Assembly (NCBI RefSeq): GCF_007859765.1
Contig: NZ_SIHJ01000001.1
Coordinates: forward strand, 1,240,767-1,304,766
Direction: 5' to 3'
Origin: Posidoniimonas corsicana
Lineage (GTDB): Bacteria > Planctomycetota > Planctomycetia > Pirellulales > Lacipirellulaceae
Length of the DNA stretch: 64,000 nt
Shown here: piece by piece, positions 1 to 64,000 of the stretch
Layout: each line of letters opens with the position of its first letter
Position numbering within the stretch: position 1 is the first letter of the stretch
The notes under the pieces: generated by a model
The model's database searches: none
What the model was told of the DNA's origin: nothing
What the model saw: only the letters and a program-made list of their open reading frames with translations
Made by a program: the position numbers and the translations under genes

Positions 1-461
1 CGCAGCTCTTCGACCCGCACGGTGTCGTTCTCGTTGACGATCGGCACTGCGCCGTAGTCGAACAGCGCCCGCAGCGTGTTCCGGGCGTTCAGGTACCGGC
101 GCCGGTCGTGCATGTCGTCGGCGGTTAGCAGCACCTGCGCGGCGTGCAGCCCGTGCGGCTCGAGCGCCTGGTTGTAGCACTCAATCAGGCAGCTCTGGCC
201 GACCGCGGCGGCCGCCTGCAGCTGGGCCAGGTCGGTCGGCCGCTCGGTCAGGCCCAGCCGGCCGATGCCGGCGCCCACCGCGCCGCTGCTCACCAGCACC
301 ACCTTGCGCCCGTCGGCCCGCAGGCGGGCGATCTGGTCGGCGATCGACTTGATCTGCCCCAGGTCGAGCGCCCCGTCGGGCCCGGTCAGCGTGCGGGTGC
401 CCACCTTCACGACAACCATGTCGGCGATGGCGGCGATCTCGTTGCGTACGGCGTCTAGCAT
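1..461 (-). CDS. proB: Glutamate 5-kinase, N-terminal part (runs off the window)
   Basis: Reading leftward from an ATG at 461, the protein begins [15 protein letters not shown] and continues with [37 protein letters not shown] and PIVNENDTV. These are the ATP/glutamate-binding signatures of the amino-acid-kinase fold in glutamate 5-kinase, which phosphorylates L-glutamate in the first step of proline synthesis in the cytoplasm. About 153 residues are present; the rest of the kinase domain and any C-terminal PUA domain lie before position 1. No proA is visible in the window. The identification rests on several family-specific motifs in the right order, so it is firm despite truncation. Confidence 0.93.
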
Positions 462-573
462 CGGTGAAACGGGGGTTGGCGAGAATCGGCGCAGGGTCGC
501 CGCGGCGGGTTCCGTCCCCCGCCGGGCGCGCCCCATTGTACTACTGGCGCGGCGGTCGAAGCAGGCGGGCCGC

Positions 574-882
574 TCAGGCCGGCTTCAGCACCAGCAGCGT
601 CACGCCGGTGGTCATGTCGGCCGTCTCTTGGCGGTAGGCGTCCATGTGCGGGGCGGCCAGGTGAGCCTCGAGCGCCGCGGTGCTCGCCCACTTCTCGACC
701 ACCACCACGGCGTCCTCGCCGGCCAGTTGCTGCACATCCATGCCGGTCGGCTCGTCGACGGTCGCGCCGTACTCGATGCAGCCTTCCTCGGCCCGCACCA
801 GCGGCGTCAGCCGCGCGAACGCCTCGAGGAATCCCGCCCGGACGCCCGGCTTCAGGGTGATGGTCGCGACAACGTGGATCAT
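574..882 (-). CDS. Antibiotic biosynthesis monooxygenase (ABM) domain protein, quinol-monooxygenase-like
   Basis: This 102-residue protein has the pattern of the dimeric alpha+beta-barrel ABM/YgiN family. It starts [13 protein letters not shown], then has [17 protein letters not shown] in the centre and [21 protein letters not shown] before the last strand. Family members oxidise quinones or act on other small aromatic substrates without metals, or have no proven substrate, so the exact reaction cannot be read from sequence. The length matches the family norm of about 100 residues. It stands alone between proB and the GH43 gene on the same strand. Confidence 0.85.
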
Positions 883-969
883 GCTGCGTGCTCGGTGGGC
901 ATCGAGGGGAGGGGGGAGGCAAACCGTTTAGGTTAACGGACCCACCGGACCCGCGACACCCCGGCGGAG

Positions 970-1980
970 CTACTCCAGCGGCCGCCGCTCGACCCCTTCG
1001 AAGGTGATTTTCACCGGGCGGATGGTGCCGTCGTCGTTGAATTCCATGCGGTCGATACAGACCACGCGGTGGTTGCCGTCGGTCTCTCCCAGCGGCCGGC
1101 GGTGGTAGACGATGTACCAGTCATCCGAGCCCGGCGGGTGCACTACCGAGTGGTGCCCGGCGCCGGTGGCCACCTTGGGGTCCTGCTTCAGGATCTTCGC
1201 GACCCGCTTAAACGGGCCGGTCGGCGAGTCGCCAATCGCGTACGCGACGCTGTAGTCCGGGCCGGTCCAGCCCCCTTCGGACCACATCATGTAGTACCGC
1301 CCGCCGCGTTTGAACACGAACGGGCCCTCGACGTAGTTCTCCGGCGTGATCTCCTTGAAGGTCTCGCCATTGGGGAACTGTTGGAGCGACAGCAGGTCCG
1401 GCGCCAGTCGGGCCACGTTGCAGTGCCGCCAGCCGCCGTAGTACAGGTAGAGCTGGCCGTCGTCGTCGCGGAACACGAACTGGTCGATCGGCTGCGCGCC
1501 GTTGTGGAACCGGTCGATCAGCGGGCGGCCGATGGCGTCCTTGTAGGGGCCCTCCGGCTTGTCCGCCACCGCCACGCCGATTCCGCCTAGGGCCTCGTCG
1601 TTCTGGATGTCGTTGGCGCCAAACAGCAGGTAGTACTTGTCGTTGGCCGCGATGATCGATGGCGCCCACACCGCGTAGCTGGCCCAGTCGACGTTGTCCG
1701 CGTCGAGCACGCGCGGGTGCTTGGTCCAGTTCACCAGGTCCGTGGAGCTGAACGCGTCGAAGAACGTCTGCTTGTGGTACCTGTCCGAATAGGTCGGGAA
1801 GATCCAGTAGCGGTCGCCGAAGATGATCGCCTCCGGGTCGGCGTACCAGCCGGCGAACACCGGGTTGCCCGACAAGCCCCGCTGCTTCAGCTCGGGACGC
1901 GCCTCCTGCCCCTGACAGCATGGTGCGGTGGCTAGCACAACCAAGGCGATCAACAACTGACGCGGCATCGTGATTCTCAT
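970..1980 (-). CDS. Secreted glycoside hydrolase family 43 protein (beta-xylosidase/arabinosidase-like)
   Basis: The protein is 336 residues from the ATG at 1980, which puts a hydrophobic signal peptide (residues about 6-22) at the N-terminus; a longer upstream reading would bury it. It shows the five-bladed-propeller GH43 landmarks: WYADPEA with the likely catalytic base D48, QPIDQF with D166 as the pKa-tuning Asp, and YVEGPF with the likely acid E218. VWAPSI and a late GHHSVV motif are also present. GH43 enzymes remove arabinose or xylose from plant or algal polysaccharides; which linkage is cut here is not decided by sequence. It is probably exported, and a second distant GH43 lies at 49174-50208. 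Confidence 0.88.
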   Translation of the reverse strand: MRITMPRQLLIALVVLATAPCCQGQEARPELKQRGLSGNPVFAGWYADPEAIIFGDRYWIFPTYSDRYHKQTFFDAFSSTDLVNWTKHPRVLDADNVDWASYAVWAPSIIAANDKYYLLFGANDIQNDEALGGIGVAVADKPEGPYKDAIGRPLIDRFHNGAQPIDQFVFRDDDGQLYLYYGGWRHCNVARLAPDLLSLQQFPNGETFKEITPENYVEGPFVFKRGGRYYMMWSEGGWTGPDYSVAYAIGDSPTGPFKRVAKILKQDPKVATGAGHHSVVHPPGSDDWYIVYHRRPLGETDGNHRVVCIDRMEFNDDGTIRPVKITFEGVERRPLE

Positions 1981-2036
1981 GGATGAAGGTGTATCGCGGA
2001 GCGGGGGTCGGTCTCGGATTGGCACTAGCAGTTGGG

Positions 2037-2393
2037 TCACCCGGGCAAGGGCTCGGTAGTCACTTTCAGCGGCAGGGCGTTCTTGTGGGCCTGCTCTGGG
2101 TCGGCGCCGCACGAGCGGAGCTGGTCGGCCTTGAGCTCGGCGTGCTCACGCATGCCGGACCACACACAGCTCTTGCCAGAATCATGGGCCGTCATCGTGA
2201 TCTTGAGCGCCTTCTCTGGTTCGTAGCCGAACACCTTGATGATCGATTCAACCACAAACAGAAAGCCGTTGATGTCGTCGTTGTGCAGGATGACCGCGTA
2301 GGGCGGCTGCTTCTTCGGCTTTTTGCGGCACTCGGCTGCTTTCTCCGTTTCTTCCGCGGGCAGCACGGCCGGCTCGGCGGCTTCGGCGGCCAT
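2037..2393 (-). CDS. clpS: ClpS-like adaptor of the Clp protease
   Basis: The start is fixed by a perfect AGGAGG (complement at 2399-2404) five bases upstream of the ATG at 2393, giving 118 residues. After an Ala/Glu/Lys-rich tail of about 30 residues comes the ClpS core: AVILHNDDINGFLFVV, with the HNDD hallmark at residues 37-40, then KVFGYEP and MTAHDSGKS. In characterised ClpS this pocket binds N-degron residues and hands substrates to ClpA/ClpC. The C-terminal segment MREHAELKADQLRSCG is more charged than in E. coli ClpS. It lies just downstream of, and in the same direction as, the TPR/Exb operon, but nothing links the functions. Confidence 0.9.
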   Translation of the reverse strand: MAAEAAEPAVLPAEETEKAAECRKKPKKQPPYAVILHNDDINGFLFVVESIIKVFGYEPEKALKITMTAHDSGKSCVWSGMREHAELKADQLRSCGADPEQAHKNALPLKVTTEPLPG

Positions 2394-2476
2394 AAACACC
2401 TCCTGTGATCCTCTTGAACTGGGTCTAGGTGACTCAACCAGCGTGCGGCACAAGTCACTGCTACCTGGGCGCGGCG

Positions 2477-5143
2477 CTAGCGACCGGTCATCTCATACAG
2501 CGGAAGGTGCCGGTAGAACACCTCCAGACTCAGCAGGTTGAGCGTCGTGACATACAGCCGGCCGCCCAGGTGCCGCCACTTGTCGGGGACCGGGGCGATC
2601 GGGTTCCAGCTACCGGCCAGCTCGCCGCCGCGGGTCTGGCTGTCGACCAACAGCGGGTGCAGGGAGTCATTCCACGCATCCCAGTGGCGCCCGCCCACGT
2701 GGAACATCACCTGCGTGCCGTAGTACCAGTAGTACGTGTCCCGCAGCGGGTTGCCCAGCGTGCTAGTGCGGGCGGGGGTCATCGACTCGCCCACGGTCGG
2801 CAGGTTGGCCAGCAGGTGGTCGGCGCCCCGCTGCATCCGGCGGCTCTCACGCCCCTCACCCAGGTAGAGCTGCATCAGCAGGCCGACGGAGGTCATCACC
2901 GTGCCGGGGTTGCGGCCGTGGCTGGTGCGGGCATCGTTGGCCGGGGCGTTGGGGTTGTAGCAGAAGCGGGCCTGGTCGCCCGCCTGCTCGCGGCACGCCT
3001 CGAGAAACCGGCGCACGCCGGCGTAGGTGCGGGTGGGTACCTCCAGCCCGGCCAGATCGCCGCTCCGTAGCGCCATCAGCATCCACCCGGTCACCGACAG
3101 GTCCGAGTTGAACCCGGGCGTGTACCGCCAGCCGCCGAGCCGCTCGACCTGCGTCGACACGATGTAGTCGATCGCCCGCTGCGCCGGCCGCTGCAGCCGC
3201 GGGTCGCCGGTCATGCCGTACGCCTCGCAGAGGGCGATGGTGGCGATGCCGTGGCTGTAGAACCGAGCTACCTGGTAGGCGTCGCTGCTGCCGGACTCGG
3301 GGAAGATCACCCCCGAGTCGTCTTGCATCGCGATCAGCGCGTCGACGCCGTTCTTGACGGTCGACTGATGCTTGCCGTCGATGTGGTCGTACCCCGCCCC
3401 GAAAAACGACAGCAGCGCCAGCCCGGTGGCGGCCGCGTCGGCCCGGATCTGCGGCACCTCCGCCGCGCGGACCTCGGCGCCCGCCAGCGAGTCAAACGCC
3501 CAAGACCCGTCGGGGCGCTGCACGCCGGCCAGGAACTTCAGGCCGAGTTCGATGGCTGCCTCGGTGCGCGGCGAGGGGGAGCCCTCGCTGCCGGACTCCA
3601 TCATCTCGACCCGCTTGCCGCGGCTGCTGAATGCCGCGGTCGGCGCGCGGCCCTCGCCCGAGACCGCCGGCGCTCCGCCCGCCGCCTGGTTGCGGAACCG
3701 GCCGGGCGAGAGGTTGGCAGTGGCGTCGCGGTTGGGGTCCGCCTTGGACAAACCGGCGGTGTCGGCCGGCTTCACGCCCAGCCCGCCGCGGTCGGGGCGG
3801 GCGTCCAGCTCCGCCGCCACTCCCGGCTGGCCGGCGCCGGGAGTGGCGGCGGCGGCCGGGGCTTCTAGTGCGCGGCCCGCGGCGCCGAGGGCGGCCAGCG
3901 GCGCGGCGCCGCCGCGGGGGCGGGAACGCACGTCCGCCAGCACCCGCGCGCCGGAGATCTGCGGCAGCGGGCCGTCGGACCGCATCGCGAGCCGCTCGGG
4001 CGCGGCCGGCGCTGGGCTTAGCGGCGCCATGTCGGGCAGGTCCGGCGCGACGCGGGGCAGGGCGGGGGCCAGGCTGGCCATGGCGGGCCGCTCTCGCTGT
4101 GGCCGCTCTACCGCCGGGGCGAGCGTGGCCATCCGCGGTGCGGACGGCTGGTCGGTCGTGGTTTCATTCGTCTGGGAGGGGAGCGGCGTGATCGGGTCCA
4201 TCGCCGAGGGGCCGAGCTGCGCCAGCGTGCGGGGCCGCGAGCGGGGCGTCACCGGCGCCGCGCTGAGCGTGGGCGCGGCGGCCTGCCGTGGCGTCGGCCG
4301 CGCCGCCGAGTTGAGCGGGCCCTGCAGCGGCGGCAGCGGCCGCGACGGAGCGCGGGGAGTCACCACCGGCGAGGAGGGCGCCAAGAGTGGCGCGGCCGAT
4401 CGCGCCAGCTGCGGGGTGGGGCGGGCGCTCGGTTCCGGCTCGTCGGCCGGCGCCGGCGTGATCAATGATCCGACGTCAAACTCAGCCGCCTGCGGGGCGA
4501 TGCTGGCCGCCGACGCGACGTTGCGGCTCCGCCGCCCAGACTCGATGGCCGCCTGGGCGAGCGTCGACTGCGGACGCTCGAACCGCGCCGCGTCCGGCGC
4601 CGGCGGTGCGGCGCGGGGCGCATCGGTCGGCTGCAGCATGGTCTCCGCCACCTTGGGCGCCTGCCGCTCGAGTTCGCGGATCTCTGCCTGGCTCTGGGGG
4701 GCGCTGGTCGCGACCGGGCGCTCGAAGTCGGGGACCTCGTTGAGCTGCTCGCGGTCGATGATGACCATCTCTGGGGGCTGCTCCTGCTCCGGCTGCTCGA
4801 ACGGCGGCGCGTCGGCCTCGACCAACAGCTGCGGCATCCGCAGCGCGCCGAACGCCAGCCCCGCAATCAGCGCCGTGTGCGCCAGCAGGCTGGCCACCAC
4901 GCCCAGCTGCAGCCGCTTTGCCGAGGGCCCCGGTGCGGCGAGGAAGGCCGCCGCCAGCAGCACCGAGGTCAGCCCCAGCGTGGCCAGCCGGTAGTAGCCG
5001 TTTGCCCACGGGTCGGGGTCGTCGAACCCGCCGAGGGCGACGATCCCGCCGGCCGCCGCGCCGGTCCACAGCGCAAGCGCCGCGTTGACGGTGGCCGCCC
5101 GCTCGTCGAAGGCTGGTCGGTGGATGGCGGGGTCGAGGGACAA
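2477..5143 (-). CDS. Large inner-membrane protein: N-terminal helices, Pro/Ala-rich span, terpenoid-cyclase-like toroid
   Basis: This 888-residue protein starts at a TTG. It has about three hydrophobic segments near residues 28-42, 52-70 and 80-102, then an acidic stretch. About 350 residues rich in Pro, Ala, Ser and Arg follow (about 120-500), and then a folded C-terminal domain (about 520-888). The last part has the QRPDGSWAF, GWRYTPG and TGWMLMAL repeats of the squalene-cyclase/prenyltransferase alpha/alpha toroid, but no DXDD-type cyclase acid motif was seen. It is last in an operon after TPR, exbB and exbD genes. The layout recalls TonB (anchor, Pro-rich span, terminal domain), which is inference from architecture only. 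Function is unknown. Confidence 0.85.
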   Translation of the reverse strand: MSLDPAIHRPAFDERAATVNAALALWTGAAAGGIVALGGFDDPDPWANGYYRLATLGLTSVLLAAAFLAAPGPSAKRLQLGVVASLLAHTALIAGLAFGALRMPQLLVEADAPPFEQPEQEQPPEMVIIDREQLNEVPDFERPVATSAPQSQAEIRELERQAPKVAETMLQPTDAPRAAPPAPDAARFERPQSTLAQAAIESGRRSRNVASAASIAPQAAEFDVGSLITPAPADEPEPSARPTPQLARSAAPLLAPSSPVVTPRAPSRPLPPLQGPLNSAARPTPRQAAAPTLSAAPVTPRSRPRTLAQLGPSAMDPITPLPSQTNETTTDQPSAPRMATLAPAVERPQRERPAMASLAPALPRVAPDLPDMAPLSPAPAAPERLAMRSDGPLPQISGARVLADVRSRPRGGAAPLAALGAAGRALEAPAAAATPGAGQPGVAAELDARPDRGGLGVKPADTAGLSKADPNRDATANLSPGRFRNQAAGGAPAVSGEGRAPTAAFSSRGKRVEMMESGSEGSPSPRTEAAIELGLKFLAGVQRPDGSWAFDSLAGAEVRAAEVPQIRADAAATGLALLSFFGAGYDHIDGKHQSTVKNGVDALIAMQDDSGVIFPESGSSDAYQVARFYSHGIATIALCEAYGMTGDPRLQRPAQRAIDYIVSTQVERLGGWRYTPGFNSDLSVTGWMLMALRSGDLAGLEVPTRTYAGVRRFLEACREQAGDQARFCYNPNAPANDARTSHGRNPGTVMTSVGLLMQLYLGEGRESRRMQRGADHLLANLPTVGESMTPARTSTLGNPLRDTYYWYYGTQVMFHVGGRHWDAWNDSLHPLLVDSQTRGGELAGSWNPIAPVPDKWRHLGGRLYVTTLNLLSLEVFYRHLPLYEMTGR

Positions 5144-5150
5144 CGGGCGG

Positions 5151-5183
5151 GCAGTTGGCGGTTAGCTTGTGGCTGTTAGCTCG
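5151..5183. repeat. Degenerate word repeat in the spacer between exbD and the toroid gene
   Basis: The 98-base gap between exbD and the downstream 888-residue gene contains a low-complexity stretch built from near copies of GTTAGC and GGCGGTT/GGCTGTT. It does not code and has no clear hairpin. It resembles in style the other operon-spacer repeats in this window (around 45745 and 46693), but the word itself is different. It may be chance in a GC-rich spacer. Confidence 0.3.
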
Positions 5184-5241
5184 CGGGACGCGGGTCCTTG
5201 CTGACGCAACACCGATGGGAGGTTGCCGATGGCTGCCTCAC

Positions 5242-5649
5242 TCACTCGGTCGCGATGCGGTAGTTGCCGATGTTTGCCTGGTTGCAGGCGTCGAGCACGG
5301 TGACCAGCGCGCCGGAGCTGGACTGCGCGTCAGCCCGGATCACCACGGTCTGCTTGCCCGGGTTCGCCTGGTACATCGCCTTGAGCCGCGTCCGCAGCAT
5401 CGCGGCGGTCAGTTCTTGCCCCTGAATGAAGTACTGCCCGGCCGGCGTGACGGTCACAAACACCTCCTGCCCGGGCAGGACGGTCGGCGCGGCCTCGGCG
5501 GCCTGCGGGAGCGTGACGTCCATCTGCCGCTCCTCCTGCTCGAACCGGCTGGCCACCAGAAAGAAGATCAACAGCAGGAACACCACGTCGATCAGCGGGG
5601 TCATGCTCAGCGCGCCGGCCGAGGCCCCCTTGTTGATTTTGACTGCCAT
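5242..5649 (-). CDS. exbD: ExbD/TolR-family proton-channel subunit
   Basis: A 135-residue bitopic protein with a single transmembrane helix at residues 17-37 (MTPLIDVVFLLLIFFLVAS). It carries the invariant membrane Asp at position 21 that conducts protons in ExbD/TolR/MotB-type stators. The periplasmic part ends with the ExbD-like VVIRADAQSSSGALVTVLDAC segment. It starts seven bases after the exbB stop, with GGGAGGG upstream as ribosome-binding site, so the two are translated as a pair. It should form the stator with the ExbB encoded next to it and energise a periplasm-spanning partner, possibly the following 888-residue protein. Confidence 0.93.
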   Translation of the reverse strand: MAVKINKGASAGALSMTPLIDVVFLLLIFFLVASRFEQEERQMDVTLPQAAEAAPTVLPGQEVFVTVTPAGQYFIQGQELTAAMLRTRLKAMYQANPGKQTVVIRADAQSSSGALVTVLDACNQANIGNYRIATE

Positions 5650-5655
5650 CGGCGG

Positions 5656-6687
5656 CTACACCCTCCCGCCCGCTTCGGCGGAGCGCTGCAGGTGGTGGGG
5701 CGGGCCGGCAGGCGGTTCGGGCGGGACCGCCGGGGCGGGCTCGCGGTAGCCCGACCGGTTGTTCTGGAAGTTCATCTCGAGCTGCCGCAGGTCGATCCGC
5801 CCGCGGCCCTCCAGCGCTTCGATGCGCGGCAGGAGCACGGTCATTAGGCTCTCGACGCGGCGGAGCGAGCGGAGGATGCGCCCCTCGAAGTAGTGCGCCA
5901 GCACCGCGGCGGGGATCGCCACCGCCAGTCCGGCGAACGTGGTCATCAGCGCGACGTAGATGCCCTCGGCCAAGGCGGTCGCCTTGTCGGTCCCCTCCGC
6001 GGCGTTGGCGGTGACGAAGAACGACTCGATCATGCCCCACACCGTGCCCAGCAGTCCCATCAGCGGGGTGACCGCGGCGGCCAGGTTGAGCGTGCGGACG
6101 TTGCCGTACATGCGGTCGGCCTCGTTCTGCAGCGCGTCGGCGGCGGCGGCTTCGACCTCGGCGTGGGGGCGGCCCACCTTGGACAGCGCCGCGATCACCA
6201 CCCGCGACAGTGCGCTGCGGCTGCGGCGGCAGGCGTTGTAGACCCGCTGCGGGTCGAGGTCGCCGTCGTCGGCAAAGCGGCGGAGCGTGGCGACCAGCTT
6301 CCGCGGGCGGATCCGCCCGCGGCGCAACCCAAGCATCCGCTCCAGCGCGACCGCCAGCACCACTACCGACATCAGCACGATGGGCGCCATCAGCCAGCCG
6401 CCCTTGAGGAACAGCTCAAGCACCGGCGTGGCCATGTCGTCTACCGGCGCGGGCGCCGGGGGCGGCTCGAGCGCCGCTTCGGCCAGCGCGTCCGGGTCAA
6501 CTCCCGCCTGCCCCGGCGGGGGCCCCAGCGGTGGGAAGGTGAACTCGCCCGGGTTGGCGGGCGGCGCCTGCGCGGCGAGCGGGCCGGCGGCGAGCGTCAG
6601 CAGAGCCAGAGTCATCGCCAGGTGGCGGGCAAGGGGCATCACGGTTATCTCACTTCGTTCGCCTGGCTGAATCCAACGCTCCATCAT
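5656..6687 (-). CDS. exbB: ExbB/TolQ/MotA-family proton-channel protein with signal peptide
   Basis: 343 residues. An N-terminal secretion signal (about residues 17-40, ending in AAGPLAAQ) is followed by a Pro-rich periplasmic stretch and a first membrane helix near 94-113. A cytoplasmic helical domain follows, then the paired helices with AAVTPLMGLLGTVWGMIESF and ALMTTFAGLAVAIPAAVLAHYF. These last two are the proton-channel signatures of the family. The ATG directly follows the stop codon of the upstream TPR gene, with an AGGGGGTGA ribosome-binding site inside that gene, which supports coupled translation. A shorter start at 6639 would give a tighter signal peptide and cannot be excluded. 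Confidence 0.92.
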   Translation of the reverse strand: MMERWIQPGERSEITVMPLARHLAMTLALLTLAAGPLAAQAPPANPGEFTFPPLGPPPGQAGVDPDALAEAALEPPPAPAPVDDMATPVLELFLKGGWLMAPIVLMSVVVLAVALERMLGLRRGRIRPRKLVATLRRFADDGDLDPQRVYNACRRSRSALSRVVIAALSKVGRPHAEVEAAAADALQNEADRMYGNVRTLNLAAAVTPLMGLLGTVWGMIESFFVTANAAEGTDKATALAEGIYVALMTTFAGLAVAIPAAVLAHYFEGRILRSLRRVESLMTVLLPRIEALEGRGRIDLRQLEMNFQNNRSGYREPAPAVPPEPPAGPPHHLQRSAEAGGRV

Positions 6688-9600
6688 CTAACGCGTCACC
6701 CCCTGCTGCAACCTAGCGCGGGCGTGCCGCGCCTTGGCGGAGTCGGGGAAACGTTCCAACAGTTCCACATAGAGCTTCTGAGCCGGCTCTTTCCGTCCGA
6801 GAGCCTCGAGGCAGCGTCCGGCCTCGAAAAGCGACTCCGCCTGCCACGGGTGGTACTCCTCCGGCGCGTCGCGGCCGCCGTAGCCGTAGGCGACGCGGAA
6901 GAACGTGCGGACCGCCGCCTGGTGCTCCTTGTTGGCGAACTGCATCTCGCCCAGCATGAACTGCGACCGCGCAGAAAGCACTCCGTCCTTCGACTGGATC
7001 AGCGATTCGAACAGCGGCCGCGCTTCTTGGGTCCGATTCAGGTTCACCAGCGCCCACGCCCGCTCGTAGCGGATCTGGTCCGACTGCGACCCCGCCTGGT
7101 CTGCCTGACCGGCACGGTCGAGCCAGGCGAGCGAGTCCTCCCAGCGACCAAGTTGTGCTGCCGCCTGCCCCGCGTGCAGCCACGCGGTCGCGGCGAGCTG
7201 GTTGTCCGATGGGGCCGGGTCGATGGCCCGGGCGTAGGCGTCGATCGCAGGTTGGTGCTGCTGCTGGGCGAAGTGCGACTCGCCGAGCATCGCCGCTCCC
7301 GTCGCGGCAACCGCGCCCGCCGGCTCATCGTTTAGCTGAGCCGCGAATGCCTGGGCGGCGGCAGCGTAGTCGCCGCTGTCGAAACGGACCCAGCCGAGCA
7401 AGTGGTTCGCCTGCGCCCGGAGCGCAGGCTGCGCATCGCGGCGTCCGACGAGCGCCTTGAGTGGCTCGACCGCCTGCTGTTCTTCGCCCGCTTCGTAGAG
7501 CAGCTCTCCGGCCCGCAAGAGCGACTCGGCGCCCAGCGGGCTTTGCGGGTAGTCCGCCGCCAGGCGTTTAAACTGTGCGGCAGCCTCAGACGGCGACGTC
7601 TCGCGGCGCATCCAGGCCAACTCGAACACTGCCTGATCGGCGTTCGCGTGTTGCGGGTAGTTCTTGAGGAGTGCCGTGAGCTCCGAGCGGGCGTCCTCCG
7701 TGCGGCCGGCGCCCAGCAGGCAGAGCGCCCGCAGGTAGCTAAGATCGGCCGGTGGCGCCTTGGCGGCATCGAGCAGCTTGAGCGCCTCGGCGTCCTGGTT
7801 CTGCTCGTGCAGCAGCCCCGCGAGCGTGAACCGGGCCTCGGCAACCGGGCCCTGCTGGTAGTCGGTGACCAACCGCCGCAGGGTCGCGATGCCGGCGGCC
7901 TTGCCGCCGGCCTGCATCTGGTTGTTGGCGAGGCTATAGAGAGCGTAAGGGGCGAGCTCGTGCCTCCCGTGATTCTGCGCCACCGCGGCGAAGTCTCGGT
8001 TCGCGGCGTCAAGCTGACCCGCGGCCGTGAGCAACTCGCCGCGTTGGTAGAGGGCCTGCGCAACGCGGGCGTCGTCCGTGGACTGCTCGATTAGACTGCC
8101 GAGCGCGGCGATGCTGGCCGAGGCGTCGCCCATCTGCTGGCGGGCCTCCGACAACAGCACCAGCGCGTCCGAGCGGCGGTCGGGCGGCAGCGTCGGCAAT
8201 CGAGCCGCGAGCATCTCAGCGAGCTGGTCCCACTGGCTGTCAGCCCGCAGCAGCGACGCCAACCGCAGCGTCCAGTCGGCTGAGCGGTCGTCGTCGGGTT
8301 TGGCGGCGAGCAGCTGCTGGTAGTGCTTGATCGCGGCCGGCGTCTGGCCGAGCTGGGCGGCCGCCTCGGCCGCGACGAGCCTTGCCTCGGCCGCCCACTC
8401 GCTGCCCGCGTGCCGCTGCAGGAATTGCTCCGCCAGGCGGAGCGCCTGCTCGTGCTGCTTGAGCTGGATCGCCGTGTGCGCGGCCAGGTAGGCGGCGCGC
8501 TGGCCCGATTCGCCGCGGTCTCGCTGGGCGATTTGCTGGTAGAGCCTGAGCGCTTCGACGCGGCCGGTGGGCGATTCCGTCAAGGCGTCGGCGAGGGCGA
8601 AGCGGAGCGGCCCGGCGAACTCCTCCGCGGGGTTGGTCGCTAGCGCCTGGCGGGCGGGTTCAACCAACTGATCGGGCTTACCGGCCGCGGCGAGCGCTTG
8701 GACCAGCCAGTGGGCCGATTCGGCATTGCCGGCGGTGGGGTCGGAACGCCACAACGCGCCCAGCAAAAAAGCCGCATCCTCGCGCTGCCCGGCCAGCAGC
8801 AGACACTTGCCGGCGGCCAGCGTTGCGCCGGGGGCGAGGGGCGATTGGGGAAACTTGCGCGCCAGCTCCTGGTAGGCCTGGGCGGCGGCGGCGTGGTCGC
8901 CGGCGGAATACAGAGCGAACCCGCGCCGCTCCTGCGCGTGGTCGGCCGCCGCGTAACCGTCCACGGCGGCCGCCTGGGCGAAATCGTTAGCGGCGGCGGC
9001 GGGCTTGCCGGCCGCCAGGCGGGCCTCACCCCGCAAGGTGTGGGCCTCGCCGCCGGTCTGACCGACCGCGCCGGCTGCGATCAGGGTGTTGAGGGTCGCC
9101 TCGGCCTGGTCCGGCTGGCCCAGCTCTAGCTCGGCGGAAGCCAGGCCCAATCGGGCTGCAACGTGAAGCGGGGCTGCGGCATCGTCCGCCAGCGCTGCTC
9201 GGTAACTGTCTGCCGCACGATCGAACTGGCCGAGCGCGGTCATCGCTTCGCCGCGGTAGAACTGCGCGCCGCCTGCCTGCGTCGACTTCGGGAACTTGGC
9301 GAGCAGCTGGTCGAACGCCTCGACCGCCGAACCATAGGCGGCCGCGGCCTGCTGCTTGCTCGCAAGCGACGCGGCCTGATTGAAGCGGGCCAGCCCGAGG
9401 TTGGACCACGCGCCCTCGGCGACCGCGTCATCCTTGGCGTGCCGGGCGGCCTGCTCGAACGCCTGGACGGCCTTAGCGTACTCGCCCTGCTGGAACCGAC
9501 AGACGCCCAGGTTGTACTCGGCCCGCGGCGCCAACGCGTCGGCAGGGAATTCTTTGAGGAGCGTCTGCCACTCCTTCGCCGCCAGGTCGTGCAACCCACG

Positions 9601-9780
9601 GTCCTGCAGCGCGGCCGCACTGGCGTACGCGCGGGCGGCCTCCGGAGAGGGCTTGGCCGGCTGCTGCGCTGGCGCGGATGCGGCCAGCATCAACCACGCC
9701 AGCCCGCAGGCGAGAACTCCTGCGGCCGTGGGGCGTTTGGCCGGGCGGGCTAGGGCCGGAGAGGGCGGGCGTGGGGGCAA
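6688..9780 (-). CDS. Secreted TPR-repeat protein of about 1030 residues, first gene of the Exb operon
   Basis: From a TTG start the protein has a signal peptide (about residues 18-38, ending SAPAQQ). Then it is almost wholly helical TPR-type repeats rich in Ala, Gln and Leu, for example YNLGVCRFQQGEYAKAVQAF, AEYNLG and FRVAYGYGGRDAPEEYHPW near the end. The repeats are of the YbgF/Tol-Pal coordinator and outer-membrane-assembly kind, so a periplasmic scaffold is likely. It is translationally coupled to exbB (its stop touches the exbB start). In many bacteria TPR proteins accompany TolQR/ExbBD pairs; here the repeat array is unusually long. Exact partners are unknown. Confidence 0.87.
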   Translation of the reverse strand: MPPRPPSPALARPAKRPTAAGVLACGLAWLMLAASAPAQQPAKPSPEAARAYASAAALQDRGLHDLAAKEWQTLLKEFPADALAPRAEYNLGVCRFQQGEYAKAVQAFEQAARHAKDDAVAEGAWSNLGLARFNQAASLASKQQAAAAYGSAVEAFDQLLAKFPKSTQAGGAQFYRGEAMTALGQFDRAADSYRAALADDAAAPLHVAARLGLASAELELGQPDQAEATLNTLIAAGAVGQTGGEAHTLRGEARLAAGKPAAAANDFAQAAAVDGYAAADHAQERRGFALYSAGDHAAAAQAYQELARKFPQSPLAPGATLAAGKCLLLAGQREDAAFLLGALWRSDPTAGNAESAHWLVQALAAAGKPDQLVEPARQALATNPAEEFAGPLRFALADALTESPTGRVEALRLYQQIAQRDRGESGQRAAYLAAHTAIQLKQHEQALRLAEQFLQRHAGSEWAAEARLVAAEAAAQLGQTPAAIKHYQQLLAAKPDDDRSADWTLRLASLLRADSQWDQLAEMLAARLPTLPPDRRSDALVLLSEARQQMGDASASIAALGSLIEQSTDDARVAQALYQRGELLTAAGQLDAANRDFAAVAQNHGRHELAPYALYSLANNQMQAGGKAAGIATLRRLVTDYQQGPVAEARFTLAGLLHEQNQDAEALKLLDAAKAPPADLSYLRALCLLGAGRTEDARSELTALLKNYPQHANADQAVFELAWMRRETSPSEAAAQFKRLAADYPQSPLGAESLLRAGELLYEAGEEQQAVEPLKALVGRRDAQPALRAQANHLLGWVRFDSGDYAAAAQAFAAQLNDEPAGAVAATGAAMLGESHFAQQQHQPAIDAYARAIDPAPSDNQLAATAWLHAGQAAAQLGRWEDSLAWLDRAGQADQAGSQSDQIRYERAWALVNLNRTQEARPLFESLIQSKDGVLSARSQFMLGEMQFANKEHQAAVRTFFRVAYGYGGRDAPEEYHPWQAESLFEAGRCLEALGRKEPAQKLYVELLERFPDSAKARHARARLQQGVTR

Positions 9781-9980
9781 GGATTCGCTGCTGGGGCGGT
9801 GCGGGGCGGGGACAACCGGCGTAGCCCCTATTATTCTCCCCTTCGCAGGGCTGGTCCAAGGGCGCAGGGGCCGAAAAAGGCGCGAACAGAGGCCGGCGGT
9901 GGCAACCTTTACCTGTCAGGGGCCTTCCGCCGGTCCGCGCGGCGCCACGACTCCGGCTCCGCGGCGGACACAACCTTTGC

Positions 9981-10009
9981 TTGACACAGACTTTACGGCG
10001 CGTTGCAAT
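9981..10009 (+). promoter_or_regulatory. Possible sigma70-type promoter before the pseudopilin-like gene
   Basis: TTGACA (9981-9986) is a perfect -35 hexamer, followed after 17 bases by TGCAAT (10004-10009), a 4/6 match to the -10 box. If used, transcription would start after the ATG at 10008, which would favour the GTG at 10110 as the real start of the next gene. Only one hexamer is strong. Confidence 0.35.
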
Positions 10010-12131
10010 GAAAGTCTGGAGTGGCGTCAGGGGCTCTCATGCCACCCACCGGACAGTGGAGCGCAACGTGTATCTTCTTATCCGCGGCGATCAGCCGCAT
10101 CGGAGCTTCGTGCCCGCGCCCAGCCTGTGCTGGCGCCGCGGCTTTACCCTGGTCGAGATGCTAGTGGCGATGTCGCTCACGCTGCTGATGATGGCGGCGG
10201 TGATCGGCGTGTTCGCCAACGTCTCGGAGAGCGTCGCGAAGCGCCGCGCCAGCATCGAGATGTCCTCGCAGCTCCGCTACGCCCGCAACCTCCTGCAGGC
10301 GGACCTGGCGAACCACACCTGCCCCGCCATCCCGTGGGTCAAGCCGGAGTCAAACCACGGCTACATCGAAATCGTCGAGGGCCCGCAGTGCGATTTTGAT
10401 CCCAGCATCTACCTGCAGGACGTCAACAATGACAGCTTTGTAGATCCAGTTGGCCCTGCCTCCAATCAAGTTCAGCTCGATCTGGCGATCTCGCAGCTGC
10501 CGGGATCGACGCTCAACCGTTTGCCGGGCAGCAACGTGGCTATGGATTCGCAGTACGTTACCGACGGCGGCGGCCTGGGCGATTGGGACGACGTGCTGAT
10601 GCTGACGGTCCGCAACGACGACAAACCATTCGTCGGCCGCGTGCCGGCCAGCGTGCCCAGCAACGGCGCCGGATTCGCCAACTGGGGATCAACCGAGATC
10701 GAATCTCCCCTGGCTGAGGTGGTCTGGTTCGCGGTGGAGAACCCGGTCGAGCCGTCCAATGCACGGACCTTCTACTTCGGTGAACCCGGCTTCCGCACCG
10801 TCTACCGCCGGGTGCTGCTGATCGCCCCCCAGCTGGACTACGGCATAGAGGTCAACAACCAGGACCTCGGGCCGGGGGTGGTGCGGGTGCTGCGGAACGT
10901 CAACCAGGATGCAGTCGACGAAGCCATCTCGGCGTTGCTGGCGTTCCAGGACGCGTACGACCTGTCCGTGCGTCTGGAATGGGACCCGATCGCCGGGTTC
11001 TGGCTGATCAAGGCCAACACCCTGGGCGACTTGACCAAACGCGAGAACCGCTTCGACCACCAGCACGTCGCCGCGGGCGACCCGCGAAACGGCGCCCGCA
11101 GTCGATTCCCCTACCGGTCCGTGGACGATGGCCGGGGAGTGTCGGGCATCGTCAACATCCGCCACGGGGCTGACCCGGCAATGCGTCAGGTGCAAGACAG
11201 CGACAATCCGATCGCGTTCGACGACACGAACATCAGCGGGCGGGCCGCGGCTCGCGGCCGCGGAACGGTAGATACGTACGAGCTGGGCGACGCCAACCAG
11301 CGGGGTCAGCGGATGGGCAACCGGCCGTTTGTATTCATCGATGAAGACAGTCAGCAACGCCCCACGACGCGCGCCATCGTTAACGAGGACGGCCAAGTGG
11401 TGATGTTCACCAATGGCATGGTCCCGCTGTCGGGCGACCGACGCGGCGAGGACGTGGTGCTGAGCAACATGCTGGCGTTCGACATCAAGGTGTACGACCC
11501 CGGGGCGCCGCTGCTGGCCGAGCAGCCTGTCAACGATACCGGCCGGTCGGTCACGTACCCCGGTGAAGTCGTGGCCCCGGGCGACCCCGGCTGGGGCCTG
11601 ATCCTCCGCGAGCGACTCACTAACCCAGGCTCGGGCACGTCCTATCAGCCAATCGTCAGCCGCGGCGCGTATGTTGACCTTGGCTACTACGATCTTCACG
11701 GCGCCTTCGCCGCACGCAACACGGCCGTAGGCGGGCTGCCGGCAAGCACCGATCCGAGCCTCGCACCGCTGCTGGGAGATTCGCCGTATGCCGGCCTCAC
11801 TCAGGTGAAGAGTGGCCTGGGTTGGCCTGTAGCCAACGCCAGCGGCTACGCGTTTCAGCCGTATCGCACCTACGACACCTGGTCTACCTCCTACGAGAAC
11901 AACGGCAAGGACGACGACGGGGACGCAGGAACCCCGGTTGGCGGCGTCGACGAAGGGAGTGATGGCTTCGACAACGACGGGATTAACGGCGTCGACGACG
12001 CGGGCGAACGCGAAACCGCGCCGCCCTACGAAGCCGCGTTGCGGGGCATCCAGATCACGCTCCGCGGGTACGAACTGGACAGCCGCCAGATCCGCGAAGT
12101 GAACGTCAAGCAGACGTTCGTGCCCAAGTGA
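10008..12131 (+). CDS. Large protein with type IV pilin-like N-terminal methylation motif
   Basis: The key feature is RRGFTLVEMLVAMSLTLLMMAAVIGVF, a prepilin-peptidase site (cleavage after G) followed by the hydrophobic helix of type IV pilins and type II secretion pseudopilins. The mature protein is about 660 residues, far longer than typical pseudopilins, and ends with Asp/Gly-rich DDDGD and DNDG runs that could bind calcium. The ATG at 10008 gives a 46-residue leader, long for this class. A GTG at 10110 has GGAG just upstream and gives an 11-residue leader, so it is an attractive alternative. No other secretion or pilus genes are nearby. It overlaps the next gene by four bases. Confidence 0.82.
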   Translation: MKVWSGVRGSHATHRTVERNVYLLIRGDQPHRSFVPAPSLCWRRGFTLVEMLVAMSLTLLMMAAVIGVFANVSESVAKRRASIEMSSQLRYARNLLQADLANHTCPAIPWVKPESNHGYIEIVEGPQCDFDPSIYLQDVNNDSFVDPVGPASNQVQLDLAISQLPGSTLNRLPGSNVAMDSQYVTDGGGLGDWDDVLMLTVRNDDKPFVGRVPASVPSNGAGFANWGSTEIESPLAEVVWFAVENPVEPSNARTFYFGEPGFRTVYRRVLLIAPQLDYGIEVNNQDLGPGVVRVLRNVNQDAVDEAISALLAFQDAYDLSVRLEWDPIAGFWLIKANTLGDLTKRENRFDHQHVAAGDPRNGARSRFPYRSVDDGRGVSGIVNIRHGADPAMRQVQDSDNPIAFDDTNISGRAAARGRGTVDTYELGDANQRGQRMGNRPFVFIDEDSQQRPTTRAIVNEDGQVVMFTNGMVPLSGDRRGEDVVLSNMLAFDIKVYDPGAPLLAEQPVNDTGRSVTYPGEVVAPGDPGWGLILRERLTNPGSGTSYQPIVSRGAYVDLGYYDLHGAFAARNTAVGGLPASTDPSLAPLLGDSPYAGLTQVKSGLGWPVANASGYAFQPYRTYDTWSTSYENNGKDDDGDAGTPVGGVDEGSDGFDNDGINGVDDAGERETAPPYEAALRGIQITLRGYELDSRQIREVNVKQTFVPK

Positions 12132-12529
12132 GCCCGCCGGAGTCCGACGCCGGCGCCCCGGGGGGTGCTGCGCACGTCATCCGACTCCGTGGCCCGTGGC
12201 AGGCGGTCGCCGCCAGCGGCCCGCCGCTGCGGGCGAAGCTGCCGTGCGGGTGGCGCGACGCGTTTGGCGAGGGGGTCGATCAGGTGCGGCTGAGCCGCCG
12301 CTTCAATCAGCCCACCTCGCTCGGTCCGGGCACGCGGGTGCTGGTGCGGCTGTCCACCGCGCACACCCTTGTGGGCGCCCAGCTCAACGGCGGGCCGCTG
12401 TCGTTGGACGGGTCTGCGGCCGAGCTGCCGCCGCTGCAGGAGGGGGGCAACGAGCTGACGGTCACGCTGCTGCGGGGCCAAGCGGAAGACCCGGTGCTCG
12501 AGGCTCAGCTCGAGATCATCAGCGGCTAG
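12128..12529 (+). CDS. Small protein resembling a sugar-binding beta-sandwich domain
   Basis: The GTG start overlaps the stop of the pseudopilin-like gene (GTGA), so the pair is translationally coupled. The 133-residue product has no signal peptide or membrane helix. Its order of motifs is RLSRRFNQPTSL, VLVRLSTAHTLVGAQLNG and LPPLQEGGNELTVTLL. This looks like the galactose-binding-like domain at the N-terminus of GH2 enzymes (a strand with R.F, then LNG, then G.N.L.V.L). That resemblance is by eye only. It would be an isolated domain without a catalytic partner, so a role helping the neighbouring gene product is possible but unproven. Confidence 0.72.
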   Translation: MSPPESDAGAPGGAAHVIRLRGPWQAVAASGPPLRAKLPCGWRDAFGEGVDQVRLSRRFNQPTSLGPGTRVLVRLSTAHTLVGAQLNGGPLSLDGSAAELPPLQEGGNELTVTLLRGQAEDPVLEAQLEIISG

Positions 12530-12677
12530 CCATCCGCGTGATTCTTCCACTCCCTGCTTCCGCAGCCCACCTCTCGGTGAGCCTGTCGACGGCGCCGCTT
12601 GTCAGTTCTGGCGGCGGCAACCACAATGTCCGTTCCGCGTAAAATGCCCGATTCTCCCCCGCTACGGATTGTTACCC

Positions 12678-13892
12678 ATGCGCAAGTGCGTCCTCGCCTA
12701 CTCCGGCGGCCTCGATACGTCTGTGATCCTCGGTTGGCTCCAGGACGAGGGCTACGAGGTGCACTGCGTGTACGTCGACGTCGGTCAGCCGTGCGAGGAC
12801 CGCGAGGCGATCATGCAGAAGGCGCACGACAACGGCGCGGCTTCCGCCCGGTTGGTGGACGTGCAGGAGGAGCTGTGCCGCGACTTCGCCTTCCCCGTGC
12901 TGCAGTGGCAGGCCAAGTACGAGGGGATCTACCTGCTGGGCACGTCGATCGCGCGGCCGCTGATCAGCAAGGCCTGCCTGGAAGTCGCCCGCGAGGTGGG
13001 CGCCGAGGCGTTCGTGCACGGCGCCACGGGCAAGGGGAACGACCAGTGCCGCTTCCAGCTGGCAGCCGAGGCTTTGGAGCCAGACGTCAAGATGATCGCA
13101 CCGTGGCGGATGGCCTCTTTCCGCGAGAAGTTCCCGGGCCGCACGGAGATGATCGACTTCTGCGACGCCAAGAAGATCCCGGTCAAGGCGTCCATCGCCA
13201 AGCCGTACAGCTCCGACGAGAACTGCCTGCACATCAGCTACGAGGCGGGCAAGCTGGAGGACACCGCGGTCAACGGCGTGGCGATCGTAGACTTCGGCAT
13301 GGGCGTCTCGCCGCAGGACGCGCCGGACTCGGTTGAAGAGGTGACCGTCGGCTTCGAAGCGGGTGTGCCGGTCAGCATCAACGGACAGGCAAAGTCGCCG
13401 CTCGCGATGGTGCAGGAAATGAACGACATCGCCGGCCGCAACGGCGTGGGGCGGATCGACATCGTCGAGAACCGCTTTGTCGGCATGAAGAGCCGCGGCG
13501 TGTACGAGGCGCCCGGCATGACCGCCCTGTACGCCGCGCACCTGCAGCTGGAACAGCTCACCCTGGACCGCGACCTGGTGCACCTCCGCGACCGGCTGGC
13601 GCCGGAAGTCGCCGAGATGGTGTACTACGGCTTCTGGTACTGCCCGAAGATGGACGCGCTGTTGGCGTTCATCAAGGAGGCCCAGCAGCCGGTAACCGGC
13701 GAGGTGACGCTCGGCCTGTACAAGGGCAACATCCTGATCCACGGCCGCACCAGCCCCAACAGCCTGTACGACGAGGAGGTTGCGAGCATGGAGGGCGGCG
13801 GTAGCTACGACCAGACCGACGCCGAAGGCTTCATCCGCCTGCAGGGCCTGCCTAGCCGGGTTCTTGGCAAAGTGCGGCCCCGCGCTTACTAG
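12678..13892 (+). CDS. argG: Argininosuccinate synthase
   Basis: 404 residues from the ATG at 12678. The N-terminus MRKCVLAYSGGLDTSVILGW holds the SGGLDTS P-loop-like ATP-binding motif. HGATGKGNDQCRF, a second signature of the family, follows, and EAPGMTALY and YKGNILIHGR come further on. The enzyme joins citrulline and aspartate using ATP in the penultimate step of arginine synthesis, in the cytoplasm. Length and motif order are those of the standard bacterial enzyme. No argH or other arg gene lies next to it; the carbamoyltransferase at 17209 belongs to pyrimidine synthesis. Confidence 0.97.
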   Translation: MRKCVLAYSGGLDTSVILGWLQDEGYEVHCVYVDVGQPCEDREAIMQKAHDNGAASARLVDVQEELCRDFAFPVLQWQAKYEGIYLLGTSIARPLISKACLEVAREVGAEAFVHGATGKGNDQCRFQLAAEALEPDVKMIAPWRMASFREKFPGRTEMIDFCDAKKIPVKASIAKPYSSDENCLHISYEAGKLEDTAVNGVAIVDFGMGVSPQDAPDSVEEVTVGFEAGVPVSINGQAKSPLAMVQEMNDIAGRNGVGRIDIVENRFVGMKSRGVYEAPGMTALYAAHLQLEQLTLDRDLVHLRDRLAPEVAEMVYYGFWYCPKMDALLAFIKEAQQPVTGEVTLGLYKGNILIHGRTSPNSLYDEEVASMEGGGSYDQTDAEGFIRLQGLPSRVLGKVRPRAY

Positions 13893-13914
13893 AGCGTGGA
13901 CTGAGCTCGACAAG

Positions 13915-13934
13915 TTCACCACTGAGTCACTGAG
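13915..13934 (+). repeat. Left inverted repeat of the GxxExxY cassette
   Basis: TTCACCACTGAGTCACTGAG begins 23 bases after the argG stop. It is an 18/20 match to the reverse complement of 14374-14393. Together they frame the GxxExxY gene. A further GAGAACACCGAGAGAG follows in the same low-complexity style. Confidence 0.7.
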
Positions 13935-13965
13935 AACACCGAGAGAGCTCCCGGGAGGATTCCCC

Positions 13966-14349
13966 GTGGTCACAGGCTACCCGCACTCTGACCTAACTGA
14001 GCAGGTGATTGGGGCAGCAGTTGAAGTGCATCGGCATCTGGGACCGGGCCTGCTCGAATCCGCGTACGAGGAGTGCCTGTGTCGCGAACTTGCCGAACGT
14101 GGAATCCCCTTCGCACGTCAGGTGCCGCTGCCGATTGACTACAAGGGCCAGCGACTCGATGCGGGCTATCGAATCGATCTGCTGGTGGATGACAGGCTGA
14201 TCCTTGAGCTAAAGTCCGTGGACGCAGTGACCGGCATTCACGAGGCCCAGTTGCTTACCTACCTGCGACTCTCGGGCAAATCGGTGGGGCTGATAATCAA
14301 TTTCAACACTCAGCTGCTCAAACACGGGATCACACGCCGCGTGCTCTAG
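13966..14349 (+). CDS. GxxExxY protein (PD-(D/E)XK-like fold)
   Basis: The start is a GTG at 13966 with GGGAGGA six bases upstream, giving 127 residues. The family-naming motif is in GPGLLESAYEECL (G-L-L-E-S-A-Y), and the nuclease-like core D-(X)n-ELK is in YRIDLLVDDRLILELKSVD. The protein ends with the typical LINFNTQLLKHGITRRVL tail. The family is widespread, patchily distributed and has no proven function; the fold suggests nucleic-acid binding or cutting. The gene sits in the argG-GT9 junction between 20-bp imperfect inverted repeats, which suggests that gene and flanks arrived as a unit. Confidence 0.9.
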   Translation: MVTGYPHSDLTEQVIGAAVEVHRHLGPGLLESAYEECLCRELAERGIPFARQVPLPIDYKGQRLDAGYRIDLLVDDRLILELKSVDAVTGIHEAQLLTYLRLSGKSVGLIINFNTQLLKHGITRRVL

Positions 14350-14373
14350 CGTATTCTCCTGCTACTCCGATCC

Positions 14374-14393
14374 CTCCGTGACTCTGTGGTGAA
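14374..14393 (-). repeat. Right inverted repeat of the GxxExxY cassette
   Basis: CTCCGTGACTCTGTGGTGAA is the inverted partner of 13915-13934 (18/20). It contains both possible GTG start codons of the following glycosyltransferase gene (14386 and 14389), so the repeat now supplies or overlaps the translation start of the downstream gene. Confidence 0.7.
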
Positions 14394-15402
14394 TTCTCCT
14401 CCCCAACGCATCCTGGTCGTCCGCCTGCGGATGCTGGGCGACTCGCTCCTCGCTACGCCGCTGGTGCGGCAGCTCAAGAGGATCTACCCCGAGGCGGAGG
14501 TGGACCTGCTGTGCCAGCCGCAGAATGGGGCCATCTTCCTCTACAGCCCGCACGTCGCGCAGCGGCACCTGCTCCGCCGTAAGGCGTCGGCCGGCGAGAT
14601 CTGGTCGGTCGTCAGGGCAATGCGTGAGCGTCGGTACGACCTGGCGATCGACCTGCACGGCATCCCCAAGACCGCCTGGCTGACGCTGGCGAGCGGCGCC
14701 AAGCGGCGGATCGGCTACCGCAAGTGGCTGGCGCGGGGGCCGCTCTGCTACACGGAGTCGACGCCCCGCGACCAGATGCCGTACGAGTACAACGCCCGCC
14801 GCAACCTGCGGCTGCTGGGCGACGGCCGCGTGGACTACGACGACGTCGACCTCGAGTTCCCGATCAGCAGCGAGGACGAGGCCTTCGCCGACCAGTTCAA
14901 GGCCGATCACATCCCCGGGCGGACGGTCGCGATGTACGTCATCTCCCAGGACCCCGACAAGATCTGGCCCCCCGAGCGGTTCGCCCAGATCGCCGACCGC
15001 CTGTCGGAGCGGGGCTACACGCCGCTGATGGTGTACGGGCCGGGGCAGGAGCAGGCGACCCGCGAGGTGACCGACCGGATGAAGTCGCCGGCCGTGGTCG
15101 ACTACCCGATGCCGACCTTCCCGCAGCTAATGGGCGTGATGCGGCGGTGCGACCTGTTTGTCGGCAACGATGGCGGCCCCCACCACCTGGCCGCCACGGC
15201 CGGCCTGCCGATGGTATCGCTGTTCCAGATCAGCCCGGTAGAATGGACCCGCCCGCACCGCGAGCACCAAAGATTTGTCGCCCCGAGCGAAGTACAGACC
15301 CCGTGCGAGTCGTGCGGGACGTTTGTTGACCGTCCGTTCAAGGAGATCCCGACCGATGTGGTCTGGGAAGAAGTTGAGCGGGTGCTGGAGAATATCGGGT
15401 AG
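14386..15402 (+). CDS. Glycosyltransferase family 9 (heptosyltransferase-like)
   Basis: About 338 residues of GT-B fold. The N-terminus PQRILVVRLRMLGDSLLATPLVRQL is the GT9 acceptor-side signature (R.R.GD...TP). GNDGGPHHLAAT near residues 255-270 is the nucleotide-sugar site, and the protein ends with a cysteine pair in PCESCGTFVD. GT9 enzymes add heptose or related sugars during lipopolysaccharide core or glycan assembly at the inner membrane face. The donor sugar cannot be read from sequence. The start is uncertain: GTG at 14386 or 14389, both inside the inverted repeat that borders the GxxExxY cassette; no ATG exists before the first motif. Confidence 0.9.
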   Translation: MVNSPPQRILVVRLRMLGDSLLATPLVRQLKRIYPEAEVDLLCQPQNGAIFLYSPHVAQRHLLRRKASAGEIWSVVRAMRERRYDLAIDLHGIPKTAWLTLASGAKRRIGYRKWLARGPLCYTESTPRDQMPYEYNARRNLRLLGDGRVDYDDVDLEFPISSEDEAFADQFKADHIPGRTVAMYVISQDPDKIWPPERFAQIADRLSERGYTPLMVYGPGQEQATREVTDRMKSPAVVDYPMPTFPQLMGVMRRCDLFVGNDGGPHHLAATAGLPMVSLFQISPVEWTRPHREHQRFVAPSEVQTPCESCGTFVDRPFKEIPTDVVWEEVERVLENIG

Positions 15403-15469
15403 TTGGTTCCGCGGCTGGCGCCGTGGGCCGAACGACCTCCGCTAGCAACCTACCACCGACCAGCCGCCT

Positions 15470-17110
15470 ATGTACGTGCGTGACAACCCCGTGCTGCAGT
15501 ACGAACTGCTGAGCACCCTGCGTCTGCCGCGGGCGTTTGTGCTGCTGTTTGCGTACATCGCGCTCTTGGGCGGCGTAGTGCTGCTGGCTTGGCCGCAGGA
15601 GCAGAAGCTCGACTTCGCCCAGCCGGAGGAGGCCAAGCGGCTGGTCGAGCTGTTCTTTTTCGGGCAGTACATGCTGGCGTCGCTGATGGCGCCCAGCTTC
15701 GCCGCGGGCTCGATCACTGGCGAGAAGGAACGCGACAGCTACGAGATGCTGCTCGCCAGCCCGATCAAGCCGGGCGCCATCGTGCTGGGCAAGCTGTTCG
15801 CGTCGCTCACCTACCTGGGCATCCTGATATTCTGCTCGCTGCCGATCGTGATGCTCTGCCTGCCGCTGGGGGGCGTGTCGGCGCTGGAGGTGTTCGCGGC
15901 GTACATCGCCATGTTCTCCATGGTGGCGTTGTTCGGCATGATCAGCCTGTGGGCCAGCAGCTACTTCAAACGCACCAGCGCGTCGCTGGTGGTGTCGTAC
16001 CTGATGATCCTGCCGCTGGCGATCGTAGGAGTGCTGGTGTGGAACGCGTTGGAGCAGCTCGGCCCGGCGCGGGTGGCGTTCGTCTCGACGGTCGTGCCGA
16101 TCGCGTGCGCCGCGGTGGGCGCAGTGCTGTGGGCCGACATCGCGCGGCGGCTGCTGTACCCGGCCGACCTGGGCTCGGGCGGCAAGGAAGTGGTCGACCT
16201 GGAGAGCGAGGCCCGCGAGGCGGTGGGCCTGTACATCAAGCGCGACGAGTTTCCCGACAAGCTGTTCGCCCCGCCGAAGCGGACCACCTTTATCGAGGAC
16301 GGCGCCAACCCGATCTACGACAAGGAGATGCGGAGCGAGATCTTCGCCCAGGGCACGCTGATGCTCCGGCTGGTGATCCAGATCTCGATGGGCCTGGCGC
16401 TGCCGATCATGGCGGTCTGCCTGTACATGTACATGAACCTGGCGCCGTGGTACATCGCGTACGTTCTGCTGTTCAACATGCTTGTGGGACCGGTGTTCTC
16501 GGCCGGCAGCGTCTGCAACGAGCGAGAACGCCAGACCCTCGACCTGCTGCTCACGACGCTCATCACCCCCTGGCAGATGCTGTGGGGCAAGCTGCTGAGC
16601 GGGCTGCGGGTGTCGGTAGTGTTGACCTCGTTCCTGCTGTGGCCGGTGCTACTAGCGTGCCTGATGCCGCTGGACTACTGGAACAACCTGCCGACCATGG
16701 CGGGCTACCTGCTGGTTACGGCGCTGGCGTGCCTGACCACCGCGTTCACGGCGCTCTTCTGCTCGACCATCTACCGCAAGACGTCCAGCAGTTTGATGAC
16801 CACCTACGTGCTGATTTTGACGATGTTCGTGGCGCCGCTGGCTGCGCGGTTTTTTTCCGACACGTTCTTCCAGGACACGGCCGGCGCCCGGGTAGTGCAC
16901 GCGGTCAGCAGCGTCAGCCCGTTCGCCGCGGTGTTCGCGCTGCCGCTCGACATCGAGCACTCCAACGACCGGTCGGACGCGGCGGTGCAGCAGGCCATCG
17001 GCGACATGGGCGTGTTCTACGGGTACGTCGGCTGGACGGTGCTGTACAACGCGGCGTTGCTGCTGCTGATCATGTGGCTGTTCCACGCCCGCTGGCGGGT
17101 GTCCGAGTAG
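15470..17110 (+). CDS. ABC-2 type permease, tandem duplicated halves
   Basis: The 546-residue membrane protein has about 12 hydrophobic segments and two related halves. Each opens with an NP...E.. stretch (NPVLQYELLSTLR near residue 5; NPIYDKEMRSEIF near 281). Each also has a matching cytoplasmic motif: GEKERDSYEMLLASPIKPG and NERERQTLDLLLTTLITPW, both followed by GKL. This is a fusion of two ABC-2 permease units in one chain. Such permeases export polymers, lipids or drugs, or help motility and envelope processes, using a separate ATPase. No ATP-binding subunit gene is adjacent on either side, so the partner is elsewhere or shared. Confidence 0.88.
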   Translation: MYVRDNPVLQYELLSTLRLPRAFVLLFAYIALLGGVVLLAWPQEQKLDFAQPEEAKRLVELFFFGQYMLASLMAPSFAAGSITGEKERDSYEMLLASPIKPGAIVLGKLFASLTYLGILIFCSLPIVMLCLPLGGVSALEVFAAYIAMFSMVALFGMISLWASSYFKRTSASLVVSYLMILPLAIVGVLVWNALEQLGPARVAFVSTVVPIACAAVGAVLWADIARRLLYPADLGSGGKEVVDLESEAREAVGLYIKRDEFPDKLFAPPKRTTFIEDGANPIYDKEMRSEIFAQGTLMLRLVIQISMGLALPIMAVCLYMYMNLAPWYIAYVLLFNMLVGPVFSAGSVCNERERQTLDLLLTTLITPWQMLWGKLLSGLRVSVVLTSFLLWPVLLACLMPLDYWNNLPTMAGYLLVTALACLTTAFTALFCSTIYRKTSSSLMTTYVLILTMFVAPLAARFFSDTFFQDTAGARVVHAVSSVSPFAAVFALPLDIEHSNDRSDAAVQQAIGDMGVFYGYVGWTVLYNAALLLLIMWLFHARWRVSE

Positions 17111-17208
17111 CGGCGTGCGCGGGTAGGGCGCGGCGATTTACCGGGGTGGATTGCCCGCCGGGCGGGGCTGTGCGATAACGCTAGCAACGCCGACGCAAGG
17201 AGCCGAAG

Positions 17209-18480
17209 TTGTCTACGCCAGCCGATCAGAACGCCAGCCGGGGCCAAGCGCCCACTCAGGATGAGTTGAACCTGGAGCACTACGCCGCCCGGTTGGAGCG
17301 GCCCGTGCTGATGAAGGCGCCCGACTTCCAACGCGGCGACCGGCTGCGTCACGTGGTGTTCTCCGGCCAGTTCACCCCGGCCATGCTGTCCGAGCTGGCC
17401 GAGACCGCCGACATGATCCGGCTGCTCTCCAAGAGCCGCGGCGGGCAGGACTTTCTGCGGAACCTGCTGTCGCACCGCCGCGCAATGCTGTACTTCACCC
17501 AGCCCTCGACGCGGACGTTCTTGTCGTTCATGGCGGCCTGCCAGATCCTGGGGATTACCTGCAACGAGGTCCGCGACCCGAGCACCTCGTCCGAGACCAA
17601 GGGCGAGACCCGCTTCGATTCAATCCGGATGTTCTCCAGCTACTTCGACCTGATCATCATGCGGTCGCCGGTGGCCAAGTTGGCCGAGTCGTGCGCGTAC
17701 CTGATGAACGACCTGGAGCGGAGTGGTCAGCGCAGCGTGCCCCTGATCAATGCCGGCAGCGGCGCCGACGAGCACCCCACCCAGGCGCTGTTGGACATCT
17801 ACACGCTGCAGCGGACGTTCAACTTCGAGAACCCGCGTGACTCGCCCGGCGGCGACAAGCTGGAGCGTCTGCGGCAGATGCCCGGCTACGGCGACCTGAC
17901 CAAGGGCCTCGAGAACAAGACTTACGCCTTCTGCGGCGACATCGGCCGCGGCCGCACGGTCCGCTCGCTGGCAATGCTGCTGGCCGCCTACGAAGGCGTG
18001 CGGCTGGTGTTCATTTCGCCGGACCACCCGAAGCTCCGCATCCGCGAGGACCTGAAGCAGCGGCTCGCCGACCGTGGCGTGCCGGTGTACGAGCTCGACT
18101 CGTTCGAGGCCCACCTGGACGGCAAGCCGGTGATCGAGCAGGTCGACGCGCTCTACATGACGCGGGTGCAGAAGGAGCACGACGACCCCGAGGACGCCGA
18201 GTCGATGGCCGCCATCGACACCCTCAAATACCGGCTGACCCCAGAACTGGTTGCACGGATGCGGCTGTACACCCCCATCCTGCACCCGTTCCCGCGCGAC
18301 CAGCACTTCGGCGAGATCCCCCCCGAGGTCGACGACGACCCCCGCGCCATGTACTTCCGCCAGGCCCGCAACGGCATGTGGGTCCGCGCGGCGCTGCTGG
18401 CGCACGTGATGGACGTCGACCACGCCATCGCCCGCCACTTCTTTGAGACCTACCGCGAGCGGCACGTCTACAACGACTAG
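17209..18480 (+). CDS. pyrB: Aspartate carbamoyltransferase, long planctomycete-type form
   Basis: From a TTG with AAGGAG upstream the protein is 423 residues. Carbamoyl-phosphate binding is shown by FTQPSTRTFLSF, the 80s-loop-like RDPSTSSETKGE, and HPTQALLD. The aspartate side has HPFPRDQHFGEIPPEV, fitting ATCase better than ornithine carbamoyltransferase. The enzyme makes carbamoyl aspartate in pyrimidine synthesis. It is about 100 residues longer than E. coli PyrB, through an N-terminal extension (about 50 residues) and inserts between the domains near residues 205-230. No pyrI or pyrC is adjacent. ATCase rather than a related transcarbamylase is favoured but not proven. Confidence 0.85.
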   Translation: MSTPADQNASRGQAPTQDELNLEHYAARLERPVLMKAPDFQRGDRLRHVVFSGQFTPAMLSELAETADMIRLLSKSRGGQDFLRNLLSHRRAMLYFTQPSTRTFLSFMAACQILGITCNEVRDPSTSSETKGETRFDSIRMFSSYFDLIIMRSPVAKLAESCAYLMNDLERSGQRSVPLINAGSGADEHPTQALLDIYTLQRTFNFENPRDSPGGDKLERLRQMPGYGDLTKGLENKTYAFCGDIGRGRTVRSLAMLLAAYEGVRLVFISPDHPKLRIREDLKQRLADRGVPVYELDSFEAHLDGKPVIEQVDALYMTRVQKEHDDPEDAESMAAIDTLKYRLTPELVARMRLYTPILHPFPRDQHFGEIPPEVDDDPRAMYFRQARNGMWVRAALLAHVMDVDHAIARHFFETYRERHVYND

Positions 18481-18497
18481 CCCCCAGGAGCGAGCAC

Positions 18498-19211
18498 ATG
18501 GCCCGCTCGCCCGCGCGTGTCCGGCTGCTGATCGACGGTTACAACCTGCTGCACGCCACCGACGTGCACGGCGCCGACGCCCTGGCAGGCACGCTGCAGG
18601 GCGCACGCGAGGCGTTGCTGTCATTCCTGGCCTCACGGCTGACAAAGCGCGAGCGGAAGCGTGCGGTGATTGTGTTCGACGCCGCCGGCGCGCCGCCCGG
18701 GCTGCCCGACCAGTACACGTACGAGGGCGTCCACGTGCTGTTCGCGCGCCGCTACGCGGACGCCGACGCCATGCTCGAGGCCCTGATCGAAGCGGACCGG
18801 GCGCCCAAGGAACTGCTTGTGGTGTCCGGGGACCGCCGCGTGCAGAGGGCAGCGCGGAGCCGCGGAGCCGCCTGGCGGGACAGCTCCGACTGGAACCGCG
18901 AGCTCCTCCGCCGCCCGGCCCACCCGGTCTCCGCGCCGCCTGTATCCACTCCGGAGAAGCCCGCAGACATCGGCGACGCCGACTACTGGGTCAACGAGTT
19001 CTCTCAGCCGCTGCCGCCCGACGAGGCCGCGCCGGAGCCCGCCCCGCCGGCGCGGTCCGGAGCGGGCGACCCGGCGTCCGAATCGCCCGCGTCACCGCCG
19101 CGTGGGGAGAAGCCGGACGAGAGTTCGGGAAATCCCTTCCCGCCAGGCTACGCAGAAGATTTGGCGGCGGAGCTCGAAAAACCGGCACGACGCCACCCCC
19201 CACGGGGGTAG
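18498..19211 (+). CDS. NYN-domain (YacP-like) putative ribonuclease
   Basis: 237 residues from an ATG with CAGGAG upstream, 17 bases after pyrB. The first 150 residues match the YacP-like NYN/PIN fold: RLLIDGYNLLHA with the first metal-binding Asp, VIVFDAAG, YADADAMLEALIEAD, and VVSGDRRVQRAARSRGA. In Bacillus the relative Rae1/YacP cuts mRNA on the ribosome. The C-terminal 85 residues are Pro/Ala-rich and probably unstructured. RNase activity is inferred from the fold and acidic residues. It is likely co-transcribed with pyrB because of spacing. Confidence 0.82.
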   Translation: MARSPARVRLLIDGYNLLHATDVHGADALAGTLQGAREALLSFLASRLTKRERKRAVIVFDAAGAPPGLPDQYTYEGVHVLFARRYADADAMLEALIEADRAPKELLVVSGDRRVQRAARSRGAAWRDSSDWNRELLRRPAHPVSAPPVSTPEKPADIGDADYWVNEFSQPLPPDEAAPEPAPPARSGAGDPASESPASPPRGEKPDESSGNPFPPGYAEDLAAELEKPARRHPPRG

Positions 19212-19335
19212 GCCACCCGCCCAGCCGGCGCATCTGTCCCAGTACGCGCGCGCGTCCGGTCCCGTGTGCGGTCATCCCCCCGGCCGCCATTTCTGTGCTG
19301 CGCTGTGGATCTCCAGGTCCGCCGCGGCGCGCATC

Positions 19336-19358
19336 TGATGACCTACTTTTTGTCATCA
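19336..19358. promoter_or_regulatory. Small perfect inverted repeat upstream of cheA
   Basis: TGATGAC (19336-19342) and GTCATCA (19352-19358) form a perfect 7-bp inverted repeat around a T-rich 9-base centre, in the AT-richest part of the 215-base gap before the chemosensory operon. It could be an operator or a weak hairpin at the promoter. No good -35/-10 pair was found beside it. Confidence 0.35.
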
Positions 19359-19426
19359 AACACATTTTAGCGCAGGGATTTCGTGATCCCACGCGCTGAC
19401 CTCTGCGACCCGCGCGGGAGAAGACG

Positions 19427-22147
19427 GTGGAAGACAACGAACTGCTGAACGACTTCGTCATCGAGTCCAAAGAGCACCTGGCCGACGTTGAGAACCAGTT
19501 CCTGGCCATCGAGGAGCAGGGCGCCAACATCGACGTGGACCTGATCAACGAGGTGTTCCGCGCCATCCACTCCATCAAGGGCGCGGCGGGTTTCCTGGGG
19601 CTGACCACGGTCAACGACCTGGCCCACAGCCTCGAAAACCTGCTGAACATGATGCGCAATCGCGAGCTGGCGCCCACGTCGGCCATCGTGGACGTCATGC
19701 TCAAGGCCGCGGACACGCTCACCTCGATGATCGACGACGTTCACAACTCGTCGACCTACGACATCAGCCACCACGTCGAGTCGCTCGAAGCGATCGCTGT
19801 CGGCGCCGAGGCCCCGACCGCCGCCGCCCCGGCCGCCCCACCCGAACCGGTCGCCGACGAGGCGGCCCCGTCGACGGAGCTGACGCTCGACGAGCAGATC
19901 GAAGCCGCCATCGCCGCCAAGCTGGCGGCGAAGAACGCGGCCAAGGCCGCCGAGGCGCCTCAACCCGCCGCATCTCCCGCCCCCCCCGAACCCCCGCAGG
20001 CGAAGCCCATGGCAGAGGAATCCAGCAAGCCGTCGCCGACGGCGGACGCCAACATCCGCGTGTCGGTGACCGTCCTCGACAGCCTCATGAACCTGGCGGG
20101 CGAGCTCGTGCTCAGCCGCAACCAGCTGATGCAGGCGGTCGCCTCGGAGGAGCGGTCGGGCCTCGAGGCCACCTCCGCACGCATCGACCAGGTGACCAGC
20201 GAGCTGCAAGAGGCGATCATGCAGACCCGCATGCAGCAGATCGGCTCGGTCTTCAGCCGGTTCCCGCGGGTTGTGCGCGACCTCAGCGCCAAGCTCGGCA
20301 AGCAGTGCGAGCTGGAGATCGAGGGCAAGGAGGTCGAGGTCGACAAGACGATTGTCGAGGCGATCGGCGACCCGCTCACCCACCTGATCCGCAACTCGGT
20401 CGACCACGGCCTGGAGTCGCCGGACGCGCGGGTCAAGAACGGCAAGCCGGCCAGCGGCAAGATCGAGCTCCGCGCCTGCTACCAGGCCGGCAAGGTCCGC
20501 ATCGAGATCAACGACGATGGCGGCGGCATCAACCCGGCCGTGCTCAAAGAGAAGGCGGTCTCCAAGGGGGTCATCACCCAGGAGAAGGCCGACCAGATGG
20601 GAGACCGCGAGGCGGTCCGGCTGATCTTCGCACCGGGCTTCTCCACCGCCAAAGAGGTAACCGACGTCAGCGGCCGCGGCGTCGGGATGGACGTCGTGCG
20701 GACGAACATCGCCAAGCTGGGCGGCACGGTCGACGTCGAGTCGGTGCTCGGCAAAGGCACCAGCATCATCGTCACCCTGCCGCTGACGCTGGCCATCATC
20801 CCTTCGCTCATCATCCAGGCGGGCGGGGACCGCTTCGCGATCCCCCAGGTCAACATCGCCGAGCTGGTCCGCGTCCGCGAGAGCGAACGCGAAACCAAGC
20901 TGGGCCGCGTCAAGAACGCCGAGGTGCTCCGCCTGCGGGGCAGCCTGCTGCCGCTGGTGCGTCTGAACGAGGCCCTCAACTGCGGCGGACCAGAGGAAGA
21001 CGAGCACAACAAGACCGGCGCCACCAACATCATCGTCGTCGACACCGGGCAGACCCGCTTCGGGCTGGTGGTCGACGCGCTGCACGACTCGGAGGAGATC
21101 GTGGTCAAGCCGCTCGGCCGGCACCATAAGAACTGCCGCACGCTGGCCGGCGCCACGATCCTCGGCGACGGGCACGTCGCGCTGATTCTGGACATCGCCG
21201 GCATCGCCGCTCACCAGGACCTGCGCACCGACGAGGAGCTGCAGGCGGCCGCCGACAAGCACGCTGAGCAGTCGAACGAGGAGACCGACGAGCAGGCCGT
21301 GATGCTGTTCGAGAACGGCCCGGGCGAGCAGTTCGCCGCCCCGATGGCCCTGATCGCCCGCATCGAGCGGATCCGCACCGACCAGATCGACACGGTCGCC
21401 GGGCAGGAGGTGCTGCAGTACAAGAGCACCACGCTGCCGCTGCTGCGGCTGGAGAACTGCATCCGTGCGACGCCGCCCGGGCCGATGGACCGGGCTTACG
21501 TCGTGGTGTTCGAGGTGCGGGGGCGAGAGGTCGGCCTGATCGCCCCGGTCCTGCACGACATCACCAACGTCACGACCAACATCGACACCGCGACCTTCAG
21601 CGAGCAGGGCGTGGTTGGCTCGCTCGTGCGGAACGACAAGACCGTGCGTCTGATCGACTTCTACGAGATCACCCAGCTCTCTCACCCCGAGTGGTTCCTG
21701 GGCGACGAGCCCGCCGGCTACGCCGACGACGCGCTGCCGCCGCTGGTGCTGCTGGCAGAGGACTCGACGTTCTTCCGCACCCAGGTGCAGAAGATGTTCG
21801 AGGACAAGGGCTACCGGGTCGAGGCCTGCGAGGACGGACAGGTCGCGTGGGACAAGCTGGCCAGCGGCGAGTACGCGCCGGACGTCGTGGTGACGGACAT
21901 CGAGATGCCCAACATGGACGGCTTCCAGCTCTGCCAGAAGATCCGCGACTCGGCCCAGTTCCGCGACCTGCCGGTCATCGCGCTGACCTCGCTGGCCGGG
22001 ACGTCGGACATCCAGCGGGGCATCGAGGTCGGCATCGACGACTACCAGATCAAGATGGACCGCGAGAAGCTGCTCAACTCCCTACGCAACTTTGTCGACC
22101 ACGGCGTCGACCGCAACAAGAATCAGTCCCAGCTCGTGGAGGCCTAG
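19427..22147 (+). CDS. cheA: Hybrid CheA histidine kinase with two CheW-like domains and a C-terminal receiver
   Basis: 906 residues from a GTG with GGGAGAAG upstream. In order: Hpt domain with phospho-acceptor H48 in FRAIHSIKGAAGF, an Ala/Pro-rich linker (about 125-200) in place of P2, the dimerisation domain (about 205-270), and a HATPase with HLIRNSVDHGLE. Then come a CheW-like domain, a second diverged CheW-like segment (about 620-760), and a receiver (about 773-890) with D824 in VVTDIEMPNMDG. It phosphorylates receiver domains in response to the MCP. The built-in receiver replaces or sinks the signal for a separate CheY, which is absent here. It heads a tight operon. Confidence 0.94.
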   Translation: MEDNELLNDFVIESKEHLADVENQFLAIEEQGANIDVDLINEVFRAIHSIKGAAGFLGLTTVNDLAHSLENLLNMMRNRELAPTSAIVDVMLKAADTLTSMIDDVHNSSTYDISHHVESLEAIAVGAEAPTAAAPAAPPEPVADEAAPSTELTLDEQIEAAIAAKLAAKNAAKAAEAPQPAASPAPPEPPQAKPMAEESSKPSPTADANIRVSVTVLDSLMNLAGELVLSRNQLMQAVASEERSGLEATSARIDQVTSELQEAIMQTRMQQIGSVFSRFPRVVRDLSAKLGKQCELEIEGKEVEVDKTIVEAIGDPLTHLIRNSVDHGLESPDARVKNGKPASGKIELRACYQAGKVRIEINDDGGGINPAVLKEKAVSKGVITQEKADQMGDREAVRLIFAPGFSTAKEVTDVSGRGVGMDVVRTNIAKLGGTVDVESVLGKGTSIIVTLPLTLAIIPSLIIQAGGDRFAIPQVNIAELVRVRESERETKLGRVKNAEVLRLRGSLLPLVRLNEALNCGGPEEDEHNKTGATNIIVVDTGQTRFGLVVDALHDSEEIVVKPLGRHHKNCRTLAGATILGDGHVALILDIAGIAAHQDLRTDEELQAAADKHAEQSNEETDEQAVMLFENGPGEQFAAPMALIARIERIRTDQIDTVAGQEVLQYKSTTLPLLRLENCIRATPPGPMDRAYVVVFEVRGREVGLIAPVLHDITNVTTNIDTATFSEQGVVGSLVRNDKTVRLIDFYEITQLSHPEWFLGDEPAGYADDALPPLVLLAEDSTFFRTQVQKMFEDKGYRVEACEDGQVAWDKLASGEYAPDVVVTDIEMPNMDGFQLCQKIRDSAQFRDLPVIALTSLAGTSDIQRGIEVGIDDYQIKMDREKLLNSLRNFVDHGVDRNKNQSQLVEA

Positions 22148-22150
22148 ACC

Positions 22151-22615
22151 GTGACCACCGCCATCCTAGAAAACACCACCGCCCGCGTCGGCGAGCGGCA
22201 GTTCGCCACGTTCTACCTCGGCGAGATGCTGTTCGGCGTCGACATCGCCGCGGTCCAGGAGATCAACCGCCAGGTCAACATCACCGCGGTGCCGAACGCG
22301 CCGGCCCACGTCCGCGGAGTGATAAACCTGCGTGGCGAGGTCGCCACCGTGATCGACCTCCGCACCGTGCTGGGCATGCCCCCGGCCGAGGAGTCGCGCG
22401 ACGCCCGCAACCTGATCGTCGCGTCCCAGGGCGAGGCGATCGGCCTGTGGGTCGACCGCATCTCCGACATCCTGACCCTTAAGGCGGACGAGATCTCCCC
22501 GGCGCCGGCCAACGTCGACGGCATCGACGGCCGGTTCTTCCAGGGGGTCCACACCCTGGAGACCGACATCGTTGTGCTGCTGGACGTCGAGCAGGTCTTG
22601 GCTGACCGCGACTAG
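22151..22615 (+). CDS. cheW: CheW adaptor
   Basis: 154 residues from a GTG three bases after the cheA stop. The CheW SH3-like fold is clear: [53 protein letters not shown] and ILLLDVEQ-like [10 protein letters not shown] near the end. It bridges the chemoreceptor and CheA in the signalling array at the membrane. Position directly after cheA and before the receptor gene supports the role. Confidence 0.95.
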
Positions 22616-22692
22616 CAGGGCCGCCACCCCACAGGCCCCGCTCCCGCTCTGCGACCCGTTTCCCCATCCTCCCCTTCAGAGCTAACCCGACA

Positions 22693-25041
22693 ATGAAGAT
22701 TCGCACTAAGCTGACCCTCGGCTTCCTGGCGTGCGGCCTCGTGCCTCTGTCGATCGCCGCTGTGACGAGCTACCTGGCGGCTTCCAGCGCCATGCACGCC
22801 GTGCAGACGCACGCGGTCGCCGACATGCGCGCCAAGGCGACCGCGGTCGTTGAGGTCCAGCGGGCCTTGAAGACCCGTCAGGTCGAAGCCTACTTCCGTC
22901 AGATCCGGGACCAGGCCCTAACCTTCGCCGAAAACCGCATGATCGTCGGCGCGATGCGCGAATTCCCCACGCGGCTCGGCTCGTACCGCGAGCAGGCGGG
23001 CCTGACCGAAGAGGACCTGCCGCGGCTGCGTGACGAGCTGGCGTCGTACTACCAGGGCGACTTCAGCGACGAGTACCGCGCGCAGAACAGCGGCGCCGAC
23101 CCAGACGCCGGCAGACTCCTCGCCGCGCTGGACGACGATTCACTCGCCCTGCAGCACGCCTACATCAAGGCCAACCAAAACCCGCTGGGCTCCAAGCACC
23201 TGCTGGACGCCGCCGACACAGACACCGACTACGGGCAGCTCCACAAGATGGTGCACCCGGTGGTCCGCGACTACCTCGACAAGTTTGGCTACTACGACAT
23301 CTTCCTCGTCGACGCCGAGACCGGGGACATCGTGTACTCCGTGTTCAAGGAGCTGGACTACACCACCTCGCTGATCGACGGCCCGTACGCCCAGACCAAC
23401 TTCGGCGAGTGCTTCCGCCAGGCGCGCAGCCTGAGCAAGGGCGAGTACGCGTTCGTCGACTTCGAGCAGTACACGCCCAGCTACGAGGCGCCGGCCAGCT
23501 TCATCGGAGCGCCGGTCTATGACGGCGACGAGCTGCTCGGCGTGGCCATGTTCCAGATGCCGGTCGACCGGATCTGCGACCTGATGGCCTCGCGGGACGG
23601 GATGGGTGAGACCGGCGAGGCGATCCTCGTCGGCCCCGACTTCAAGATGCGCAGCAACTCGCACCTGCAGCCGGATACCCACAGCCTGGCGGCCTCGTTC
23701 CGCACCCCCGCTGCCGGCAGCGTCAAGAGCGACGCCGTGAAGGCCGCCCTCGCCGGCGAAACCGGCGCCGCCGTAGTGACCGACTACCGCGGTGAGGAGA
23801 CGCTCATCGCGTACGGCCCCGTCGACGTGCTGGGGGTCCGTTGGACCCAGTCTTCAAAGATCGACACGTCCGAGGCGTTCACCGCGGCGCGTGAGATGCA
23901 GCAGACGGCCGCCGCGGCCACCGCCCGGATGCTCGCTACCTCCCTGGCGATCCTCGCCGTGTCCGCGGTCGTGGTGCTGGGCGTCGCGTACCTGTTCGTG
24001 CGGCTGCTGGTCACGCCGATCAACAAGATGGTCGACGCCGCCCGTGTGATCGCCGAGGGGGAAGCCGACCTCACCAAACGCCTCGATCTGAAGAGCTCCG
24101 ACGAGCTGGGAGAGCTGGGGCACTGGTTCGACGTGTTCATCGGCCGGGTCCAGAAGATCATCGCCCTGGTCGCCGGCAACAGCCTCACGCTTAGCGGCGC
24201 CGCCGAGGAGCTTGGCGTCACGAGCGATTCGCTCGCCTCCGGCGCCGAGAGCACCACGATGCAGAGCGCCACCGTCGCTTCGGCTGCCGAGCAGATGGCG
24301 GCCAACATGAAGCAGGTCGCCGCCGCCAGCGAAACCATGTCAACCAACATCCGCTCGGTCGCCGCGTCGACGGATCAGATGACCTCGACCATCACCGAGA
24401 TCGCCCAGAACGCCGAGCAGTCTGCCAAGGTGGCCGACGAGGCCGCCCGCCTGGCCGAGGTCAGCAACCAGAAGGTCGGGGGGCTCGGCGAGGCCGCCGA
24501 CCAGATCGGCAAGGTGATCGAGGTGATCCAGGACATCGCCGAGCAGACCAACCTGCTGGCCCTGAACGCGACGATCGAGGCCGCTCGCGCCGGAGAGGCC
24601 GGCAAGGGGTTCGCCGTGGTCGCCACCGAGGTCAAAGAACTCGCCAAGCAGACCGCGCTGGCGACCGAGGAGATCCGCGGCCGTATCGAGGGAATCCAGT
24701 CCTCAAGCGTCGAAGCGGTTGGCGCCATCCACGAGATCACCGGCGTGATCAACCGCGTCAACGAGGTCGCCCGCACCATCGCCTCCGCGGTTGAGGAGCA
24801 GAGCATCACTACCAAGGACATCGCCGCCACCGTGGCAGACACCGCTACCGCCGCCGACGCCGTCTCGCAGGGGGTTGGCGAATCGGCCGCGGCCAGCGAG
24901 GAGATCACCCGCAGCATCGTCGGCGTTGACACAGGCGCCAAGCAGACTTCCGACGCGGCTTCTGAGACCCGGCAAGCGGGCGGGTCGGTGGCGCAGCTCG
25001 CCACCGAGTTGCAGTCGCTGGTCAGCCAGTTCAAGACCTGA
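22693..25041 (+). CDS. Methyl-accepting chemotaxis protein with large periplasmic sensor
   Basis: 782 residues. The first membrane helix is at about 8-28 and the second at about 412-437, with a periplasmic domain of about 380 residues that looks like a double-Cache-type sensor ([51 protein letters not shown]). Then come a HAMP linker and the long coiled-coil signalling domain whose tip is [21 protein letters not shown] (about 617-637). The C-terminus lacks a CheR/CheB docking pentapeptide of the NWETF type. The ligand is unknown. It should feed the CheA/CheW encoded upstream and be adjusted by CheB/CheR encoded downstream. Confidence 0.93.
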
Positions 25042-25051
25042 TCCCAACGAC

Positions 25052-25085
25052 GCCGCCTCGCCCCCTTCCCGCGGGGCGCGGCGGC
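25052..25085 (+). other. Strong stem-loop between mcp and cheB
   Basis: GCCGCCTCGCCCC (25052-25064) pairs with GGGGCGCGGCGGC (25073-25085) in 12 of 13 positions around an 8-base loop, just after the receptor stop codon. There is no T-run after it, so it is not a standard intrinsic terminator. It could slow polymerase or stabilise the upstream mRNA and so lower cheB/cheR output relative to the receptor. Confidence 0.55.
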
Positions 25086-25134
25086 CCCTTGATTCGACCG
25101 CCGAAACGGCTTGATCGACAACACGAGCACCACG

Positions 25135-26229
25135 ATGAGCAACCGCCCGCCACTCAAGGTCCTGGTCGTGGACGACTCGGCCTTGTACCGCAAGATCGTC
25201 CGCGACGTGCTCTCCGGCATCGAGGGCGTTGAGGTCGTCGGCGCCGCGAACAACGGCGTCATGGCGCTGGAACGGATCAACCAACTCCGCCCCGACGTGG
25301 TTACGCTGGACGTCGAGATGCCCCAGCTCGACGGCCACGGCGTGCTGAAACGGCTGGCCGGACAGCAGAACGCCCCCAAGGCGATCATGGTCAGCGCGTT
25401 CACCGCCCAGGGCGCCCAGTCGACCAACGCGGCGCTCCGCGAGGGGGCGTTCGATTTCATCCTGAAGCCCGCCACCAAGTCACTCGAGATGAGCGTGCAA
25501 CAACTCCGCCGGGACCTGATCCCCAAGATTGAGGCCTGCCGCGGCGTCGCCGCTCGCCCGACAAGCGCCGTGCCGACCCGCGCGCCGCTGCGTGCGGCGC
25601 CAACCGGCCCGGCCCCGATGCCCGTCCGCCGCCGCATCGACGTGCCGTCGAAGGTGGTCGCGATCGGCGTCTCGACCGGCGGCCCTCAGGCGTTGGTGAG
25701 CCTGCTCCCCAAGCTGCCGGCCAGCTTCCCCTGCCCAATCCTGCTGGTGCAGCACATGCCGCCGATGTTCACGGCCAGCCTGGCCGAGGACCTCAACCGG
25801 CGGTGCGCCCTGAACGTCAGCGAGGGCAAAGACGGGCAGGTCGTCCAGCGTGGCGACGTCATCATCGCCCCGGGCGGCAAGCAGATGCGTGTTGTGAAAC
25901 GCGACAAGGAGCACGTCATCCAGATCACCGACGATGCGCCCGAACGCAACTGCAAGCCGTCGGTGGACTACCTCTTCCGCTCGGTCGCCGAGGCCTACGG
26001 CTCGGCCGCGCTGGGAGTCGTGCTGACCGGCATGGGGGACGACGGCGCCCTGGGCGCCGGCCTGCTCAAGGCCAAGGGCGCCCCGATCATCACCCAGGAC
26101 GAGGCGACCTGCGTCGTCTACGGCATGCCCCGGGCGGTCTTCGAGGCCGGGCTGTCGGACGAGGTGGCCCCGCTCCCCATGATGCCGACCGTCATCGGCG
26201 CGTACACCAGAGGGGGGGCGCGGGTATGA
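25135..26229 (+). CDS. cheB: CheB protein-glutamate methylesterase with receiver domain
   Basis: 364 residues from the ATG at 25135; a TTG at 25111 is a weaker option. The receiver (about 1-120) starts LKVLVVDDSALYRKIV and has phospho-acceptor D59 in TLDVEMPQ. After a linker comes the esterase with the catalytic set S180 (VSTGGPQA), H207 (VQHMPP) and D303 (GMGDDGA). It removes methyl groups from receptor glutamates after phosphorylation by CheA, giving adaptation. It overlaps cheR by four bases (ATGA). Confidence 0.95.
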   Translation: MSNRPPLKVLVVDDSALYRKIVRDVLSGIEGVEVVGAANNGVMALERINQLRPDVVTLDVEMPQLDGHGVLKRLAGQQNAPKAIMVSAFTAQGAQSTNAALREGAFDFILKPATKSLEMSVQQLRRDLIPKIEACRGVAARPTSAVPTRAPLRAAPTGPAPMPVRRRIDVPSKVVAIGVSTGGPQALVSLLPKLPASFPCPILLVQHMPPMFTASLAEDLNRRCALNVSEGKDGQVVQRGDVIIAPGGKQMRVVKRDKEHVIQITDDAPERNCKPSVDYLFRSVAEAYGSAALGVVLTGMGDDGALGAGLLKAKGAPIITQDEATCVVYGMPRAVFEAGLSDEVAPLPMMPTVIGAYTRGGARV

Positions 26230-27068
26230 AACTCGACGCCGAGGGCATCGACGCCATCTGCGGCCTGGTCAACGACCTCTGCGGGATCTACCTGGATTCC
26301 AGCAAGGACTACCTGATCGAGGGGCGGCTGGCGGACCTGGTCAAGAAGCACGGGTGCCAGTCGTACGCCGAGCTGGCGCGCAAGGCGCGGGCCGGGGCGT
26401 CCAACCCCGTGGCGGACGACGTCGTCAATGCGATCACCACCAACGAGACGCTCTGGTTCCGCGACGCAACGCCGTTCAACGCGCTGCGTTTCAAGATCCT
26501 GCCAGAGCTGATCGACGCCAAGGCGAACACCGCCACGCCGCGGAAGATCCGCGTCTGGTCCGCCGCCTGCAGCACCGGGCAGGAGGCCTACAGCATCGCG
26601 ATGACATTCGCGGACATTGTGCCGGGCATCGCCAACTGGGACCTGGAGATCGTCGGCACCGACATCTCGTCCGACGCGGTTCGCCGCGCCCGCGAGGCCC
26701 GGTACTCTCAACTCGAGATCAGCCGTGGACTGGATCAGATCCACCAGAGCGGCTACTTCAGCCAGTCGAACCGAGAGTACCACGTAAACGAGGTGCTCCG
26801 CTCCAAGTGCCGGTTTGAGGTCCGCAACCTGTTGCAGCCGTTCACTTCGCTCGGCAGGTTCGACATCGTGTTCTGCCGCAACGTGGCGATCTACTTCAAG
26901 AACGCCGACCGCCAGAGCCTGTTCCGCCGCATCGCGGAACAGATGAACCCCGGCGGCTGGTTGTTCGTCGGGTCGAGCGAGGCGCTGAACGAGATGGGCC
27001 CCGAGTGGACGCCCCAGCGGCACTGCGGCGCCGTCTGCTACCAGCCCAAGGCGCTGGCGACCGTCTGA
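26226..27068 (+). CDS. cheR: CheR chemoreceptor methyltransferase
   Basis: The ATG at 26226 overlaps the cheB stop, giving 280 residues. The N-terminal helical domain is followed by NAITTNETLWFRD, the SAM-binding RVWSAACSTGQEAYSIAM, and FDIVFCRNVAIYF, all typical of CheR. It uses S-adenosylmethionine to methylate receptor glutamates, opposing CheB. No TPR or other extra domain is fused. It closes the chemosensory operon, ending 12 bases from the convergent gene on the other strand. Confidence 0.95.
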   Translation: MKLDAEGIDAICGLVNDLCGIYLDSSKDYLIEGRLADLVKKHGCQSYAELARKARAGASNPVADDVVNAITTNETLWFRDATPFNALRFKILPELIDAKANTATPRKIRVWSAACSTGQEAYSIAMTFADIVPGIANWDLEIVGTDISSDAVRRAREARYSQLEISRGLDQIHQSGYFSQSNREYHVNEVLRSKCRFEVRNLLQPFTSLGRFDIVFCRNVAIYFKNADRQSLFRRIAEQMNPGGWLFVGSSEALNEMGPEWTPQRHCGAVCYQPKALATV

Positions 27069-27080
27069 GGTCGCGTTCGT

Positions 27081-27875
27081 CTACTCCGCAACATACTTCA
27101 GCGTGAGGTCTCCCGTCGATCGCAGCTCCAGCAGGTAGCGGGCGCCGGGACGGGCCACGATCGCTGGTGAGTTGGACTGCGCGTTTCGGATGCCCAGCTC
27201 GGCCAGCCGATCCGGGTCGTGCGCCAGGGCCCAGAAATCGGCCCAGAGCTGCTCCTCGAACTCCGACATCCGCTCGCCGCGGGCGTAGGCGGTCGGCCGC
27301 GTGTTGGGTGAGTCGAGTGGGAACCCTTCCTCGGGCTTCTGAGCGCTGCCGAACAACCGGCGGAACAGGCAGATGGCCGTGCCCTTCTCGAGGTGCGCCT
27401 GCTCTACGTACTCGTCGTCGAATTTGACGACCAAGTACTCCAAATAAACCTGCTCGCCCGGGACGTCGAATCGCTGCGGCTTGCCAATCTGCTTTCCCTC
27501 GGGGTCGGTCTCGACGAACTCCACGGTCGTGACCACCGGGTCCCCCTCCTCGGGCCCGGGCGTCTGCGAGAGCACCCGCAGCTCGGCGATCCGCTGATCA
27601 ACCTTTAACAAGTAGCGGGCCGTTTCGAGCTGATCAATCTTCAGCGTCTTCTCGGCTAGTTCCTGCTGCTGCTCCTCTACCCTGCTCTGGGTGGCCTGCA
27701 GGTCGCCCAGCGCCTGCTGCAGCTTCGCCTCCTGCTCTTGGAGGCGTTTGTTCGGCTCGTTGTAGACGTCGTACGCTTGGTAGCCGACCAGCCCGGCGCC
27801 GCCAACCACCACCGCGGCGATCAGGGTGCGAACCGTGGAGTTGAATGTCTTGATGCCCTCGTTCAAGCTGCCCAT
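27081..27875 (-). CDS. Membrane-anchored coiled-coil protein of unknown function
   Basis: 264 residues. A single membrane helix lies near residues 15-34 (TLIAAVVVGGAGLVGYQAY), followed by a coiled coil of about 60 residues with heptad-like Leu/Gln/Glu spacing (LQEQEAKLQQALGDLQ). A globular C-terminal part then contains VYLEYLVVKFDDEYVEQ and RYLLELRSTGDLTLKYV. No family is recognised. It is probably anchored in the inner membrane with the body in the periplasm. It converges on cheR, only 12 bases away, and may be transcribed with the acyltransferase upstream. Confidence 0.78.
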   Translation of the reverse strand: MGSLNEGIKTFNSTVRTLIAAVVVGGAGLVGYQAYDVYNEPNKRLQEQEAKLQQALGDLQATQSRVEEQQQELAEKTLKIDQLETARYLLKVDQRIAELRVLSQTPGPEEGDPVVTTVEFVETDPEGKQIGKPQRFDVPGEQVYLEYLVVKFDDEYVEQAHLEKGTAICLFRRLFGSAQKPEEGFPLDSPNTRPTAYARGERMSEFEEQLWADFWALAHDPDRLAELGIRNAQSNSPAIVARPGARYLLELRSTGDLTLKYVAE

Positions 27876-27961
27876 GGCGGGTCCCTCAGGGTAGATGGTG
27901 CGGCGGCGGGGTCCCCCTAGAGATAACCGATCGCGCCGCTCGGTGGTAGCTTGGCGCCGCG

Positions 27962-28711
27962 CTAGGCCGCTTGCCGGTCTTCGTCGACCGCGCAGCCGCG
28001 GGAAGGGCGGTAGCCGGCGCCGGTGCGGATCGGCCGCTCACCAGGACGGTTCGCGCCGGATTCGGCCCACTGCTCCGCGTCGTGGGTAGCGTTGTTCAGC
28101 CGTTGTTCGATCTGCACCCGCCAGCTCTCAATTCCTTCGCGGTCCAATTCGGCAGGCACCCGGATCGCTCCGCTGACCACGGCACGCGCCCGGCTAAACG
28201 GGCGGGGGACGGCGAAGCGGTCCCAGCTGCGCAGCCGCCACGGGCGGTCGTAGCCGATCCCCAGGCAGACGATTGGCATCCGCAGCTTCGACGCCAGGTA
28301 GACCGGCCCCTGGGCCAGCCGACGCCGAGGGCCACGGGGGCCGTCGGGGGTGATGGTGAGGTGATGGTCCTTGCTGTGGGCGGCGAGCTGACGCAATGCG
28401 CCGGTAGCGCCGCGGTAGGTGCTGCCGCGCACGCACTCGAAGGAGAAACGGTCGGCGATCCGCGCGAGGATGTCCGCGTCGCGGTGCTGGCTCAGCAGCA
28501 TCGTCAGGTGACAGCCGCCGCGCTTCACCAGCGGCAGCAGGATGTTCTCGTGCCAGAAGACGTAGATGCGCGGCTCGCCGGGCGCCAACAGCGGGTCGAC
28601 CGAGGGGTCCTCGTACAGCACCCGGTACCGCAGCGTGCTCATCCACGAACGGATCGATAGCGAAAAGGGCCAGCTGGCGACGCGCGTGATGAGGGGACCG
28701 TTGAGCTTCAT
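27962..28711 (-). CDS. DUF374-type lysophospholipid acyltransferase family protein
   Basis: 249 residues. The family pattern is VFWHENILLPL, then LSQHRDADILARI, FECVRGSTYRGATGALRQL and TITPDGPRGPRRRLAQGPVYLA. DUF374 proteins are relatives of LpxL/PlsC-type acyltransferases and are thought to act on lipid A precursors or other lipids at the inner membrane. The usual HX4D is represented by the H-E and H-RDAD elements. A role in envelope lipid synthesis is inference. It lies between trpE and the coiled-coil gene on the same strand. Confidence 0.85.
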   Translation of the reverse strand: MKLNGPLITRVASWPFSLSIRSWMSTLRYRVLYEDPSVDPLLAPGEPRIYVFWHENILLPLVKRGGCHLTMLLSQHRDADILARIADRFSFECVRGSTYRGATGALRQLAAHSKDHHLTITPDGPRGPRRRLAQGPVYLASKLRMPIVCLGIGYDRPWRLRSWDRFAVPRPFSRARAVVSGAIRVPAELDREGIESWRVQIEQRLNNATHDAEQWAESGANRPGERPIRTGAGYRPSRGCAVDEDRQAA

Positions 28712-28850
28712 CAGAGCTACGCCGCGATCGAACCAGCGAGACCAGTGCTAGCAGCGAGCCTCTGCGCGTGCCCGCCGATAGATGCGATTCTGTATCAAGA
28801 TCGCGGCCCTTGGGAAAGGCCAATCACAGATCGGCCGGCGTGCCCCAATG

Positions 28851-30383
28851 CTACGCATGCTTGCCACGGCGGTTGGTGATCTCGATCGCCTTGAGAAGTC
28901 CGCGGGCCTTGTTGAGCGTTTCCTGGTACTCCGCGGAGGGGACGCTGTCGGCCACGATGCCGGCGCCCGCCTGCACGTAGGCGGTGTCGCCCTTGATGAC
29001 GATGGTCCGCAGGGCGATGCACGTGTCCAGGTTGCCGGCGAAGTCGAAGTAGCCCACGGCGCCGGCGTATGGCCCGCGGCGGTGGGGCTCCAGCTCGTCG
29101 ATGACCTCCATCGCCCGCACCTTCGGCGCCCCCGAGACCGTGCCGGCTGGCAGGCAGGCGGCCAGGGCGTCGAACGCGTCGGCGCCCTCCTTCAGCTGCC
29201 CGTTCACGTTCGAAGTGATGTGCATCACGTGGCTGTAGCGTTCGATGACCATCACGTCGGAGATCTCGACGCTGCCGTACCGCGCGACCCGCCCGACGTC
29301 GTTGCGTCCCAGGTCGACCAGCATGACGTGCTCGGCCCGCTCCTTGGGGTCGGCCAGCAGCTCCTCGCCCAGGCGACGGTCCTCCTCGTCGTCCGCGCCC
29401 CGCGGGCGGGTGCCGGCCAGGGGGCGCACGGTTACCCTGCCGTCAACGACCCGCACCATGATCTCCGGCGAGCTGCCCACCAGCGTGCAGGACGGCGAGC
29501 GTAACAGGAACATGAACGGGCTGGGGTTCACCACCCTCAGCGTGCGGTACACCTCCAGCGGCGACTGCTCGAGCGGCGTCTGTAGCCGCTGGCTGATCAC
29601 CACCTGGAAGATGTCGCCCGCGCGAATGTACTCGACGCACTTCTCCACCGCCGCCTGGAACCCGTCCTGGGTGAAGTTGGACTCGTAGGGCAGGTCGACT
29701 CCGCCGGTGGTGTCGATGTCTTCAGGGGTGAGAGTGCTAGCGGGAACCGATAGGCGATCCACCAACCGATCGACCCGCGCGGCGGCCTCCTGCTGCGCCG
29801 CGGCCAGCTGCGCGTCGTTCGACGCGCCCGACACGTCTGCTAAGGCGATCACGTAGACGGTCTTGCTGACATTGTCGAACACCACCATGTGGTCGAAGAA
29901 CGCGAACGACAGGTCGGGAAGCTCTCGGTCGTCTTCCGGCGCGTCGGGCAGGTGCTCCACGTACCGGACGGTGTCGTACCCCGCGTAGCCAACCGCGCCG
30001 CCCACAAACGGGGGCAGGCCCGGCAGCTTGGCGACACGGACCGCCTGCACATGCTCGCGAAGCAATTCCAGCGGGTTGTCGGACTGCTGCTCGGCGGTCG
30101 TGGGAGGCTTGGGGGTCTCGTCCGCAGGCCGGTGGAAGTCCGTGATCACCACCCGGTCGCGGTGGGCCTCGATCATCCGAAACGGGTCGCCCGCGACAAA
30201 GCTGTACCGGCCGACCTTCTCACCGCCGATTACGCTCTCAAACAGGCAGGCGGAGGCGCCCTCGTCGAGCCGATCGAACGCAGAAACGGGCGTCAGCGAG
30301 TCGCTCACCAGCCGCCGGAACACGGGGACGTAGTCGGCGGTAGAGGCCAGCTGCTTGAAATCGGCGGGGCAGGGGTGGTGCAC
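28851..30383 (-). CDS. trpE: Anthranilate synthase component I
   Basis: 510 residues from a GTG at 30383; reading further upstream gives residues with no homology to the family. The N-terminal Trp-binding part has [22 protein letters not shown]. The chorismate-binding core has [45 protein letters not shown] and [19 protein letters not shown]. The enzyme makes anthranilate from chorismate with ammonia from a TrpG partner; trpG is not in the window. PabB is an alternative, but the FES and overall layout favour TrpE. It is divergent from mcsA. Confidence 0.93.
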
Positions 30384-30529
30384 GTGCAGCGTCAGGGTTG
30401 AGGGGTGAAGTCGCCTGGTCGAAGCCCCTACTTTAGCAGCCAGCAAGCGAGCGGGACAACGGCCCTGCGGCTCGCCCTTATTGCTTGCGCCGCTAGGGGT
30501 TGCGAAGATCTCAGCCGGCGTAAGTTGCC

Positions 30530-30557
30530 TTGACACTGGGGGGGCCCTCTATAGAAT
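30530..30557 (+). promoter_or_regulatory. Sigma70-type promoter for mcsAB
   Basis: A perfect TTGACA (30530-30535) is followed after 16 bases by TAGAAT (30552-30557), a 5/6 match to TATAAT. It points at mcsA, whose ATG is about 90 bases downstream. It is the best promoter-like pair seen in the window and lies in the 265-base gap between trpE and mcsA. Confidence 0.65.
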
Positions 30558-30648
30558 CGCCTGTGCCGTGAGGGTTCGCGCGGATCATCCATTCCAGGGC
30601 AGATTCCCCCCTCCCACCCGCCGCGAACCAAACGCCGAGCGCCGACCT

Positions 30649-31158
30649 ATGAAATGCCAACGCTGCGAGAAACCGGCTACGTTCCACATCACCGACCTGG
30701 TGGACGGCGAGCCCAAGGAGCTGCACCTGTGTGAGCAGTGCGCCCACACGTTCTTGTCGCCCGAGGAAGAGGAGTCCAACGAGGTCATCCCCGCTATGGC
30801 AGGCCTGATTGCCCAGGCGGCGGTGGGGGAAACCGCCGAGGACCTCGCGCGGCTCGACGAGCGAGTCTGCCCGTTCTGCGGGATCAGTTTCCTGGAGTTC
30901 CGCAAGCAGGGCCGGCTGGGCTGCCCCCACGACTACGCCCACTTCACCCGTGAGCTCGAGCCGCTGCTGGTGAACATCCACGGAGAGACGCATCACGTCG
31001 GCAAATCGCCCCGGCACAGCGTTCAGGACGCCGAGCAGCAGACCCAGCTCATCCGGCTGCGACGCGAGATGAAGCAGGCCGTGGCGGAAGAGAACTACGA
31101 GCGCGCGTCCGAGCTCCGCGACGAGATCAAGTCGATCGAGGGCGCCCGCGCCTCGTAG
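30649..31158 (+). CDS. mcsA: McsA-like zinc-finger/UVR-motif activator of the arginine kinase
   Basis: 169 residues from the ATG at 30649. Two zinc-binding units are visible: MKCQRCEK...LHLCEQCA at the start and VCPFCGISFLEF...GCPHDY in the middle. A C-terminal UVR motif follows (LRREMKQAVAEENYERASEL). In Bacillus McsA activates the McsB protein-arginine kinase and regulates CtsR. The gene lies 58 bases before mcsB, as in Firmicutes, behind a good promoter. No ctsR or clpC is adjacent, so the regulatory branch may differ from Bacillus. Confidence 0.9.
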   Translation: MKCQRCEKPATFHITDLVDGEPKELHLCEQCAHTFLSPEEEESNEVIPAMAGLIAQAAVGETAEDLARLDERVCPFCGISFLEFRKQGRLGCPHDYAHFTRELEPLLVNIHGETHHVGKSPRHSVQDAEQQTQLIRLRREMKQAVAEENYERASELRDEIKSIEGARAS

Positions 31159-31216
31159 CGGACGCCGCCCTCCTCCCTCCTGGTTCCATCCACCCGCCCC
31201 CAAACGCTAGCGACCT

Positions 31217-32308
31217 ATGGGCCTCGACCTCAACGAACTTGCGCAGAGCTGCGGCGAATGGCTGCGGGGCACGGGCCCCGAGCCGGACATCGTCGTAAGC
31301 AGCCGCGTGCGGTTGGCCCGCAACCTGGCCGAGTTCCCCTTCATCGCCAAGGCGACCGAAGTTGACCGGGCGGAGATCGAGCGGATCCTCCGCGAGCGCA
31401 TCGAGGCTCTGCAGGCCGAGGACCGGCTGCCCCGCAACCTCACGTTCCTGGACGTGGGCGAGCTGGCCGAGCTGGATCGGCGGTTCCTGGTCGAGCGGCA
31501 GCTGATCAGCCGCGAACTGGCCGACAGCGAGGGTGCCCGCGCCGTGGCGGTCGACCCGCAGGAGCAATTCAGCGTGATGGTCAACGAGGAGGACCACCTG
31601 CGGATTCAGGTGATGCGCAGCGGGCTCGACCTGCAGGCTACCTGGGAGGCCGCCAACCGGCTGGACGACCTGATCGAGGAGCAGGTCACCTACGCCTACA
31701 GCGACAAGCTCGGTTACCTAACCGCCTGCCCCACGAATGTCGGCACCGGCGCGCGGGTGAGCGTCATGGTCCACCTGCCGGCGCTGGTGATCACGCGGCA
31801 GATCGACAAGGTGTTCCGCAGCCTGCAGAAGATCAGTCTGGCGGTGCGTGGCCTGTACGGCGAGGGCTCGCAGGCGATGGGCGACTTCTACCAGATCAGC
31901 AATCAGGTGACCCTCGGGCTGAGCGAAGAAGAGCTGACCAAGAAGGTGGCCGACGTGGTCCCGGTGCTGCTGGACTACGAACGCCAGGCCCGCGACTTCC
32001 TGATCCGTGAGAGCCAAGAGACCCTGCACGACCGCGTCAGCCGCGCGTACGGGATCCTCCGCACCGCGCAGACCATCACCAGCGAAGAGACGCTGCACCT
32101 GCTCTCCAGCGTCCGCCTAGGCATCAACCTGGGCCTGATCAAGGACGTCGAGACGCCCACCATCAACAAGCTCTTCATCCACACCCAGCCCGCCCATCTG
32201 CAGAAGCTTGCCGGCATGGAGCTGGACTCGTCGGACCGCGCGATCGAACGCGCCTCCTACCTCCGCAAGCACCTGGCGAACGGCGGCGAAGGCCCCGCCG
32301 CCAACTAG
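31217..32308 (+). CDS. mcsB: Protein arginine kinase McsB
   Basis: 363 residues of the ATP:guanido phosphotransferase fold. DIVVSSRVRLARNLAEFPF carries the ATP-binding arginines of the family, followed by FSVMVNEEDHLRIQVM and TNVGTGARVSVMVHLPAL, the substrate and nucleotide loops. McsB phosphorylates arginines on proteins and, in Bacillus, marks them for ClpC/ClpP. The pairing with mcsA makes the protein-kinase reading more likely than a metabolic guanidino kinase. The C-terminus ends after the kinase domain, with the usual MELDSSDRAIERASYLR. Confidence 0.93.
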   Translation: MGLDLNELAQSCGEWLRGTGPEPDIVVSSRVRLARNLAEFPFIAKATEVDRAEIERILRERIEALQAEDRLPRNLTFLDVGELAELDRRFLVERQLISRELADSEGARAVAVDPQEQFSVMVNEEDHLRIQVMRSGLDLQATWEAANRLDDLIEEQVTYAYSDKLGYLTACPTNVGTGARVSVMVHLPALVITRQIDKVFRSLQKISLAVRGLYGEGSQAMGDFYQISNQVTLGLSEEELTKKVADVVPVLLDYERQARDFLIRESQETLHDRVSRAYGILRTAQTITSEETLHLLSSVRLGINLGLIKDVETPTINKLFIHTQPAHLQKLAGMELDSSDRAIERASYLRKHLANGGEGPAAN

Positions 32309-32430
32309 CCTTCCCCGATCCGAGCACCGGTTCCTCGCGGTAGTTCGCTTGGCGCGCGACCCTCGGCTACAATGGCCGCCGGCGGCGCCGTCTGGGCCGC
32401 GCCCACACGATGATCACAGGGGAATTCTGC

Positions 32431-33969
32431 ATGCTTCGCTCATACCTTGCTCGACTGGCTGCCCGCACCGGCGTATGCCTCCTTGCTGCTGCCGCGGCGG
32501 CGGCCCTGTTGCCGGCGCCCGCCCTGGCGGACGTCAAGCTTCCCAACATCTTCAGCGACCACATGGTGCTGCAGCGGAACCAGGCGAACAAGGTGTGGGG
32601 CCAGGCGGAGCCGGGCGAGAGCGTGCGCGTGACGATCGCGGATCAGTCGCACGAGGCGACCGCCGACGAAGAGGGACTGTGGTCGGTTGAGCTCGACTCG
32701 TTGGACGCCGGCGGCCCCCACACGCTGCTGGCCAAGGGCAAAAACGAGGTCGCCGTGAACGACGTGCTGGTCGGCGAGGTGTGGGTCTGCTCCGGCCAAT
32801 CCAACATGCAGTGGAGTATCAACAACAGTTACGACGCCGACCTCGAGAAACTGGTCGCAAACAACCCCAAGCTGCGGATGATCAACTTCCCACAGGTGGG
32901 CGTGCAGGAGCCGATCTTCTCGCACGACGACCGCCGTTGGATGCTCAGCTCGCAGGACAACATCGGGAACTTCTCGGCGGTGGGCTACTACTTCGGCAAG
33001 CAGTTGCAGGAGACCCTCGGCGTGCCCGTCGGCATGATCAACAACGCATGGGGCGGCTCGGCGTGCGAGGCCTGGATCAACCGAGACGAGATCAAGCAGG
33101 CCGGGTTCGACAAGCTGATGGAGCGTTGGGAACAGATGGAGTCAGAGTACGATGAACTCGCGACGGTAGACGAGCCGACCGACGAGCAGCGGCGGCGCCT
33201 GCGGGACCTGCGGCGCAACATGCGTGGCAACGCCCGGCCGGCTAACATTTACAACGGCGTCCTCAAGAGCCACCTCGGCTACGGGATCCGCGGCGCCATC
33301 TGGTACCAGGGCGAGACCAACGCAGGACGCTCGTATCAGTACCGCGAGCTCTTCCCACTGATGATCTCCAACTGGCGTGAGGAGTGGGGCCAGGGCGACT
33401 TCCCGTTCTATTGGGTGCAGCTGGCCGACTTCATGGGCGAATCCGACCAGCCCGAAGAGAGCGGCTGGGCCGAGCTCCGCGAGGCCCAGACGATGACCCA
33501 AGACAAGCTGCCCAACACGGGCGAGGCGGTGATCATCGACATCGGCGAGGGCCGCGACATCCACCCCCGTAACAAGCGGGATGTCGGCAACCGTCTGGCC
33601 CGGTTGGCGCTCGCCAACGACTACGGCTACGAGATTGCCCATCGGAGCCCGCGGTTCAGCTCGATGGAGGTCGCCGACGGCAAGGCCGTTCTGAGCTTCG
33701 ACCACGTTGACGGCGGCCTGCGGCCGTTCGACACCAACGACCCGGTCGGCTTCGCCATCGCCGGGACCGACAAGAAGTTTGTCTGGGCCCAGGCGAAGGT
33801 TGTCGACGGCGACCGGATCGAGGTCTGGAGCGACGAGGTCAGTGAGCCGGCGGCGGTTCGCTACGGCTGGGGCAACAACCCGGTGGTCAACGTCTACGAC
33901 GGCGCCCACCTGCCGCTCACTCCGTTCCGCACCGACGACTGGCCGGGCGTGACCATCAACAACCATTAG
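32431..33969 (+). CDS. Secreted sialate O-acetylesterase family protein
   Basis: The start at 32431 has AGGGGAA upstream and gives 512 residues with an Ala-rich signal peptide (about 1-33). An Ig-like N-terminal domain (VKLPNIFSDHMVLQRN, KVWGQAEPGE) precedes an SGNH-hydrolase domain with nucleophile S124 in CSGQSNMQWS. AIWYQGETN and the late IGEGRDIHPRNK (D..H pair) complete the site. Such enzymes remove acetyl groups from sialic acids or plant polysaccharides; planctomycetes carry many copies. Substrate is undetermined. The protein is probably exported. Confidence 0.9.
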   Translation: MLRSYLARLAARTGVCLLAAAAAAALLPAPALADVKLPNIFSDHMVLQRNQANKVWGQAEPGESVRVTIADQSHEATADEEGLWSVELDSLDAGGPHTLLAKGKNEVAVNDVLVGEVWVCSGQSNMQWSINNSYDADLEKLVANNPKLRMINFPQVGVQEPIFSHDDRRWMLSSQDNIGNFSAVGYYFGKQLQETLGVPVGMINNAWGGSACEAWINRDEIKQAGFDKLMERWEQMESEYDELATVDEPTDEQRRRLRDLRRNMRGNARPANIYNGVLKSHLGYGIRGAIWYQGETNAGRSYQYRELFPLMISNWREEWGQGDFPFYWVQLADFMGESDQPEESGWAELREAQTMTQDKLPNTGEAVIIDIGEGRDIHPRNKRDVGNRLARLALANDYGYEIAHRSPRFSSMEVADGKAVLSFDHVDGGLRPFDTNDPVGFAIAGTDKKFVWAQAKVVDGDRIEVWSDEVSEPAAVRYGWGNNPVVNVYDGAHLPLTPFRTDDWPGVTINNH

Positions 33970-34040
33970 GGCCCCTCGGCTCTCAGAATCCAAGCGGACC
34001 CCAACGCCTACGCCCCGACCGGGGCAGGGACCAGTCCTGG

Positions 34041-35720
34041 ATGGGCGACATTGGCCTCAGCATCCTCGCCGCGCTGCCGCTGATTGTTGTCGGCGTGCTG
34101 CTGGTAGGGTTCCGCACGCCCGCCAAGTTCGCGATGCCGGTCGGGTACGTGTGCGTGGTCGCGCTGGCTGCTGGTGTGTGGGACGTTTCAGCCGCGCAGG
34201 TCACCGCCGCTTCGGTTAAGGGGCTCACAATCACGGCCGAAATCCTGCTGATCGTCTTCGGCGCGGTGCTTCTGCTCCGCACGCTGGAGTGCACCGGCGC
34301 GATGCAGGCGATCCGCAGCAGCGTGTCGAATGCCTCGCCCGATCAACGCGTGCAGGTGATTGTGGTCGCGTGGCTGTTCGGATCCTTTGTGGAAGGCTCG
34401 TCGGGCTTCGGCACTCCCGCCGCGCTAGCGGCGCCGCTGCTGGTCGGGCTTGGGTTCCCGCCGCTGGCGGCGGTCTTCGCGGGGCTGGCGATCCAGTGTA
34501 CGCCGGTGTCGTTCGGGGCGGCGGGGACGCCGATCCTGGTGGGGGTCTCCACCGGACTGTCGGGCAGCCCGGAGGTTCAGCAGTACGCGGCATCGCTGGG
34601 GTACGCATCGGAAGCCGACTGGCGCGGGTTCCTGCAGGCGATCGGTCTACGCGTGGCGGTGCTACACGCGGCGATCGGCACGCTGGTCCCGCTCCTAATG
34701 ACAGCGCTGATGACGCGATTCTTCGGCCCTAACCGCTCGTTCCGCGACGGGCTATCGGTTTGGCCGTTCGCCCTCTTCGCCGCACTAGCGATGACCGTGC
34801 CGTACCTGGCGGCGGCCTGGCTGCTTGGGCCTGAATTCCCCGCGTTGGCAGGGGGCTTGGTTGGGCTGGTCGTCGTCGCGTTGGCATTGAAGCTTGGCTT
34901 CTTCAGGAGCTACGCCGATTCGCCGTGGCGTTTCGAACCAACCACGCCGCACTCGCATACTGATGCCGTTGAGCAGGACGCCCCGACGGTGCCCATCAGC
35001 GCCGTGTGGGCATGGGCGCCCTACGCGTTGGCGGCGGCCCTGCTGCTTCTGACGCGAACCGCACCGGCCGTCAAACAAGCGTTGACGTCGTTCGTCATCC
35101 CGGTAGCCAGCCCGCTAGGCGCGTCGTTCTCGCGCAGCGTCGCGCCGCTTTATTCCCCAGGCACGATTTTCGTGGTGGTGTCGCTGCTGGCGTTCGCCGC
35201 CTTCCACCGCCGGGGCGGCCGTCCTTGGCGGACCTACGGCGGCGAGTGGCGTGCGGCGGCGGCTACGGTCGCTCGGGCCTCGGTCGCGTTGCTGTTTGCG
35301 GTGCCGCTGGTGCAGGTGTTCATCCTCAGCGGCGGGGGGACTGCCGGGCACGAGTCGATGCCGCTGTCGCTGGCGGCGGGCGTCGAGTCGGTGGTCGGAT
35401 CGGCCTGGCCGACGGTTGCGCCGACGGTCGGTGGCCTGGGCGCCGCGGTCGCCGGCAGCAACACCATCAGCAACATGATGTTCTCGCTGTTCCAGTTTGA
35501 CGTCGCGGTGCGGATCGGCGCCGACCCGCTGTGGGTAGTCGCGTTGCAGGCGGTCGGCGGAGCGGCCGGCAATACCATCTGCGTGCACAACATCGTCGCC
35601 GCGTCGGCGGTGGTCGGCGTCAGCGGTCAGGAGGGCGTGCTCATCCGCAAGACTTGGTGGGTCTTCTTCTACTATGTCCTGGCCGCAGGCGCCGCCGGAA
35701 TCGTGCTCGCCGGGCGCTAG
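34041..35720 (+). CDS. lldP: L-lactate permease family transporter
   Basis: 559 residues with about 13-14 hydrophobic segments. The family motifs are GSFVEGSSGFGTPAALAAPL, AIQCTPVSFGAAGTPILVGV, AGSNTISNMMFSLFQF and GNTICVHNIVAASAVVG. LctP/LldP proteins bring in L-lactate, D-lactate or glycolate with protons through the inner membrane. No lactate dehydrogenase gene lies next to it, so the substrate is assigned from family only. It follows the acetylesterase by 71 bases on the same strand. Confidence 0.93.
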   Translation: MGDIGLSILAALPLIVVGVLLVGFRTPAKFAMPVGYVCVVALAAGVWDVSAAQVTAASVKGLTITAEILLIVFGAVLLLRTLECTGAMQAIRSSVSNASPDQRVQVIVVAWLFGSFVEGSSGFGTPAALAAPLLVGLGFPPLAAVFAGLAIQCTPVSFGAAGTPILVGVSTGLSGSPEVQQYAASLGYASEADWRGFLQAIGLRVAVLHAAIGTLVPLLMTALMTRFFGPNRSFRDGLSVWPFALFAALAMTVPYLAAAWLLGPEFPALAGGLVGLVVVALALKLGFFRSYADSPWRFEPTTPHSHTDAVEQDAPTVPISAVWAWAPYALAAALLLLTRTAPAVKQALTSFVIPVASPLGASFSRSVAPLYSPGTIFVVVSLLAFAAFHRRGGRPWRTYGGEWRAAAATVARASVALLFAVPLVQVFILSGGGTAGHESMPLSLAAGVESVVGSAWPTVAPTVGGLGAAVAGSNTISNMMFSLFQFDVAVRIGADPLWVVALQAVGGAAGNTICVHNIVAASAVVGVSGQEGVLIRKTWWVFFYYVLAAGAAGIVLAGR

Positions 35721-35875
35721 CGGCGGTGCGCCAGTCCATTGCGTGGCGGGCCCGGAGGCGCCGTGTTACGATGAGAAAGACTCCCCCCAACGGCCCACCT
35801 GGCCGGGCCTATCCCCCTCCACTCAATATGCGGCGCCATCCCGAGCAGGCGCCCCACGGCCAGGACGTGCATCCG

Positions 35876-37504
35876 ATGATCGCCGCCAGCCCACCCCTGA
35901 TAATCCGTCGGCTCGCGGCGTTGTGCGTTCTGCTCGCCGCATCGCCGTCGGTCGGCGAGGCGGTCGCGTTGTCGGTGCTGCAGGGCTGGGGAGAAGCGGT
36001 CGCAACAGAGATCGACAGCTCGCTCCGCGTCCCGGGCACGAACCTATACGCTGAGACCGCGTCGCTAGGAGGCGGCCAGTCGGGTGGGATCAACGGCCGT
36101 TCGTTCGTGTGGCCCGCCAGCACGCAGTTCCGCGTGCTGAACTCGCTACTCCAGTCCGAGCCCAACGCCAGCACGACCGTGCTGCGTCAGTTCTCCAACG
36201 AGTTGCGTCGATCCTACTGGGACGACGGGTACCGCTCTGGGGCCGGCGCCGGCGACCGCTTCTACGACGACAACGCCCACATCGCCGTCGCCCTGGTCGA
36301 AGCCTACAACCTGACCGACGATCCGGTCTACCTCGCGCGGGCAATCGACACCTACAAGTTCGTCCTCGAGGGCGAGGATACGGCGGCGGGCGGCGGGATC
36401 TACTTCAAGCAGTTCGACTTCTCGTCGAAAGACGCCATCTCAACGCTGCAGGGCGCCCGCAGCGCCGCGATGCTCTTCCGGGCAACCGGCGAGGCGGCCT
36501 ACCTTGCCGACGCGACCCGACTGCTCGAATGGGCCAACTCCCATATCCAGCTCTCCAACGGGCTATTCAATCAAGGCTACCTGATCGCAGAGGGAACGCC
36601 CTCGGGCGTGGAGATCGTCAACTCGGCTGGCGTGGGGATTTCAGCAAACCTCGAGTTGTACGCCGCTACGTCCGAAGCGGGCTACCTTTCCGAGGCGCAG
36701 CGCATCGCCACGGCGAGCCTCGGCCGGTACTTCGACTCCGCCACCGGACGCATCAACGATGAGGGTTACTGGGCCTACGAACTGGTCGACGCGTTGAATG
36801 ACCTCTACCTAACCGACAAGGACCCACGGTGGCGCACCGCGGTGCACGGAGCGCTGGCGTGGCTCAACGCCAACAAGCAGGACCCGAACACCCACTACGA
36901 CCTGTTCTGGGGCCGCAACGGGCCGATCGTCGACACGCTTTCCGAGTGGAACCTCAACGAGCAGGCATCAGTCGCCCGGGCGTACCTCGACACGGCGCTC
37001 ACCATGCTTACCGGCGACGCCAACCTGGACGGGCTGCTCACGGCCGCCGATGTCCGGACGTTCGTCAGCGTCTGGCAGTCGGACACCTCCGGACACGACA
37101 CCCTGGGCCGCCTGCGGAGGGGTGATTTCAACCTCGATGGGCTGACCGACGTCCAGGACTCCTACGCCTTCCAGGAGGCGATGGACGAGGCCGGGGTTGA
37201 GATCACCCCGGCGCAACTTGCGGCCATCGGCTTGCTGCTGCCTGGCGACTACAACGACGACGGACTCGTCGACGCAGCCGACTACAGCGTGTGGCGCGAC
37301 AGCCTAGGTGGGCCCGCCGGCTCGCTGCCGAACGACCTGGACGGCGGCGTCATCGGCCAGAATCAGTACTCGACGTGGCGGGAGAACTACGGCGCCGCCG
37401 GCGCCTCGTCGGCCGCCGCGACGCGGACGCCTGAGCCCACCGCGGTAGCCTGCCTGCTTACCGCCGCCGGCCTCACCACACGCCGGCGTCCTCGAGCTGC
37501 TTAG
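35876..37504 (+). CDS. Secreted GH76-like enzyme with dockerin-like repeats and PEP-CTERM tail
   Basis: 542 residues from the ATG at 35876, which places the signal peptide (about 8-29) first; ATGs at 35771 and 35828 would extend it. The catalytic part has the alpha-1,6-mannanase pattern with FYDDNAHIAVALVEAY and the Asp pair D131/D132. Residues about 380-500 contain three GD.N.DG..D calcium-loop units (GDANLDGLLTAAD, GDFNLDGLTDVQD, GDYNDDGLVDAAD) of the planctomycete dockerin-like kind. The end TPEPTAVACLLTAAGLTTRRR is a PEP-CTERM tail for sorting to the envelope. The last 32 bases overlap the convergent glycosylase gene. Confidence 0.87.
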   Translation: MIAASPPLIIRRLAALCVLLAASPSVGEAVALSVLQGWGEAVATEIDSSLRVPGTNLYAETASLGGGQSGGINGRSFVWPASTQFRVLNSLLQSEPNASTTVLRQFSNELRRSYWDDGYRSGAGAGDRFYDDNAHIAVALVEAYNLTDDPVYLARAIDTYKFVLEGEDTAAGGGIYFKQFDFSSKDAISTLQGARSAAMLFRATGEAAYLADATRLLEWANSHIQLSNGLFNQGYLIAEGTPSGVEIVNSAGVGISANLELYAATSEAGYLSEAQRIATASLGRYFDSATGRINDEGYWAYELVDALNDLYLTDKDPRWRTAVHGALAWLNANKQDPNTHYDLFWGRNGPIVDTLSEWNLNEQASVARAYLDTALTMLTGDANLDGLLTAADVRTFVSVWQSDTSGHDTLGRLRRGDFNLDGLTDVQDSYAFQEAMDEAGVEITPAQLAAIGLLLPGDYNDDGLVDAADYSVWRDSLGGPAGSLPNDLDGGVIGQNQYSTWRENYGAAGASSAAATRTPEPTAVACLLTAAGLTTRRRPRAA

Positions 37505-38189
37505 TCGCGGCCGCGGCCCAGCCGCGGTTCGCCGCCGGGCTGGCCGGGCTGGGGTGCAGGATGGTGGTGACCCTCGCCCTGTCACCGGCGACCCGCTGCA
37601 GGCACTTCTCCGCGTAGCGGCCCACGCCCACCGCCCACTCGGGCTGCACCGCTTCGATCACCGCGGCGAGGTGGGCGTCACACAACTCAGCGATCGGCGC
37701 GCGTTCCTCGGCGGGCAGGTGGTCGGGCGTGCGGTTGCGGCCCGACTCCTCCATGAACGCCAGTGGGCAGTAGTTGGCGACCAGGTGCTCCTTGAAGAAC
37801 AGTGTGGGCGTCTTGAAGCGGTCCCGCATCAGCCCCCAGAGCCGCTCGCCAGAGACCTCGCTCCGCGGGCACTCCAGTCCCTGGATCGGCCGCTTGGGGT
37901 GCAGCTGCTTGGGCTGCTTGATCGGCGCGTCGATCTTCATCCAGTCCCGCACGGACGCCACCTGGCCAAACGGCACGCCGGTCTGAGCCATGCCCCATGG
38001 GCCGGGGTTCATGCCGAGCATCAGCACCCGCACCCCGCCGGCGGGGATCTGGCGGAGGTAGGCCTCGTGGGCGGCCCAGGCGTAGGTCAGCGGGTTGTAG
38101 ACGCACGCCACCGGTTCGGCGAAGCGGAGCTTGTCGATCTGCTTGGCGAGTTTCTTGGCAGCGGCAACGGCGGAGTCAGCGGCGGACAT
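37473..38189 (-). CDS. SMUG1-type uracil-DNA glycosylase
   Basis: 238 residues. The active-site motif MNPGPWGMAQTGVPFG and the C-terminal HPSPASPAANRGW are those of single-strand-selective monofunctional uracil-DNA glycosylases (family 3 UDG), and VANYCPLAF lies between. The enzyme removes uracil and oxidised pyrimidines from DNA to start base-excision repair. SMUG1 is best known from animals but occurs in some bacteria, including planctomycetes. Its 3' end overlaps the end of the GH76 gene by 32 bases in a tail-to-tail arrangement. Confidence 0.92.
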   Translation of the reverse strand: MSAADSAVAAAKKLAKQIDKLRFAEPVACVYNPLTYAWAAHEAYLRQIPAGGVRVLMLGMNPGPWGMAQTGVPFGQVASVRDWMKIDAPIKQPKQLHPKRPIQGLECPRSEVSGERLWGLMRDRFKTPTLFFKEHLVANYCPLAFMEESGRNRTPDHLPAEERAPIAELCDAHLAAVIEAVQPEWAVGVGRYAEKCLQRVAGDRARVTTILHPSPASPAANRGWAAAATKQLEDAGVW

Positions 38190-38267
38190 GCACGGAAGGA
38201 CTAAAGGGGATCGAATGGTGGGCCCGCAGCTTAGCAGGCCCCCCTCGCAGCGGCGACCCGCCCCACG

Positions 38268-39305
38268 CTACTCGGCAGAACCGGCGTCAGCCTGTCGCCG
38301 CTTCTGCGTGGCCGGGCCGATACGTTCGGCCAGGAAGTCGACGGCCGCCGAATTCACGTCAGCCGACATGGCTCGAAACCCGTGCCCTGCGCCGGCGACA
38401 CGCTGAAGCTCGTGGGGCACGCCAGCCTCTGCCAGTTTCTGGGCCAACCGCACACTCTGCTCAATCGGCACGACGTTGTCGTCTTCGCCGTGCGCAATGA
38501 AAATCGGTGGGTCGTGGGCATCGACATGCTCGATCGGGTTCATCAGCTTCGCCAGGGCAATCTCGCTCGCAAACTCTGTCAGGCGACTATCGGCAGCCTC
38601 GCGGAGCACACCTACCCCCCGACCGGGTCCGGTGAACCCTAGCAGTTTCGACTCTGGCGAGTCGGGCGCGTCGTGATCGATAGCGCTCCCGGGGGGATCC
38701 GCCACGTCGGTCTGCATCCGCAACAGGTCCGTTGGGCCAAAGTAGTCGACCGCGGCCTGGACGCCGCTCGGCTGGTCGACGTTGCCGCCGACGTCACCTT
38801 CCGACTCCGCGACCCCGCCGGAGGTCGCCAGCAGCGCGGCCAGGTGCCCGCCGGCCGACGCCCCCCACACGGCGAACCGCTCGGGATCGAGCTGACGCCT
38901 GGCTGCGTTGGCCCGCAGGAAACGCACTGCGCCTTTGATGTCGTGGATCTGCGCGGGCGCAATGGCTTGACTAGAAAGGCGGTACTGCACCGACGCCACC
39001 GCGAACCCGCGTCTCAGGAGCTGCCGCAGCCCCGGGGGCGGAGCGTTGTAGCTGCCGGCCAGCCACGCCCCGCCGTGGACCCAGATTACTAGCGGGCGCG
39101 GTCTGGCAGACCGGTCCAGCGGCATCCACAAGTCCAGGTGCAGCTCGATCGGTTCGCCGCTGTCGGACACGGTCTTTGCGTAGACCAGGTCGTTGACTGT
39201 CGGCGCTGGCGGCTGCGCCGTAGCGGGTTCGGTCGCCAACAGGCACAACGCCACGACGACGCCCAACGACCGTCGCGCTGCGTGACCGAGTGGATTGCAG
39301 GTCAT
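38268..39305 (-). CDS. Secreted alpha/beta-hydrolase, BD-FAE-like esterase
   Basis: 345 residues with a signal peptide (about 12-31, ending ATAQP). The fold shows the oxyanion motif VIWVHGGAWLAGS, the nucleophile elbow GASAGGHLAA, an Asp in the GEDDNVVP loop and the His in AGHGFRAM. These are features of carboxylesterases acting on acetylated or feruloylated polysaccharides or short esters. The N-terminal VYAKTVSDSGEPIELHLDLW is typical of the lipase/esterase group common in planctomycetes. Substrate is unknown. It points away from the ECF sigma gene. Confidence 0.88.
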   Translation of the reverse strand: MTCNPLGHAARRSLGVVVALCLLATEPATAQPPAPTVNDLVYAKTVSDSGEPIELHLDLWMPLDRSARPRPLVIWVHGGAWLAGSYNAPPPGLRQLLRRGFAVASVQYRLSSQAIAPAQIHDIKGAVRFLRANAARRQLDPERFAVWGASAGGHLAALLATSGGVAESEGDVGGNVDQPSGVQAAVDYFGPTDLLRMQTDVADPPGSAIDHDAPDSPESKLLGFTGPGRGVGVLREAADSRLTEFASEIALAKLMNPIEHVDAHDPPIFIAHGEDDNVVPIEQSVRLAQKLAEAGVPHELQRVAGAGHGFRAMSADVNSAAVDFLAERIGPATQKRRQADAGSAE

Positions 39306-39621
39306 CCTAGAGCTCAGGTTGAGTTAGAGTTTCAAGTCAGGCAACGGCATTGGGACGAGTTACGGAAACCCCGTCTGAGCCCGCTTGGCGCCGAGCGGTG
39401 TGGGTATTCGCCGCTGCACGCCCGGCTGTCCCAGCCCACCACCATCTCCACAACCCTAACGGGCATAAGGGATTACAGGATTTCCCTCAATTTCTTCTGC
39501 CAGATGGAATAGTCCAGCCCGCAACTCCGAATCGTAGTGCGGAACGAGCGTGGCGTGCTAAGATGCAGGCCACGGAATACTCCAGCATCTGCACGGAACA
39601 GGCAGATAGGAGAGGCAACGG
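39306..39621. other. Intergenic region between esterase and ECF sigma gene
   Basis: About 316 bases with no convincing gene. It is somewhat richer in A/T than its neighbours and must hold the divergent promoters of the esterase and the sigma factor. No clear -35/-10 pair or hairpin was found. An AGGAGAGG ribosome-binding site for the sigma gene sits at its right end. Confidence 0.6.
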
Positions 39622-40122
39622 GTGTCGCTATCAAGGGCCGATTTTCACGTCCTGATCGAGGAGCATGCCTCCGCATTGTACCGGCTGGCCTACCGCCTGG
39701 TGGGTTCGCCGCACGACGCGGAGGACATCGTGCAGGAAACCATGCGTAGCGCATGGACCAGCCGAGAGCGATTCGAGCAGGGTCGAGGCGAACGGGCCTG
39801 GCTAGCGGCAATTTTGCGGCGGCGTGTCGTCGACCGCTGGCGGCGTTCCGGGAGAGTCCCGGTCGCGGCTGGCGAGCGTGTGATGGACGTCGCTTGCGAG
39901 GCCGAGGATCCGTTGGCTCACGAGTATACCGACGAGATGCAGTACGCACTCTCCAAGCTGTCCCCCGAACTCCGAGAGTCGCTGCTCTTGGTTGTCGTGG
40001 GAGAGCTTACCCACCAGCAGACCGCTGACGAATTGGGCGTGCCGTTAGGAACGGTGCTCTCACGCGTCAGTCGGGCCCGCCGGCGACTCCGCCAATACCT
40101 CCTCAGCGTCTCCAAGCGATAG
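39622..40122 (+). CDS. ECF-type sigma-70 family RNA polymerase sigma factor
   Basis: 166 residues from a GTG with AGGAGAGG upstream. Region 2 is seen as LIEEHASALYRLAYRLVGSPHDAEDIVQETM and the DNA-binding region 4 as LSPELRESLLLVVVGELTHQQTADELGVPLGTVLSRVSRARRRL. The two are joined by a short linker, as in ECF sigma factors. It should direct RNA polymerase to a small regulon, possibly including its own promoter and the genes after it. No classical zinc-binding anti-sigma gene follows; the next gene encodes only 75 residues. Confidence 0.92.
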   Translation: MSLSRADFHVLIEEHASALYRLAYRLVGSPHDAEDIVQETMRSAWTSRERFEQGRGERAWLAAILRRRVVDRWRRSGRVPVAAGERVMDVACEAEDPLAHEYTDEMQYALSKLSPELRESLLLVVVGELTHQQTADELGVPLGTVLSRVSRARRRLRQYLLSVSKR

Positions 40123-40360
40123 CCATGCGACAAGCCGCTGTGTCGTAAGCTTTGTTGAGAGAGTGCTGCCGACCCCCGCGTCGCGTGCTGCCTGGCGTGC
40201 CCAGCAGAACGCTGCGGACTGATGCCCGCGCCGAATCATGCCCGCCGCCTCGGCGGTGTGGGCCGGCCGGGGAGGGAGGGGACGCCCCCCGGGCGTGTAA
40301 CTTGTATTCGATCGGCGCTGGTTTCCATGGCGGCGCCGGTTGGGAAAGTGAACCAGTTTA

Positions 40361-40588
40361 ATGTCAGACCACCTTCCTTCGCTGGACGCCTCGGACAGCG
40401 GCTTCCTCAATGCGTTCGTCGGCCCGCACCGGCTCGACCCCTCCCAGCGGGGCGTCGCCTCGCGCGTGGGCGGCGAGGCTCCTGCCCCACCTGCCGCCGA
40501 ATCGGTCGACCTCGACGCGTTGCTGCAGAACGTGCGCATTCCCGATGGCCTGCACAATCGTTTGAACCAGATTGCTGCAGAAGAGTGA
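40361..40588 (+). CDS. Small protein downstream of the ECF sigma factor
   Basis: 75 residues from an ATG, with no membrane helix or cysteine/histidine metal site. The N-terminus SDHLPSLDASDSGFLNAF and the C-terminus LDALLQNVRIPDGLHNRLNQI are the conserved-looking parts. The latter resembles, by eye, the N-terminal start of some planctomycete membrane anti-sigma-like proteins (LL.NV..P.GL..RL), but here the chain stops before any helix. It may be a truncated or soluble anti-sigma factor. The link to the sigma factor rests on position only; a 238-base gap separates them. Confidence 0.6.
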   Translation: MSDHLPSLDASDSGFLNAFVGPHRLDPSQRGVASRVGGEAPAPPAAESVDLDALLQNVRIPDGLHNRLNQIAAEE

Positions 40589-40652
40589 ACGGACGGCTTT
40601 CTGCCAACTAATGGAGCTAACCGTCTGGTTTCGCTTATAGTCAAGGGAATGC

Positions 40653-43600
40653 GTGCGTCACGCGACGACTCTGCTCGCCACAGCCGCTTGCCCCCTTGTC
40701 CCCCCTATGCTCTCCAGGCGATTCTCCCTATCCCTCTCGTTGGCGCTGACGCTGTGGTTCCAGCCGTGCGAGTCCAGCGCCGCCGACGACACGGCAGCAT
40801 TCCTCGACGCGATGCGTCAGGCGGGCAACTACGAACTGACGCTCGAGTACCTGGACCTCGTCTCCGCTTCGGACCGCACCTCGCCCGAAACCCGCTCGCG
40901 GATCCCGTACGAGCGGGCGGTGACTCAGCTCGAACAGGCGCAGACCATTAGCTCTTCCTCCGCCCGCCAGGCGGCGGTCGCCTCTGCCCGCCGCGAACTG
41001 CAGGAGTTCATCAACGGCGGCGCCGAGCCGCGCCTGGCCGCCGAGGCCAGCGTCAAGCTGGCCGGCGCCCTGGTGAACGGGGCAGGCCGCAGCCTGCTGG
41101 CTATGGAACGCCAGCCCCAACGGGCGAACAACGCCGACCTGAAACAGGCCCGCCGCGACATCGAGGACGCGCGGGGCTACCTGTCCCAGGCGGAAGACTC
41201 CTACCAACAGGCCCTCGAGCCCCTCAGATCCGTCCAGCCGGGCAGCGACGCGTCGCAGCTGCGGCTGCAGCTCCGCTTCGAACTCGCGCAGGCGCGGTTC
41301 GACAGCGCAAGAGCATTGGCGGAGCTGGCCAACACGTTCCCGTCGGACTCGCGTGAGCGGAAGCAGACGCTAGAGAACGCCGCGAAGGAGTTCGCCTCGC
41401 TCTACGAGAAGTACGACACCCAGCAGTCGGCCGGCATCGGCTTCCACGCCCACCTGTACGAGGGCCGCTGCTACCAAGAGCTGGGCGACCACCGACTAGC
41501 CGACGGCTGCTTCGAGGTGGTGGCTTCACTGCCGACCGAAGACCCCAGTCTCCGCCGCCTGGTGCGGATGGCGCAGGCAAGCCTGGTCGCTGGGCTGACC
41601 GCCCAGGGTAAGGCGGACGAGGCGCTCGAGCGGGGCGCCGACTGGGTAGACGACGTGCCCCGTCAGGAGCAGTCGCGGCCCGACGTGCTAGCTCTCAAGC
41701 ACCAGCTCGGCGAGGCCGCGCTCTCCGCCGCCGACTCGACCGACGACCAGGGCGACTCACGCGAGCTGCGCAAGCAGGCCCGCCAGTATTTCACCGCAGC
41801 CTCGCGTGGGTTCAACGAACACCAGGCCGACGCCCGCCTCCGCCTGGCCGCGCTGTCCGAAGAACTCGGCGACCAGCAGGTGCAGGCCGCCACGTTCGAC
41901 GAGGCGTTCCAGATTGGCGTCGACGCGCTCAACGCGGTGTTCGCCGCCCAGCTTGCGGCCAACGGCGGCCAGGACGCAGCCCCCACGGCCGCGGACAGCC
42001 AACGGGCGCTCGACGCGTTTCGGCAGGCGCTGCGACTCGCCGATTCCGAGACCCCGCTCGCCCGCCTCAATGACGCCCGCAACAAACTCAGCTACCTTTA
42101 CTGGGAGTCCGGCGACTACCTCAGCAGCGCCGCCCTGGCGGAGTTCCTCGCCACCAAGCACCCGGACGACCCCAATGCCGAGAGCGCCGCCAAGCTGGCG
42201 ATGGCCTCCTTTGAGAAGCTGCGGACGGAAGCCGAGCAGACCGGCGAGCCGACCCAATTCGCCACCGACCACCTGGTCCGCTTGAGTGAGTTTGTCACCC
42301 GCCGCTGGGCGGGCGAGCCGCTGGCGGACTCGGCGTTTAAGGTGCTGCTAGCAACCGCAATCCGCGACAACCGCTTGGAAGACGCCCGCAGCGTCCTCGC
42401 CGGCGTCGACCCGGAACGCCGCGCGCCGCTCGAACTGCGGCTCGCGCTGGCCAACTGGGAACAAATCGCCCGCGGCGGGAACGCCGAGGCCACGCCGGCC
42501 CAACGCGACCAGGCGATCGCGGCCCTGGAGTCCGCCTTCCGGGCGGTCAGGGAGCAGGGCCAGGTCGACGCGACCGGCGCGACCGGCGCCCTGTTCCTCG
42601 CCCAGGCCAAGCTCGGCCAGGGCGACGCACAGTCCGCCGCGAAGCTGCTAGAGGATTCCAAGCTCGGACCACTGACACTCGCCAACCAAGACGCGCCGGC
42701 GATCGCCGACAACCCAGGCTTCAAGGCCGAGGCGTACCGCACGGCGTTGCAGGCGTACCTGTCGGTCACGCCCCCCCGCACCGCCGAAGCGATGCAGATG
42801 ATGGAGACCCTCGAGTCCGCCGTCGCCGACAAGTCGGCCCTCACACGCATCTACTTCGCCCTCGGCGTGCAGCTGCAGCGGCAGATCGAACAGCTCAACC
42901 AGGCCGGCAAGTCCGCCGACGCGCAGCGGGTGAGCTCCGCGTTCGCGGAGTTCATCTCCCGCATCGGCGACGCCGGCGACGGCGCCGACTGGACCATGCA
43001 GCAGTGGATGGCCCAGACCTTCCTGAAGCTCGCCGAGGGCCTCGGCGATGGCGACGCCGAGCAACGCACCGCCTTCTACCAGCGCGCCCGCGACGGCTTT
43101 CAAACCCTCGCGGACCGCGCCGCGAGCGATCCGGCCTCGATGCCGAGCCCCACGTCGGGGCTGGCGGTGCGGATGCAGCTCGGGGCGGCCCTGCGGGGCC
43201 TGGGCGAGTACGACCGGGCGGTCGATGTGTTCACCGACCTCTTGGCCGAACGCGAGATGATGCTCGACGTCCAGAAGCTGGCCGCGTACACGCTCCAGGA
43301 GTGGGGCGAGTCGGGCGACCCCGAGCGGCTGCAGCAATCGATCGGCGGCGCCCGCAAGTCGCCCCAGACCGGCAAGAACCTGATCTGGGGCTGGAGCAAA
43401 CTGGCCAGCGTCAGCGGCAAGGTCGCCCGCAGCAAGCCGGAGTACCGGGATCTGTTCTTCGAATCCTGGCTGAACGTCGCCACCAGCCGGTACCTGGCCG
43501 GCATGCAGTCCAGCGGCGACCGGAAGACCAAACAGCTCGCCAGCGCCCGCAAGACAATCCTCCTGTTGTCGCGGCAGTATTCCGACCTGGGCGGCCCCGC

Positions 43601-43745
43601 GATGCGTAGCCGCTTCGACACGCTGCTCAAGAAGATCCAACGGGCCCAGGGCGAAGAGCCGGCGGGCCTGGCTGAATTCACCACCGCTTCGCTCATTGAG
43701 TCCTCCCGCCGCATGGCCGGCGTCAAACACTTATCAGCAGCATGA
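40653..43745 (+). CDS. Secreted helical-repeat (TPR-like) protein of about 1030 residues
   Basis: From a GTG at 40653 the protein carries a signal peptide (SLSLSLALTLWFQPCESSAA); an ATG at 40707 would begin just before it and is equally plausible. The remainder is helical-repeat sequence rich in Ala, Gln, Leu and Arg, with TPR-like segments such as YEGRCYQELGDHRLADGCF and GAALRGLGEYDRAVDVFTDL. It is the first gene of a second Exb operon and overlaps the next gene by four bases. It is not obviously a sequence duplicate of the similar-sized protein at 6688-9780. Periplasmic scaffold function is inference. Confidence 0.83.
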   Translation: MRHATTLLATAACPLVPPMLSRRFSLSLSLALTLWFQPCESSAADDTAAFLDAMRQAGNYELTLEYLDLVSASDRTSPETRSRIPYERAVTQLEQAQTISSSSARQAAVASARRELQEFINGGAEPRLAAEASVKLAGALVNGAGRSLLAMERQPQRANNADLKQARRDIEDARGYLSQAEDSYQQALEPLRSVQPGSDASQLRLQLRFELAQARFDSARALAELANTFPSDSRERKQTLENAAKEFASLYEKYDTQQSAGIGFHAHLYEGRCYQELGDHRLADGCFEVVASLPTEDPSLRRLVRMAQASLVAGLTAQGKADEALERGADWVDDVPRQEQSRPDVLALKHQLGEAALSAADSTDDQGDSRELRKQARQYFTAASRGFNEHQADARLRLAALSEELGDQQVQAATFDEAFQIGVDALNAVFAAQLAANGGQDAAPTAADSQRALDAFRQALRLADSETPLARLNDARNKLSYLYWESGDYLSSAALAEFLATKHPDDPNAESAAKLAMASFEKLRTEAEQTGEPTQFATDHLVRLSEFVTRRWAGEPLADSAFKVLLATAIRDNRLEDARSVLAGVDPERRAPLELRLALANWEQIARGGNAEATPAQRDQAIAALESAFRAVREQGQVDATGATGALFLAQAKLGQGDAQSAAKLLEDSKLGPLTLANQDAPAIADNPGFKAEAYRTALQAYLSVTPPRTAEAMQMMETLESAVADKSALTRIYFALGVQLQRQIEQLNQAGKSADAQRVSSAFAEFISRIGDAGDGADWTMQQWMAQTFLKLAEGLGDGDAEQRTAFYQRARDGFQTLADRAASDPASMPSPTSGLAVRMQLGAALRGLGEYDRAVDVFTDLLAEREMMLDVQKLAAYTLQEWGESGDPERLQQSIGGARKSPQTGKNLIWGWSKLASVSGKVARSKPEYRDLFFESWLNVATSRYLAGMQSSGDRKTKQLASARKTILLLSRQYSDLGGPAMRSRFDTLLKKIQRAQGEEPAGLAEFTTASLIESSRRMAGVKHLSAA

Positions 43746-44776
43746 AGAACCACCCACTCCAGTACCTCGCGGCCGTAGCGGTCGCGCTGTTGATCACGCA
43801 ACCCGCGGCCGCTCAGACCGATCGGGTGAAGACCACCTCCGGGGTCAAGACCGGCACGGTCACCCAGGTCGGCCCGCTCGGCGTGACGGTCGAGCGGAGC
43901 GGCCGCGAGACGCCGATCTCGGTCGCCGCGATCCGCACCATCCAGTTCGGCGACGAGCCGTCCGAGCTCACCAAGGCCCGCGTCAACGCGCTCAGCGGCG
44001 CGTACGCCAAGGCGCTGGAGAGCCTAGCGCAGGTCGACGCTGCGTCACTCAAACGGGACGAGGTCAAGCAGGAGGTCGAGTTCTACACGGCCTACTGCCG
44101 GGCGAAGCAGGCGCTCGTGGGCGAGGGATCCGTGTCCAGCGCCGGCTCCGAGCTGAACAACTTTGTGAAGAACAACCGGCAGAGCTTCCACTTCCTCGAG
44201 GCCAACGAGCTGCTGGGGGACATGCTGGTCGCGCTCGGCAGAAGCGACGACGCGGTCAAGCGGTACGAGGTGCTCGCCCGGAGCCGCCTGCCCGCGTTCA
44301 AGATCCGCTCGGCCGTGCTGGTCGGCAAGACGCTGCAGGCCGCCGGTCAGCACGATGAAGCCATCCAGCGGTTCTCCCAGGCCGAAGCCATGGCCGGCGA
44401 CTCCGACGACGACAAGCCTCAGCTGCTGGCCGCGCAGCTTGGCCGAGCGGTCAGCCTGGGCGCCACCGGCAAGGTGGACGAGGGCGTGGAGCTGGTCCGC
44501 TCCGTCATCGCCGAGGCCGACCCCGAGGAGCAGCAGCTGCACGCCGACGCCTACAACGCCCTGGGCGGCTGCTACCTGCTGGCCGACCGCACCAAGGAGG
44601 CGCTCTTCGCCTACCTGCACGTCGACCTGCTGTACGACTCTGACCCCGCCGCCCACGCCGAGGCGCTCTACCACCTCGGCCAGCTGTGGGAAGCGATCGG
44701 CCAGTCCTCCAAGGCGCTCGACGCGCGCAAGACGCTCAAGGCCGAGTACGCGTCGAGCAAGTGGGCAAACCGCTAG
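43742..44776 (+). CDS. Secreted protein with N-terminal beta domain and TPR repeats
   Basis: 344 residues, start overlapping the previous stop by four bases (ATGA). The signal peptide is at about 8-25 (ending QPAAAQ). Residues about 28-70 form a small beta domain (KTGTVTQVGPLGVTVERSG, ISVAAIRTIQFGDEP), followed by TPR-like helical repeats (ANELLGDMLVALGRSDDAVKRY; AYNALGGCYLLADRTKEALFAY; ALYHLGQLWEAIGQSSKAL). It is probably a periplasmic partner of the larger TPR protein and of the ExbB/ExbD stator encoded after it. Confidence 0.83.
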   Translation: MKNHPLQYLAAVAVALLITQPAAAQTDRVKTTSGVKTGTVTQVGPLGVTVERSGRETPISVAAIRTIQFGDEPSELTKARVNALSGAYAKALESLAQVDAASLKRDEVKQEVEFYTAYCRAKQALVGEGSVSSAGSELNNFVKNNRQSFHFLEANELLGDMLVALGRSDDAVKRYEVLARSRLPAFKIRSAVLVGKTLQAAGQHDEAIQRFSQAEAMAGDSDDDKPQLLAAQLGRAVSLGATGKVDEGVELVRSVIAEADPEEQQLHADAYNALGGCYLLADRTKEALFAYLHVDLLYDSDPAAHAEALYHLGQLWEAIGQSSKALDARKTLKAEYASSKWANR

Positions 44777-44953
44777 CGCCGGCCCGCACGCCGTGCGACT
44801 CACCCCACCCTCCTAACTGCTACGTCTTGGCGCCGCGGGCCCGCCGCCGGGCATCGGGCGCCCGCCGCGGGCTTTGCGGGCCTGTCGCGGCGTGACTAGA
44901 CTGAAACCTCTACCGGAACAGATGCCTTGGCGCCCCAGCCACAGGAGAACCAG

Positions 44954-45745
44954 ATGCGGTCACCACTCGCCCCGTTCGGCCCCCGCGGCCTGACGGGCTC
45001 CCTCTCGTTCGCGTTGCTCATCGGCGTGCTCGCCACGCCCGGCGTGGCGCTTGCCCAGGACGGGGACGCCGGCAACGCCGCCGCGCAGATCGAGCAGATG
45101 AACTACCTGACCTGGGTGGCCACCTCGCTCGGCTGGGGCTACAGCATCGTGTTCCTGGCGCTCTCGTTTACGCTGGTCGCGTTGTTCGTCATGAACCTGC
45201 TGCAGGCCAGCCGCGGCAACGTGGTGCCGGCCGAGCTCACCGAGAGCTTCGAGGAGCACCTCAACGCCAAGCAGTACACCGAGGCCTACGAGCTGGCCAA
45301 CGCCGACGAGTCGTTCCTCGGCAAGGTGCTCTCCGCCGGCCTGGGCAAGCTGTCCGGCGGCCAGAGCTACGCCCACGCCATCGAGGCCATGCAGGAGGTC
45401 GGCGAAGAGGAGAACATGAAGCTCGAGCACCGCCTGAGCTACATGGCGCTGATCGGCACCATCAGCCCGATGATCGGCCTGATGGGCACCGTGCAGGGCA
45501 TGATCAGCGCGTTCCAGACCATCGCCACCACCGCCAGCGGCGCCCCCAACCCGAGCGACCTGGCCGGCGACATCTCGACCGCGCTGTTCACCACCCTGGC
45601 CGGACTGATGATCGCCATCCCGGCGATCGCCGCGTACAACATCCTCCGCAACCGCATCGCCCGCCTGGTGCTGGAAGTCGGCATCGTCAGCGAGGGCCTG
45701 ATGAGCCGCTTCCAAAACGTCGGCGGAGGCAAGAAGGTAGAGTAG
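44954..45745 (+). CDS. exbB: ExbB/TolQ/MotA-family proton-channel protein (second locus)
   Basis: 263 residues from the ATG at 44954 with AGGAGAA upstream. A signal-like helix (about 12-33) is followed by a first membrane helix near 55-75 (YSIVFLALSFTLVALFVMNLL). A cytoplasmic domain comes next, then the paired signature helices ALIGTISPMIGLMGTVQGMISAF and ALFTTLAGLMIAIPAIAAYNIL. It should form the proton channel with the two ExbD proteins encoded downstream. The operon is now interrupted directly after its stop codon by the four-helix-bundle insert. Confidence 0.93.
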   Translation: MRSPLAPFGPRGLTGSLSFALLIGVLATPGVALAQDGDAGNAAAQIEQMNYLTWVATSLGWGYSIVFLALSFTLVALFVMNLLQASRGNVVPAELTESFEEHLNAKQYTEAYELANADESFLGKVLSAGLGKLSGGQSYAHAIEAMQEVGEEENMKLEHRLSYMALIGTISPMIGLMGTVQGMISAFQTIATTASGAPNPSDLAGDISTALFTTLAGLMIAIPAIAAYNILRNRIARLVLEVGIVSEGLMSRFQNVGGGKKVE

Positions 45746-45766
45746 GCGCTGGCTGGAGGGCGCTGG
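45745..45766 (+). repeat. Left inverted repeat of the four-helix-bundle insert
   Basis: This 22-base block begins with the last base of the exbB stop codon and matches the reverse complement of 46167-46188 in 21 of 22 positions. It is made of GGCGCTGG-type words, with one more GCGCTGG copy directly after it. Confidence 0.75.
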
Positions 45767-45789
45767 GCGCTGGTGTTGAGGGGCAATCA

Positions 45790-46145
45790 TTGGCCGGCTA
45801 TCAGGATTTACGGGTTTGGAAGGAGGGAGTGAGACTCTCGCTAGAGGTCTATCGGTCGACTGCCACATTCCCGGACGACGAACGGTTCGGGCTCACCTCT
45901 CAGATTCGCAGAGCCGCCGTGTCAGTACCCTCCAACATTGCGGAGGGCGATGCCCGAAACATTCCGAGCGAGATGATACGATTCTCTGGAATCGCGTTGG
46001 GGTCACTCGCGGAGATCGAAACACAACTGTACATCGCTAGAGAATTGAATACCTCGACTTGACGTCGTACGAGTCGCTCGTCGCCATCACGACACCGCTC
46101 GGCAAGTTGCTACACGCCCTCATCCGCTCCAAGAGAACGACTTAA
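45790..46145 (+). pseudogene. Frameshifted four-helix-bundle protein (S23 family)
   Basis: From a TTG at 45790 the first frame reads AGYQDLRVWKEGVRLSLEVY, SQIRRAAVSVPSNIAEGDAR and FSGIALGSLAEIETQLYIAREL. This is the S23/four-helix-bundle family also found in intervening sequences of 23S rRNA. The frame stops at 46062. A second frame from 46050 continues exactly where the family should, with YLDLTSYESLVAITTPL and LLHALIRSKRTT, to a TAA at 46143-46145. A single base appears lost near 46048. Whether this is a real lesion or a sequencing error cannot be told here. It lies between exbB and exbD, flanked by 22-bp inverted repeats. Confidence 0.85.
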
Positions 46146-46166
46146 CGGCGCAGCCGTATCCAACAA

Positions 46167-46188
46167 CCAGCGCCCTCCAACCAGCGCC
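46167..46188 (-). repeat. Right inverted repeat of the four-helix-bundle insert
   Basis: The inverted partner of 45745-45766 (21/22). It ends four bases before the ATG of exbD at 46193, so it occupies the place of that gene's ribosome-binding region. No purine-rich Shine-Dalgarno sequence is left there. Confidence 0.75.
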
Positions 46189-46192
46189 CAAC

Positions 46193-46654
46193 ATGCGATT
46201 CAAACAACGCAAGCAGCTCGACGCATCCGAGGGCGACCTGACGCCCATGATCGACATGACGTTCCAGCTGATCGCGTTCTTCATGGTGCTGATCAACTTT
46301 ACCGAGGTCGAGCAGGACCAGCGGATCACGCTGCCCGCGAGCGAGCTGGCCCAGCCGCCCGACGTGCCGTACGACGAGCCGCTGACCGTGCAGATCACCA
46401 AAGACGAGACCATCCTCTTCGCCCGCGACGAGCTGGAGCCCGACGCGCTGCTGCCCGCGCTGCGGCGCGAGGCTTCGATCATCCGCGCGTACGACAAGCA
46501 GCTTTCGGACGTGACCATCATCATCCGAGCCGACGAGACCGTCCGCACCGGCGTGGTGCAGGACGCGATCAGCGCCTGCCAGGAAGCCGAATTCGAGACC
46601 TTCGCCCTCCGCGGCAAGACCAGCAGCGAAGACACCCTGATCCTGCGGGAGTAA
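46193..46654 (+). CDS. exbD: ExbD/TolR-family protein, first of two
   Basis: 153 residues. The membrane helix (about 17-37) reads LTPMIDMTFQLIAFFMVLINF with the conserved proton-path Asp at position 21. A polar Gln four residues later is unusual for the helix. The periplasmic domain has VTIIIRADETVRTGVVQDAISAC, like ExbD/TolR. The start has no visible ribosome-binding site because the inverted repeat of the upstream insert abuts it. It should pair with the ExbB at 44954 and the second ExbD. Confidence 0.92.
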   Translation: MRFKQRKQLDASEGDLTPMIDMTFQLIAFFMVLINFTEVEQDQRITLPASELAQPPDVPYDEPLTVQITKDETILFARDELEPDALLPALRREASIIRAYDKQLSDVTIIIRADETVRTGVVQDAISACQEAEFETFALRGKTSSEDTLILRE

Positions 46655-46692
46655 CGAGTCTCGTGACTGGTCGCTAGCGGCCGGAACCCAGC

Positions 46693-46790
46693 CCACTACG
46701 CACCACCCACTACGCACCACCCACGACGCACCACCCACCACGCACCACCCACCACGCACCACCCACCACGCACCACCCACCACGCACCAC
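46693..46790 (+). repeat. 14-bp tandem repeat, seven units, between the two exbD genes
   Basis: Seven head-to-tail units of CCACyACGCACCAC occupy 98 of the 153 bases between the two exbD genes. Units 1-2 have CTAC, unit 3 has CGAC and units 4-7 have CCAC, so the array has decayed from the left or expanded from the right. There are no spacers, so it is not a CRISPR. It ends 17 bases before the second exbD. Confidence 0.9.
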
Positions 46791-46807
46791 GCACTGCCCT
46801 CCAACCG

Positions 46808-47296
46808 ATGAAGATCCGTCACGCGGACCACCGCGACAAGATCGAGCTGCAGATGACGCCGATGATCGACATCGTGTTCCTGCTGCTCGTGTTCTTCATC
46901 ATGACGTTCAAGATTGTGCTGCCCGAGGGCGACTTCAACATCCGCATGCCGCTGCCCAGCGAGGACACGCAGCCGCAGCCGCTCGAGACCCCCACTCTCC
47001 GGCTGCGTCTCGCTTCCAACGACGACGGCAGCCTGCAGTCGGTCAGCCTGGGCGAGAAGTCGTTCGGCAACGGCCCCGACGCGTTCGCCCAGCTCCACCA
47101 GTACCTGCGGTCGCTCATCCAGGACGACGGCGGCCCCGGCGCCGGCGACGAGCCGGAGGTCGAGATCGACGCCGACTACAACCTCCGCTACGACTACACC
47201 ATCCACGCCATCACCGCGATCTCCGGCTACCACGAGAACAACGACACCCACACCCTGGTCGAGAAGATCCGCTTCACGCCTCCCAAGAAGCCGTAG
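46808..47296 (+). CDS. exbD: ExbD/TolR-family protein, second of two
   Basis: 162 residues. The membrane helix is at about 17-37 (MTPMIDIVFLLLVFFIMTF) with the proton-path Asp again at position 21. The periplasmic part is longer and more acidic than in the first ExbD (GPGAGDEPEVEIDADYNLRYDY) and lacks its IRADE motif. Two different ExbD chains with one ExbB suggest a hetero-dimeric plug in the stator. It is the last gene of the operon. Confidence 0.92.
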   Translation: MKIRHADHRDKIELQMTPMIDIVFLLLVFFIMTFKIVLPEGDFNIRMPLPSEDTQPQPLETPTLRLRLASNDDGSLQSVSLGEKSFGNGPDAFAQLHQYLRSLIQDDGGPGAGDEPEVEIDADYNLRYDYTIHAITAISGYHENNDTHTLVEKIRFTPPKKP

Positions 47297-47360
47297 GGCG
47301 TCGCATCTATCAGGCGGCCAACCGCGCCGAGCCGTCCTTCGACACCTTCGCGTGCCCACG

Positions 47361-47405
47361 GACTTTTGTCCCATTTGGCGCTACGCAATCTTAGGGACAA
47401 AAGCC
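47361..47405. repeat. Hairpin repeat copy 1 (CTTTTGTCCC / GGGACAAAAG)
   Basis: CTTTTGTCCC (47363-47372) and GGGACAAAAG (47394-47403) are perfect 10-base inverted arms around 21 bases. The flanks GGA and CC extend the similarity to copy 2. It follows the Exb operon and could fold in RNA from either strand. Confidence 0.8.
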
Positions 47406-47483
47406 AGCCCCTGCCGCAGCACGCTCTCTTCGCAAGCCCTAAGCTGACAACAGGTTCCGGGTTGCGTTCAGTTCTAACTCGGC

Positions 47484-47525
47484 CGACTTTTGTCCACCGG
47501 CACACGCTAGTAGGGACAAAAGTCG
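47484..47525. repeat. Hairpin repeat copy 2 (CGACTTTTGTCC / GGACAAAAGTCG)
   Basis: CGACTTTTGTCC (47484-47495) and GGACAAAAGTCG (47514-47525) are perfect 12-base inverted arms around 18 bases. The arms match those of copy 1, while the loop differs. Two same-orientation palindromic units at a short distance recall REP/BIME-type intergenic elements. Confidence 0.8.
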
Positions 47526-47600
47526 TCGACCCCGCGGGCGACGAGCGGCAGAAGACAGTCCGCCGCAATTAGACATTGGACCGCGCAGGGTGGCCGGTTT

Positions 47601-48278
47601 CTACCAAGAAGAGAGGGAACGGGCAGAATCGTACCTGCGTTCAGCAACTCTCCTTGTCGCCAGAACACTCGCGCCCGCAAGGAGGACAATCGATGCCGAT
47701 AGCGGCTCGGGAACGCCGACTGCGCGCACCATGGCGTTGCCGTCGGTCATTGGAAACGAGAACATCGGAGAGATAGCCGAGGTGTCAATGTCCGGCGAGA
47801 GTTGTGTGAAGGTAACCCCTTGAAAGTCGCCCTGATCGGTCGCGATAGGCGAAGGGCCACCGGGCAAATCCCGCACGATGACCGCCGCGAAGAACGTCCC
47901 CTGGACTCTGGTCGGCGCCAGCGGGTAGTTGACAAAGGTGTTGCTGTCAGGCGAGGAAATAACGCCGGCGCCCGAGGAGAGAAGGACTAAATCGTTCAAC
48001 AGACCATCGTTGTTCGGGTCGTCGTAGAGCAGGACCTCGACAGGCGTGTCGGCCGGGGCGTGGCCAGGGTTCAGCGGCGTCCCCCACGCGACCTGGATCG
48101 CGGTGATGACCTCCCCGCCGGGCTGGGCAGAGAAGAGATTCCCCAGCAGTCCATCAAACCCAGCAGGTCCGCCACGCACCATTTCGGCGCCGCCGTCATC
48201 GGCCCGGTAGAGCACGCCTGCCGACAAGCTGGATGAGGCGCCAACAGCAAGCAGGAAGAAGCAAACCGACCGAGACAT
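47601..48278 (-). CDS. Secreted PEP-CTERM protein of unknown function
   Basis: 225 residues with a signal peptide (about 3-20, FFLLAVGASSSLSAG) and a C-terminal PEP-CTERM tail (VPEPLSASIVLLAGASVLATRRR). About 18 extra residues follow the basic cluster, longer than usual. The body has VLLYDDPNNDG and GTFFAAVIVRDLPGGPSPIA, a beta-rich pattern seen in several planctomycete surface proteins. It should be exported and processed by an exosortase-type system in the envelope. No exosortase gene is in the window. Function unknown. Confidence 0.82.
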   Translation of the reverse strand: MSRSVCFFLLAVGASSSLSAGVLYRADDGGAEMVRGGPAGFDGLLGNLFSAQPGGEVITAIQVAWGTPLNPGHAPADTPVEVLLYDDPNNDGLLNDLVLLSSGAGVISSPDSNTFVNYPLAPTRVQGTFFAAVIVRDLPGGPSPIATDQGDFQGVTFTQLSPDIDTSAISPMFSFPMTDGNAMVRAVGVPEPLSASIVLLAGASVLATRRVAERRYDSARSLSSW

Positions 48279-48446
48279 CGCCGACCTCCCGCGAAGAGTG
48301 AAGAGCAGGGAGTGTTGTTCTCAAGTCCTCCAGCACCCCGACCGCATCCGCATTGTAACCTGCCGTGGGCATGACGACACGACCGCGGACTTGCGGTAAA
48401 CTCAGCGCGTGACTTCCAGCCCTACGAGCCATGCGCAGTTGACGCG

Positions 48447-49094
48447 ATGCCCGAAACCGACCCCAAAGTCGACGAGTTCTTCGCGTCGCTCGAGCAGTGG
48501 CGCGACGAGCTCGCCGCCCTGCGGCGGATCGCCCTGCGGTGCGGCCTGACCGAGGCCTACAAGTGGCGGCAGCCCTGCTACACTTACCAGGACAGCAACG
48601 TCGCGATCCTGGGCGCCTTCAAGTCCAGCTGCACGCTGAGCTTCTTTAAGGGCGCGCTCCTGAAAGACCCTCAGGGCATCCTCACCAAGCCGGGCGAGAA
48701 CACCCGGGCGGCCCGCGTCGCCCGCTTCACCAGCGTCAGCCAGATTGAGACCCTGACGCCCCTACTCGAGTCCTACCTGCGCGACGCGATTCGGCTCGAG
48801 CAGGAGGGCGCCCGGGTGGACCGGAGCGAGGGCGTCGATCCCGAAGCGCCGGCCGAGCTTGACGCCAGGCCGCGTGAGGACCCAGCCCTCAAGGCGGCGT
48901 TCGAGGCGCTCACGCCGGGCCGCCAGCGGGCGTACCTGATGCACTTCGCGGCCGCCAAGCAATCCAGCACACGAACGGCGCGGATCGACAAGTGCGCGCC
49001 GCGGATCCTCGACGGCAAGGGCCTCAACGACTGCACGTGTGGGCACACCCAGAAGCCGCCCGGGTGCGACGGGTCTCACAAGCACTACCGTTAG
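48447..49094 (+). CDS. DUF1801/YdeI-like protein with C-terminal CDGSH iron-sulfur motif
   Basis: 215 residues from an ATG. The main part (about 5-190) follows the YdeI-like/DUF1801 pattern: VDEFFASLEQWRDELAALR, TEAYKWRQPCYTY, LSFFKGALLKDPQGIL, and FEALTPGRQRAYLMHF. After the usual GKGLND end, the chain continues CTCGHTQKPPGCDGSHKHYR. This exactly fits the CDGSH consensus C-x-C-x2-T-x3-P-x-C-D-G-S-H that binds a [2Fe-2S] cluster. The core family has no proven role. The tail suggests a redox or iron-linked function. Confidence 0.85.
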   Translation: MPETDPKVDEFFASLEQWRDELAALRRIALRCGLTEAYKWRQPCYTYQDSNVAILGAFKSSCTLSFFKGALLKDPQGILTKPGENTRAARVARFTSVSQIETLTPLLESYLRDAIRLEQEGARVDRSEGVDPEAPAELDARPREDPALKAAFEALTPGRQRAYLMHFAAAKQSSTRTARIDKCAPRILDGKGLNDCTCGHTQKPPGCDGSHKHYR

Positions 49095-49173
49095 GGCTGC
49101 TACCCGCGGCGCGTTGCGGCGTGCTAGGATGTCGCCCAACCGAAACGCCGCTCCTCGAATCAGGAACCCTCTC

Positions 49174-50208
49174 GTGACGACCCACGTGCCACGGACTTGC
49201 CTGCGTGCTCCCCTGCTCCTGCTTGGCCTGCTAGCTGCCGGGTCCCCCGCGCACCTGACGGCGCAAACCAGCGCCCGCGAGGGCCTGCTGAACGGGGCGC
49301 CGGATCCGACGGGGGTGGCGGTCAAGAACGACGCGGGCGAGACGGTCTACTACGTCGCGGCGACGGGGCAGGGCGTCCAACTGCTCCGGAGCACTGACCT
49401 AGCGCGCTGGGAGCCGGCCGGCCGCGTGTTCCACGCCCCCGTGCCCGAGTGGGCCGCCCGCGCGGTGCCCGGCACACAGGGCATCTGGGCGCCGGACCTC
49501 AGCTACCACGACGGGCTGTTCTACTTGTACTACAGCGTGTCGACCTTCGGCAGCCAGCACTCGGTGATCGGGCTGGCGGTGAACAAGTCGCTCGAGCCCG
49601 GCCACCCCGACAACAAGTGGGAAGACCGCGGCCAGGTGATCTCGTCTGACGCGGCCGAGACCGACTTCAACGCCATCGACCCGGCGCTGCTGGTGGACCA
49701 GCAGGGCAAGTGGTGGCTGTTCTGGGGGTCGCACTGGGCCGGGCTGAAGGCGGTCGAGGTGGACCCGTCGACCGGCAAGCCCAAGGACGGCGCCGAGGTG
49801 CTGGCCGTGGCCGCCCGGCCCGACACCCGCTCGCACGCCATCGAGGCGCCGTTCGTCATCTTCCACGACGGCTACTACTACCAGTTCGTGTCGTGGGACT
49901 CGTGCTGCGACGGCGCCAAGAGCACCTACAAGGTGATGGTCGGACGCAGCAAGCAGCCGACCGGCCCGTACGCCGACGCCGACGGCAAGCCGATGCTCGA
50001 AGGGGGCGGCACGCTGGTCCTGGAGAACAGCGAGCGGTGGCGCGGCCCGGGCCACAACGGCGTGATCACCACCGACCAGGGCCAGTGGATGGTGCACCAC
50101 ACGTACGATGTAGAGAACCTGGACGCCCAGCGGATCCTGCAGGTGCGGCCGCTGACCTGGACCAAGGAGGGCTGGCCGCGTGTTGGCGAGCCGGTGGCTG
50201 CGCCGTAG
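49174..50208 (+). CDS. Secreted GH43 arabinanase-like enzyme
   Basis: From a GTG at 49174 with AGGAA upstream, the 344-residue protein starts with a signal peptide (about 8-31); an ATG at 49129 would add 15 residues. Motifs of endo-arabinanase-type GH43: GAPDPTGV with likely base D44, WAPDLSYHDG, AIDPALL with D169, AIEAPFV with likely acid E224, and RGPGHNGVI at the calcium/His site. This set fits subfamilies acting on arabinan better than xylosidases. It is different from the GH43 at 970-1980. It is probably secreted for polysaccharide use. Confidence 0.88.
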   Translation: MTTHVPRTCLRAPLLLLGLLAAGSPAHLTAQTSAREGLLNGAPDPTGVAVKNDAGETVYYVAATGQGVQLLRSTDLARWEPAGRVFHAPVPEWAARAVPGTQGIWAPDLSYHDGLFYLYYSVSTFGSQHSVIGLAVNKSLEPGHPDNKWEDRGQVISSDAAETDFNAIDPALLVDQQGKWWLFWGSHWAGLKAVEVDPSTGKPKDGAEVLAVAARPDTRSHAIEAPFVIFHDGYYYQFVSWDSCCDGAKSTYKVMVGRSKQPTGPYADADGKPMLEGGGTLVLENSERWRGPGHNGVITTDQGQWMVHHTYDVENLDAQRILQVRPLTWTKEGWPRVGEPVAAP

Positions 50209-50332
50209 AGCAGTATCGCCGGCAGGCCCGTGACCCCCGTTGGAGGCGAAGCGTGACTCCGCCGGCGCAGCCGCCTACAATCAGGGCGGGCACGGCGTGC
50301 CCCACCAATCATCCGCAGGTGAGGGCTCCAAC

Positions 50333-50980
50333 ATGGCGAAGAAGATCAGCGCTTCGGTTGGCAAGGGCGGCAAGAACAAGCCGATCGACACGAGCGGCCA
50401 GGCCACGCTCAGCGACTCGCTCGACATTGACTCCGGCAACCCTCCGCCGAGCGCCGCACTGGCCTTCTCTGCGCCCGCGTCGGGCGCCGACGAGCAGCTC
50501 GTGGTGGCGTTTCCGATTGGCGACGAGTTCATCTACGACCCCATCGAGCTTGGCCCTGCGACCTCTCTCGACTTCGTGGTGGACGTGTTCGCCGAGTCGC
50601 TCGCCGGGGCGTCACGCGTGGACGTGACGATGGCCGTGCTGCAGGACGGGTTCTTTATCGCCGCGCCGACCTCGTCCACGCCTTCGATGGACGGATCGGA
50701 AGTCGGCTGGGCCCGCCTCAGCCACGCCGGCCTGGAGGCCAACGACTTTCTGGCGGCCGATGGCGGCGGCGCAACGCCCGACTTCTCGCGGCCGTTCCAG
50801 TTCTCCTACGCGTTCCACGCCGACTACTCCGCCACGACGCTGGGCGTCGACCTGCGGATCGACAACATGGAGGCCACGGTCAACACGATCCCCGAGCCCG
50901 GATCGGCGGCGCTCGTGGTGGCCATGGGCGCGGCCGTTCTGTGGGACCGCTGGTGGAACGACGACAACGGGCCAAGGTGA
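50333..50980 (+). CDS. PEP-CTERM-like protein without a visible signal peptide
   Basis: 215 residues from the ATG at 50333. The C-terminus IPEPGSAALVVAMGAAVLW is a PEP motif plus hydrophobic stretch, but the following tail (DRWWNDDNGPR) lacks the usual Arg/Lys cluster. The N-terminus AKKISASVGKGGKNKPIDT is basic and polar with no hydrophobic core, and extending upstream does not create one. So it looks like a PEP-CTERM protein that lacks the export part, or a decayed one. The body is acidic and beta-like (SLDFVVDVFAESLAGAS). It is followed six bases later by the deaminase gene. Function unknown. Confidence 0.7.
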   Translation: MAKKISASVGKGGKNKPIDTSGQATLSDSLDIDSGNPPPSAALAFSAPASGADEQLVVAFPIGDEFIYDPIELGPATSLDFVVDVFAESLAGASRVDVTMAVLQDGFFIAAPTSSTPSMDGSEVGWARLSHAGLEANDFLAADGGGATPDFSRPFQFSYAFHADYSATTLGVDLRIDNMEATVNTIPEPGSAALVVAMGAAVLWDRWWNDDNGPR

Positions 50981-50986
50981 GAACAG

Positions 50987-51511
50987 ATGCCGCTGCCAGA
51001 CAAGGCCGCCAACGAGCTGCGGATGCGAGAGCTCGTAGCGTTCACACGAACCTCGCTCTCAACTCCGCACCCCTCGCCGTTCGGCTCGTCGGTCTACGAC
51101 CTGCAGAGCGGCGAGCTCGTGTCCCAGTCGTACGACACGGTCATCGCCGAGACCGACCCGACCAACCACGCCGAGGTGAACGCGATCCGCCTCGCGACGC
51201 GCAGGCTGGGGCGGCTGTCGCTCGCCGGACACGTGCTCTACAGCACGTGCGAGCCCTGCCCGATGTGCATGTCGGCCTGCCTGTGGGCAGAGCTGGAGCT
51301 GGTCGTGTTCGGTGCGTCAACCATGGAGGACGCCAACGCCTACTGGCCCCAGTCGTCGGACGTCACGCCGCAGGAGCTCGCCCAGCGGGGGCTGCGAGAA
51401 CCCGGGTGCGCGGTCCTGCCGCACGTCGAACGGGCCGCGTGCCAGGCGCTGTTTCACGACTGTGACGCGGAGCTGGCGAGCCGAGAGCTGCGGCTGCCGC
51501 CACACCGGTAG
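50987..51511 (+). CDS. Nucleoside deaminase (cytidine/deoxycytidylate deaminase superfamily)
   Basis: 174 residues. The zinc-binding and catalytic motif is NHAEVNAIR (H61, E63) with the matching CEPCPMC (C91, C94). These are the features of the guanine/cytosine/tRNA-adenosine deaminase group. The C-terminal half with STMEDANAYWPQSSD and two late cysteine/histidine-containing loops is closer to guanine-deaminase-like or YfhC-type enzymes than to TadA. The exact base or nucleoside is not clear. It is probably co-transcribed with the preceding PEP-CTERM-like gene. Confidence 0.9.
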   Translation: MPLPDKAANELRMRELVAFTRTSLSTPHPSPFGSSVYDLQSGELVSQSYDTVIAETDPTNHAEVNAIRLATRRLGRLSLAGHVLYSTCEPCPMCMSACLWAELELVVFGASTMEDANAYWPQSSDVTPQELAQRGLREPGCAVLPHVERAACQALFHDCDAELASRELRLPPHR

Positions 51512-51528
51512 CCAAGCCGGCCTCACCC

Positions 51529-52149
51529 CTACGGGCCGTCGGGGTACAGGTGCATGTGGTAGTGCACGCCGCCGTAGCCGCCGTAGGGGCCGCCCCAGGG
51601 GTTGAACCAACCGCCGGCGCCCCAGGTGGGCGGGGCGTTCAGGTCGTCCAGCTTGGACTGCTGCATCTCGGCCGCCCGCTGCTGCTCGACCTGCAGCTGC
51701 TTCTCGCCTTCGATCGCCGCGGCGGTCTCGCCCTGGCTGACGCTCGACAGCGCCTGCTTGGCCGCCTGCTGGTAGGCCATCGCGTGCTGCAGCGACGCCT
51801 GGTGGGCCTGCTGCCACGCCTGCTGTTGCTGCTGCTGCATCTGCTGCTCGTGCTCAAACTTCAGCAGCCACAGCTTCATCTGAGTGGCGCTGAGGCCCTC
51901 AAGCTCACGCTTGTACTCGGCGCCCTCCTCGGGCGTGATCTTGGCGGAGACCCTAATGTAGTCGTTAAGCCACTTGCGGGCCTGGATCATCTGCGGGCTG
52001 TTCCAGACCTTGGCGGCCGCGGGGTCCATCTTCTTCGGCGCGGCCGTGGTGGCGGCGGACGCAGAGTCCTGAGCCGCGCCCTCCCAGATCAGGCAGAGCA
52101 CCGCGAGCAGCGTGACGGAAACGATCGAGAGTAGTTTGGTGGCGCTCAT
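51529..52149 (-). CDS. Secreted glutamine-rich helical protein
   Basis: 206 residues with a signal peptide (about 5-26, ending EGAAQD). The middle is helical and very rich in Gln (EHEQQMQQQQQQAWQQAHQ), and the end is Gly/Trp/Tyr-rich (GGWFNPWGGPYGGYGG). ARKWLNDYIRVSAKITPEEG is the most regular part. No family is recognised. It is probably a periplasmic or surface protein; the Gln run may form coiled-coil or self-associating structure. Confidence 0.75.
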   Translation of the reverse strand: MSATKLLSIVSVTLLAVLCLIWEGAAQDSASAATTAAPKKMDPAAAKVWNSPQMIQARKWLNDYIRVSAKITPEEGAEYKRELEGLSATQMKLWLLKFEHEQQMQQQQQQAWQQAHQASLQHAMAYQQAAKQALSSVSQGETAAAIEGEKQLQVEQQRAAEMQQSKLDDLNAPPTWGAGGWFNPWGGPYGGYGGVHYHMHLYPDGP

Positions 52150-52386
52150 GTCTAGGCTTCCCGAGTGTGTGGGGGGCTCTGTGTGCGGATGGCTGTGCTG
52201 GTTGACGCCGCCCGGACCGGCGGCGAGACGCGGTTACGCGCCGCTCTAGTATACTCCCGCCCGCGGGGCGTGCCCAAATCAACACGTTGATTGGTCGGGT
52301 TGTGCCGGCGGCAACGGACAGAAGAAGGGGTCGGGTTGCAGCGGGCGGGGCCGACCTTCTTGGGGGGGTGGCGAAGCGACTCGCCG

Positions 52387-53064
52387 CTAGCCCGCCTGCC
52401 CCACGAGGACGAGCGACGACGGGACGCTCGCTCCCGGCGCCATCGGCTCCCGCAAGCGAACCACCCGCAGGCGGTTGTCGGAGAACAGCGCGACCCACGA
52501 CGCCAGCGTGCGGAAGTACCAAGGCGGCGGGTCCTGGAAGGCGTCGCCCAGCCCGTCCCGAAAGCCGGTTCGCCAGCCGTCCTGGTAGGGGAGTTCACCG
52601 CCCACCGCCAACGGGTGGACCGTCTGAACAACACAGCACCCGCCCGGGTTCAGCAGGCTCGGGACCGTGGCGAACAGTCGGGACACCAACTCGTCGCCGA
52701 AGAGGGAGAAGTTGAACACCACCGCGTCGAACTTCTCGGTGAGGGCGCCGGCGGCGATCTCTTCGTAGGAGCAAACGGAGAACCGGGCGCCGCCCGCTTC
52801 GTTGGCCTGCTGAACGAGACCCGGCACGGCGTCCACGCCGAGCACGTCGACCCCGTGGACCGCCAGCGACCTCGCGAGCCACCCTTCGCCGCAGCCAACG
52901 TCCAGCACGGACGCCGGGGCCAGGTCGGTCACCGTGCTGACGATCGCGTGGTTGGTGGCCGCCACGCGGCTCTCGATCTTGTCGTGGCGGACCGCGTCGG
53001 CCCACGCCTGGGCGTTGGCCAACCACGACCGGATCATGTGCTGGTCGTTCTCGCGGTCGGTCAT
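52387..53064 (-). CDS. Class I SAM-dependent methyltransferase
   Basis: 225 residues. Motif I of the Rossmann fold is ASVLDVGCGEGWLARSLAVHG, followed by DVLGVDAVPGLVQQA (motif II acidic residue) and FDAVVFNFSLFG (motif IV region). These are typical of ubiquinone/menaquinone-type and small-molecule methyltransferases. The substrate is unknown. It lies downstream of glnN on the same strand but beyond a strong terminator, so it likely has its own promoter. Confidence 0.87.
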   Translation of the reverse strand: MTDRENDQHMIRSWLANAQAWADAVRHDKIESRVAATNHAIVSTVTDLAPASVLDVGCGEGWLARSLAVHGVDVLGVDAVPGLVQQANEAGGARFSVCSYEEIAAGALTEKFDAVVFNFSLFGDELVSRLFATVPSLLNPGGCCVVQTVHPLAVGGELPYQDGWRTGFRDGLGDAFQDPPPWYFRTLASWVALFSDNRLRVVRLREPMAPGASVPSSLVLVGQAG

Positions 53065-53122
53065 GGCGTGGCTCAGTTAAGTTGCATGTAATGGGTTGCG
53101 TTCGAAGGGCCGCCCCGCCACG

Positions 53123-53169
53123 AAAAACGGCCGGGCGACGGACCGCACGGGGCGGCCGCCGCCCGGCCG
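53123..53169 (-). terminator. Intrinsic terminator of glnN
   Basis: On the minus strand a 10-base perfect stem, CGGCCGGGCG with CGCCCGGCCG (arms at 53160-53169 and 53128-53137), is followed at once by TTTTT (complement of 53123-53127). It lies about 30 bases after the glnN stop. The 22-base loop is long and can itself pair, but the stem plus T-run is convincing. Confidence 0.8.
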
Positions 53170-53201
53170 GAAGGCGGGCAAGCAGGTTCAGCGGGGCCGA
53201 A

Positions 53202-55418
53202 CTACTTGATGAACAGCATCTCCTGGTAGGTGGGCAGCGGCCACAGGTCGTCGGCCACGAGTCCCTCCAGCATGTCCGAGGCGGCGCGAACCTTCAGCAT
53301 AGCGGGCAGCACCTTGTCGCACGCCAGGCGGACGTCCTCGCAGCCCTCCTTGGTGGCCTCGGCCAGCTCGTTGATGGCGTCCTGCAGGTCCTTGACCAGG
53401 CCGGTGATCCGGTCGAGGGTCTTGGTGTCGAACTCGTAGCCCAGGGACTTCAGGTTCGTGCAGGTCGTGGCCAGCTCGTTCTGGTACCGGATCGCGGCCG
53501 GGAAGATCATCTTGCGGGCGATCTGCTTGGTCAGGTTCGACTCGACGTTGACCGTCATGCAGTACTGCTCGCAGTACGTCTCGTAGCGGCTCTCGAGCTC
53601 ACGCTCGCTGAGCACCTCGTAGGTGCTGAAGAGCTTCTTGACGTTGTCCGAGAGCAGCTCGGGCAGGGCGTCGGCGGTGGTCTTCAGGTTCTTCAGGCCA
53701 CGCTTCTCGGCCTCGGCGTGCCACTCTTCCGAGTAGCCGTTGCCGTTGAAGATAATGTCGCCGCACTCGGACATGACGTCCGACAGCAGCTTCTGGACGG
53801 CGCCGTGCAGCTTCTCGTCGTCGCCGCCGGTGGCCGCCTCGAGCTGCGAAGCGCAGTAGTCGAGCGACTCGGCGATGATGGTGTTCATCGCCACCAGCGG
53901 GCCGGCGATGGAGAAGTTGGAGCCGACCGCACGGAACTCAAACCGGTTGCCGGTAAAGGCGAACGGGCTGGTGCGGTTGCGGTCGCCGGCGTCCTTGTCG
54001 AGCGGCGGCAGCGTGTCGACGCCGACCTCCAGGCTCCCCTTGGGAAGCGAGCTCTTGGCGCCGCCGCCCTTGATCTGCTCGAACACGTCCTGCAGCTGGT
54101 CGCCGAGGAAGATCGAGAGGATCGCCGGCGGGGCCTCGTTGGCGCCCAAGCGGTGGTCGTTGCCGGCCGAGGCGACAACCGCCCGCAGCAGGCCCTGGTG
54201 CTTGTACACGCCGCGGATCACGGCCGCGCAGAACACCAAGAACTGGGCGTTCTCGTGCGGGGTGTCACCCGGGTCAAGCAGGTTGCCGTGCTCGCTGGAG
54301 CCGAGCGACCAGTTGACGTGCTTGCCGCTGCCGTTGACGCCCGCGAATGGCTTCTCGTGCGTCAGGCACTCCATGTCGTACTTCTTCGCGACCTTCTTCA
54401 GCACCAGCATGATAAGCTGCTGGTGGTCGGTCGCGACGTTGGCGGTCTCGAAGATCGGGGCGATCTCGTACTGACCGGGGGCCACCTCGTTGTGACGGGT
54501 CTTCACGGGGACGCCCAGCTTGAACAGCTCGCGCTCCACCTCAAACATGAAGGCCAGCACCCGCTCGGGGATGGCGCCGAAGTAGTGGTCGTCAAACTCC
54601 TGGCCCTTGGGGGGGGCGGCGCCGAACAGCGTGCGGCCCGCGTTCACCAGGTCGGGGCGGGCGTAGAAGAAGCCCTTGTCGACCAGGAAGTACTCCTGCT
54701 CAGGCCCGGCCGTCGAGGCGACAAACGCCTTGGCGTCGTGGCCGAACAGCTTCAGGATGCGGTGCGCCTGGGCGTCCAGCGCCTGCATGCTGCGGAGCAC
54801 GGGCGTCTTCTTGTCGAGCGCCTCGCCGGTCCACGACACAAAGCAGGTCGGGATGGCCAGCGTGGTGCCGTTGGGGTTCTCCAGGATGTACGCCGGGCTG
54901 GTGACGTCCCAGATGGTGTAGCCGCGGGCCTCGTGCGTCTGGCGGATGCCGCCCGACGGGAAGCTGGAGCCGTCCGGCTCGCCCTGGATCAGCTCCTTGC
55001 CGCTGAACTGGGCGAGGGTGCTGCCGTCGCCGGTGGGCGCCATGAAGCTGTCGTGCTTCTCGGCGGTTCCGCCGGTCAGCGGGTAGAAGACGTGGGTGTA
55101 GTGCGTGGCGCCCTTCTCAATGGCCCAGTCCTTCATGGCCATCGCCACGACGTCGGCCACGGTCGGGTCGAGCTTCTCGCCGGCCTCCATGGTCTTCATC
55201 AGGGACTTGAAGATCGCCTTGGGCAGACGCTTCTTCATCTGCGCCTTGCCAAACACGTTGGAGCCGAACACACCCTCGGGCGAGCTGTTCGCGAAGTCCA
55301 GCGGGGGAGCCGACGGCTGATAGTTGATGGCCGCCGTGATCGCCGACTGCCGCGTAGAACTGCCAGAGTGTCCGCCAATCGACTTGGCGGTGCTGGTGGA
55401 GGTCGAGTTCGTGCTCAC
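53202..55418 (-). CDS. glnN: Type III glutamine synthetase
   Basis: The GTG at 55418 has AGGAG nearby and gives 738 residues, the usual size for GSIII and far more than GSI. Family parts are [46 protein letters not shown]-like [27 protein letters not shown] and a helical C-terminus. It makes glutamine from glutamate, ammonia and ATP in the cytoplasm. A Ser/Thr-rich N-terminal tail of about 25 residues precedes the domain. No glnB or nitrogen-regulatory gene is adjacent. A terminator follows it. Confidence 0.95.
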
Positions 55419-56077
55419 TTGGGGTCTCCTGGTGTGGTGTGAGGAGTACGGGAGGGCGGCGTGGCGCCGCCTGTGAACGGGTTCGGGGGATCTCGAGCGG
55501 GGGAGGCGGGCGGGGAGTCTTCGCCTGCTGGCCGGCTGCGCTTGAGCCATAGGCATAAGCGATGCCGGCGTGCAATTCCAGGGGCTGCCGCCGCAACCCG
55601 GCCGCATCGGCCGGCGTCGGGAAGGCTTGCCGCCGCGGATCGGCAGTGGCAAGCAGGCAACCAGCCGCAACCGCGCGGCGGGGCCGTGCGGCTCGGACGG
55701 TGGTCTGGAAGACGCTGCGGCGCACGCCGTTGCTACGGCATGGGCCGCCGGGGTTCGATCAGAGAGGTCTCCTTCGAAACTTGGGTCCGCCTGGGCGATT
55801 CGCCCCACAACAAGATCGGAAACGGCAGAAGATCGGGAGGGCCCCGAGCTCCGGCACGCTAAATGCAAATTAGGCGCCACAACTGCTATCAGACAACGGC
55901 GGTCGCCCGCCCAGCAAAGCTCAAGATGTTTCGTGACAAGGGTTTTTGACGCAGCGGGCGTCCTCGTCTGGCCGCCGCGTCCCGGTACGCTTGCCGACTG
56001 ATCAGCTCAGCACTTAGGCGCCAGAGCCCAAGGTCTAGGCAGACCGCACCAACGGGAGCACCCAGCAAGGGCGAAGC
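55419..56077. other. Long divergent intergenic region between glnN and the potassium channel gene
   Basis: About 659 bases without a convincing gene; the readable frames here have no family pattern. It must hold the glnN leader and both promoters. A small hairpin (GGCGGC/GCCGCC, 55455-55471) lies in the glnN leader about 40 bases upstream of the start. A weak candidate minus-strand promoter is near 55866-55895 (TTGTCT, 18 bases, TAATTT). No known riboswitch was recognised. The length suggests either an untranslated leader with regulation by nitrogen status or an unannotated small RNA. Confidence 0.55.
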
Positions 56078-57196
56078 GTGGAACAGCAACCACAAAACCC
56101 TCCGCCCGCACGACGAAGGCCGCTCGCCCTGTCCGGTCCCATCCGCAAGATTGTCACGGGCCTGGCGCTGTTCCTCACGGTCTGCCTGATCGCCGTGATC
56201 GGCTACCTGGCCTCGGGCTGGGAGCTGGACGACTCGATCTACATGGTGGTGATCACCATCTTCGGCGTCGGCTACGGCGAGATCCAGCCGGTCGACTCCC
56301 CCGCCGAGCGGGCCCTGACCATCCTGGTGATCATCGCGGGCTACGGGGCGGTCATCTACACCGTGGGTGGGTTTATGCAGATGCTCATCGACGGCGAACT
56401 GAACAAAGCTCTAGGAGCAAGACGAATGACCCGCGACATCCAGAAGCTCAGCGGCCACACCATCCTGTGCGGCGCGGGTCGGGTGGGCACCATCCTCGCC
56501 CAGGAGCTCCAGGCCGGCGGGAAGCCGTTTGTCGTGATCGACGCGGACCCCCAGCGTCTTCAGGAGGCCCAGGACCGCGGGTTCCTGGTGGTCAGCGGCG
56601 ACGCCACCGAGGAGTTCGTGCTGGAGCAGGCGGGCATCGAACGGGCCTCCGTGCTGGCGACCGTGCTGTCGCAGGACGCCAACAACGTGTTCGTCACGAT
56701 CACCGCCCGCGAGATGAACCCCGGCCTGACCATCATCGCCCGCGGCGAGAACCCCCGCACGGAGAAGAAGCTGCTGGGAAGCGGCGCCGACAAGGTGGTG
56801 CTGCCCACGGCGATCGGCGCCAAGAAGCTGGCGCAGATGATCATCCGCCCAACCGCCGAGAACCTGCTGGAGCAGCTCACCAGCCGCAGCGACATGAGCG
56901 AGGAGCTGGGCAGGATCGGCCTCCGCTTCGAGGAGCTGGAGGTCACCCCCGAGAGCGCCATCGCCGGCAAGGCGCTGGCCGACATCGAGCTCCGCGGCAA
57001 CCACGGGTTCCTGATTGTCGGCATCCGCACGGCCGACGGCGCCACCACGCTCCACCCGCCAACCGACACCCAACTCGCGGCGGGCGACGTCGTCATCATC
57101 CTGGGCCACGGCGACGACATCCCCGAGCTCGCCGCGCGCTTCACCGCCAAGCGGGACAAGATGACGTACCGCGGCGTGACGATCGACGCCAACTAG
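56078..57196 (+). CDS. Potassium channel with RCK (TrkA-N/TrkA-C) regulatory domains
   Basis: 372 residues from a GTG with AAGGGCG upstream. Two membrane helices (about 25-44 and 80-103) flank the pore loop with TIFGVGYGEI, the GYG selectivity filter. An internal Met near residue 117 begins the RCK_N Rossmann fold with ILCGAGRVGTILAQEL and the acidic VIDAD. RCK_C follows (about 285-355). This is the MthK-like layout; the cytoplasmic rings gate the pore in response to calcium or nucleotides. An alternative soluble RCK product from the internal Met, as in MthK, is possible. Confidence 0.93.
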   Translation: MEQQPQNPPPARRRPLALSGPIRKIVTGLALFLTVCLIAVIGYLASGWELDDSIYMVVITIFGVGYGEIQPVDSPAERALTILVIIAGYGAVIYTVGGFMQMLIDGELNKALGARRMTRDIQKLSGHTILCGAGRVGTILAQELQAGGKPFVVIDADPQRLQEAQDRGFLVVSGDATEEFVLEQAGIERASVLATVLSQDANNVFVTITAREMNPGLTIIARGENPRTEKKLLGSGADKVVLPTAIGAKKLAQMIIRPTAENLLEQLTSRSDMSEELGRIGLRFEELEVTPESAIAGKALADIELRGNHGFLIVGIRTADGATTLHPPTDTQLAAGDVVIILGHGDDIPELAARFTAKRDKMTYRGVTIDAN

Positions 57197-57398
57197 TCGG
57201 TACGTCAACGTCTAGCGGCGAGCTGTCAAATCCCCGTGGCGGGCCACACGCGCGGTTGATGATCTACTCGACGGGGGCGTTCTACACCCACCCGCTCACG
57301 GGATGGTTGCGGCGCCGGCCCTACCCGGTAGGATGCGGCGCAGCGTCCTGCCGTTTCGATCTGCCGTTCACAACCGCATGACGAGGGAAGGGAAACGC

Positions 57399-59282
57399 AT
57401 GCTCCGCGCATCCAGCCTGCTGGCGAGCTCCACGTTGGCCGTGTTGCTGCTGACCGCCGGGACAAGCCCGGCCGGCGAGTTCAGCCCGCAAGTGCTCAAG
57501 CTGCCGTACCCGCCGGACGCGTACGACCTGGAATTCACCGCCTGGTCCGAGGACATCACCTACAACAGCCAGTCGCCGCTGAAGTCGCTCGGCGCGTTCT
57601 ACCTCGAGGAGATGCGAGAACGAGGCTGGGAGCTGGACAAGGACGAGGTCGAGATCGACGACGACTCCATCGAGCTGGTGTTCACCCATGGCGAACACGA
57701 GGTCGACCTCCGCATCAGCCAGTGGTCCAAAGAGGTGAAGGTCCGTATCGACGGCGACGAGCTCGACTTTGCCGGCGTCGACGACCCCGCCAGCATCGCG
57801 GCCGCCGGCCTGCCCGTGCCGCCGGCAGTGCGGTTCTTCCACACCCAGCTCGAAACGCCCGCCGACGCTCGGAAACCCGACTTCGACGCGGACGACGTCA
57901 CGGTGATCTCGCCGCAGGGCCTGCAGGAGGCGTACGACTTCTACTGTGATCAGGTCCGCAAGCTCGGCTTCCGCGAGTCCCGCCGTCCGATTATCACCGA
58001 CACGCGCCGCTACACCGAGTTCAAGCAGGGCGGCGCCGAGGTGAGCGTCAACGTGTTCACCCACGACGCCGGGTCGCGGGCGGTGCTCGGCTACGAGGAC
58101 TCCCGGCCGACGCCCAGGAAGCCGCCGCTGGCGGCCGTGGCGTCGCTGCCGATCGGCAACCCGGTCGAGGCCATGGAAGCGGAGGTCGCCGCGGAAACGG
58201 CGATGAACAAGACCCCCGTCAGCGTGGCCGACAACCGTGGCCAGGCCGTGGTGACCTACGGCGGCAAGAAATACACCTTCAACAACGTCGCCTGTTTCCA
58301 GACCAAGGACCGCGGCGGCTACGCCACGGAAGTGGTGTTCGCGTCCAAGCCGATCCCGCTGGGACAGCTCCAGCAGCTGCTCGCTGCCGAGGACGACCCA
58401 TCGCTGTGGGACCTGTACGACGACTTCCAGAGCCCGGACTACCTGATCCTGCAGCTCGGCAAGTTCGAGAGCGTGTCGTTCTCCGTGCCGGGAGTCGGGA
58501 TCGGCGGCAAACAACCGGCCGACTACACCAACCAGATGAAGGTCGAGGACGGCCGCGTGCGGGGCAAGTGGACTATGGCGGCCGAGACGGTGCTCAGCCG
58601 CAAGATGTCATTCACCGCGGAGATCGACGCGGCGCTGCTCACCCCCACCACGCGGATCACGTCGATGCCGACCGAGTCCGCGGCAGCTCCCGCCGCGCCG
58701 CCGATCCCGGGATTCAAAGACGCCGACATCCCGATGCCCGACGGCGTCGAGGACCTCAGCCGCACGGGCTCCAACTTCCGCAAGGAGTACACCGCCACCG
58801 TGGCGAAGCCGTGGCCGGAAGTGAGCAAGTTCTTCCAGCGCGAGCTACCCAAAGAGGGCTGGACCCTGGTGACCATCAACGATGGCCGCCTCACCTTCCG
58901 CACGCCCCAGCGCGAGCTGACGGCCGTGGTGAAGCCCGCCGGCTCGGGAACGTCAATCCTCGTGGTTACGCGGGAGAAATCGCTAGCCGAGAAGGAAGGC
59001 ATCTTGCCCGAGCGTGGCAAGGCCCGGCTGGTGCTCGGCAACGCCCACACGCGGCCGGTGGTGTTCACTATCGGCAAGCAGGACTACCAGCTCAAGGCGG
59101 GGCAGGGGGGCCGCGACCCCCAGGACGCGCTGAACTACACGGTCGGCCCGGGCACGTACACCGTGGTGATCAAGATCCCCGGCGAGGCGCCGCAGACCGA
59201 GAAGCTAAAGCTCGAAGAGGGTAGCACGTGGGGGATCATCGCGCTGCCGACCGGTGGGTATCTGCCGATGCAGCTTTACTGA
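57399..59282 (+). CDS. Secreted modular protein of unknown function
   Basis: The ATG at 57399 has AAGGGAA upstream and gives 627 residues with a signal peptide (about 5-26). Three related modules appear: AFYLEEMRERGWELDKDEVEID near residue 65, DFYCDQVRKLGFRESRRPII near 185, and KFFQRELPKEGWTLVTINDG near 480. Each has the pattern F....(3-6)GW/GF followed by a beta stretch. The middle part includes KKYTFNNVACFQTKD and a metal-like GGKQP segment, and the end is beta-rich. No catalytic site was seen. It is probably periplasmic or surface-located. Confidence 0.78.
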   Translation: MLRASSLLASSTLAVLLLTAGTSPAGEFSPQVLKLPYPPDAYDLEFTAWSEDITYNSQSPLKSLGAFYLEEMRERGWELDKDEVEIDDDSIELVFTHGEHEVDLRISQWSKEVKVRIDGDELDFAGVDDPASIAAAGLPVPPAVRFFHTQLETPADARKPDFDADDVTVISPQGLQEAYDFYCDQVRKLGFRESRRPIITDTRRYTEFKQGGAEVSVNVFTHDAGSRAVLGYEDSRPTPRKPPLAAVASLPIGNPVEAMEAEVAAETAMNKTPVSVADNRGQAVVTYGGKKYTFNNVACFQTKDRGGYATEVVFASKPIPLGQLQQLLAAEDDPSLWDLYDDFQSPDYLILQLGKFESVSFSVPGVGIGGKQPADYTNQMKVEDGRVRGKWTMAAETVLSRKMSFTAEIDAALLTPTTRITSMPTESAAAPAAPPIPGFKDADIPMPDGVEDLSRTGSNFRKEYTATVAKPWPEVSKFFQRELPKEGWTLVTINDGRLTFRTPQRELTAVVKPAGSGTSILVVTREKSLAEKEGILPERGKARLVLGNAHTRPVVFTIGKQDYQLKAGQGGRDPQDALNYTVGPGTYTVVIKIPGEAPQTEKLKLEEGSTWGIIALPTGGYLPMQLY

Positions 59283-59494
59283 TTCCCACCGGTAAAGGGG
59301 CACACGGAATCAAAGGCTCTCCGAAGCAGGAACTGGTCCGGCTCGTCATTCCGAGATCCCTCTCACGGTTTGGAAACCGTGTGTACTTTGGAGGCTCAGT
59401 GCCGAGAGATTCGCAGGCAAGTGGCCCTGAGTTTCCCACCGCCGACCATCAATTCCGATCCACCCTCGCCTAGAGGGATTAACAACCGCAAACT

Positions 59495-60172
59495 CTACCG
59501 ATTAATGCTACCAATTAGATGCGAGTTTAGCTTCTCAGCAAGCGTTGCTGCGACCGTCCAGTTATCTGGTGCGTTTGCCAGAATCGCCCGTCCGTGCAAC
59601 CAATGCACCGCTCGGCTGACAGCAGCTCCACTCGTAACTGAGAATCCCGGCTGTTCGAATCGAACAACCGCGTAAGTGAATGGATTCTTACCTTCTCGGT
59701 AGCCGACATGCTGAATGCCGTCCGTGGCTTCGACAGCCGCGATCCACTCATTGAGGCGGATCGGATCTAGAATGGACTCTCCAAATTGCCGGGTACGACA
59801 AATGTACAGCTGGCTATCATCCGGCGGCCAGTCAATTCGGCACTCCTGGACTGCCGTTGGAAGATAGTCCGAGAGTTCTACTCCCATGTCCGCTACACCA
59901 AGCGGATCATGATCCCAGAGGTACACAGTCTCATCCGGGTCTTTGCCTTTAACGAAGTAGTAATTGCCACACCCGTCACCATTCAAGAAGAAACGGTTCC
60001 TGTGCGTTGCCGTGTCCTCTAGCTCCGCAAGCTCCAAGTTGAGCACAAGCAGCGTCGTTGGATCAAAGCCTTGCGCAGAAAGTGAGTCTTCAGAGTTAGA
60101 TCTCACATACGTAGAGTAGCCGATTGGGACCGACGCTGTGATCTTGGATTCGAGGTCGGCAAGGGTAGCCAT
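59495..60172 (-). CDS. SMI1/KNR4-family protein with an extra C-terminal domain
   Basis: 225 residues. The N-terminal half has the SMI1/KNR4 pattern: VPIGYSTYVRSNSE, LNLELAELE, RFFLNGDGCGNYYFVKGKD, and TVYLWDHDPLGV. Many such proteins are immunity proteins of polymorphic toxins in bacteria. The second half (about 138-225) has RLNEWIAAVEATDGIQ and TVAATLAEKLNSHLIG, like a small domain seen in other putative immunity proteins. The gene and its flanks (about 59283-60286) are clearly richer in A/T than the neighbours, suggesting recent transfer. No toxin gene is adjacent. Confidence 0.8.
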   Translation of the reverse strand: MATLADLESKITASVPIGYSTYVRSNSEDSLSAQGFDPTTLLVLNLELAELEDTATHRNRFFLNGDGCGNYYFVKGKDPDETVYLWDHDPLGVADMGVELSDYLPTAVQECRIDWPPDDSQLYICRTRQFGESILDPIRLNEWIAAVEATDGIQHVGYREGKNPFTYAVVRFEQPGFSVTSGAAVSRAVHWLHGRAILANAPDNWTVAATLAEKLNSHLIGSINR

Positions 60173-60286
60173 TGATCTAAACTACGCCCCTCGAGTTGGC
60201 CACTGCCTGTTTCGAAGACAACGCCGGATGCCCAAGACCTTAGATTTCCATTCCCGGGCCCTGAGAACCATCAGAGACTTTGTCGC

Positions 60287-61528
60287 TCAGAATTCCAGCG
60301 TCGCAAACAAATCATCTAGCGTCTCGCCCCGCCGGATCATCTGCAGCGAGCCGTCTTCCTTCAGCAGGTACTCCGGGCTGCGGAGCTTGCCGTTGTAGTT
60401 GAAGCCCATCGAGTGGCCGTGGGCGCCGGCGTCGTGGATGGCGAGGTAGTCGCCCATCTCGACCTTGGGCAGCGGCCGCTGCACGGCGAACTTGTCGTTG
60501 TTCTCGCACAGCGAGCCGACCACGTCGAACTCGCCCACCGGCGGCTGGTCCGACTTGCCCAGCACCGTGATGTGGTGGTACGAGCCGTACATGCCGGGCC
60601 GCATCAGGTTGGCCATCGACGCGTCCACGCCCAGGTAGTCGCGGTAGGTGTGCTTGGTGTGGATGGCCTTGGTCACGAGCACGCCGAACGGGCCGGTCAT
60701 GCAGCGGCCGTTCTCCATCATCACCTTCAGCCCCTCCAGGCCCGAGCCGCCGATCACCTCGTCGTACGCCGCGTGCACCTTCGCGCCGAAGCTGGCGAGG
60801 TCGACCGGCGTGTCCTCGGGCTTGTAGGCCACGCCGATGCCGCCGCCCAGGTTGACCATCTCGATCCGGACGTCGGTCTTCTCTTGGATCTCGAGGGCGA
60901 GCTCGAACAGCATCCGCGCGTTGGCGACCAGTGCGTCCTCGCTCAGCTCGTTCGACACGATCATCGCGTGCAGGCCGAACCGCTTGACGCCGTTGTCCCG
61001 CAGCTTGGCGTAGCCCTCGATGAGCTGATCGCGCGAGAAGCCGAACTTGGCCTCGGTCGGCTTGCCAATGATGGCCGAGCCCGCGCTCAGCGGGCCGGGG
61101 TTGTAGCGGCAGCTGATCAGCTCCGGCAGCCCCACCTCGTCCCGCAGGAACTCCACGTGGGTGAGGTCGTCCAGGTTGATGATGGCGCCCAGCTCCTTCG
61201 CCTTCTGGTACTCGTGGGCGGGCGTGTTGTTCGAGGTGAACATGATGTCCTCCGGCCCGGCGCCGACGCGCTCGGAGAGGACCAGCTCGGCCAGGCTGCT
61301 GCAGTCCATGCCGCAGCCCTCTTCGAACAGGATCTTGAGGATGTGCGGGTTGGGCGTCGCCTTGACGGCGAAGTACTCGCGGAATCCGGGCGCCCAGCTG
61401 AAGGCCTGGATCAACGCGCGGGCATTGCGGCGGATGCCGGCCTCGTCGTAGATGTGGAACGGCGTGGGGGTCTCGGCGGCCAGCTTCTGGAGGGTCGCTT
61501 CGGGGATCGGCAGCGTCTTCTGGGGCAT
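60287..61528 (-). CDS. lysA: Diaminopimelate decarboxylase family (PLP, alanine-racemase fold)
   Basis: 413 residues. PLP Lys is K56 in YFAVKATPNP. Other fold III motifs are GCGMDCSSLAEL, EMVNLGGGIG, ENGRCMTGPFG, and CENNDKF near the C-terminus, where the decarboxylation cysteine is expected. LysA converts meso-diaminopimelate to lysine. Ornithine or carboxynorspermidine decarboxylases share the fold, but the set fits LysA best. The length (about 410) is typical. It lies in a minus-strand group with a secreted protein and NAD kinase that has no obvious common pathway. Confidence 0.87.
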   Translation of the reverse strand: MPQKTLPIPEATLQKLAAETPTPFHIYDEAGIRRNARALIQAFSWAPGFREYFAVKATPNPHILKILFEEGCGMDCSSLAELVLSERVGAGPEDIMFTSNNTPAHEYQKAKELGAIINLDDLTHVEFLRDEVGLPELISCRYNPGPLSAGSAIIGKPTEAKFGFSRDQLIEGYAKLRDNGVKRFGLHAMIVSNELSEDALVANARMLFELALEIQEKTDVRIEMVNLGGGIGVAYKPEDTPVDLASFGAKVHAAYDEVIGGSGLEGLKVMMENGRCMTGPFGVLVTKAIHTKHTYRDYLGVDASMANLMRPGMYGSYHHITVLGKSDQPPVGEFDVVGSLCENNDKFAVQRPLPKVEMGDYLAIHDAGAHGHSMGFNYNGKLRSPEYLLKEDGSLQMIRRGETLDDLFATLEF

Positions 61529-61687
61529 CGGAGGGCGGCAGGCAGGTGGGAGGGGCGCGTGACGGCCGCGCGTCCGCGCGGCGGGAGCCCACCAGAATCC
61601 CAGACTTGCGGCCGGAAGTCGAGGGGCTAATCGGCGCGCCGGCCCTCGTATCTGCGCACGTCGGCGTCTGTCCCGCGGCCGCGGACG

Positions 61688-62581
61688 CTACTTCTCGTCG
61701 GTCTTCGAGGGGCGGCTCGCCACAGCGGCGCCGTCCTGCAGCCGTTCGGTCATGTGCATGCGGTAATGCATGCTGCTGGCCGGCCCGGCGAAGCCGAGCA
61801 CCCGCTTATCGACGTCGTACTCCTGGCTGAGCACTCGGCCCCGCTTGATGTCGAACCGCACCGTGCCCTCGATGTAGCGTTGGGCCAGCTGGCCCTCCAT
61901 TTCAGGCGTCACCGGTGAGAGGGTCTGAAAAGCGGACTCGATCACCGCGACGCCGTTCTTGACGCTTGCCAGGCGGAAGTGGCGGCGGGTGGTGACCGCC
62001 TTGGTGCCGCCCTCCGACAGGTTGACCTTGATCTCGACCGGCTCGTCCCACGAGTCGCCCACGGCGACCGGCTTCTCGGGCAGCAGCACCGCGAGCGGCG
62101 CGTAGGGGTCGGCCGCCGGCTGGTGGTGCTTGACCTCGTGGTTCACCACCTTGCCCCACGGGGTCAGGCGGATGTGGCTCAGAGGCACGCCGACCGCCTT
62201 GGCGGCGTCCTCAAATCCGGCGGGGGGCGCCTTGTCCTTGGTGCTGTCGTAGCTCACCTCGGCCCGCTCGGGCAGGCGGTTGGTCATCTGCAGCTCCTCG
62301 ACCACGTGCTGCAGTTCGATCTCGCCGTTGGGGAGCACGTCGATCACCTTCCACGCCTTGACCGACTGGCTGCGGGTCTGGGCCTTCTGGGTCGAGCCCT
62401 CCATGGTCGACCGGATAAGCGCATCGTGCTCGATGTCGTACCTCAGCACGTCGCCGATCTCGAATTTGTAGTGCAGCGTGTGCTTCTGCGCGTCGGAGTC
62501 CGCGGCGGGGCAGGGCAGGGCGGCGAGCAGCGCAAGCGTGGTCGAGAACGCGAATCGGGCGGCGGGTCCGGATAACGACAT
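61688..62581 (-). CDS. Secreted protein of unknown function
   Basis: 297 residues with a signal peptide (about 8-27, ending LPCPAADS). The mature part is beta-rich: YKFEIGDVLRYDIEHDALI, VIDVLPNGEIELQHVVEELQM, VAVGDSWDEPVEIKVNL and GTVRFDIKRGRVLSQEYDV. This pattern is found in a group of planctomycete periplasmic proteins (DUF6263-like) whose function is unknown. It is isolated between lysA and nadK on the same strand. The C-terminal residues after about 280 are polar and likely disordered. Confidence 0.8.
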   Translation of the reverse strand: MSLSGPAARFAFSTTLALLAALPCPAADSDAQKHTLHYKFEIGDVLRYDIEHDALIRSTMEGSTQKAQTRSQSVKAWKVIDVLPNGEIELQHVVEELQMTNRLPERAEVSYDSTKDKAPPAGFEDAAKAVGVPLSHIRLTPWGKVVNHEVKHHQPAADPYAPLAVLLPEKPVAVGDSWDEPVEIKVNLSEGGTKAVTTRRHFRLASVKNGVAVIESAFQTLSPVTPEMEGQLAQRYIEGTVRFDIKRGRVLSQEYDVDKRVLGFAGPASSMHYRMHMTERLQDGAAVASRPSKTDEK

Positions 62582-62701
62582 CCTGAGATTCCTTCCTGAG
62601 GATGAGGGGGCGGCTGTGCGAGGGCCGTCAGGATAATCAATCGCCGCCCGCCGGCTTAGAGCAGTTTGCCAGCATTCCGCAGGGCAGCTAGCAGGATGCC
62701 G

Positions 62702-63586
62702 CTAGCAGGGGCCGTCGTCTTGCGGGTCGCGGGGTCGGCGGCCCCAGCCGAGCTTGTGCCGCAGCGTCTGGTAGTAGCTCTGGCCGCTGACCTCAACCAG
62801 CTGGAACACCGAGCGGCTACGCTTCACCCGCACGCGGTCGCCGGGCGTGAGCGGCGCGACCACCTGGCCGTCCACCAGCAGGGAAGTGCCCTCGTTGGGC
62901 GCGGGCACGACTACCTCGTACACGTGGTCGGCCGAGTCGACCACCGGACGGTTGGTCAGCGTGTGCGGGCTGATCGGTGCGATCACAAACGCCTGCAGGT
63001 CCTTGCGGAGGATCGGACCGCCGGCCGCCAGGTTGTGGGCGGTTGAGCCGACCGGCGTGCTGATGATCAGTCCGTCGCAGTTGTAGGTGGCGACCAGGTC
63101 GCCGTCGACGTAGAGCTGGGCTTCGAGCATCGAGAACGGCGGCCCGGCCAGCACCGCGACCTCGTTCAGGCCGAGCCGGGAGGTGGCCCCGCCGTCGGCG
63201 TTCACCAGTTCGCACTCGAACATCAGGTGGTCGATCAGCGTGTGGCCGCCGGCGGCCAGCTCGGGCAGCGCGCGGTCCAGGTGCTCGGGCTGCAGCGCGG
63301 CGAGGAAACCGAGGTTGCCCAGGTTCACCCCCACCACCGGCAGCTGCTGGTCCGCCATCAGGCGGGCGGTGCGGAGGATGGTGCCGTCGCCCCCCAGGGT
63401 GACCGCGAACTGGGCGCCCTCCGGGTGGAACACTTCGTCCAGGTCGTCCTGAACGGAGGTGACCGCGAAGTACCGCTTGAGGTCGGGCAGCAGGGCCTCT
63501 GCGCGTTCACGCAGGTGGGGCCGCCCGCCGTCGAATACCACGACCGCCGTTGGGAGCTCAGCCGGGGTTGGGTTGCTGTGGGCCAA
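62702..63586 (-). CDS. nadK: NAD kinase
   Basis: 294 residues from a TTG. The catalytic GGDGT is at residues 65-69 (AVTLGGDGTIL), followed by VVGVNLGNLGFLAAL, LNEVAVLAG, and DGLIISTPVGSTAHNLAAGGPIL, all NAD-kinase hallmarks. It phosphorylates NAD to NADP in the cytoplasm. No better ATG start exists near; the TTG gives a normal length. It is followed upstream by the phosphatase gene on the same strand. Confidence 0.95.
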   Translation of the reverse strand: MAHSNPTPAELPTAVVVFDGGRPHLRERAEALLPDLKRYFAVTSVQDDLDEVFHPEGAQFAVTLGGDGTILRTARLMADQQLPVVGVNLGNLGFLAALQPEHLDRALPELAAGGHTLIDHLMFECELVNADGGATSRLGLNEVAVLAGPPFSMLEAQLYVDGDLVATYNCDGLIISTPVGSTAHNLAAGGPILRKDLQAFVIAPISPHTLTNRPVVDSADHVYEVVVPAPNEGTSLLVDGQVVAPLTPGDRVRVKRSRSVFQLVEVSGQSYYQTLRHKLGWGRRPRDPQDDGPC

Positions 63587-63610
63587 TGCGACGCTCGGTC
63601 GGTGCTTTAT

Positions 63611-64000
63611 TTATGAGGGGTTGCGGCCGAAACAGGCCAGGCACATGTCGTCGCTCTGGGCGTAGCCGTCGACGAACGACCGCACGTCCTCCAGGATGTG
63701 CTGGCCCAGCTCGCTGACGTTGGCGGCATCGGCCGCGGCGACCTTCGCCAGCCGCTCCAGCCCGTACAGGTCACGGTCGGCGTTCATCGCCTCGCTGAAG
63801 CCGTCGGTGAACACGGTCAGCACGTCGCCGGGCGAGAGCGTGCGGGTAAGCGACTCGTACTCGTAGTCCTCGTAGACGCCGATCGGCAGGCCGGAGATCT
63901 CCTCGGAGATCTCCTCGACCATCCCGCCGGTGCTGCGGAGCAGCGGCGCCATGTGGCCGGCGTTGACCATGGTCATCTCGTGCGTTGTCGGATCGACCAC
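63611..64000 (-). CDS. SpoIIE/PP2C-type phosphatase, C-terminal end (runs off the window)
   Basis: Only the last 130 or so residues are inside; the gene continues past position 64000. The PP2C-like SpoIIE pattern is clear: TTHEMTMVNAGHMAPLL, then LPIGVYEDYEY, and LSPGDVLTVFTDGFSEAMN with the metal-binding TDG. Such phosphatases reverse anti-sigma-antagonist phosphorylation or act after receiver or GAF sensor domains. The sensor half lies outside. The end of the chain has DDMCLACFGRNPS, with the DD that usually binds metal. Confidence 0.87.
   Translation of the reverse strand: MVDPTTHEMTMVNAGHMAPLLRSTGGMVEEISEEISGLPIGVYEDYEYESLTRTLSPGDVLTVFTDGFSEAMNADRDLYGLERLAKVAAADAANVSELGQHILEDVRSFVDGYAQSDDMCLACFGRNPS

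Follow-up and report, generated by a model that had tools for sequence, protein, structure and literature searches.

Two unrelated small genes of Posidoniimonas corsicana, one coding for a GxxExxY protein and one for a four-helix-bundle protein of the 23S rRNA-IVP (S23) family, here called IVP, lie in cassettes of one design within the window, the whole 64,000-nucleotide stretch of DNA analysed. We put the probability at about one half that both cassettes represent the same class of very small elements inserted as DNA, for which a protein acting on its own ends is favoured. The cassette design, found in many bacterial groups, seems to represent a type of tiny insertion element that is almost undescribed.

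An element of this class would measure ~0.45-0.5 kb and consist of one small gene with an array of a short, degenerate word at either end, the two arrays being inverted relative to each other. It would enter short intra-operon junctions as DNA, mostly in sense, and this placement would let host read-through express its gene; some cassettes would replace the old spacer and provide a neighbour's stop or start codon. The encoded protein, with a lambda-exonuclease/Cas4-like nuclease fold for GxxExxY and a pentameric four-helix bundle for IVP, may act on its own ends and move gene-less copies in trans, and strand-switch repair between the arms could keep both arrays alike while the word drifts.

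The two cassettes and their proteins

The features of the two loci are as follows.
12669-13892, + strand: argininosuccinate synthase, neighbour of the GxxExxY cassette
13915-14393: GxxExxY cassette, whole element, arms included
13915..13934, + strand: GxxExxY cassette, left arm, with CACTGAG twice and a third, degenerate word running on to ~13947
13966..14349, + strand: GxxExxY gene, 127 aa, predicted PD-(D/E)XK fold (PF13366/TIGR04256)
14374..14393, - strand: right arm of the GxxExxY cassette, holding the GTG at 14386
14386-15402, + strand: family-9 glycosyltransferase, neighbour of the GxxExxY cassette
45745-46188: IVP (four-helix-bundle, S23) cassette, whole element, arms included
45745..45766, + strand: IVP cassette, left arm (GGCGCTGGCTGGAGGGCGCTGG), sharing its first base with the end of the ExbB-like stop codon
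45790..46062, + strand: four-helix-bundle (23S rRNA-IVP / S23) gene (PF05635/TIGR02436), C-terminus moved to another frame
46167..46188, - strand: right arm of the IVP cassette, ending 4 bp short of the ExbD-like start codon, ATG at 46193
46690..46800 (approximate limits), + strand: gene-less tandem word array (CACCACCCACCACG-like) between two ExbD-like genes, by eye

Both sites are junctions between protein genes, not positions within a 23S rRNA gene, and the earlier note was right that each cassette sits exactly between two host genes (argininosuccinate synthase and the glycosyltransferase; ExbB-like and ExbD-like genes, both on the + strand). It was also right that imperfect inverted repeats of about 20 bp bound both genes. 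The GxxExxY arms (TTCACCACTGAGTCACTGAG / TTCACCACAGAGTCACGGAG) match in inverted orientation at 18 of 20 positions with a score of 30, which none of 200 dinucleotide shuffles reached (best 28), and the IVP arms at 21 of 22 with a score of 39, higher than any of 200 shuffles (best 28). The right ends had been said to touch the downstream start codon; the GxxExxY arm goes further, the first GTG of the glycosyltransferase frame lying inside it, and the IVP arm stops 4 bp short of the ATG. Neither cassette contains a transposase, as had been observed before. The array at 46690..46800 is similar to the ends of L007, a further IVP cassette in this genome.

We know of no established function for either gene family, and in the accessible parts of the literature searched GxxExxY is hardly named, receiving a passing mention in one paper. 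The GxxExxY gene matches PF13366 with an E of 7.5e-43. Its structural model (pLDDT 94) has lambda exonuclease and Cas4 as best PDB neighbours in Foldseek, with a best E of 1.4e-3 and no match at E <1e-3. Residues E31, Y34, D71, K83, H92 and Q95 are invariant in 39 sequences and E81 and Y99 nearly so; D71, E81, K83 and Q95 we take to be candidate catalytic residues of the PD-(D/E)XK fold. By its modelled fold and predicted catalytic residues GxxExxY belongs to the PD-(D/E)XK nuclease superfamily. The IVP gene matches PF05635 (E 6.9e-31) and its protein has the PDB relatives 2gsc and 2rld. This copy is shortened, the profile match ending at position 87 of 106, and in our reading the remainder of the protein appears to run in another frame to ~46146.

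Arms, end words and gene-less copies

Arms with a score of at least 30 surround 104 of 131 GxxExxY loci (4 of 1310 shuffles) and 61 of 76 IVP loci (0 of 760 shuffles), sets made up mostly of the best-scoring members per genome and scarcely covering weaker members. Among the controls, such arms occur at 1 of 30 exbD loci and in 40 of 2000 intervals drawn at random from this genome. Detectable arms are absent around about one fifth of the genes in the distinct-locus comparison, and arms of this score were present at only 4 of the 11 plasmid IVP loci examined. L105 was left out of one comparison because of a short flank. For the cross-group GxxExxY set (77 loci, 3 of 80 having been left out), the ends resemble one another closely enough for left-right pairs from different loci to reach a score of 38 at the 95% point, and only 42 of the 77 loci lie above it. 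Both genes are present in many organism groups, with maxima per genome in one family of 10 GxxExxY and 17 four-helix-bundle genes, and at least one armed element was found in 38 of 56 organism labels for GxxExxY and 21 of 26 for IVP. By eye, the GxxExxY end motif is alike in very distant bacteria. One query each recovered GxxExxY from 5 of 72,556 plasmid records and 0 of 50,697 phage records, a rarity that is odd for a freely mobile unit.

The arms consist of tandem words, and palindromes were not seen by eye. The self-match of IVP arms is 0.70 for lag 7 and 0.71 for lag 14 (0.32 when shuffled), with 7 or 14 as the best lag in 111 of 122, whereas the best lag of GxxExxY arms is 8-10 in 176 of 208. 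The earlier claim that the end sequences differ per cargo is thus borne out in the period, 7 against 8-10, but it is too simple, since the ends also vary between elements of one cargo: the word changes from element to element and agrees across both arms of any one. For GxxExxY, protein distance and end similarity are linked with a rho of -0.51, and of -0.48 between different labels only (0 of 999 permutations as low in each case), in a set without duplicates, loci with short flanks and the interrupted matches at L124 and L125. The corresponding rho for IVP is -0.20 (0 of 999 permutations as low). Between labels the IVP link is not significant (rho -0.08; 73 of 999 permutations as low), and we reject the idea that IVP end words are protein-specific between organism groups. 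Common descent of the unit could explain the linkage of protein and ends, with no need of recognition.

A scan for inverted repeats, proposed in the earlier note, covered 1.82 of the 6.77 Mb (27%) of this genome with one shuffle. It gave 36 real against 12 shuffled repeats at a score of at least 34 and 15 against 1 at 38 or above, so that counting repeats alone tests the idea weakly. The proposal that unrelated small genes share one cassette design is supported, five of the six GxxExxY/IVP genes in the scanned 1.82 Mb being flanked by word-type inverted arms. We also picked by eye, from 49 pairs flagged with an unshuffled word filter, seven gene-less minis and a single cassette carrying a third gene; the remaining flagged pairs are GC-rich look-alikes, probably in coding sequence. 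The words of the seven minis are also found in cassettes of this genome that carry a gene. The third cargo is a zinc-ribbon gene in a heptamer-ended cassette, unrelated to GxxExxY and IVP and matching no Pfam or NCBIfam family above cut-off; its relative in Bernardetia has no arms of score 30 (score 22). The only genes recognised within such arms were GxxExxY, IVP, the zinc-ribbon gene and one Y1 gene. When 30 exbD spacers were put to a crude test for gene-less hairpins, L025 and L029 alone were flagged.

Insertion sites and alternative readings

Same-strand junctions are preferred, making up 54 of the 61 sites compared with 662 of the 1056 gene pairs in the background. Cassettes of the home family lie in sense between two same-strand neighbours at 53 of 61 classified loci and antisense at one (68 loci, of which 2 were dropped for short flanks and 5 of the remaining 66 were unclear); in cyanobacteria two IVP genes are antisense to their operon. 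At an orthologous Thioalkalivibrio junction the site is empty in some species (in L264, TGA then TACAGGCCC) and filled in seven. These seven GxxExxY proteins form one clade (support 99), and within it three subclades, each with support 100, correspond to three types of end word distinguished by eye. Some species have stacked left-end copies at this locus, and the left-right match is weak (19-26) in four of the seven. The dN/dS of these genes is 0.07-0.18 in the four closer comparisons, two comparisons of distant members being saturated, and with its predicted nuclease fold and this constraint at one locus GxxExxY could itself be the active factor. Cyanobacterial plasmids have empty and occupied forms of a junction at 85-91% identity. 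Such empty sites show that insertion was precise; the L368/L381 and L372/L376 comparisons are not clean empty sites. Most DNA transposons leave a target-site duplication, and none is visible at three junctions whose empty and occupied forms are ~9-20% divergent. These data on mobility are presence and absence between species; movement itself was not seen. The sister species G001, at ~70-90% identity, has spacers that are not alignable and so gives no exact boundaries; its exbB-exbD spacer has no gene and keeps a solo right-end-like array before exbD, a state compatible with loss of a cassette as well as with prior presence of the array.

The cassettes might instead be non-autonomous, the small genes being passengers and a host enzyme such as a Y1/RAYT transposase reading the ends. 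A mover of the Y1/REP type had been suggested before, and we now consider it unlikely. REP elements with RAYT (Y1) transposases are small and intergenic, with inverted palindromic ends and a single-gene protein, and the cassettes are likewise small intergenic elements with inverted ends and a one-gene protein. A search of this genome for a Y1 transposase, proposed in the earlier note, gave 5 matches. Across 43 family genomes the copy numbers of Y1 and GxxExxY are correlated (rho 0.57, and 0.53 after genome size and completeness, kinship uncorrected), three of five Y1-less family genomes are also without GxxExxY and IVP, the zinc-ribbon gene is a different cargo in one heptamer-ended cassette, and at L115 a Y1 gene is enclosed by a GxxExxY-type arm pair. 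However, the other two Y1-less family genomes, both fragmentary, do have GxxExxY and IVP genes, and Y1 was not matched at E<=1e-3 in 7 of 50 GxxExxY genomes of other groups, six of the seven being MAGs by title. Arm scores of 54-94 were found in the Y1-less genomes of L164, L184, L194, L214 and L226, all MAGs in which a missed gene is possible. By eye, the three Y1 genes inspected have palindrome-like ends, as REP elements do, in contrast to the inverted tandem words of the cassettes. Y1 genes within inverted repeats of similar size occur in the same regions as cassettes. MITEs are gene-less elements that share ends with autonomous partners; gene-less and gene-bearing cassettes of one genome similarly have common ends, but no transposase is seen inside cassettes, no target duplication is visible and the ends drift between elements.

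That the units act at the RNA level, RNase III cutting out the arm stem and insertion proceeding via RNA by reverse transcription or reverse splicing, seems to us rather improbable. The sense bias of 53 to 1 in the home family agrees with it, though a need for read-through expression or harm from antisense copies would explain this bias too, and in the predicted RNA folds of both window cassettes the arms pair with each other (z -3.9, with 0 of 100 shuffles reaching so low a value, and z -1.85, with 4 of 100). A precedent exists in the Coxiella 23S intervening sequence, excised by RNase III in vitro according to the accessible part of the report (PMC4990558). Yet selection for pairing in the sense RNA left no sign, G-U mismatches between arms not being in excess over those of A-C type, with 114 to 110 for GxxExxY and 48 to 75, the opposite direction, for IVP, and antisense insertions occur in cyanobacteria. 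Rfam returned 0 matches at gathering score in 16 cassette loci, so that a known RNA family finds no support there. We give still less weight to the view that nothing moves and that these are ordinary small genes in whose spacers tandem-word repeats and hairpins resembling terminators accumulate, with slippage and palindrome correction keeping them alike. The Thioalkalivibrio insertion was seemingly inherited while both arms changed word, relatives' spacers are also filled by gene-less hairpins of other kinds, and the scarcity of GxxExxY on plasmids and phages fits as well. Against this stand the low frequency of such arms in random intervals and exbD controls, the likeness by eye of the GxxExxY end motif across distant bacteria and the recurrence of the words of gene-bearing cassettes in gene-less copies. 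The view is also weakened by empty sites, one junction being empty or occupied at 85-91% identity.

Relation to intervening sequences and heptamer repeats

The closest known thing is the intervening sequences (IVS) of 23S rRNA. In the portion of the source at hand, the Coxiella IVS measures ~430 bp, contains the S23p gene and has a 28-bp terminal stem and heptameric repeats, with tandem heptamers just upstream of the S23p start codon (PMC4990558). The cassettes resemble it in size, in the S23 gene (S23/IVP protein is coded by the IVP cassette of the window, not by the GxxExxY cassette) and in terminal inverted repeats able to pair as a stem. They differ from it, as described there, in that the Coxiella IVS lies within 23S rRNA and is excised by RNase III, whereas the cassettes lie at protein-gene junctions and also carry GxxExxY and zinc-ribbon cargoes. 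Words of 7 bp in spacers are a further likeness, to the heptamer repeats of Xanthomonas, Nostoc and Beggiatoaceae. The accessible text of one study describes tandem GGGAATC in Xanthomonas and GGGGA(C/T)T in Nostoc, with 70 and 75 cases of close inverted pairs for the Xanthomonas heptamers, few inverted pairs in Nostoc and no general link to mobile elements (PMC4692102); the TAACTGA heptamers of Beggiatoaceae stand just before start codons, in the part available (PMC4679880). Unlike in the cassettes, these portions of the two papers make no link to S23/IVP or GxxExxY.

More tentatively than the reading of the two cassettes as DNA insertion elements, we suggest that there may be bacteria-wide minimal self-propagating elements, in which the protein reads its own word, the arms are copied onto each other and the ends co-evolve, the 23S rRNA intervening sequences being the ribosomal branch. 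If the GxxExxY and four-helix-bundle families are element cores, this would give them a role. It would also link the unexplained 23S rRNA intervening sequences with a general phenomenon and may account for some of the heptamer repeats found in spacers of bacteria, and the element would be a small unit whose protein seems to evolve in step with its DNA ends.

Cassettes in the window and in its genome

Both small genes of the window, one for a GxxExxY protein and one for a 23S rRNA-IVP/S23 four-helix-bundle protein (IVP), lie in a unit of about 0.45-0.5 kb, here called a cassette, between inverted arms made of runs of a degenerate short word. The features discussed are:

Window, G000:C1:1240767-1304766: planctomycete-like chromosome of P. 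corsicana, genome 6.77 Mb
13966-14349 of the window: GxxExxY gene (PF13366 E 7.5e-43, TIGR04256 E 4.7e-45)
45790-46062 of the window: IVP gene (PF05635 E 6.9e-31)
G000:C1:4003098-4003550 (L353/L354): zinc-ribbon cassette, third cargo, heptamer arms
L108:11505-11940: the zinc-ribbon cassette in the sister species, heptamer arms

The earlier note had described inverted repeats of about 20 bp around both genes, and measurement bore this out: the GxxExxY gene is enclosed by two 20-bp arms (18/20 matching) and the IVP gene by two 22-bp arms (21/22 matching), with all flanking genes on the same strand in both cases. As for its claim that both right ends touch the downstream start codon, the right arm of the GxxExxY cassette contains the earliest GTG in the frame of the following gene, and that of the IVP cassette ends 4 bp upstream of the next ATG. 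The window IVP copy carries a frame shift near the end of the gene, and its arms are short, with a 14-bp repeat by eye and a best fit at lag 10 among lags 7-10. Where two ExbD-like genes adjoin, CACCACCCACCACG-like words form a tandem array that contains no gene (46690-46800 of the window). Relatives (L020-L049) have different contents at the exbB-exbD junction. By eye, L025 carries the end of a GxxExxY-like gene there, L023, L026, L027 and L029 carry inverted repeats without a gene, and the sister species (L021) has only a solo array that resembles a right end.

The whole genome contains 4 GxxExxY and 7 IVP genes, and the arms of 9 of these 11 (exceptions L003 and L011) score above all 200 shuffles. 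By eye the arm word varies by element: CACTGAG, CGCAGAG and CACAAAG for GxxExxY, and AGCGATC, GGCTATT, GGTTTCG, GGCGCTG and GGATTGC among those of IVP. An inverted-repeat scan of 1.82 Mb of this genome gave 36 repeats scoring at least 34 against 12 in one shuffle, and 15 against 1 at scores of at least 38. It flagged 49 word-like pairs, containing 5 of 6 GxxExxY/IVP genes; by eye, 7 more are short gene-less pairs (inner 33-96 bp) whose words also occur in this genome's gene-bearing cassettes, one 385-bp pair encloses a third gene type, and the other 36 are GC-rich look-alikes. An 831-kb set yielded 63 repeats scoring at least 34 against 1 in one shuffle and is biased, because it was mostly picked around cassettes. 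The 122-aa product of the third gene type has a zinc ribbon at its C-terminus, and none of the curated families searched reaches its cut-off for it. The sister species has this gene at the orthologous junction too, with identical heptamers.

Distribution of the cassettes and linkage of genes to ends

Among 43 genomes of the family, 39 encode GxxExxY and 37 encode IVP (E<=1e-10). When left-right pairs across different loci were used as control (95% point 29), 31/33 GxxExxY and 28/35 IVP loci of the family exceeded this point. For other groups, genome contigs gave at least 581 GxxExxY loci, of which we examined the best 80; their titles include Bacteroidetes, Chloroflexi, Proteobacteria, Acidobacteria, Verrucomicrobia, cyanobacteria, Omnitrophota and Parachlamydiales. 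The 77 with sufficient flank had a median arm score of 40, and 42 exceeded the cross-locus 95% point, which is itself 38 because GxxExxY ends resemble each other between loci. IVP was present in 38/50 GxxExxY-bearing genomes of other groups; 27 of 30 IVP loci from these genomes lay above the 95% and 20 above the 99% control point. Pooled and with duplicates removed, 104/131 GxxExxY and 61/76 IVP loci had an arm score of at least 30, a score reached by 4/1310 and 0/760 shuffles respectively, 1/30 exbD control loci and 40/2000 random intervals. The arm signal was weaker on plasmids: with arms sought no more than 200 bp from the gene, 4/11 IVP loci (L364, L369, L372, L375) reached 30, and the one GxxExxY locus, L363, scored 45. 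The proposal that two unrelated genes share one cassette design is supported, and we put the probability that the class is real at about 0.9. In five genomes (L114, L115, L117, L119, L120) two GxxExxY cassettes with differing word types lie about 1.7 kb apart.

The siting in same-strand junctions likewise extended to the family. Of 68 loci, 66 had sufficient flank, and codon usage allowed 61 of them to be classified. Same-strand junctions held 54 of these, against 662/1056 background adjacent pairs (binomial p 6e-6); 53 of the 54 ran in sense with the genes on either side and 1 was antisense. Of the other loci, 4 were divergent and 3 convergent. Two cyanobacterial plasmid IVP loci are antisense to both neighbours.

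As had been suggested, the end sequences differ by cargo. IVP arms have period 7: the self-match is 0.70 at lag 7 and 0.71 at lag 14 and does not exceed 0.30 at any other lag, and 111/122 arms fit best at lag 7 or 14, whereas the best lag is 8-10 in 176/208 GxxExxY arms, whose words by eye resemble CRCNRAG spaced by 1-3 bases. The layout is therefore common to both cargoes and the sequence is not. Protein distance and end similarity were correlated for GxxExxY (rho -0.51, 104 elements, 0/999 permutations), also between different organism labels only (rho -0.48, 4010 pairs, 0/999). From these comparisons we infer that a GxxExxY gene and its ends belong together. For IVP the correlation was rho -0.20 (61 elements, 0/999) and was not shown between organism labels (rho -0.08, 1160 pairs, 73/999).

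Empty and occupied junctions

The junction downstream of the Thioalkalivibrio locus L193 was recovered in 15/30 Thioalkalivibrio genomes. It is occupied in L258-L263 and L266 and reduced to a short spacer without cassette in L264, L265 and L267; the more distant L268-L272 have no cassette there either. In L264 the upstream stop is directly followed by TACAGGCCC, and the L258 cassette terminates right before identical bases. Seven of nine GxxExxY-bearing Thioalkalivibrio genomes have a single copy, at this junction, and these form one clade (support 99, tree of 139) divided into three clades (support 100 each) that correspond to three end-word types, the words being read by eye. Since the outer left flank is partly common to different word types, a single insertion seems to have switched its word at both ends. 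The word types may also reflect repeated replacement at one site; in G124, one of the Thioalkalivibrio genomes, a left end is stacked at the junction. The left-right match is weak (19-26) in 4/7 cassettes. Four comparisons between closer members gave GxxExxY dN/dS values of 0.07, 0.07, 0.13 and 0.18 at the locus.

On cyanobacterial plasmids, Calothrix brevissima (L364, L365) carries an IVP cassette at a junction that is a 3-base spacer in Nostoc carneum, Tolypothrix and Aulosira (89-91% identity) and Nostoc sp. TCL26-01 (78%); about 11 bp are absent at the junction and the cassette supplies a stop codon. In the ribonucleotide reductase operon of Nostoc edaphicum (L369) an antisense cassette stands in place of a 16-base spacer (85% identity). 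The cassette of Anabaena sp. 90 (L372) is located between cas6 and cas4, and a Dolichospermum plasmid (99.3% identity over the aligned 53%) has another, gene-less inverted-repeat element at the same point. No target duplication was visible at the compared junctions. L368/L381 was discarded as an empty/occupied pair, the comparison not being clean. A Pseudanabaena galeata plasmid (L375) also carries an IVP cassette between cas6 and cas4, with heptamers unlike those of L372, and in L382 this junction is short and empty.

Encoded proteins and the proposed mover

The predicted GxxExxY structure has a pLDDT of 94.4. Its Foldseek neighbours are lambda exonuclease and Cas4 (best E 1.4e-3, TM about 0.5), and no relative at E<=1 was found among PDB sequences. 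Another four-helix bundle, the DGR protein Avd, is related to IVP and binds nucleic acid. Solved structures of IVP relatives are 2gsc and 2rld, and PMC4990558 describes Xanthomonas S23p as a pentamer. With arms paired, the two window cassettes fold at z -3.9 (0/100 shuffles as low) and z -1.85 (4/100), yet arm mismatches had no G-U bias in the sense RNA (114:110 for GxxExxY and 48:75 for IVP); selection for an RNA stem is therefore not seen. The titles and abstract openings searched, with subscription journals largely uncovered, describe neither the GxxExxY cassette nor the general design; the passages checked mention GxxExxY in passing, matches to the word sequences were unrelated by title, and under the same coverage no literature was found on the planctomycete four-helix bundle protein.

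The earlier note had proposed a Y1/REP-type transposase elsewhere as the mover, which is possible but not required. Y1 genes occur in 38/43 family genomes and in 43/50 GxxExxY genomes of other groups. In the family their counts correlate with those of GxxExxY (rho 0.57), which speaks for a link. However, the other 7 bearers have no Y1 match (6 are MAGs by title), and one of these Y1-less bearers contains L214, whose arms are the strongest of all (score 94). By eye, the Y1 genes of L114 and L119 have REP-like palindromic ends on both sides, and at L115:2621-3335 a Y1 gene lies inside both GxxExxY-type arms and REP-like ends, so that this element may be nested or swapped. Genome G013 has six Y1 matches that score identically, which suggests recent activity of a Y1 element there. 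The mechanism we favour, at even odds, is that the encoded small proteins would act themselves to move the cassettes.
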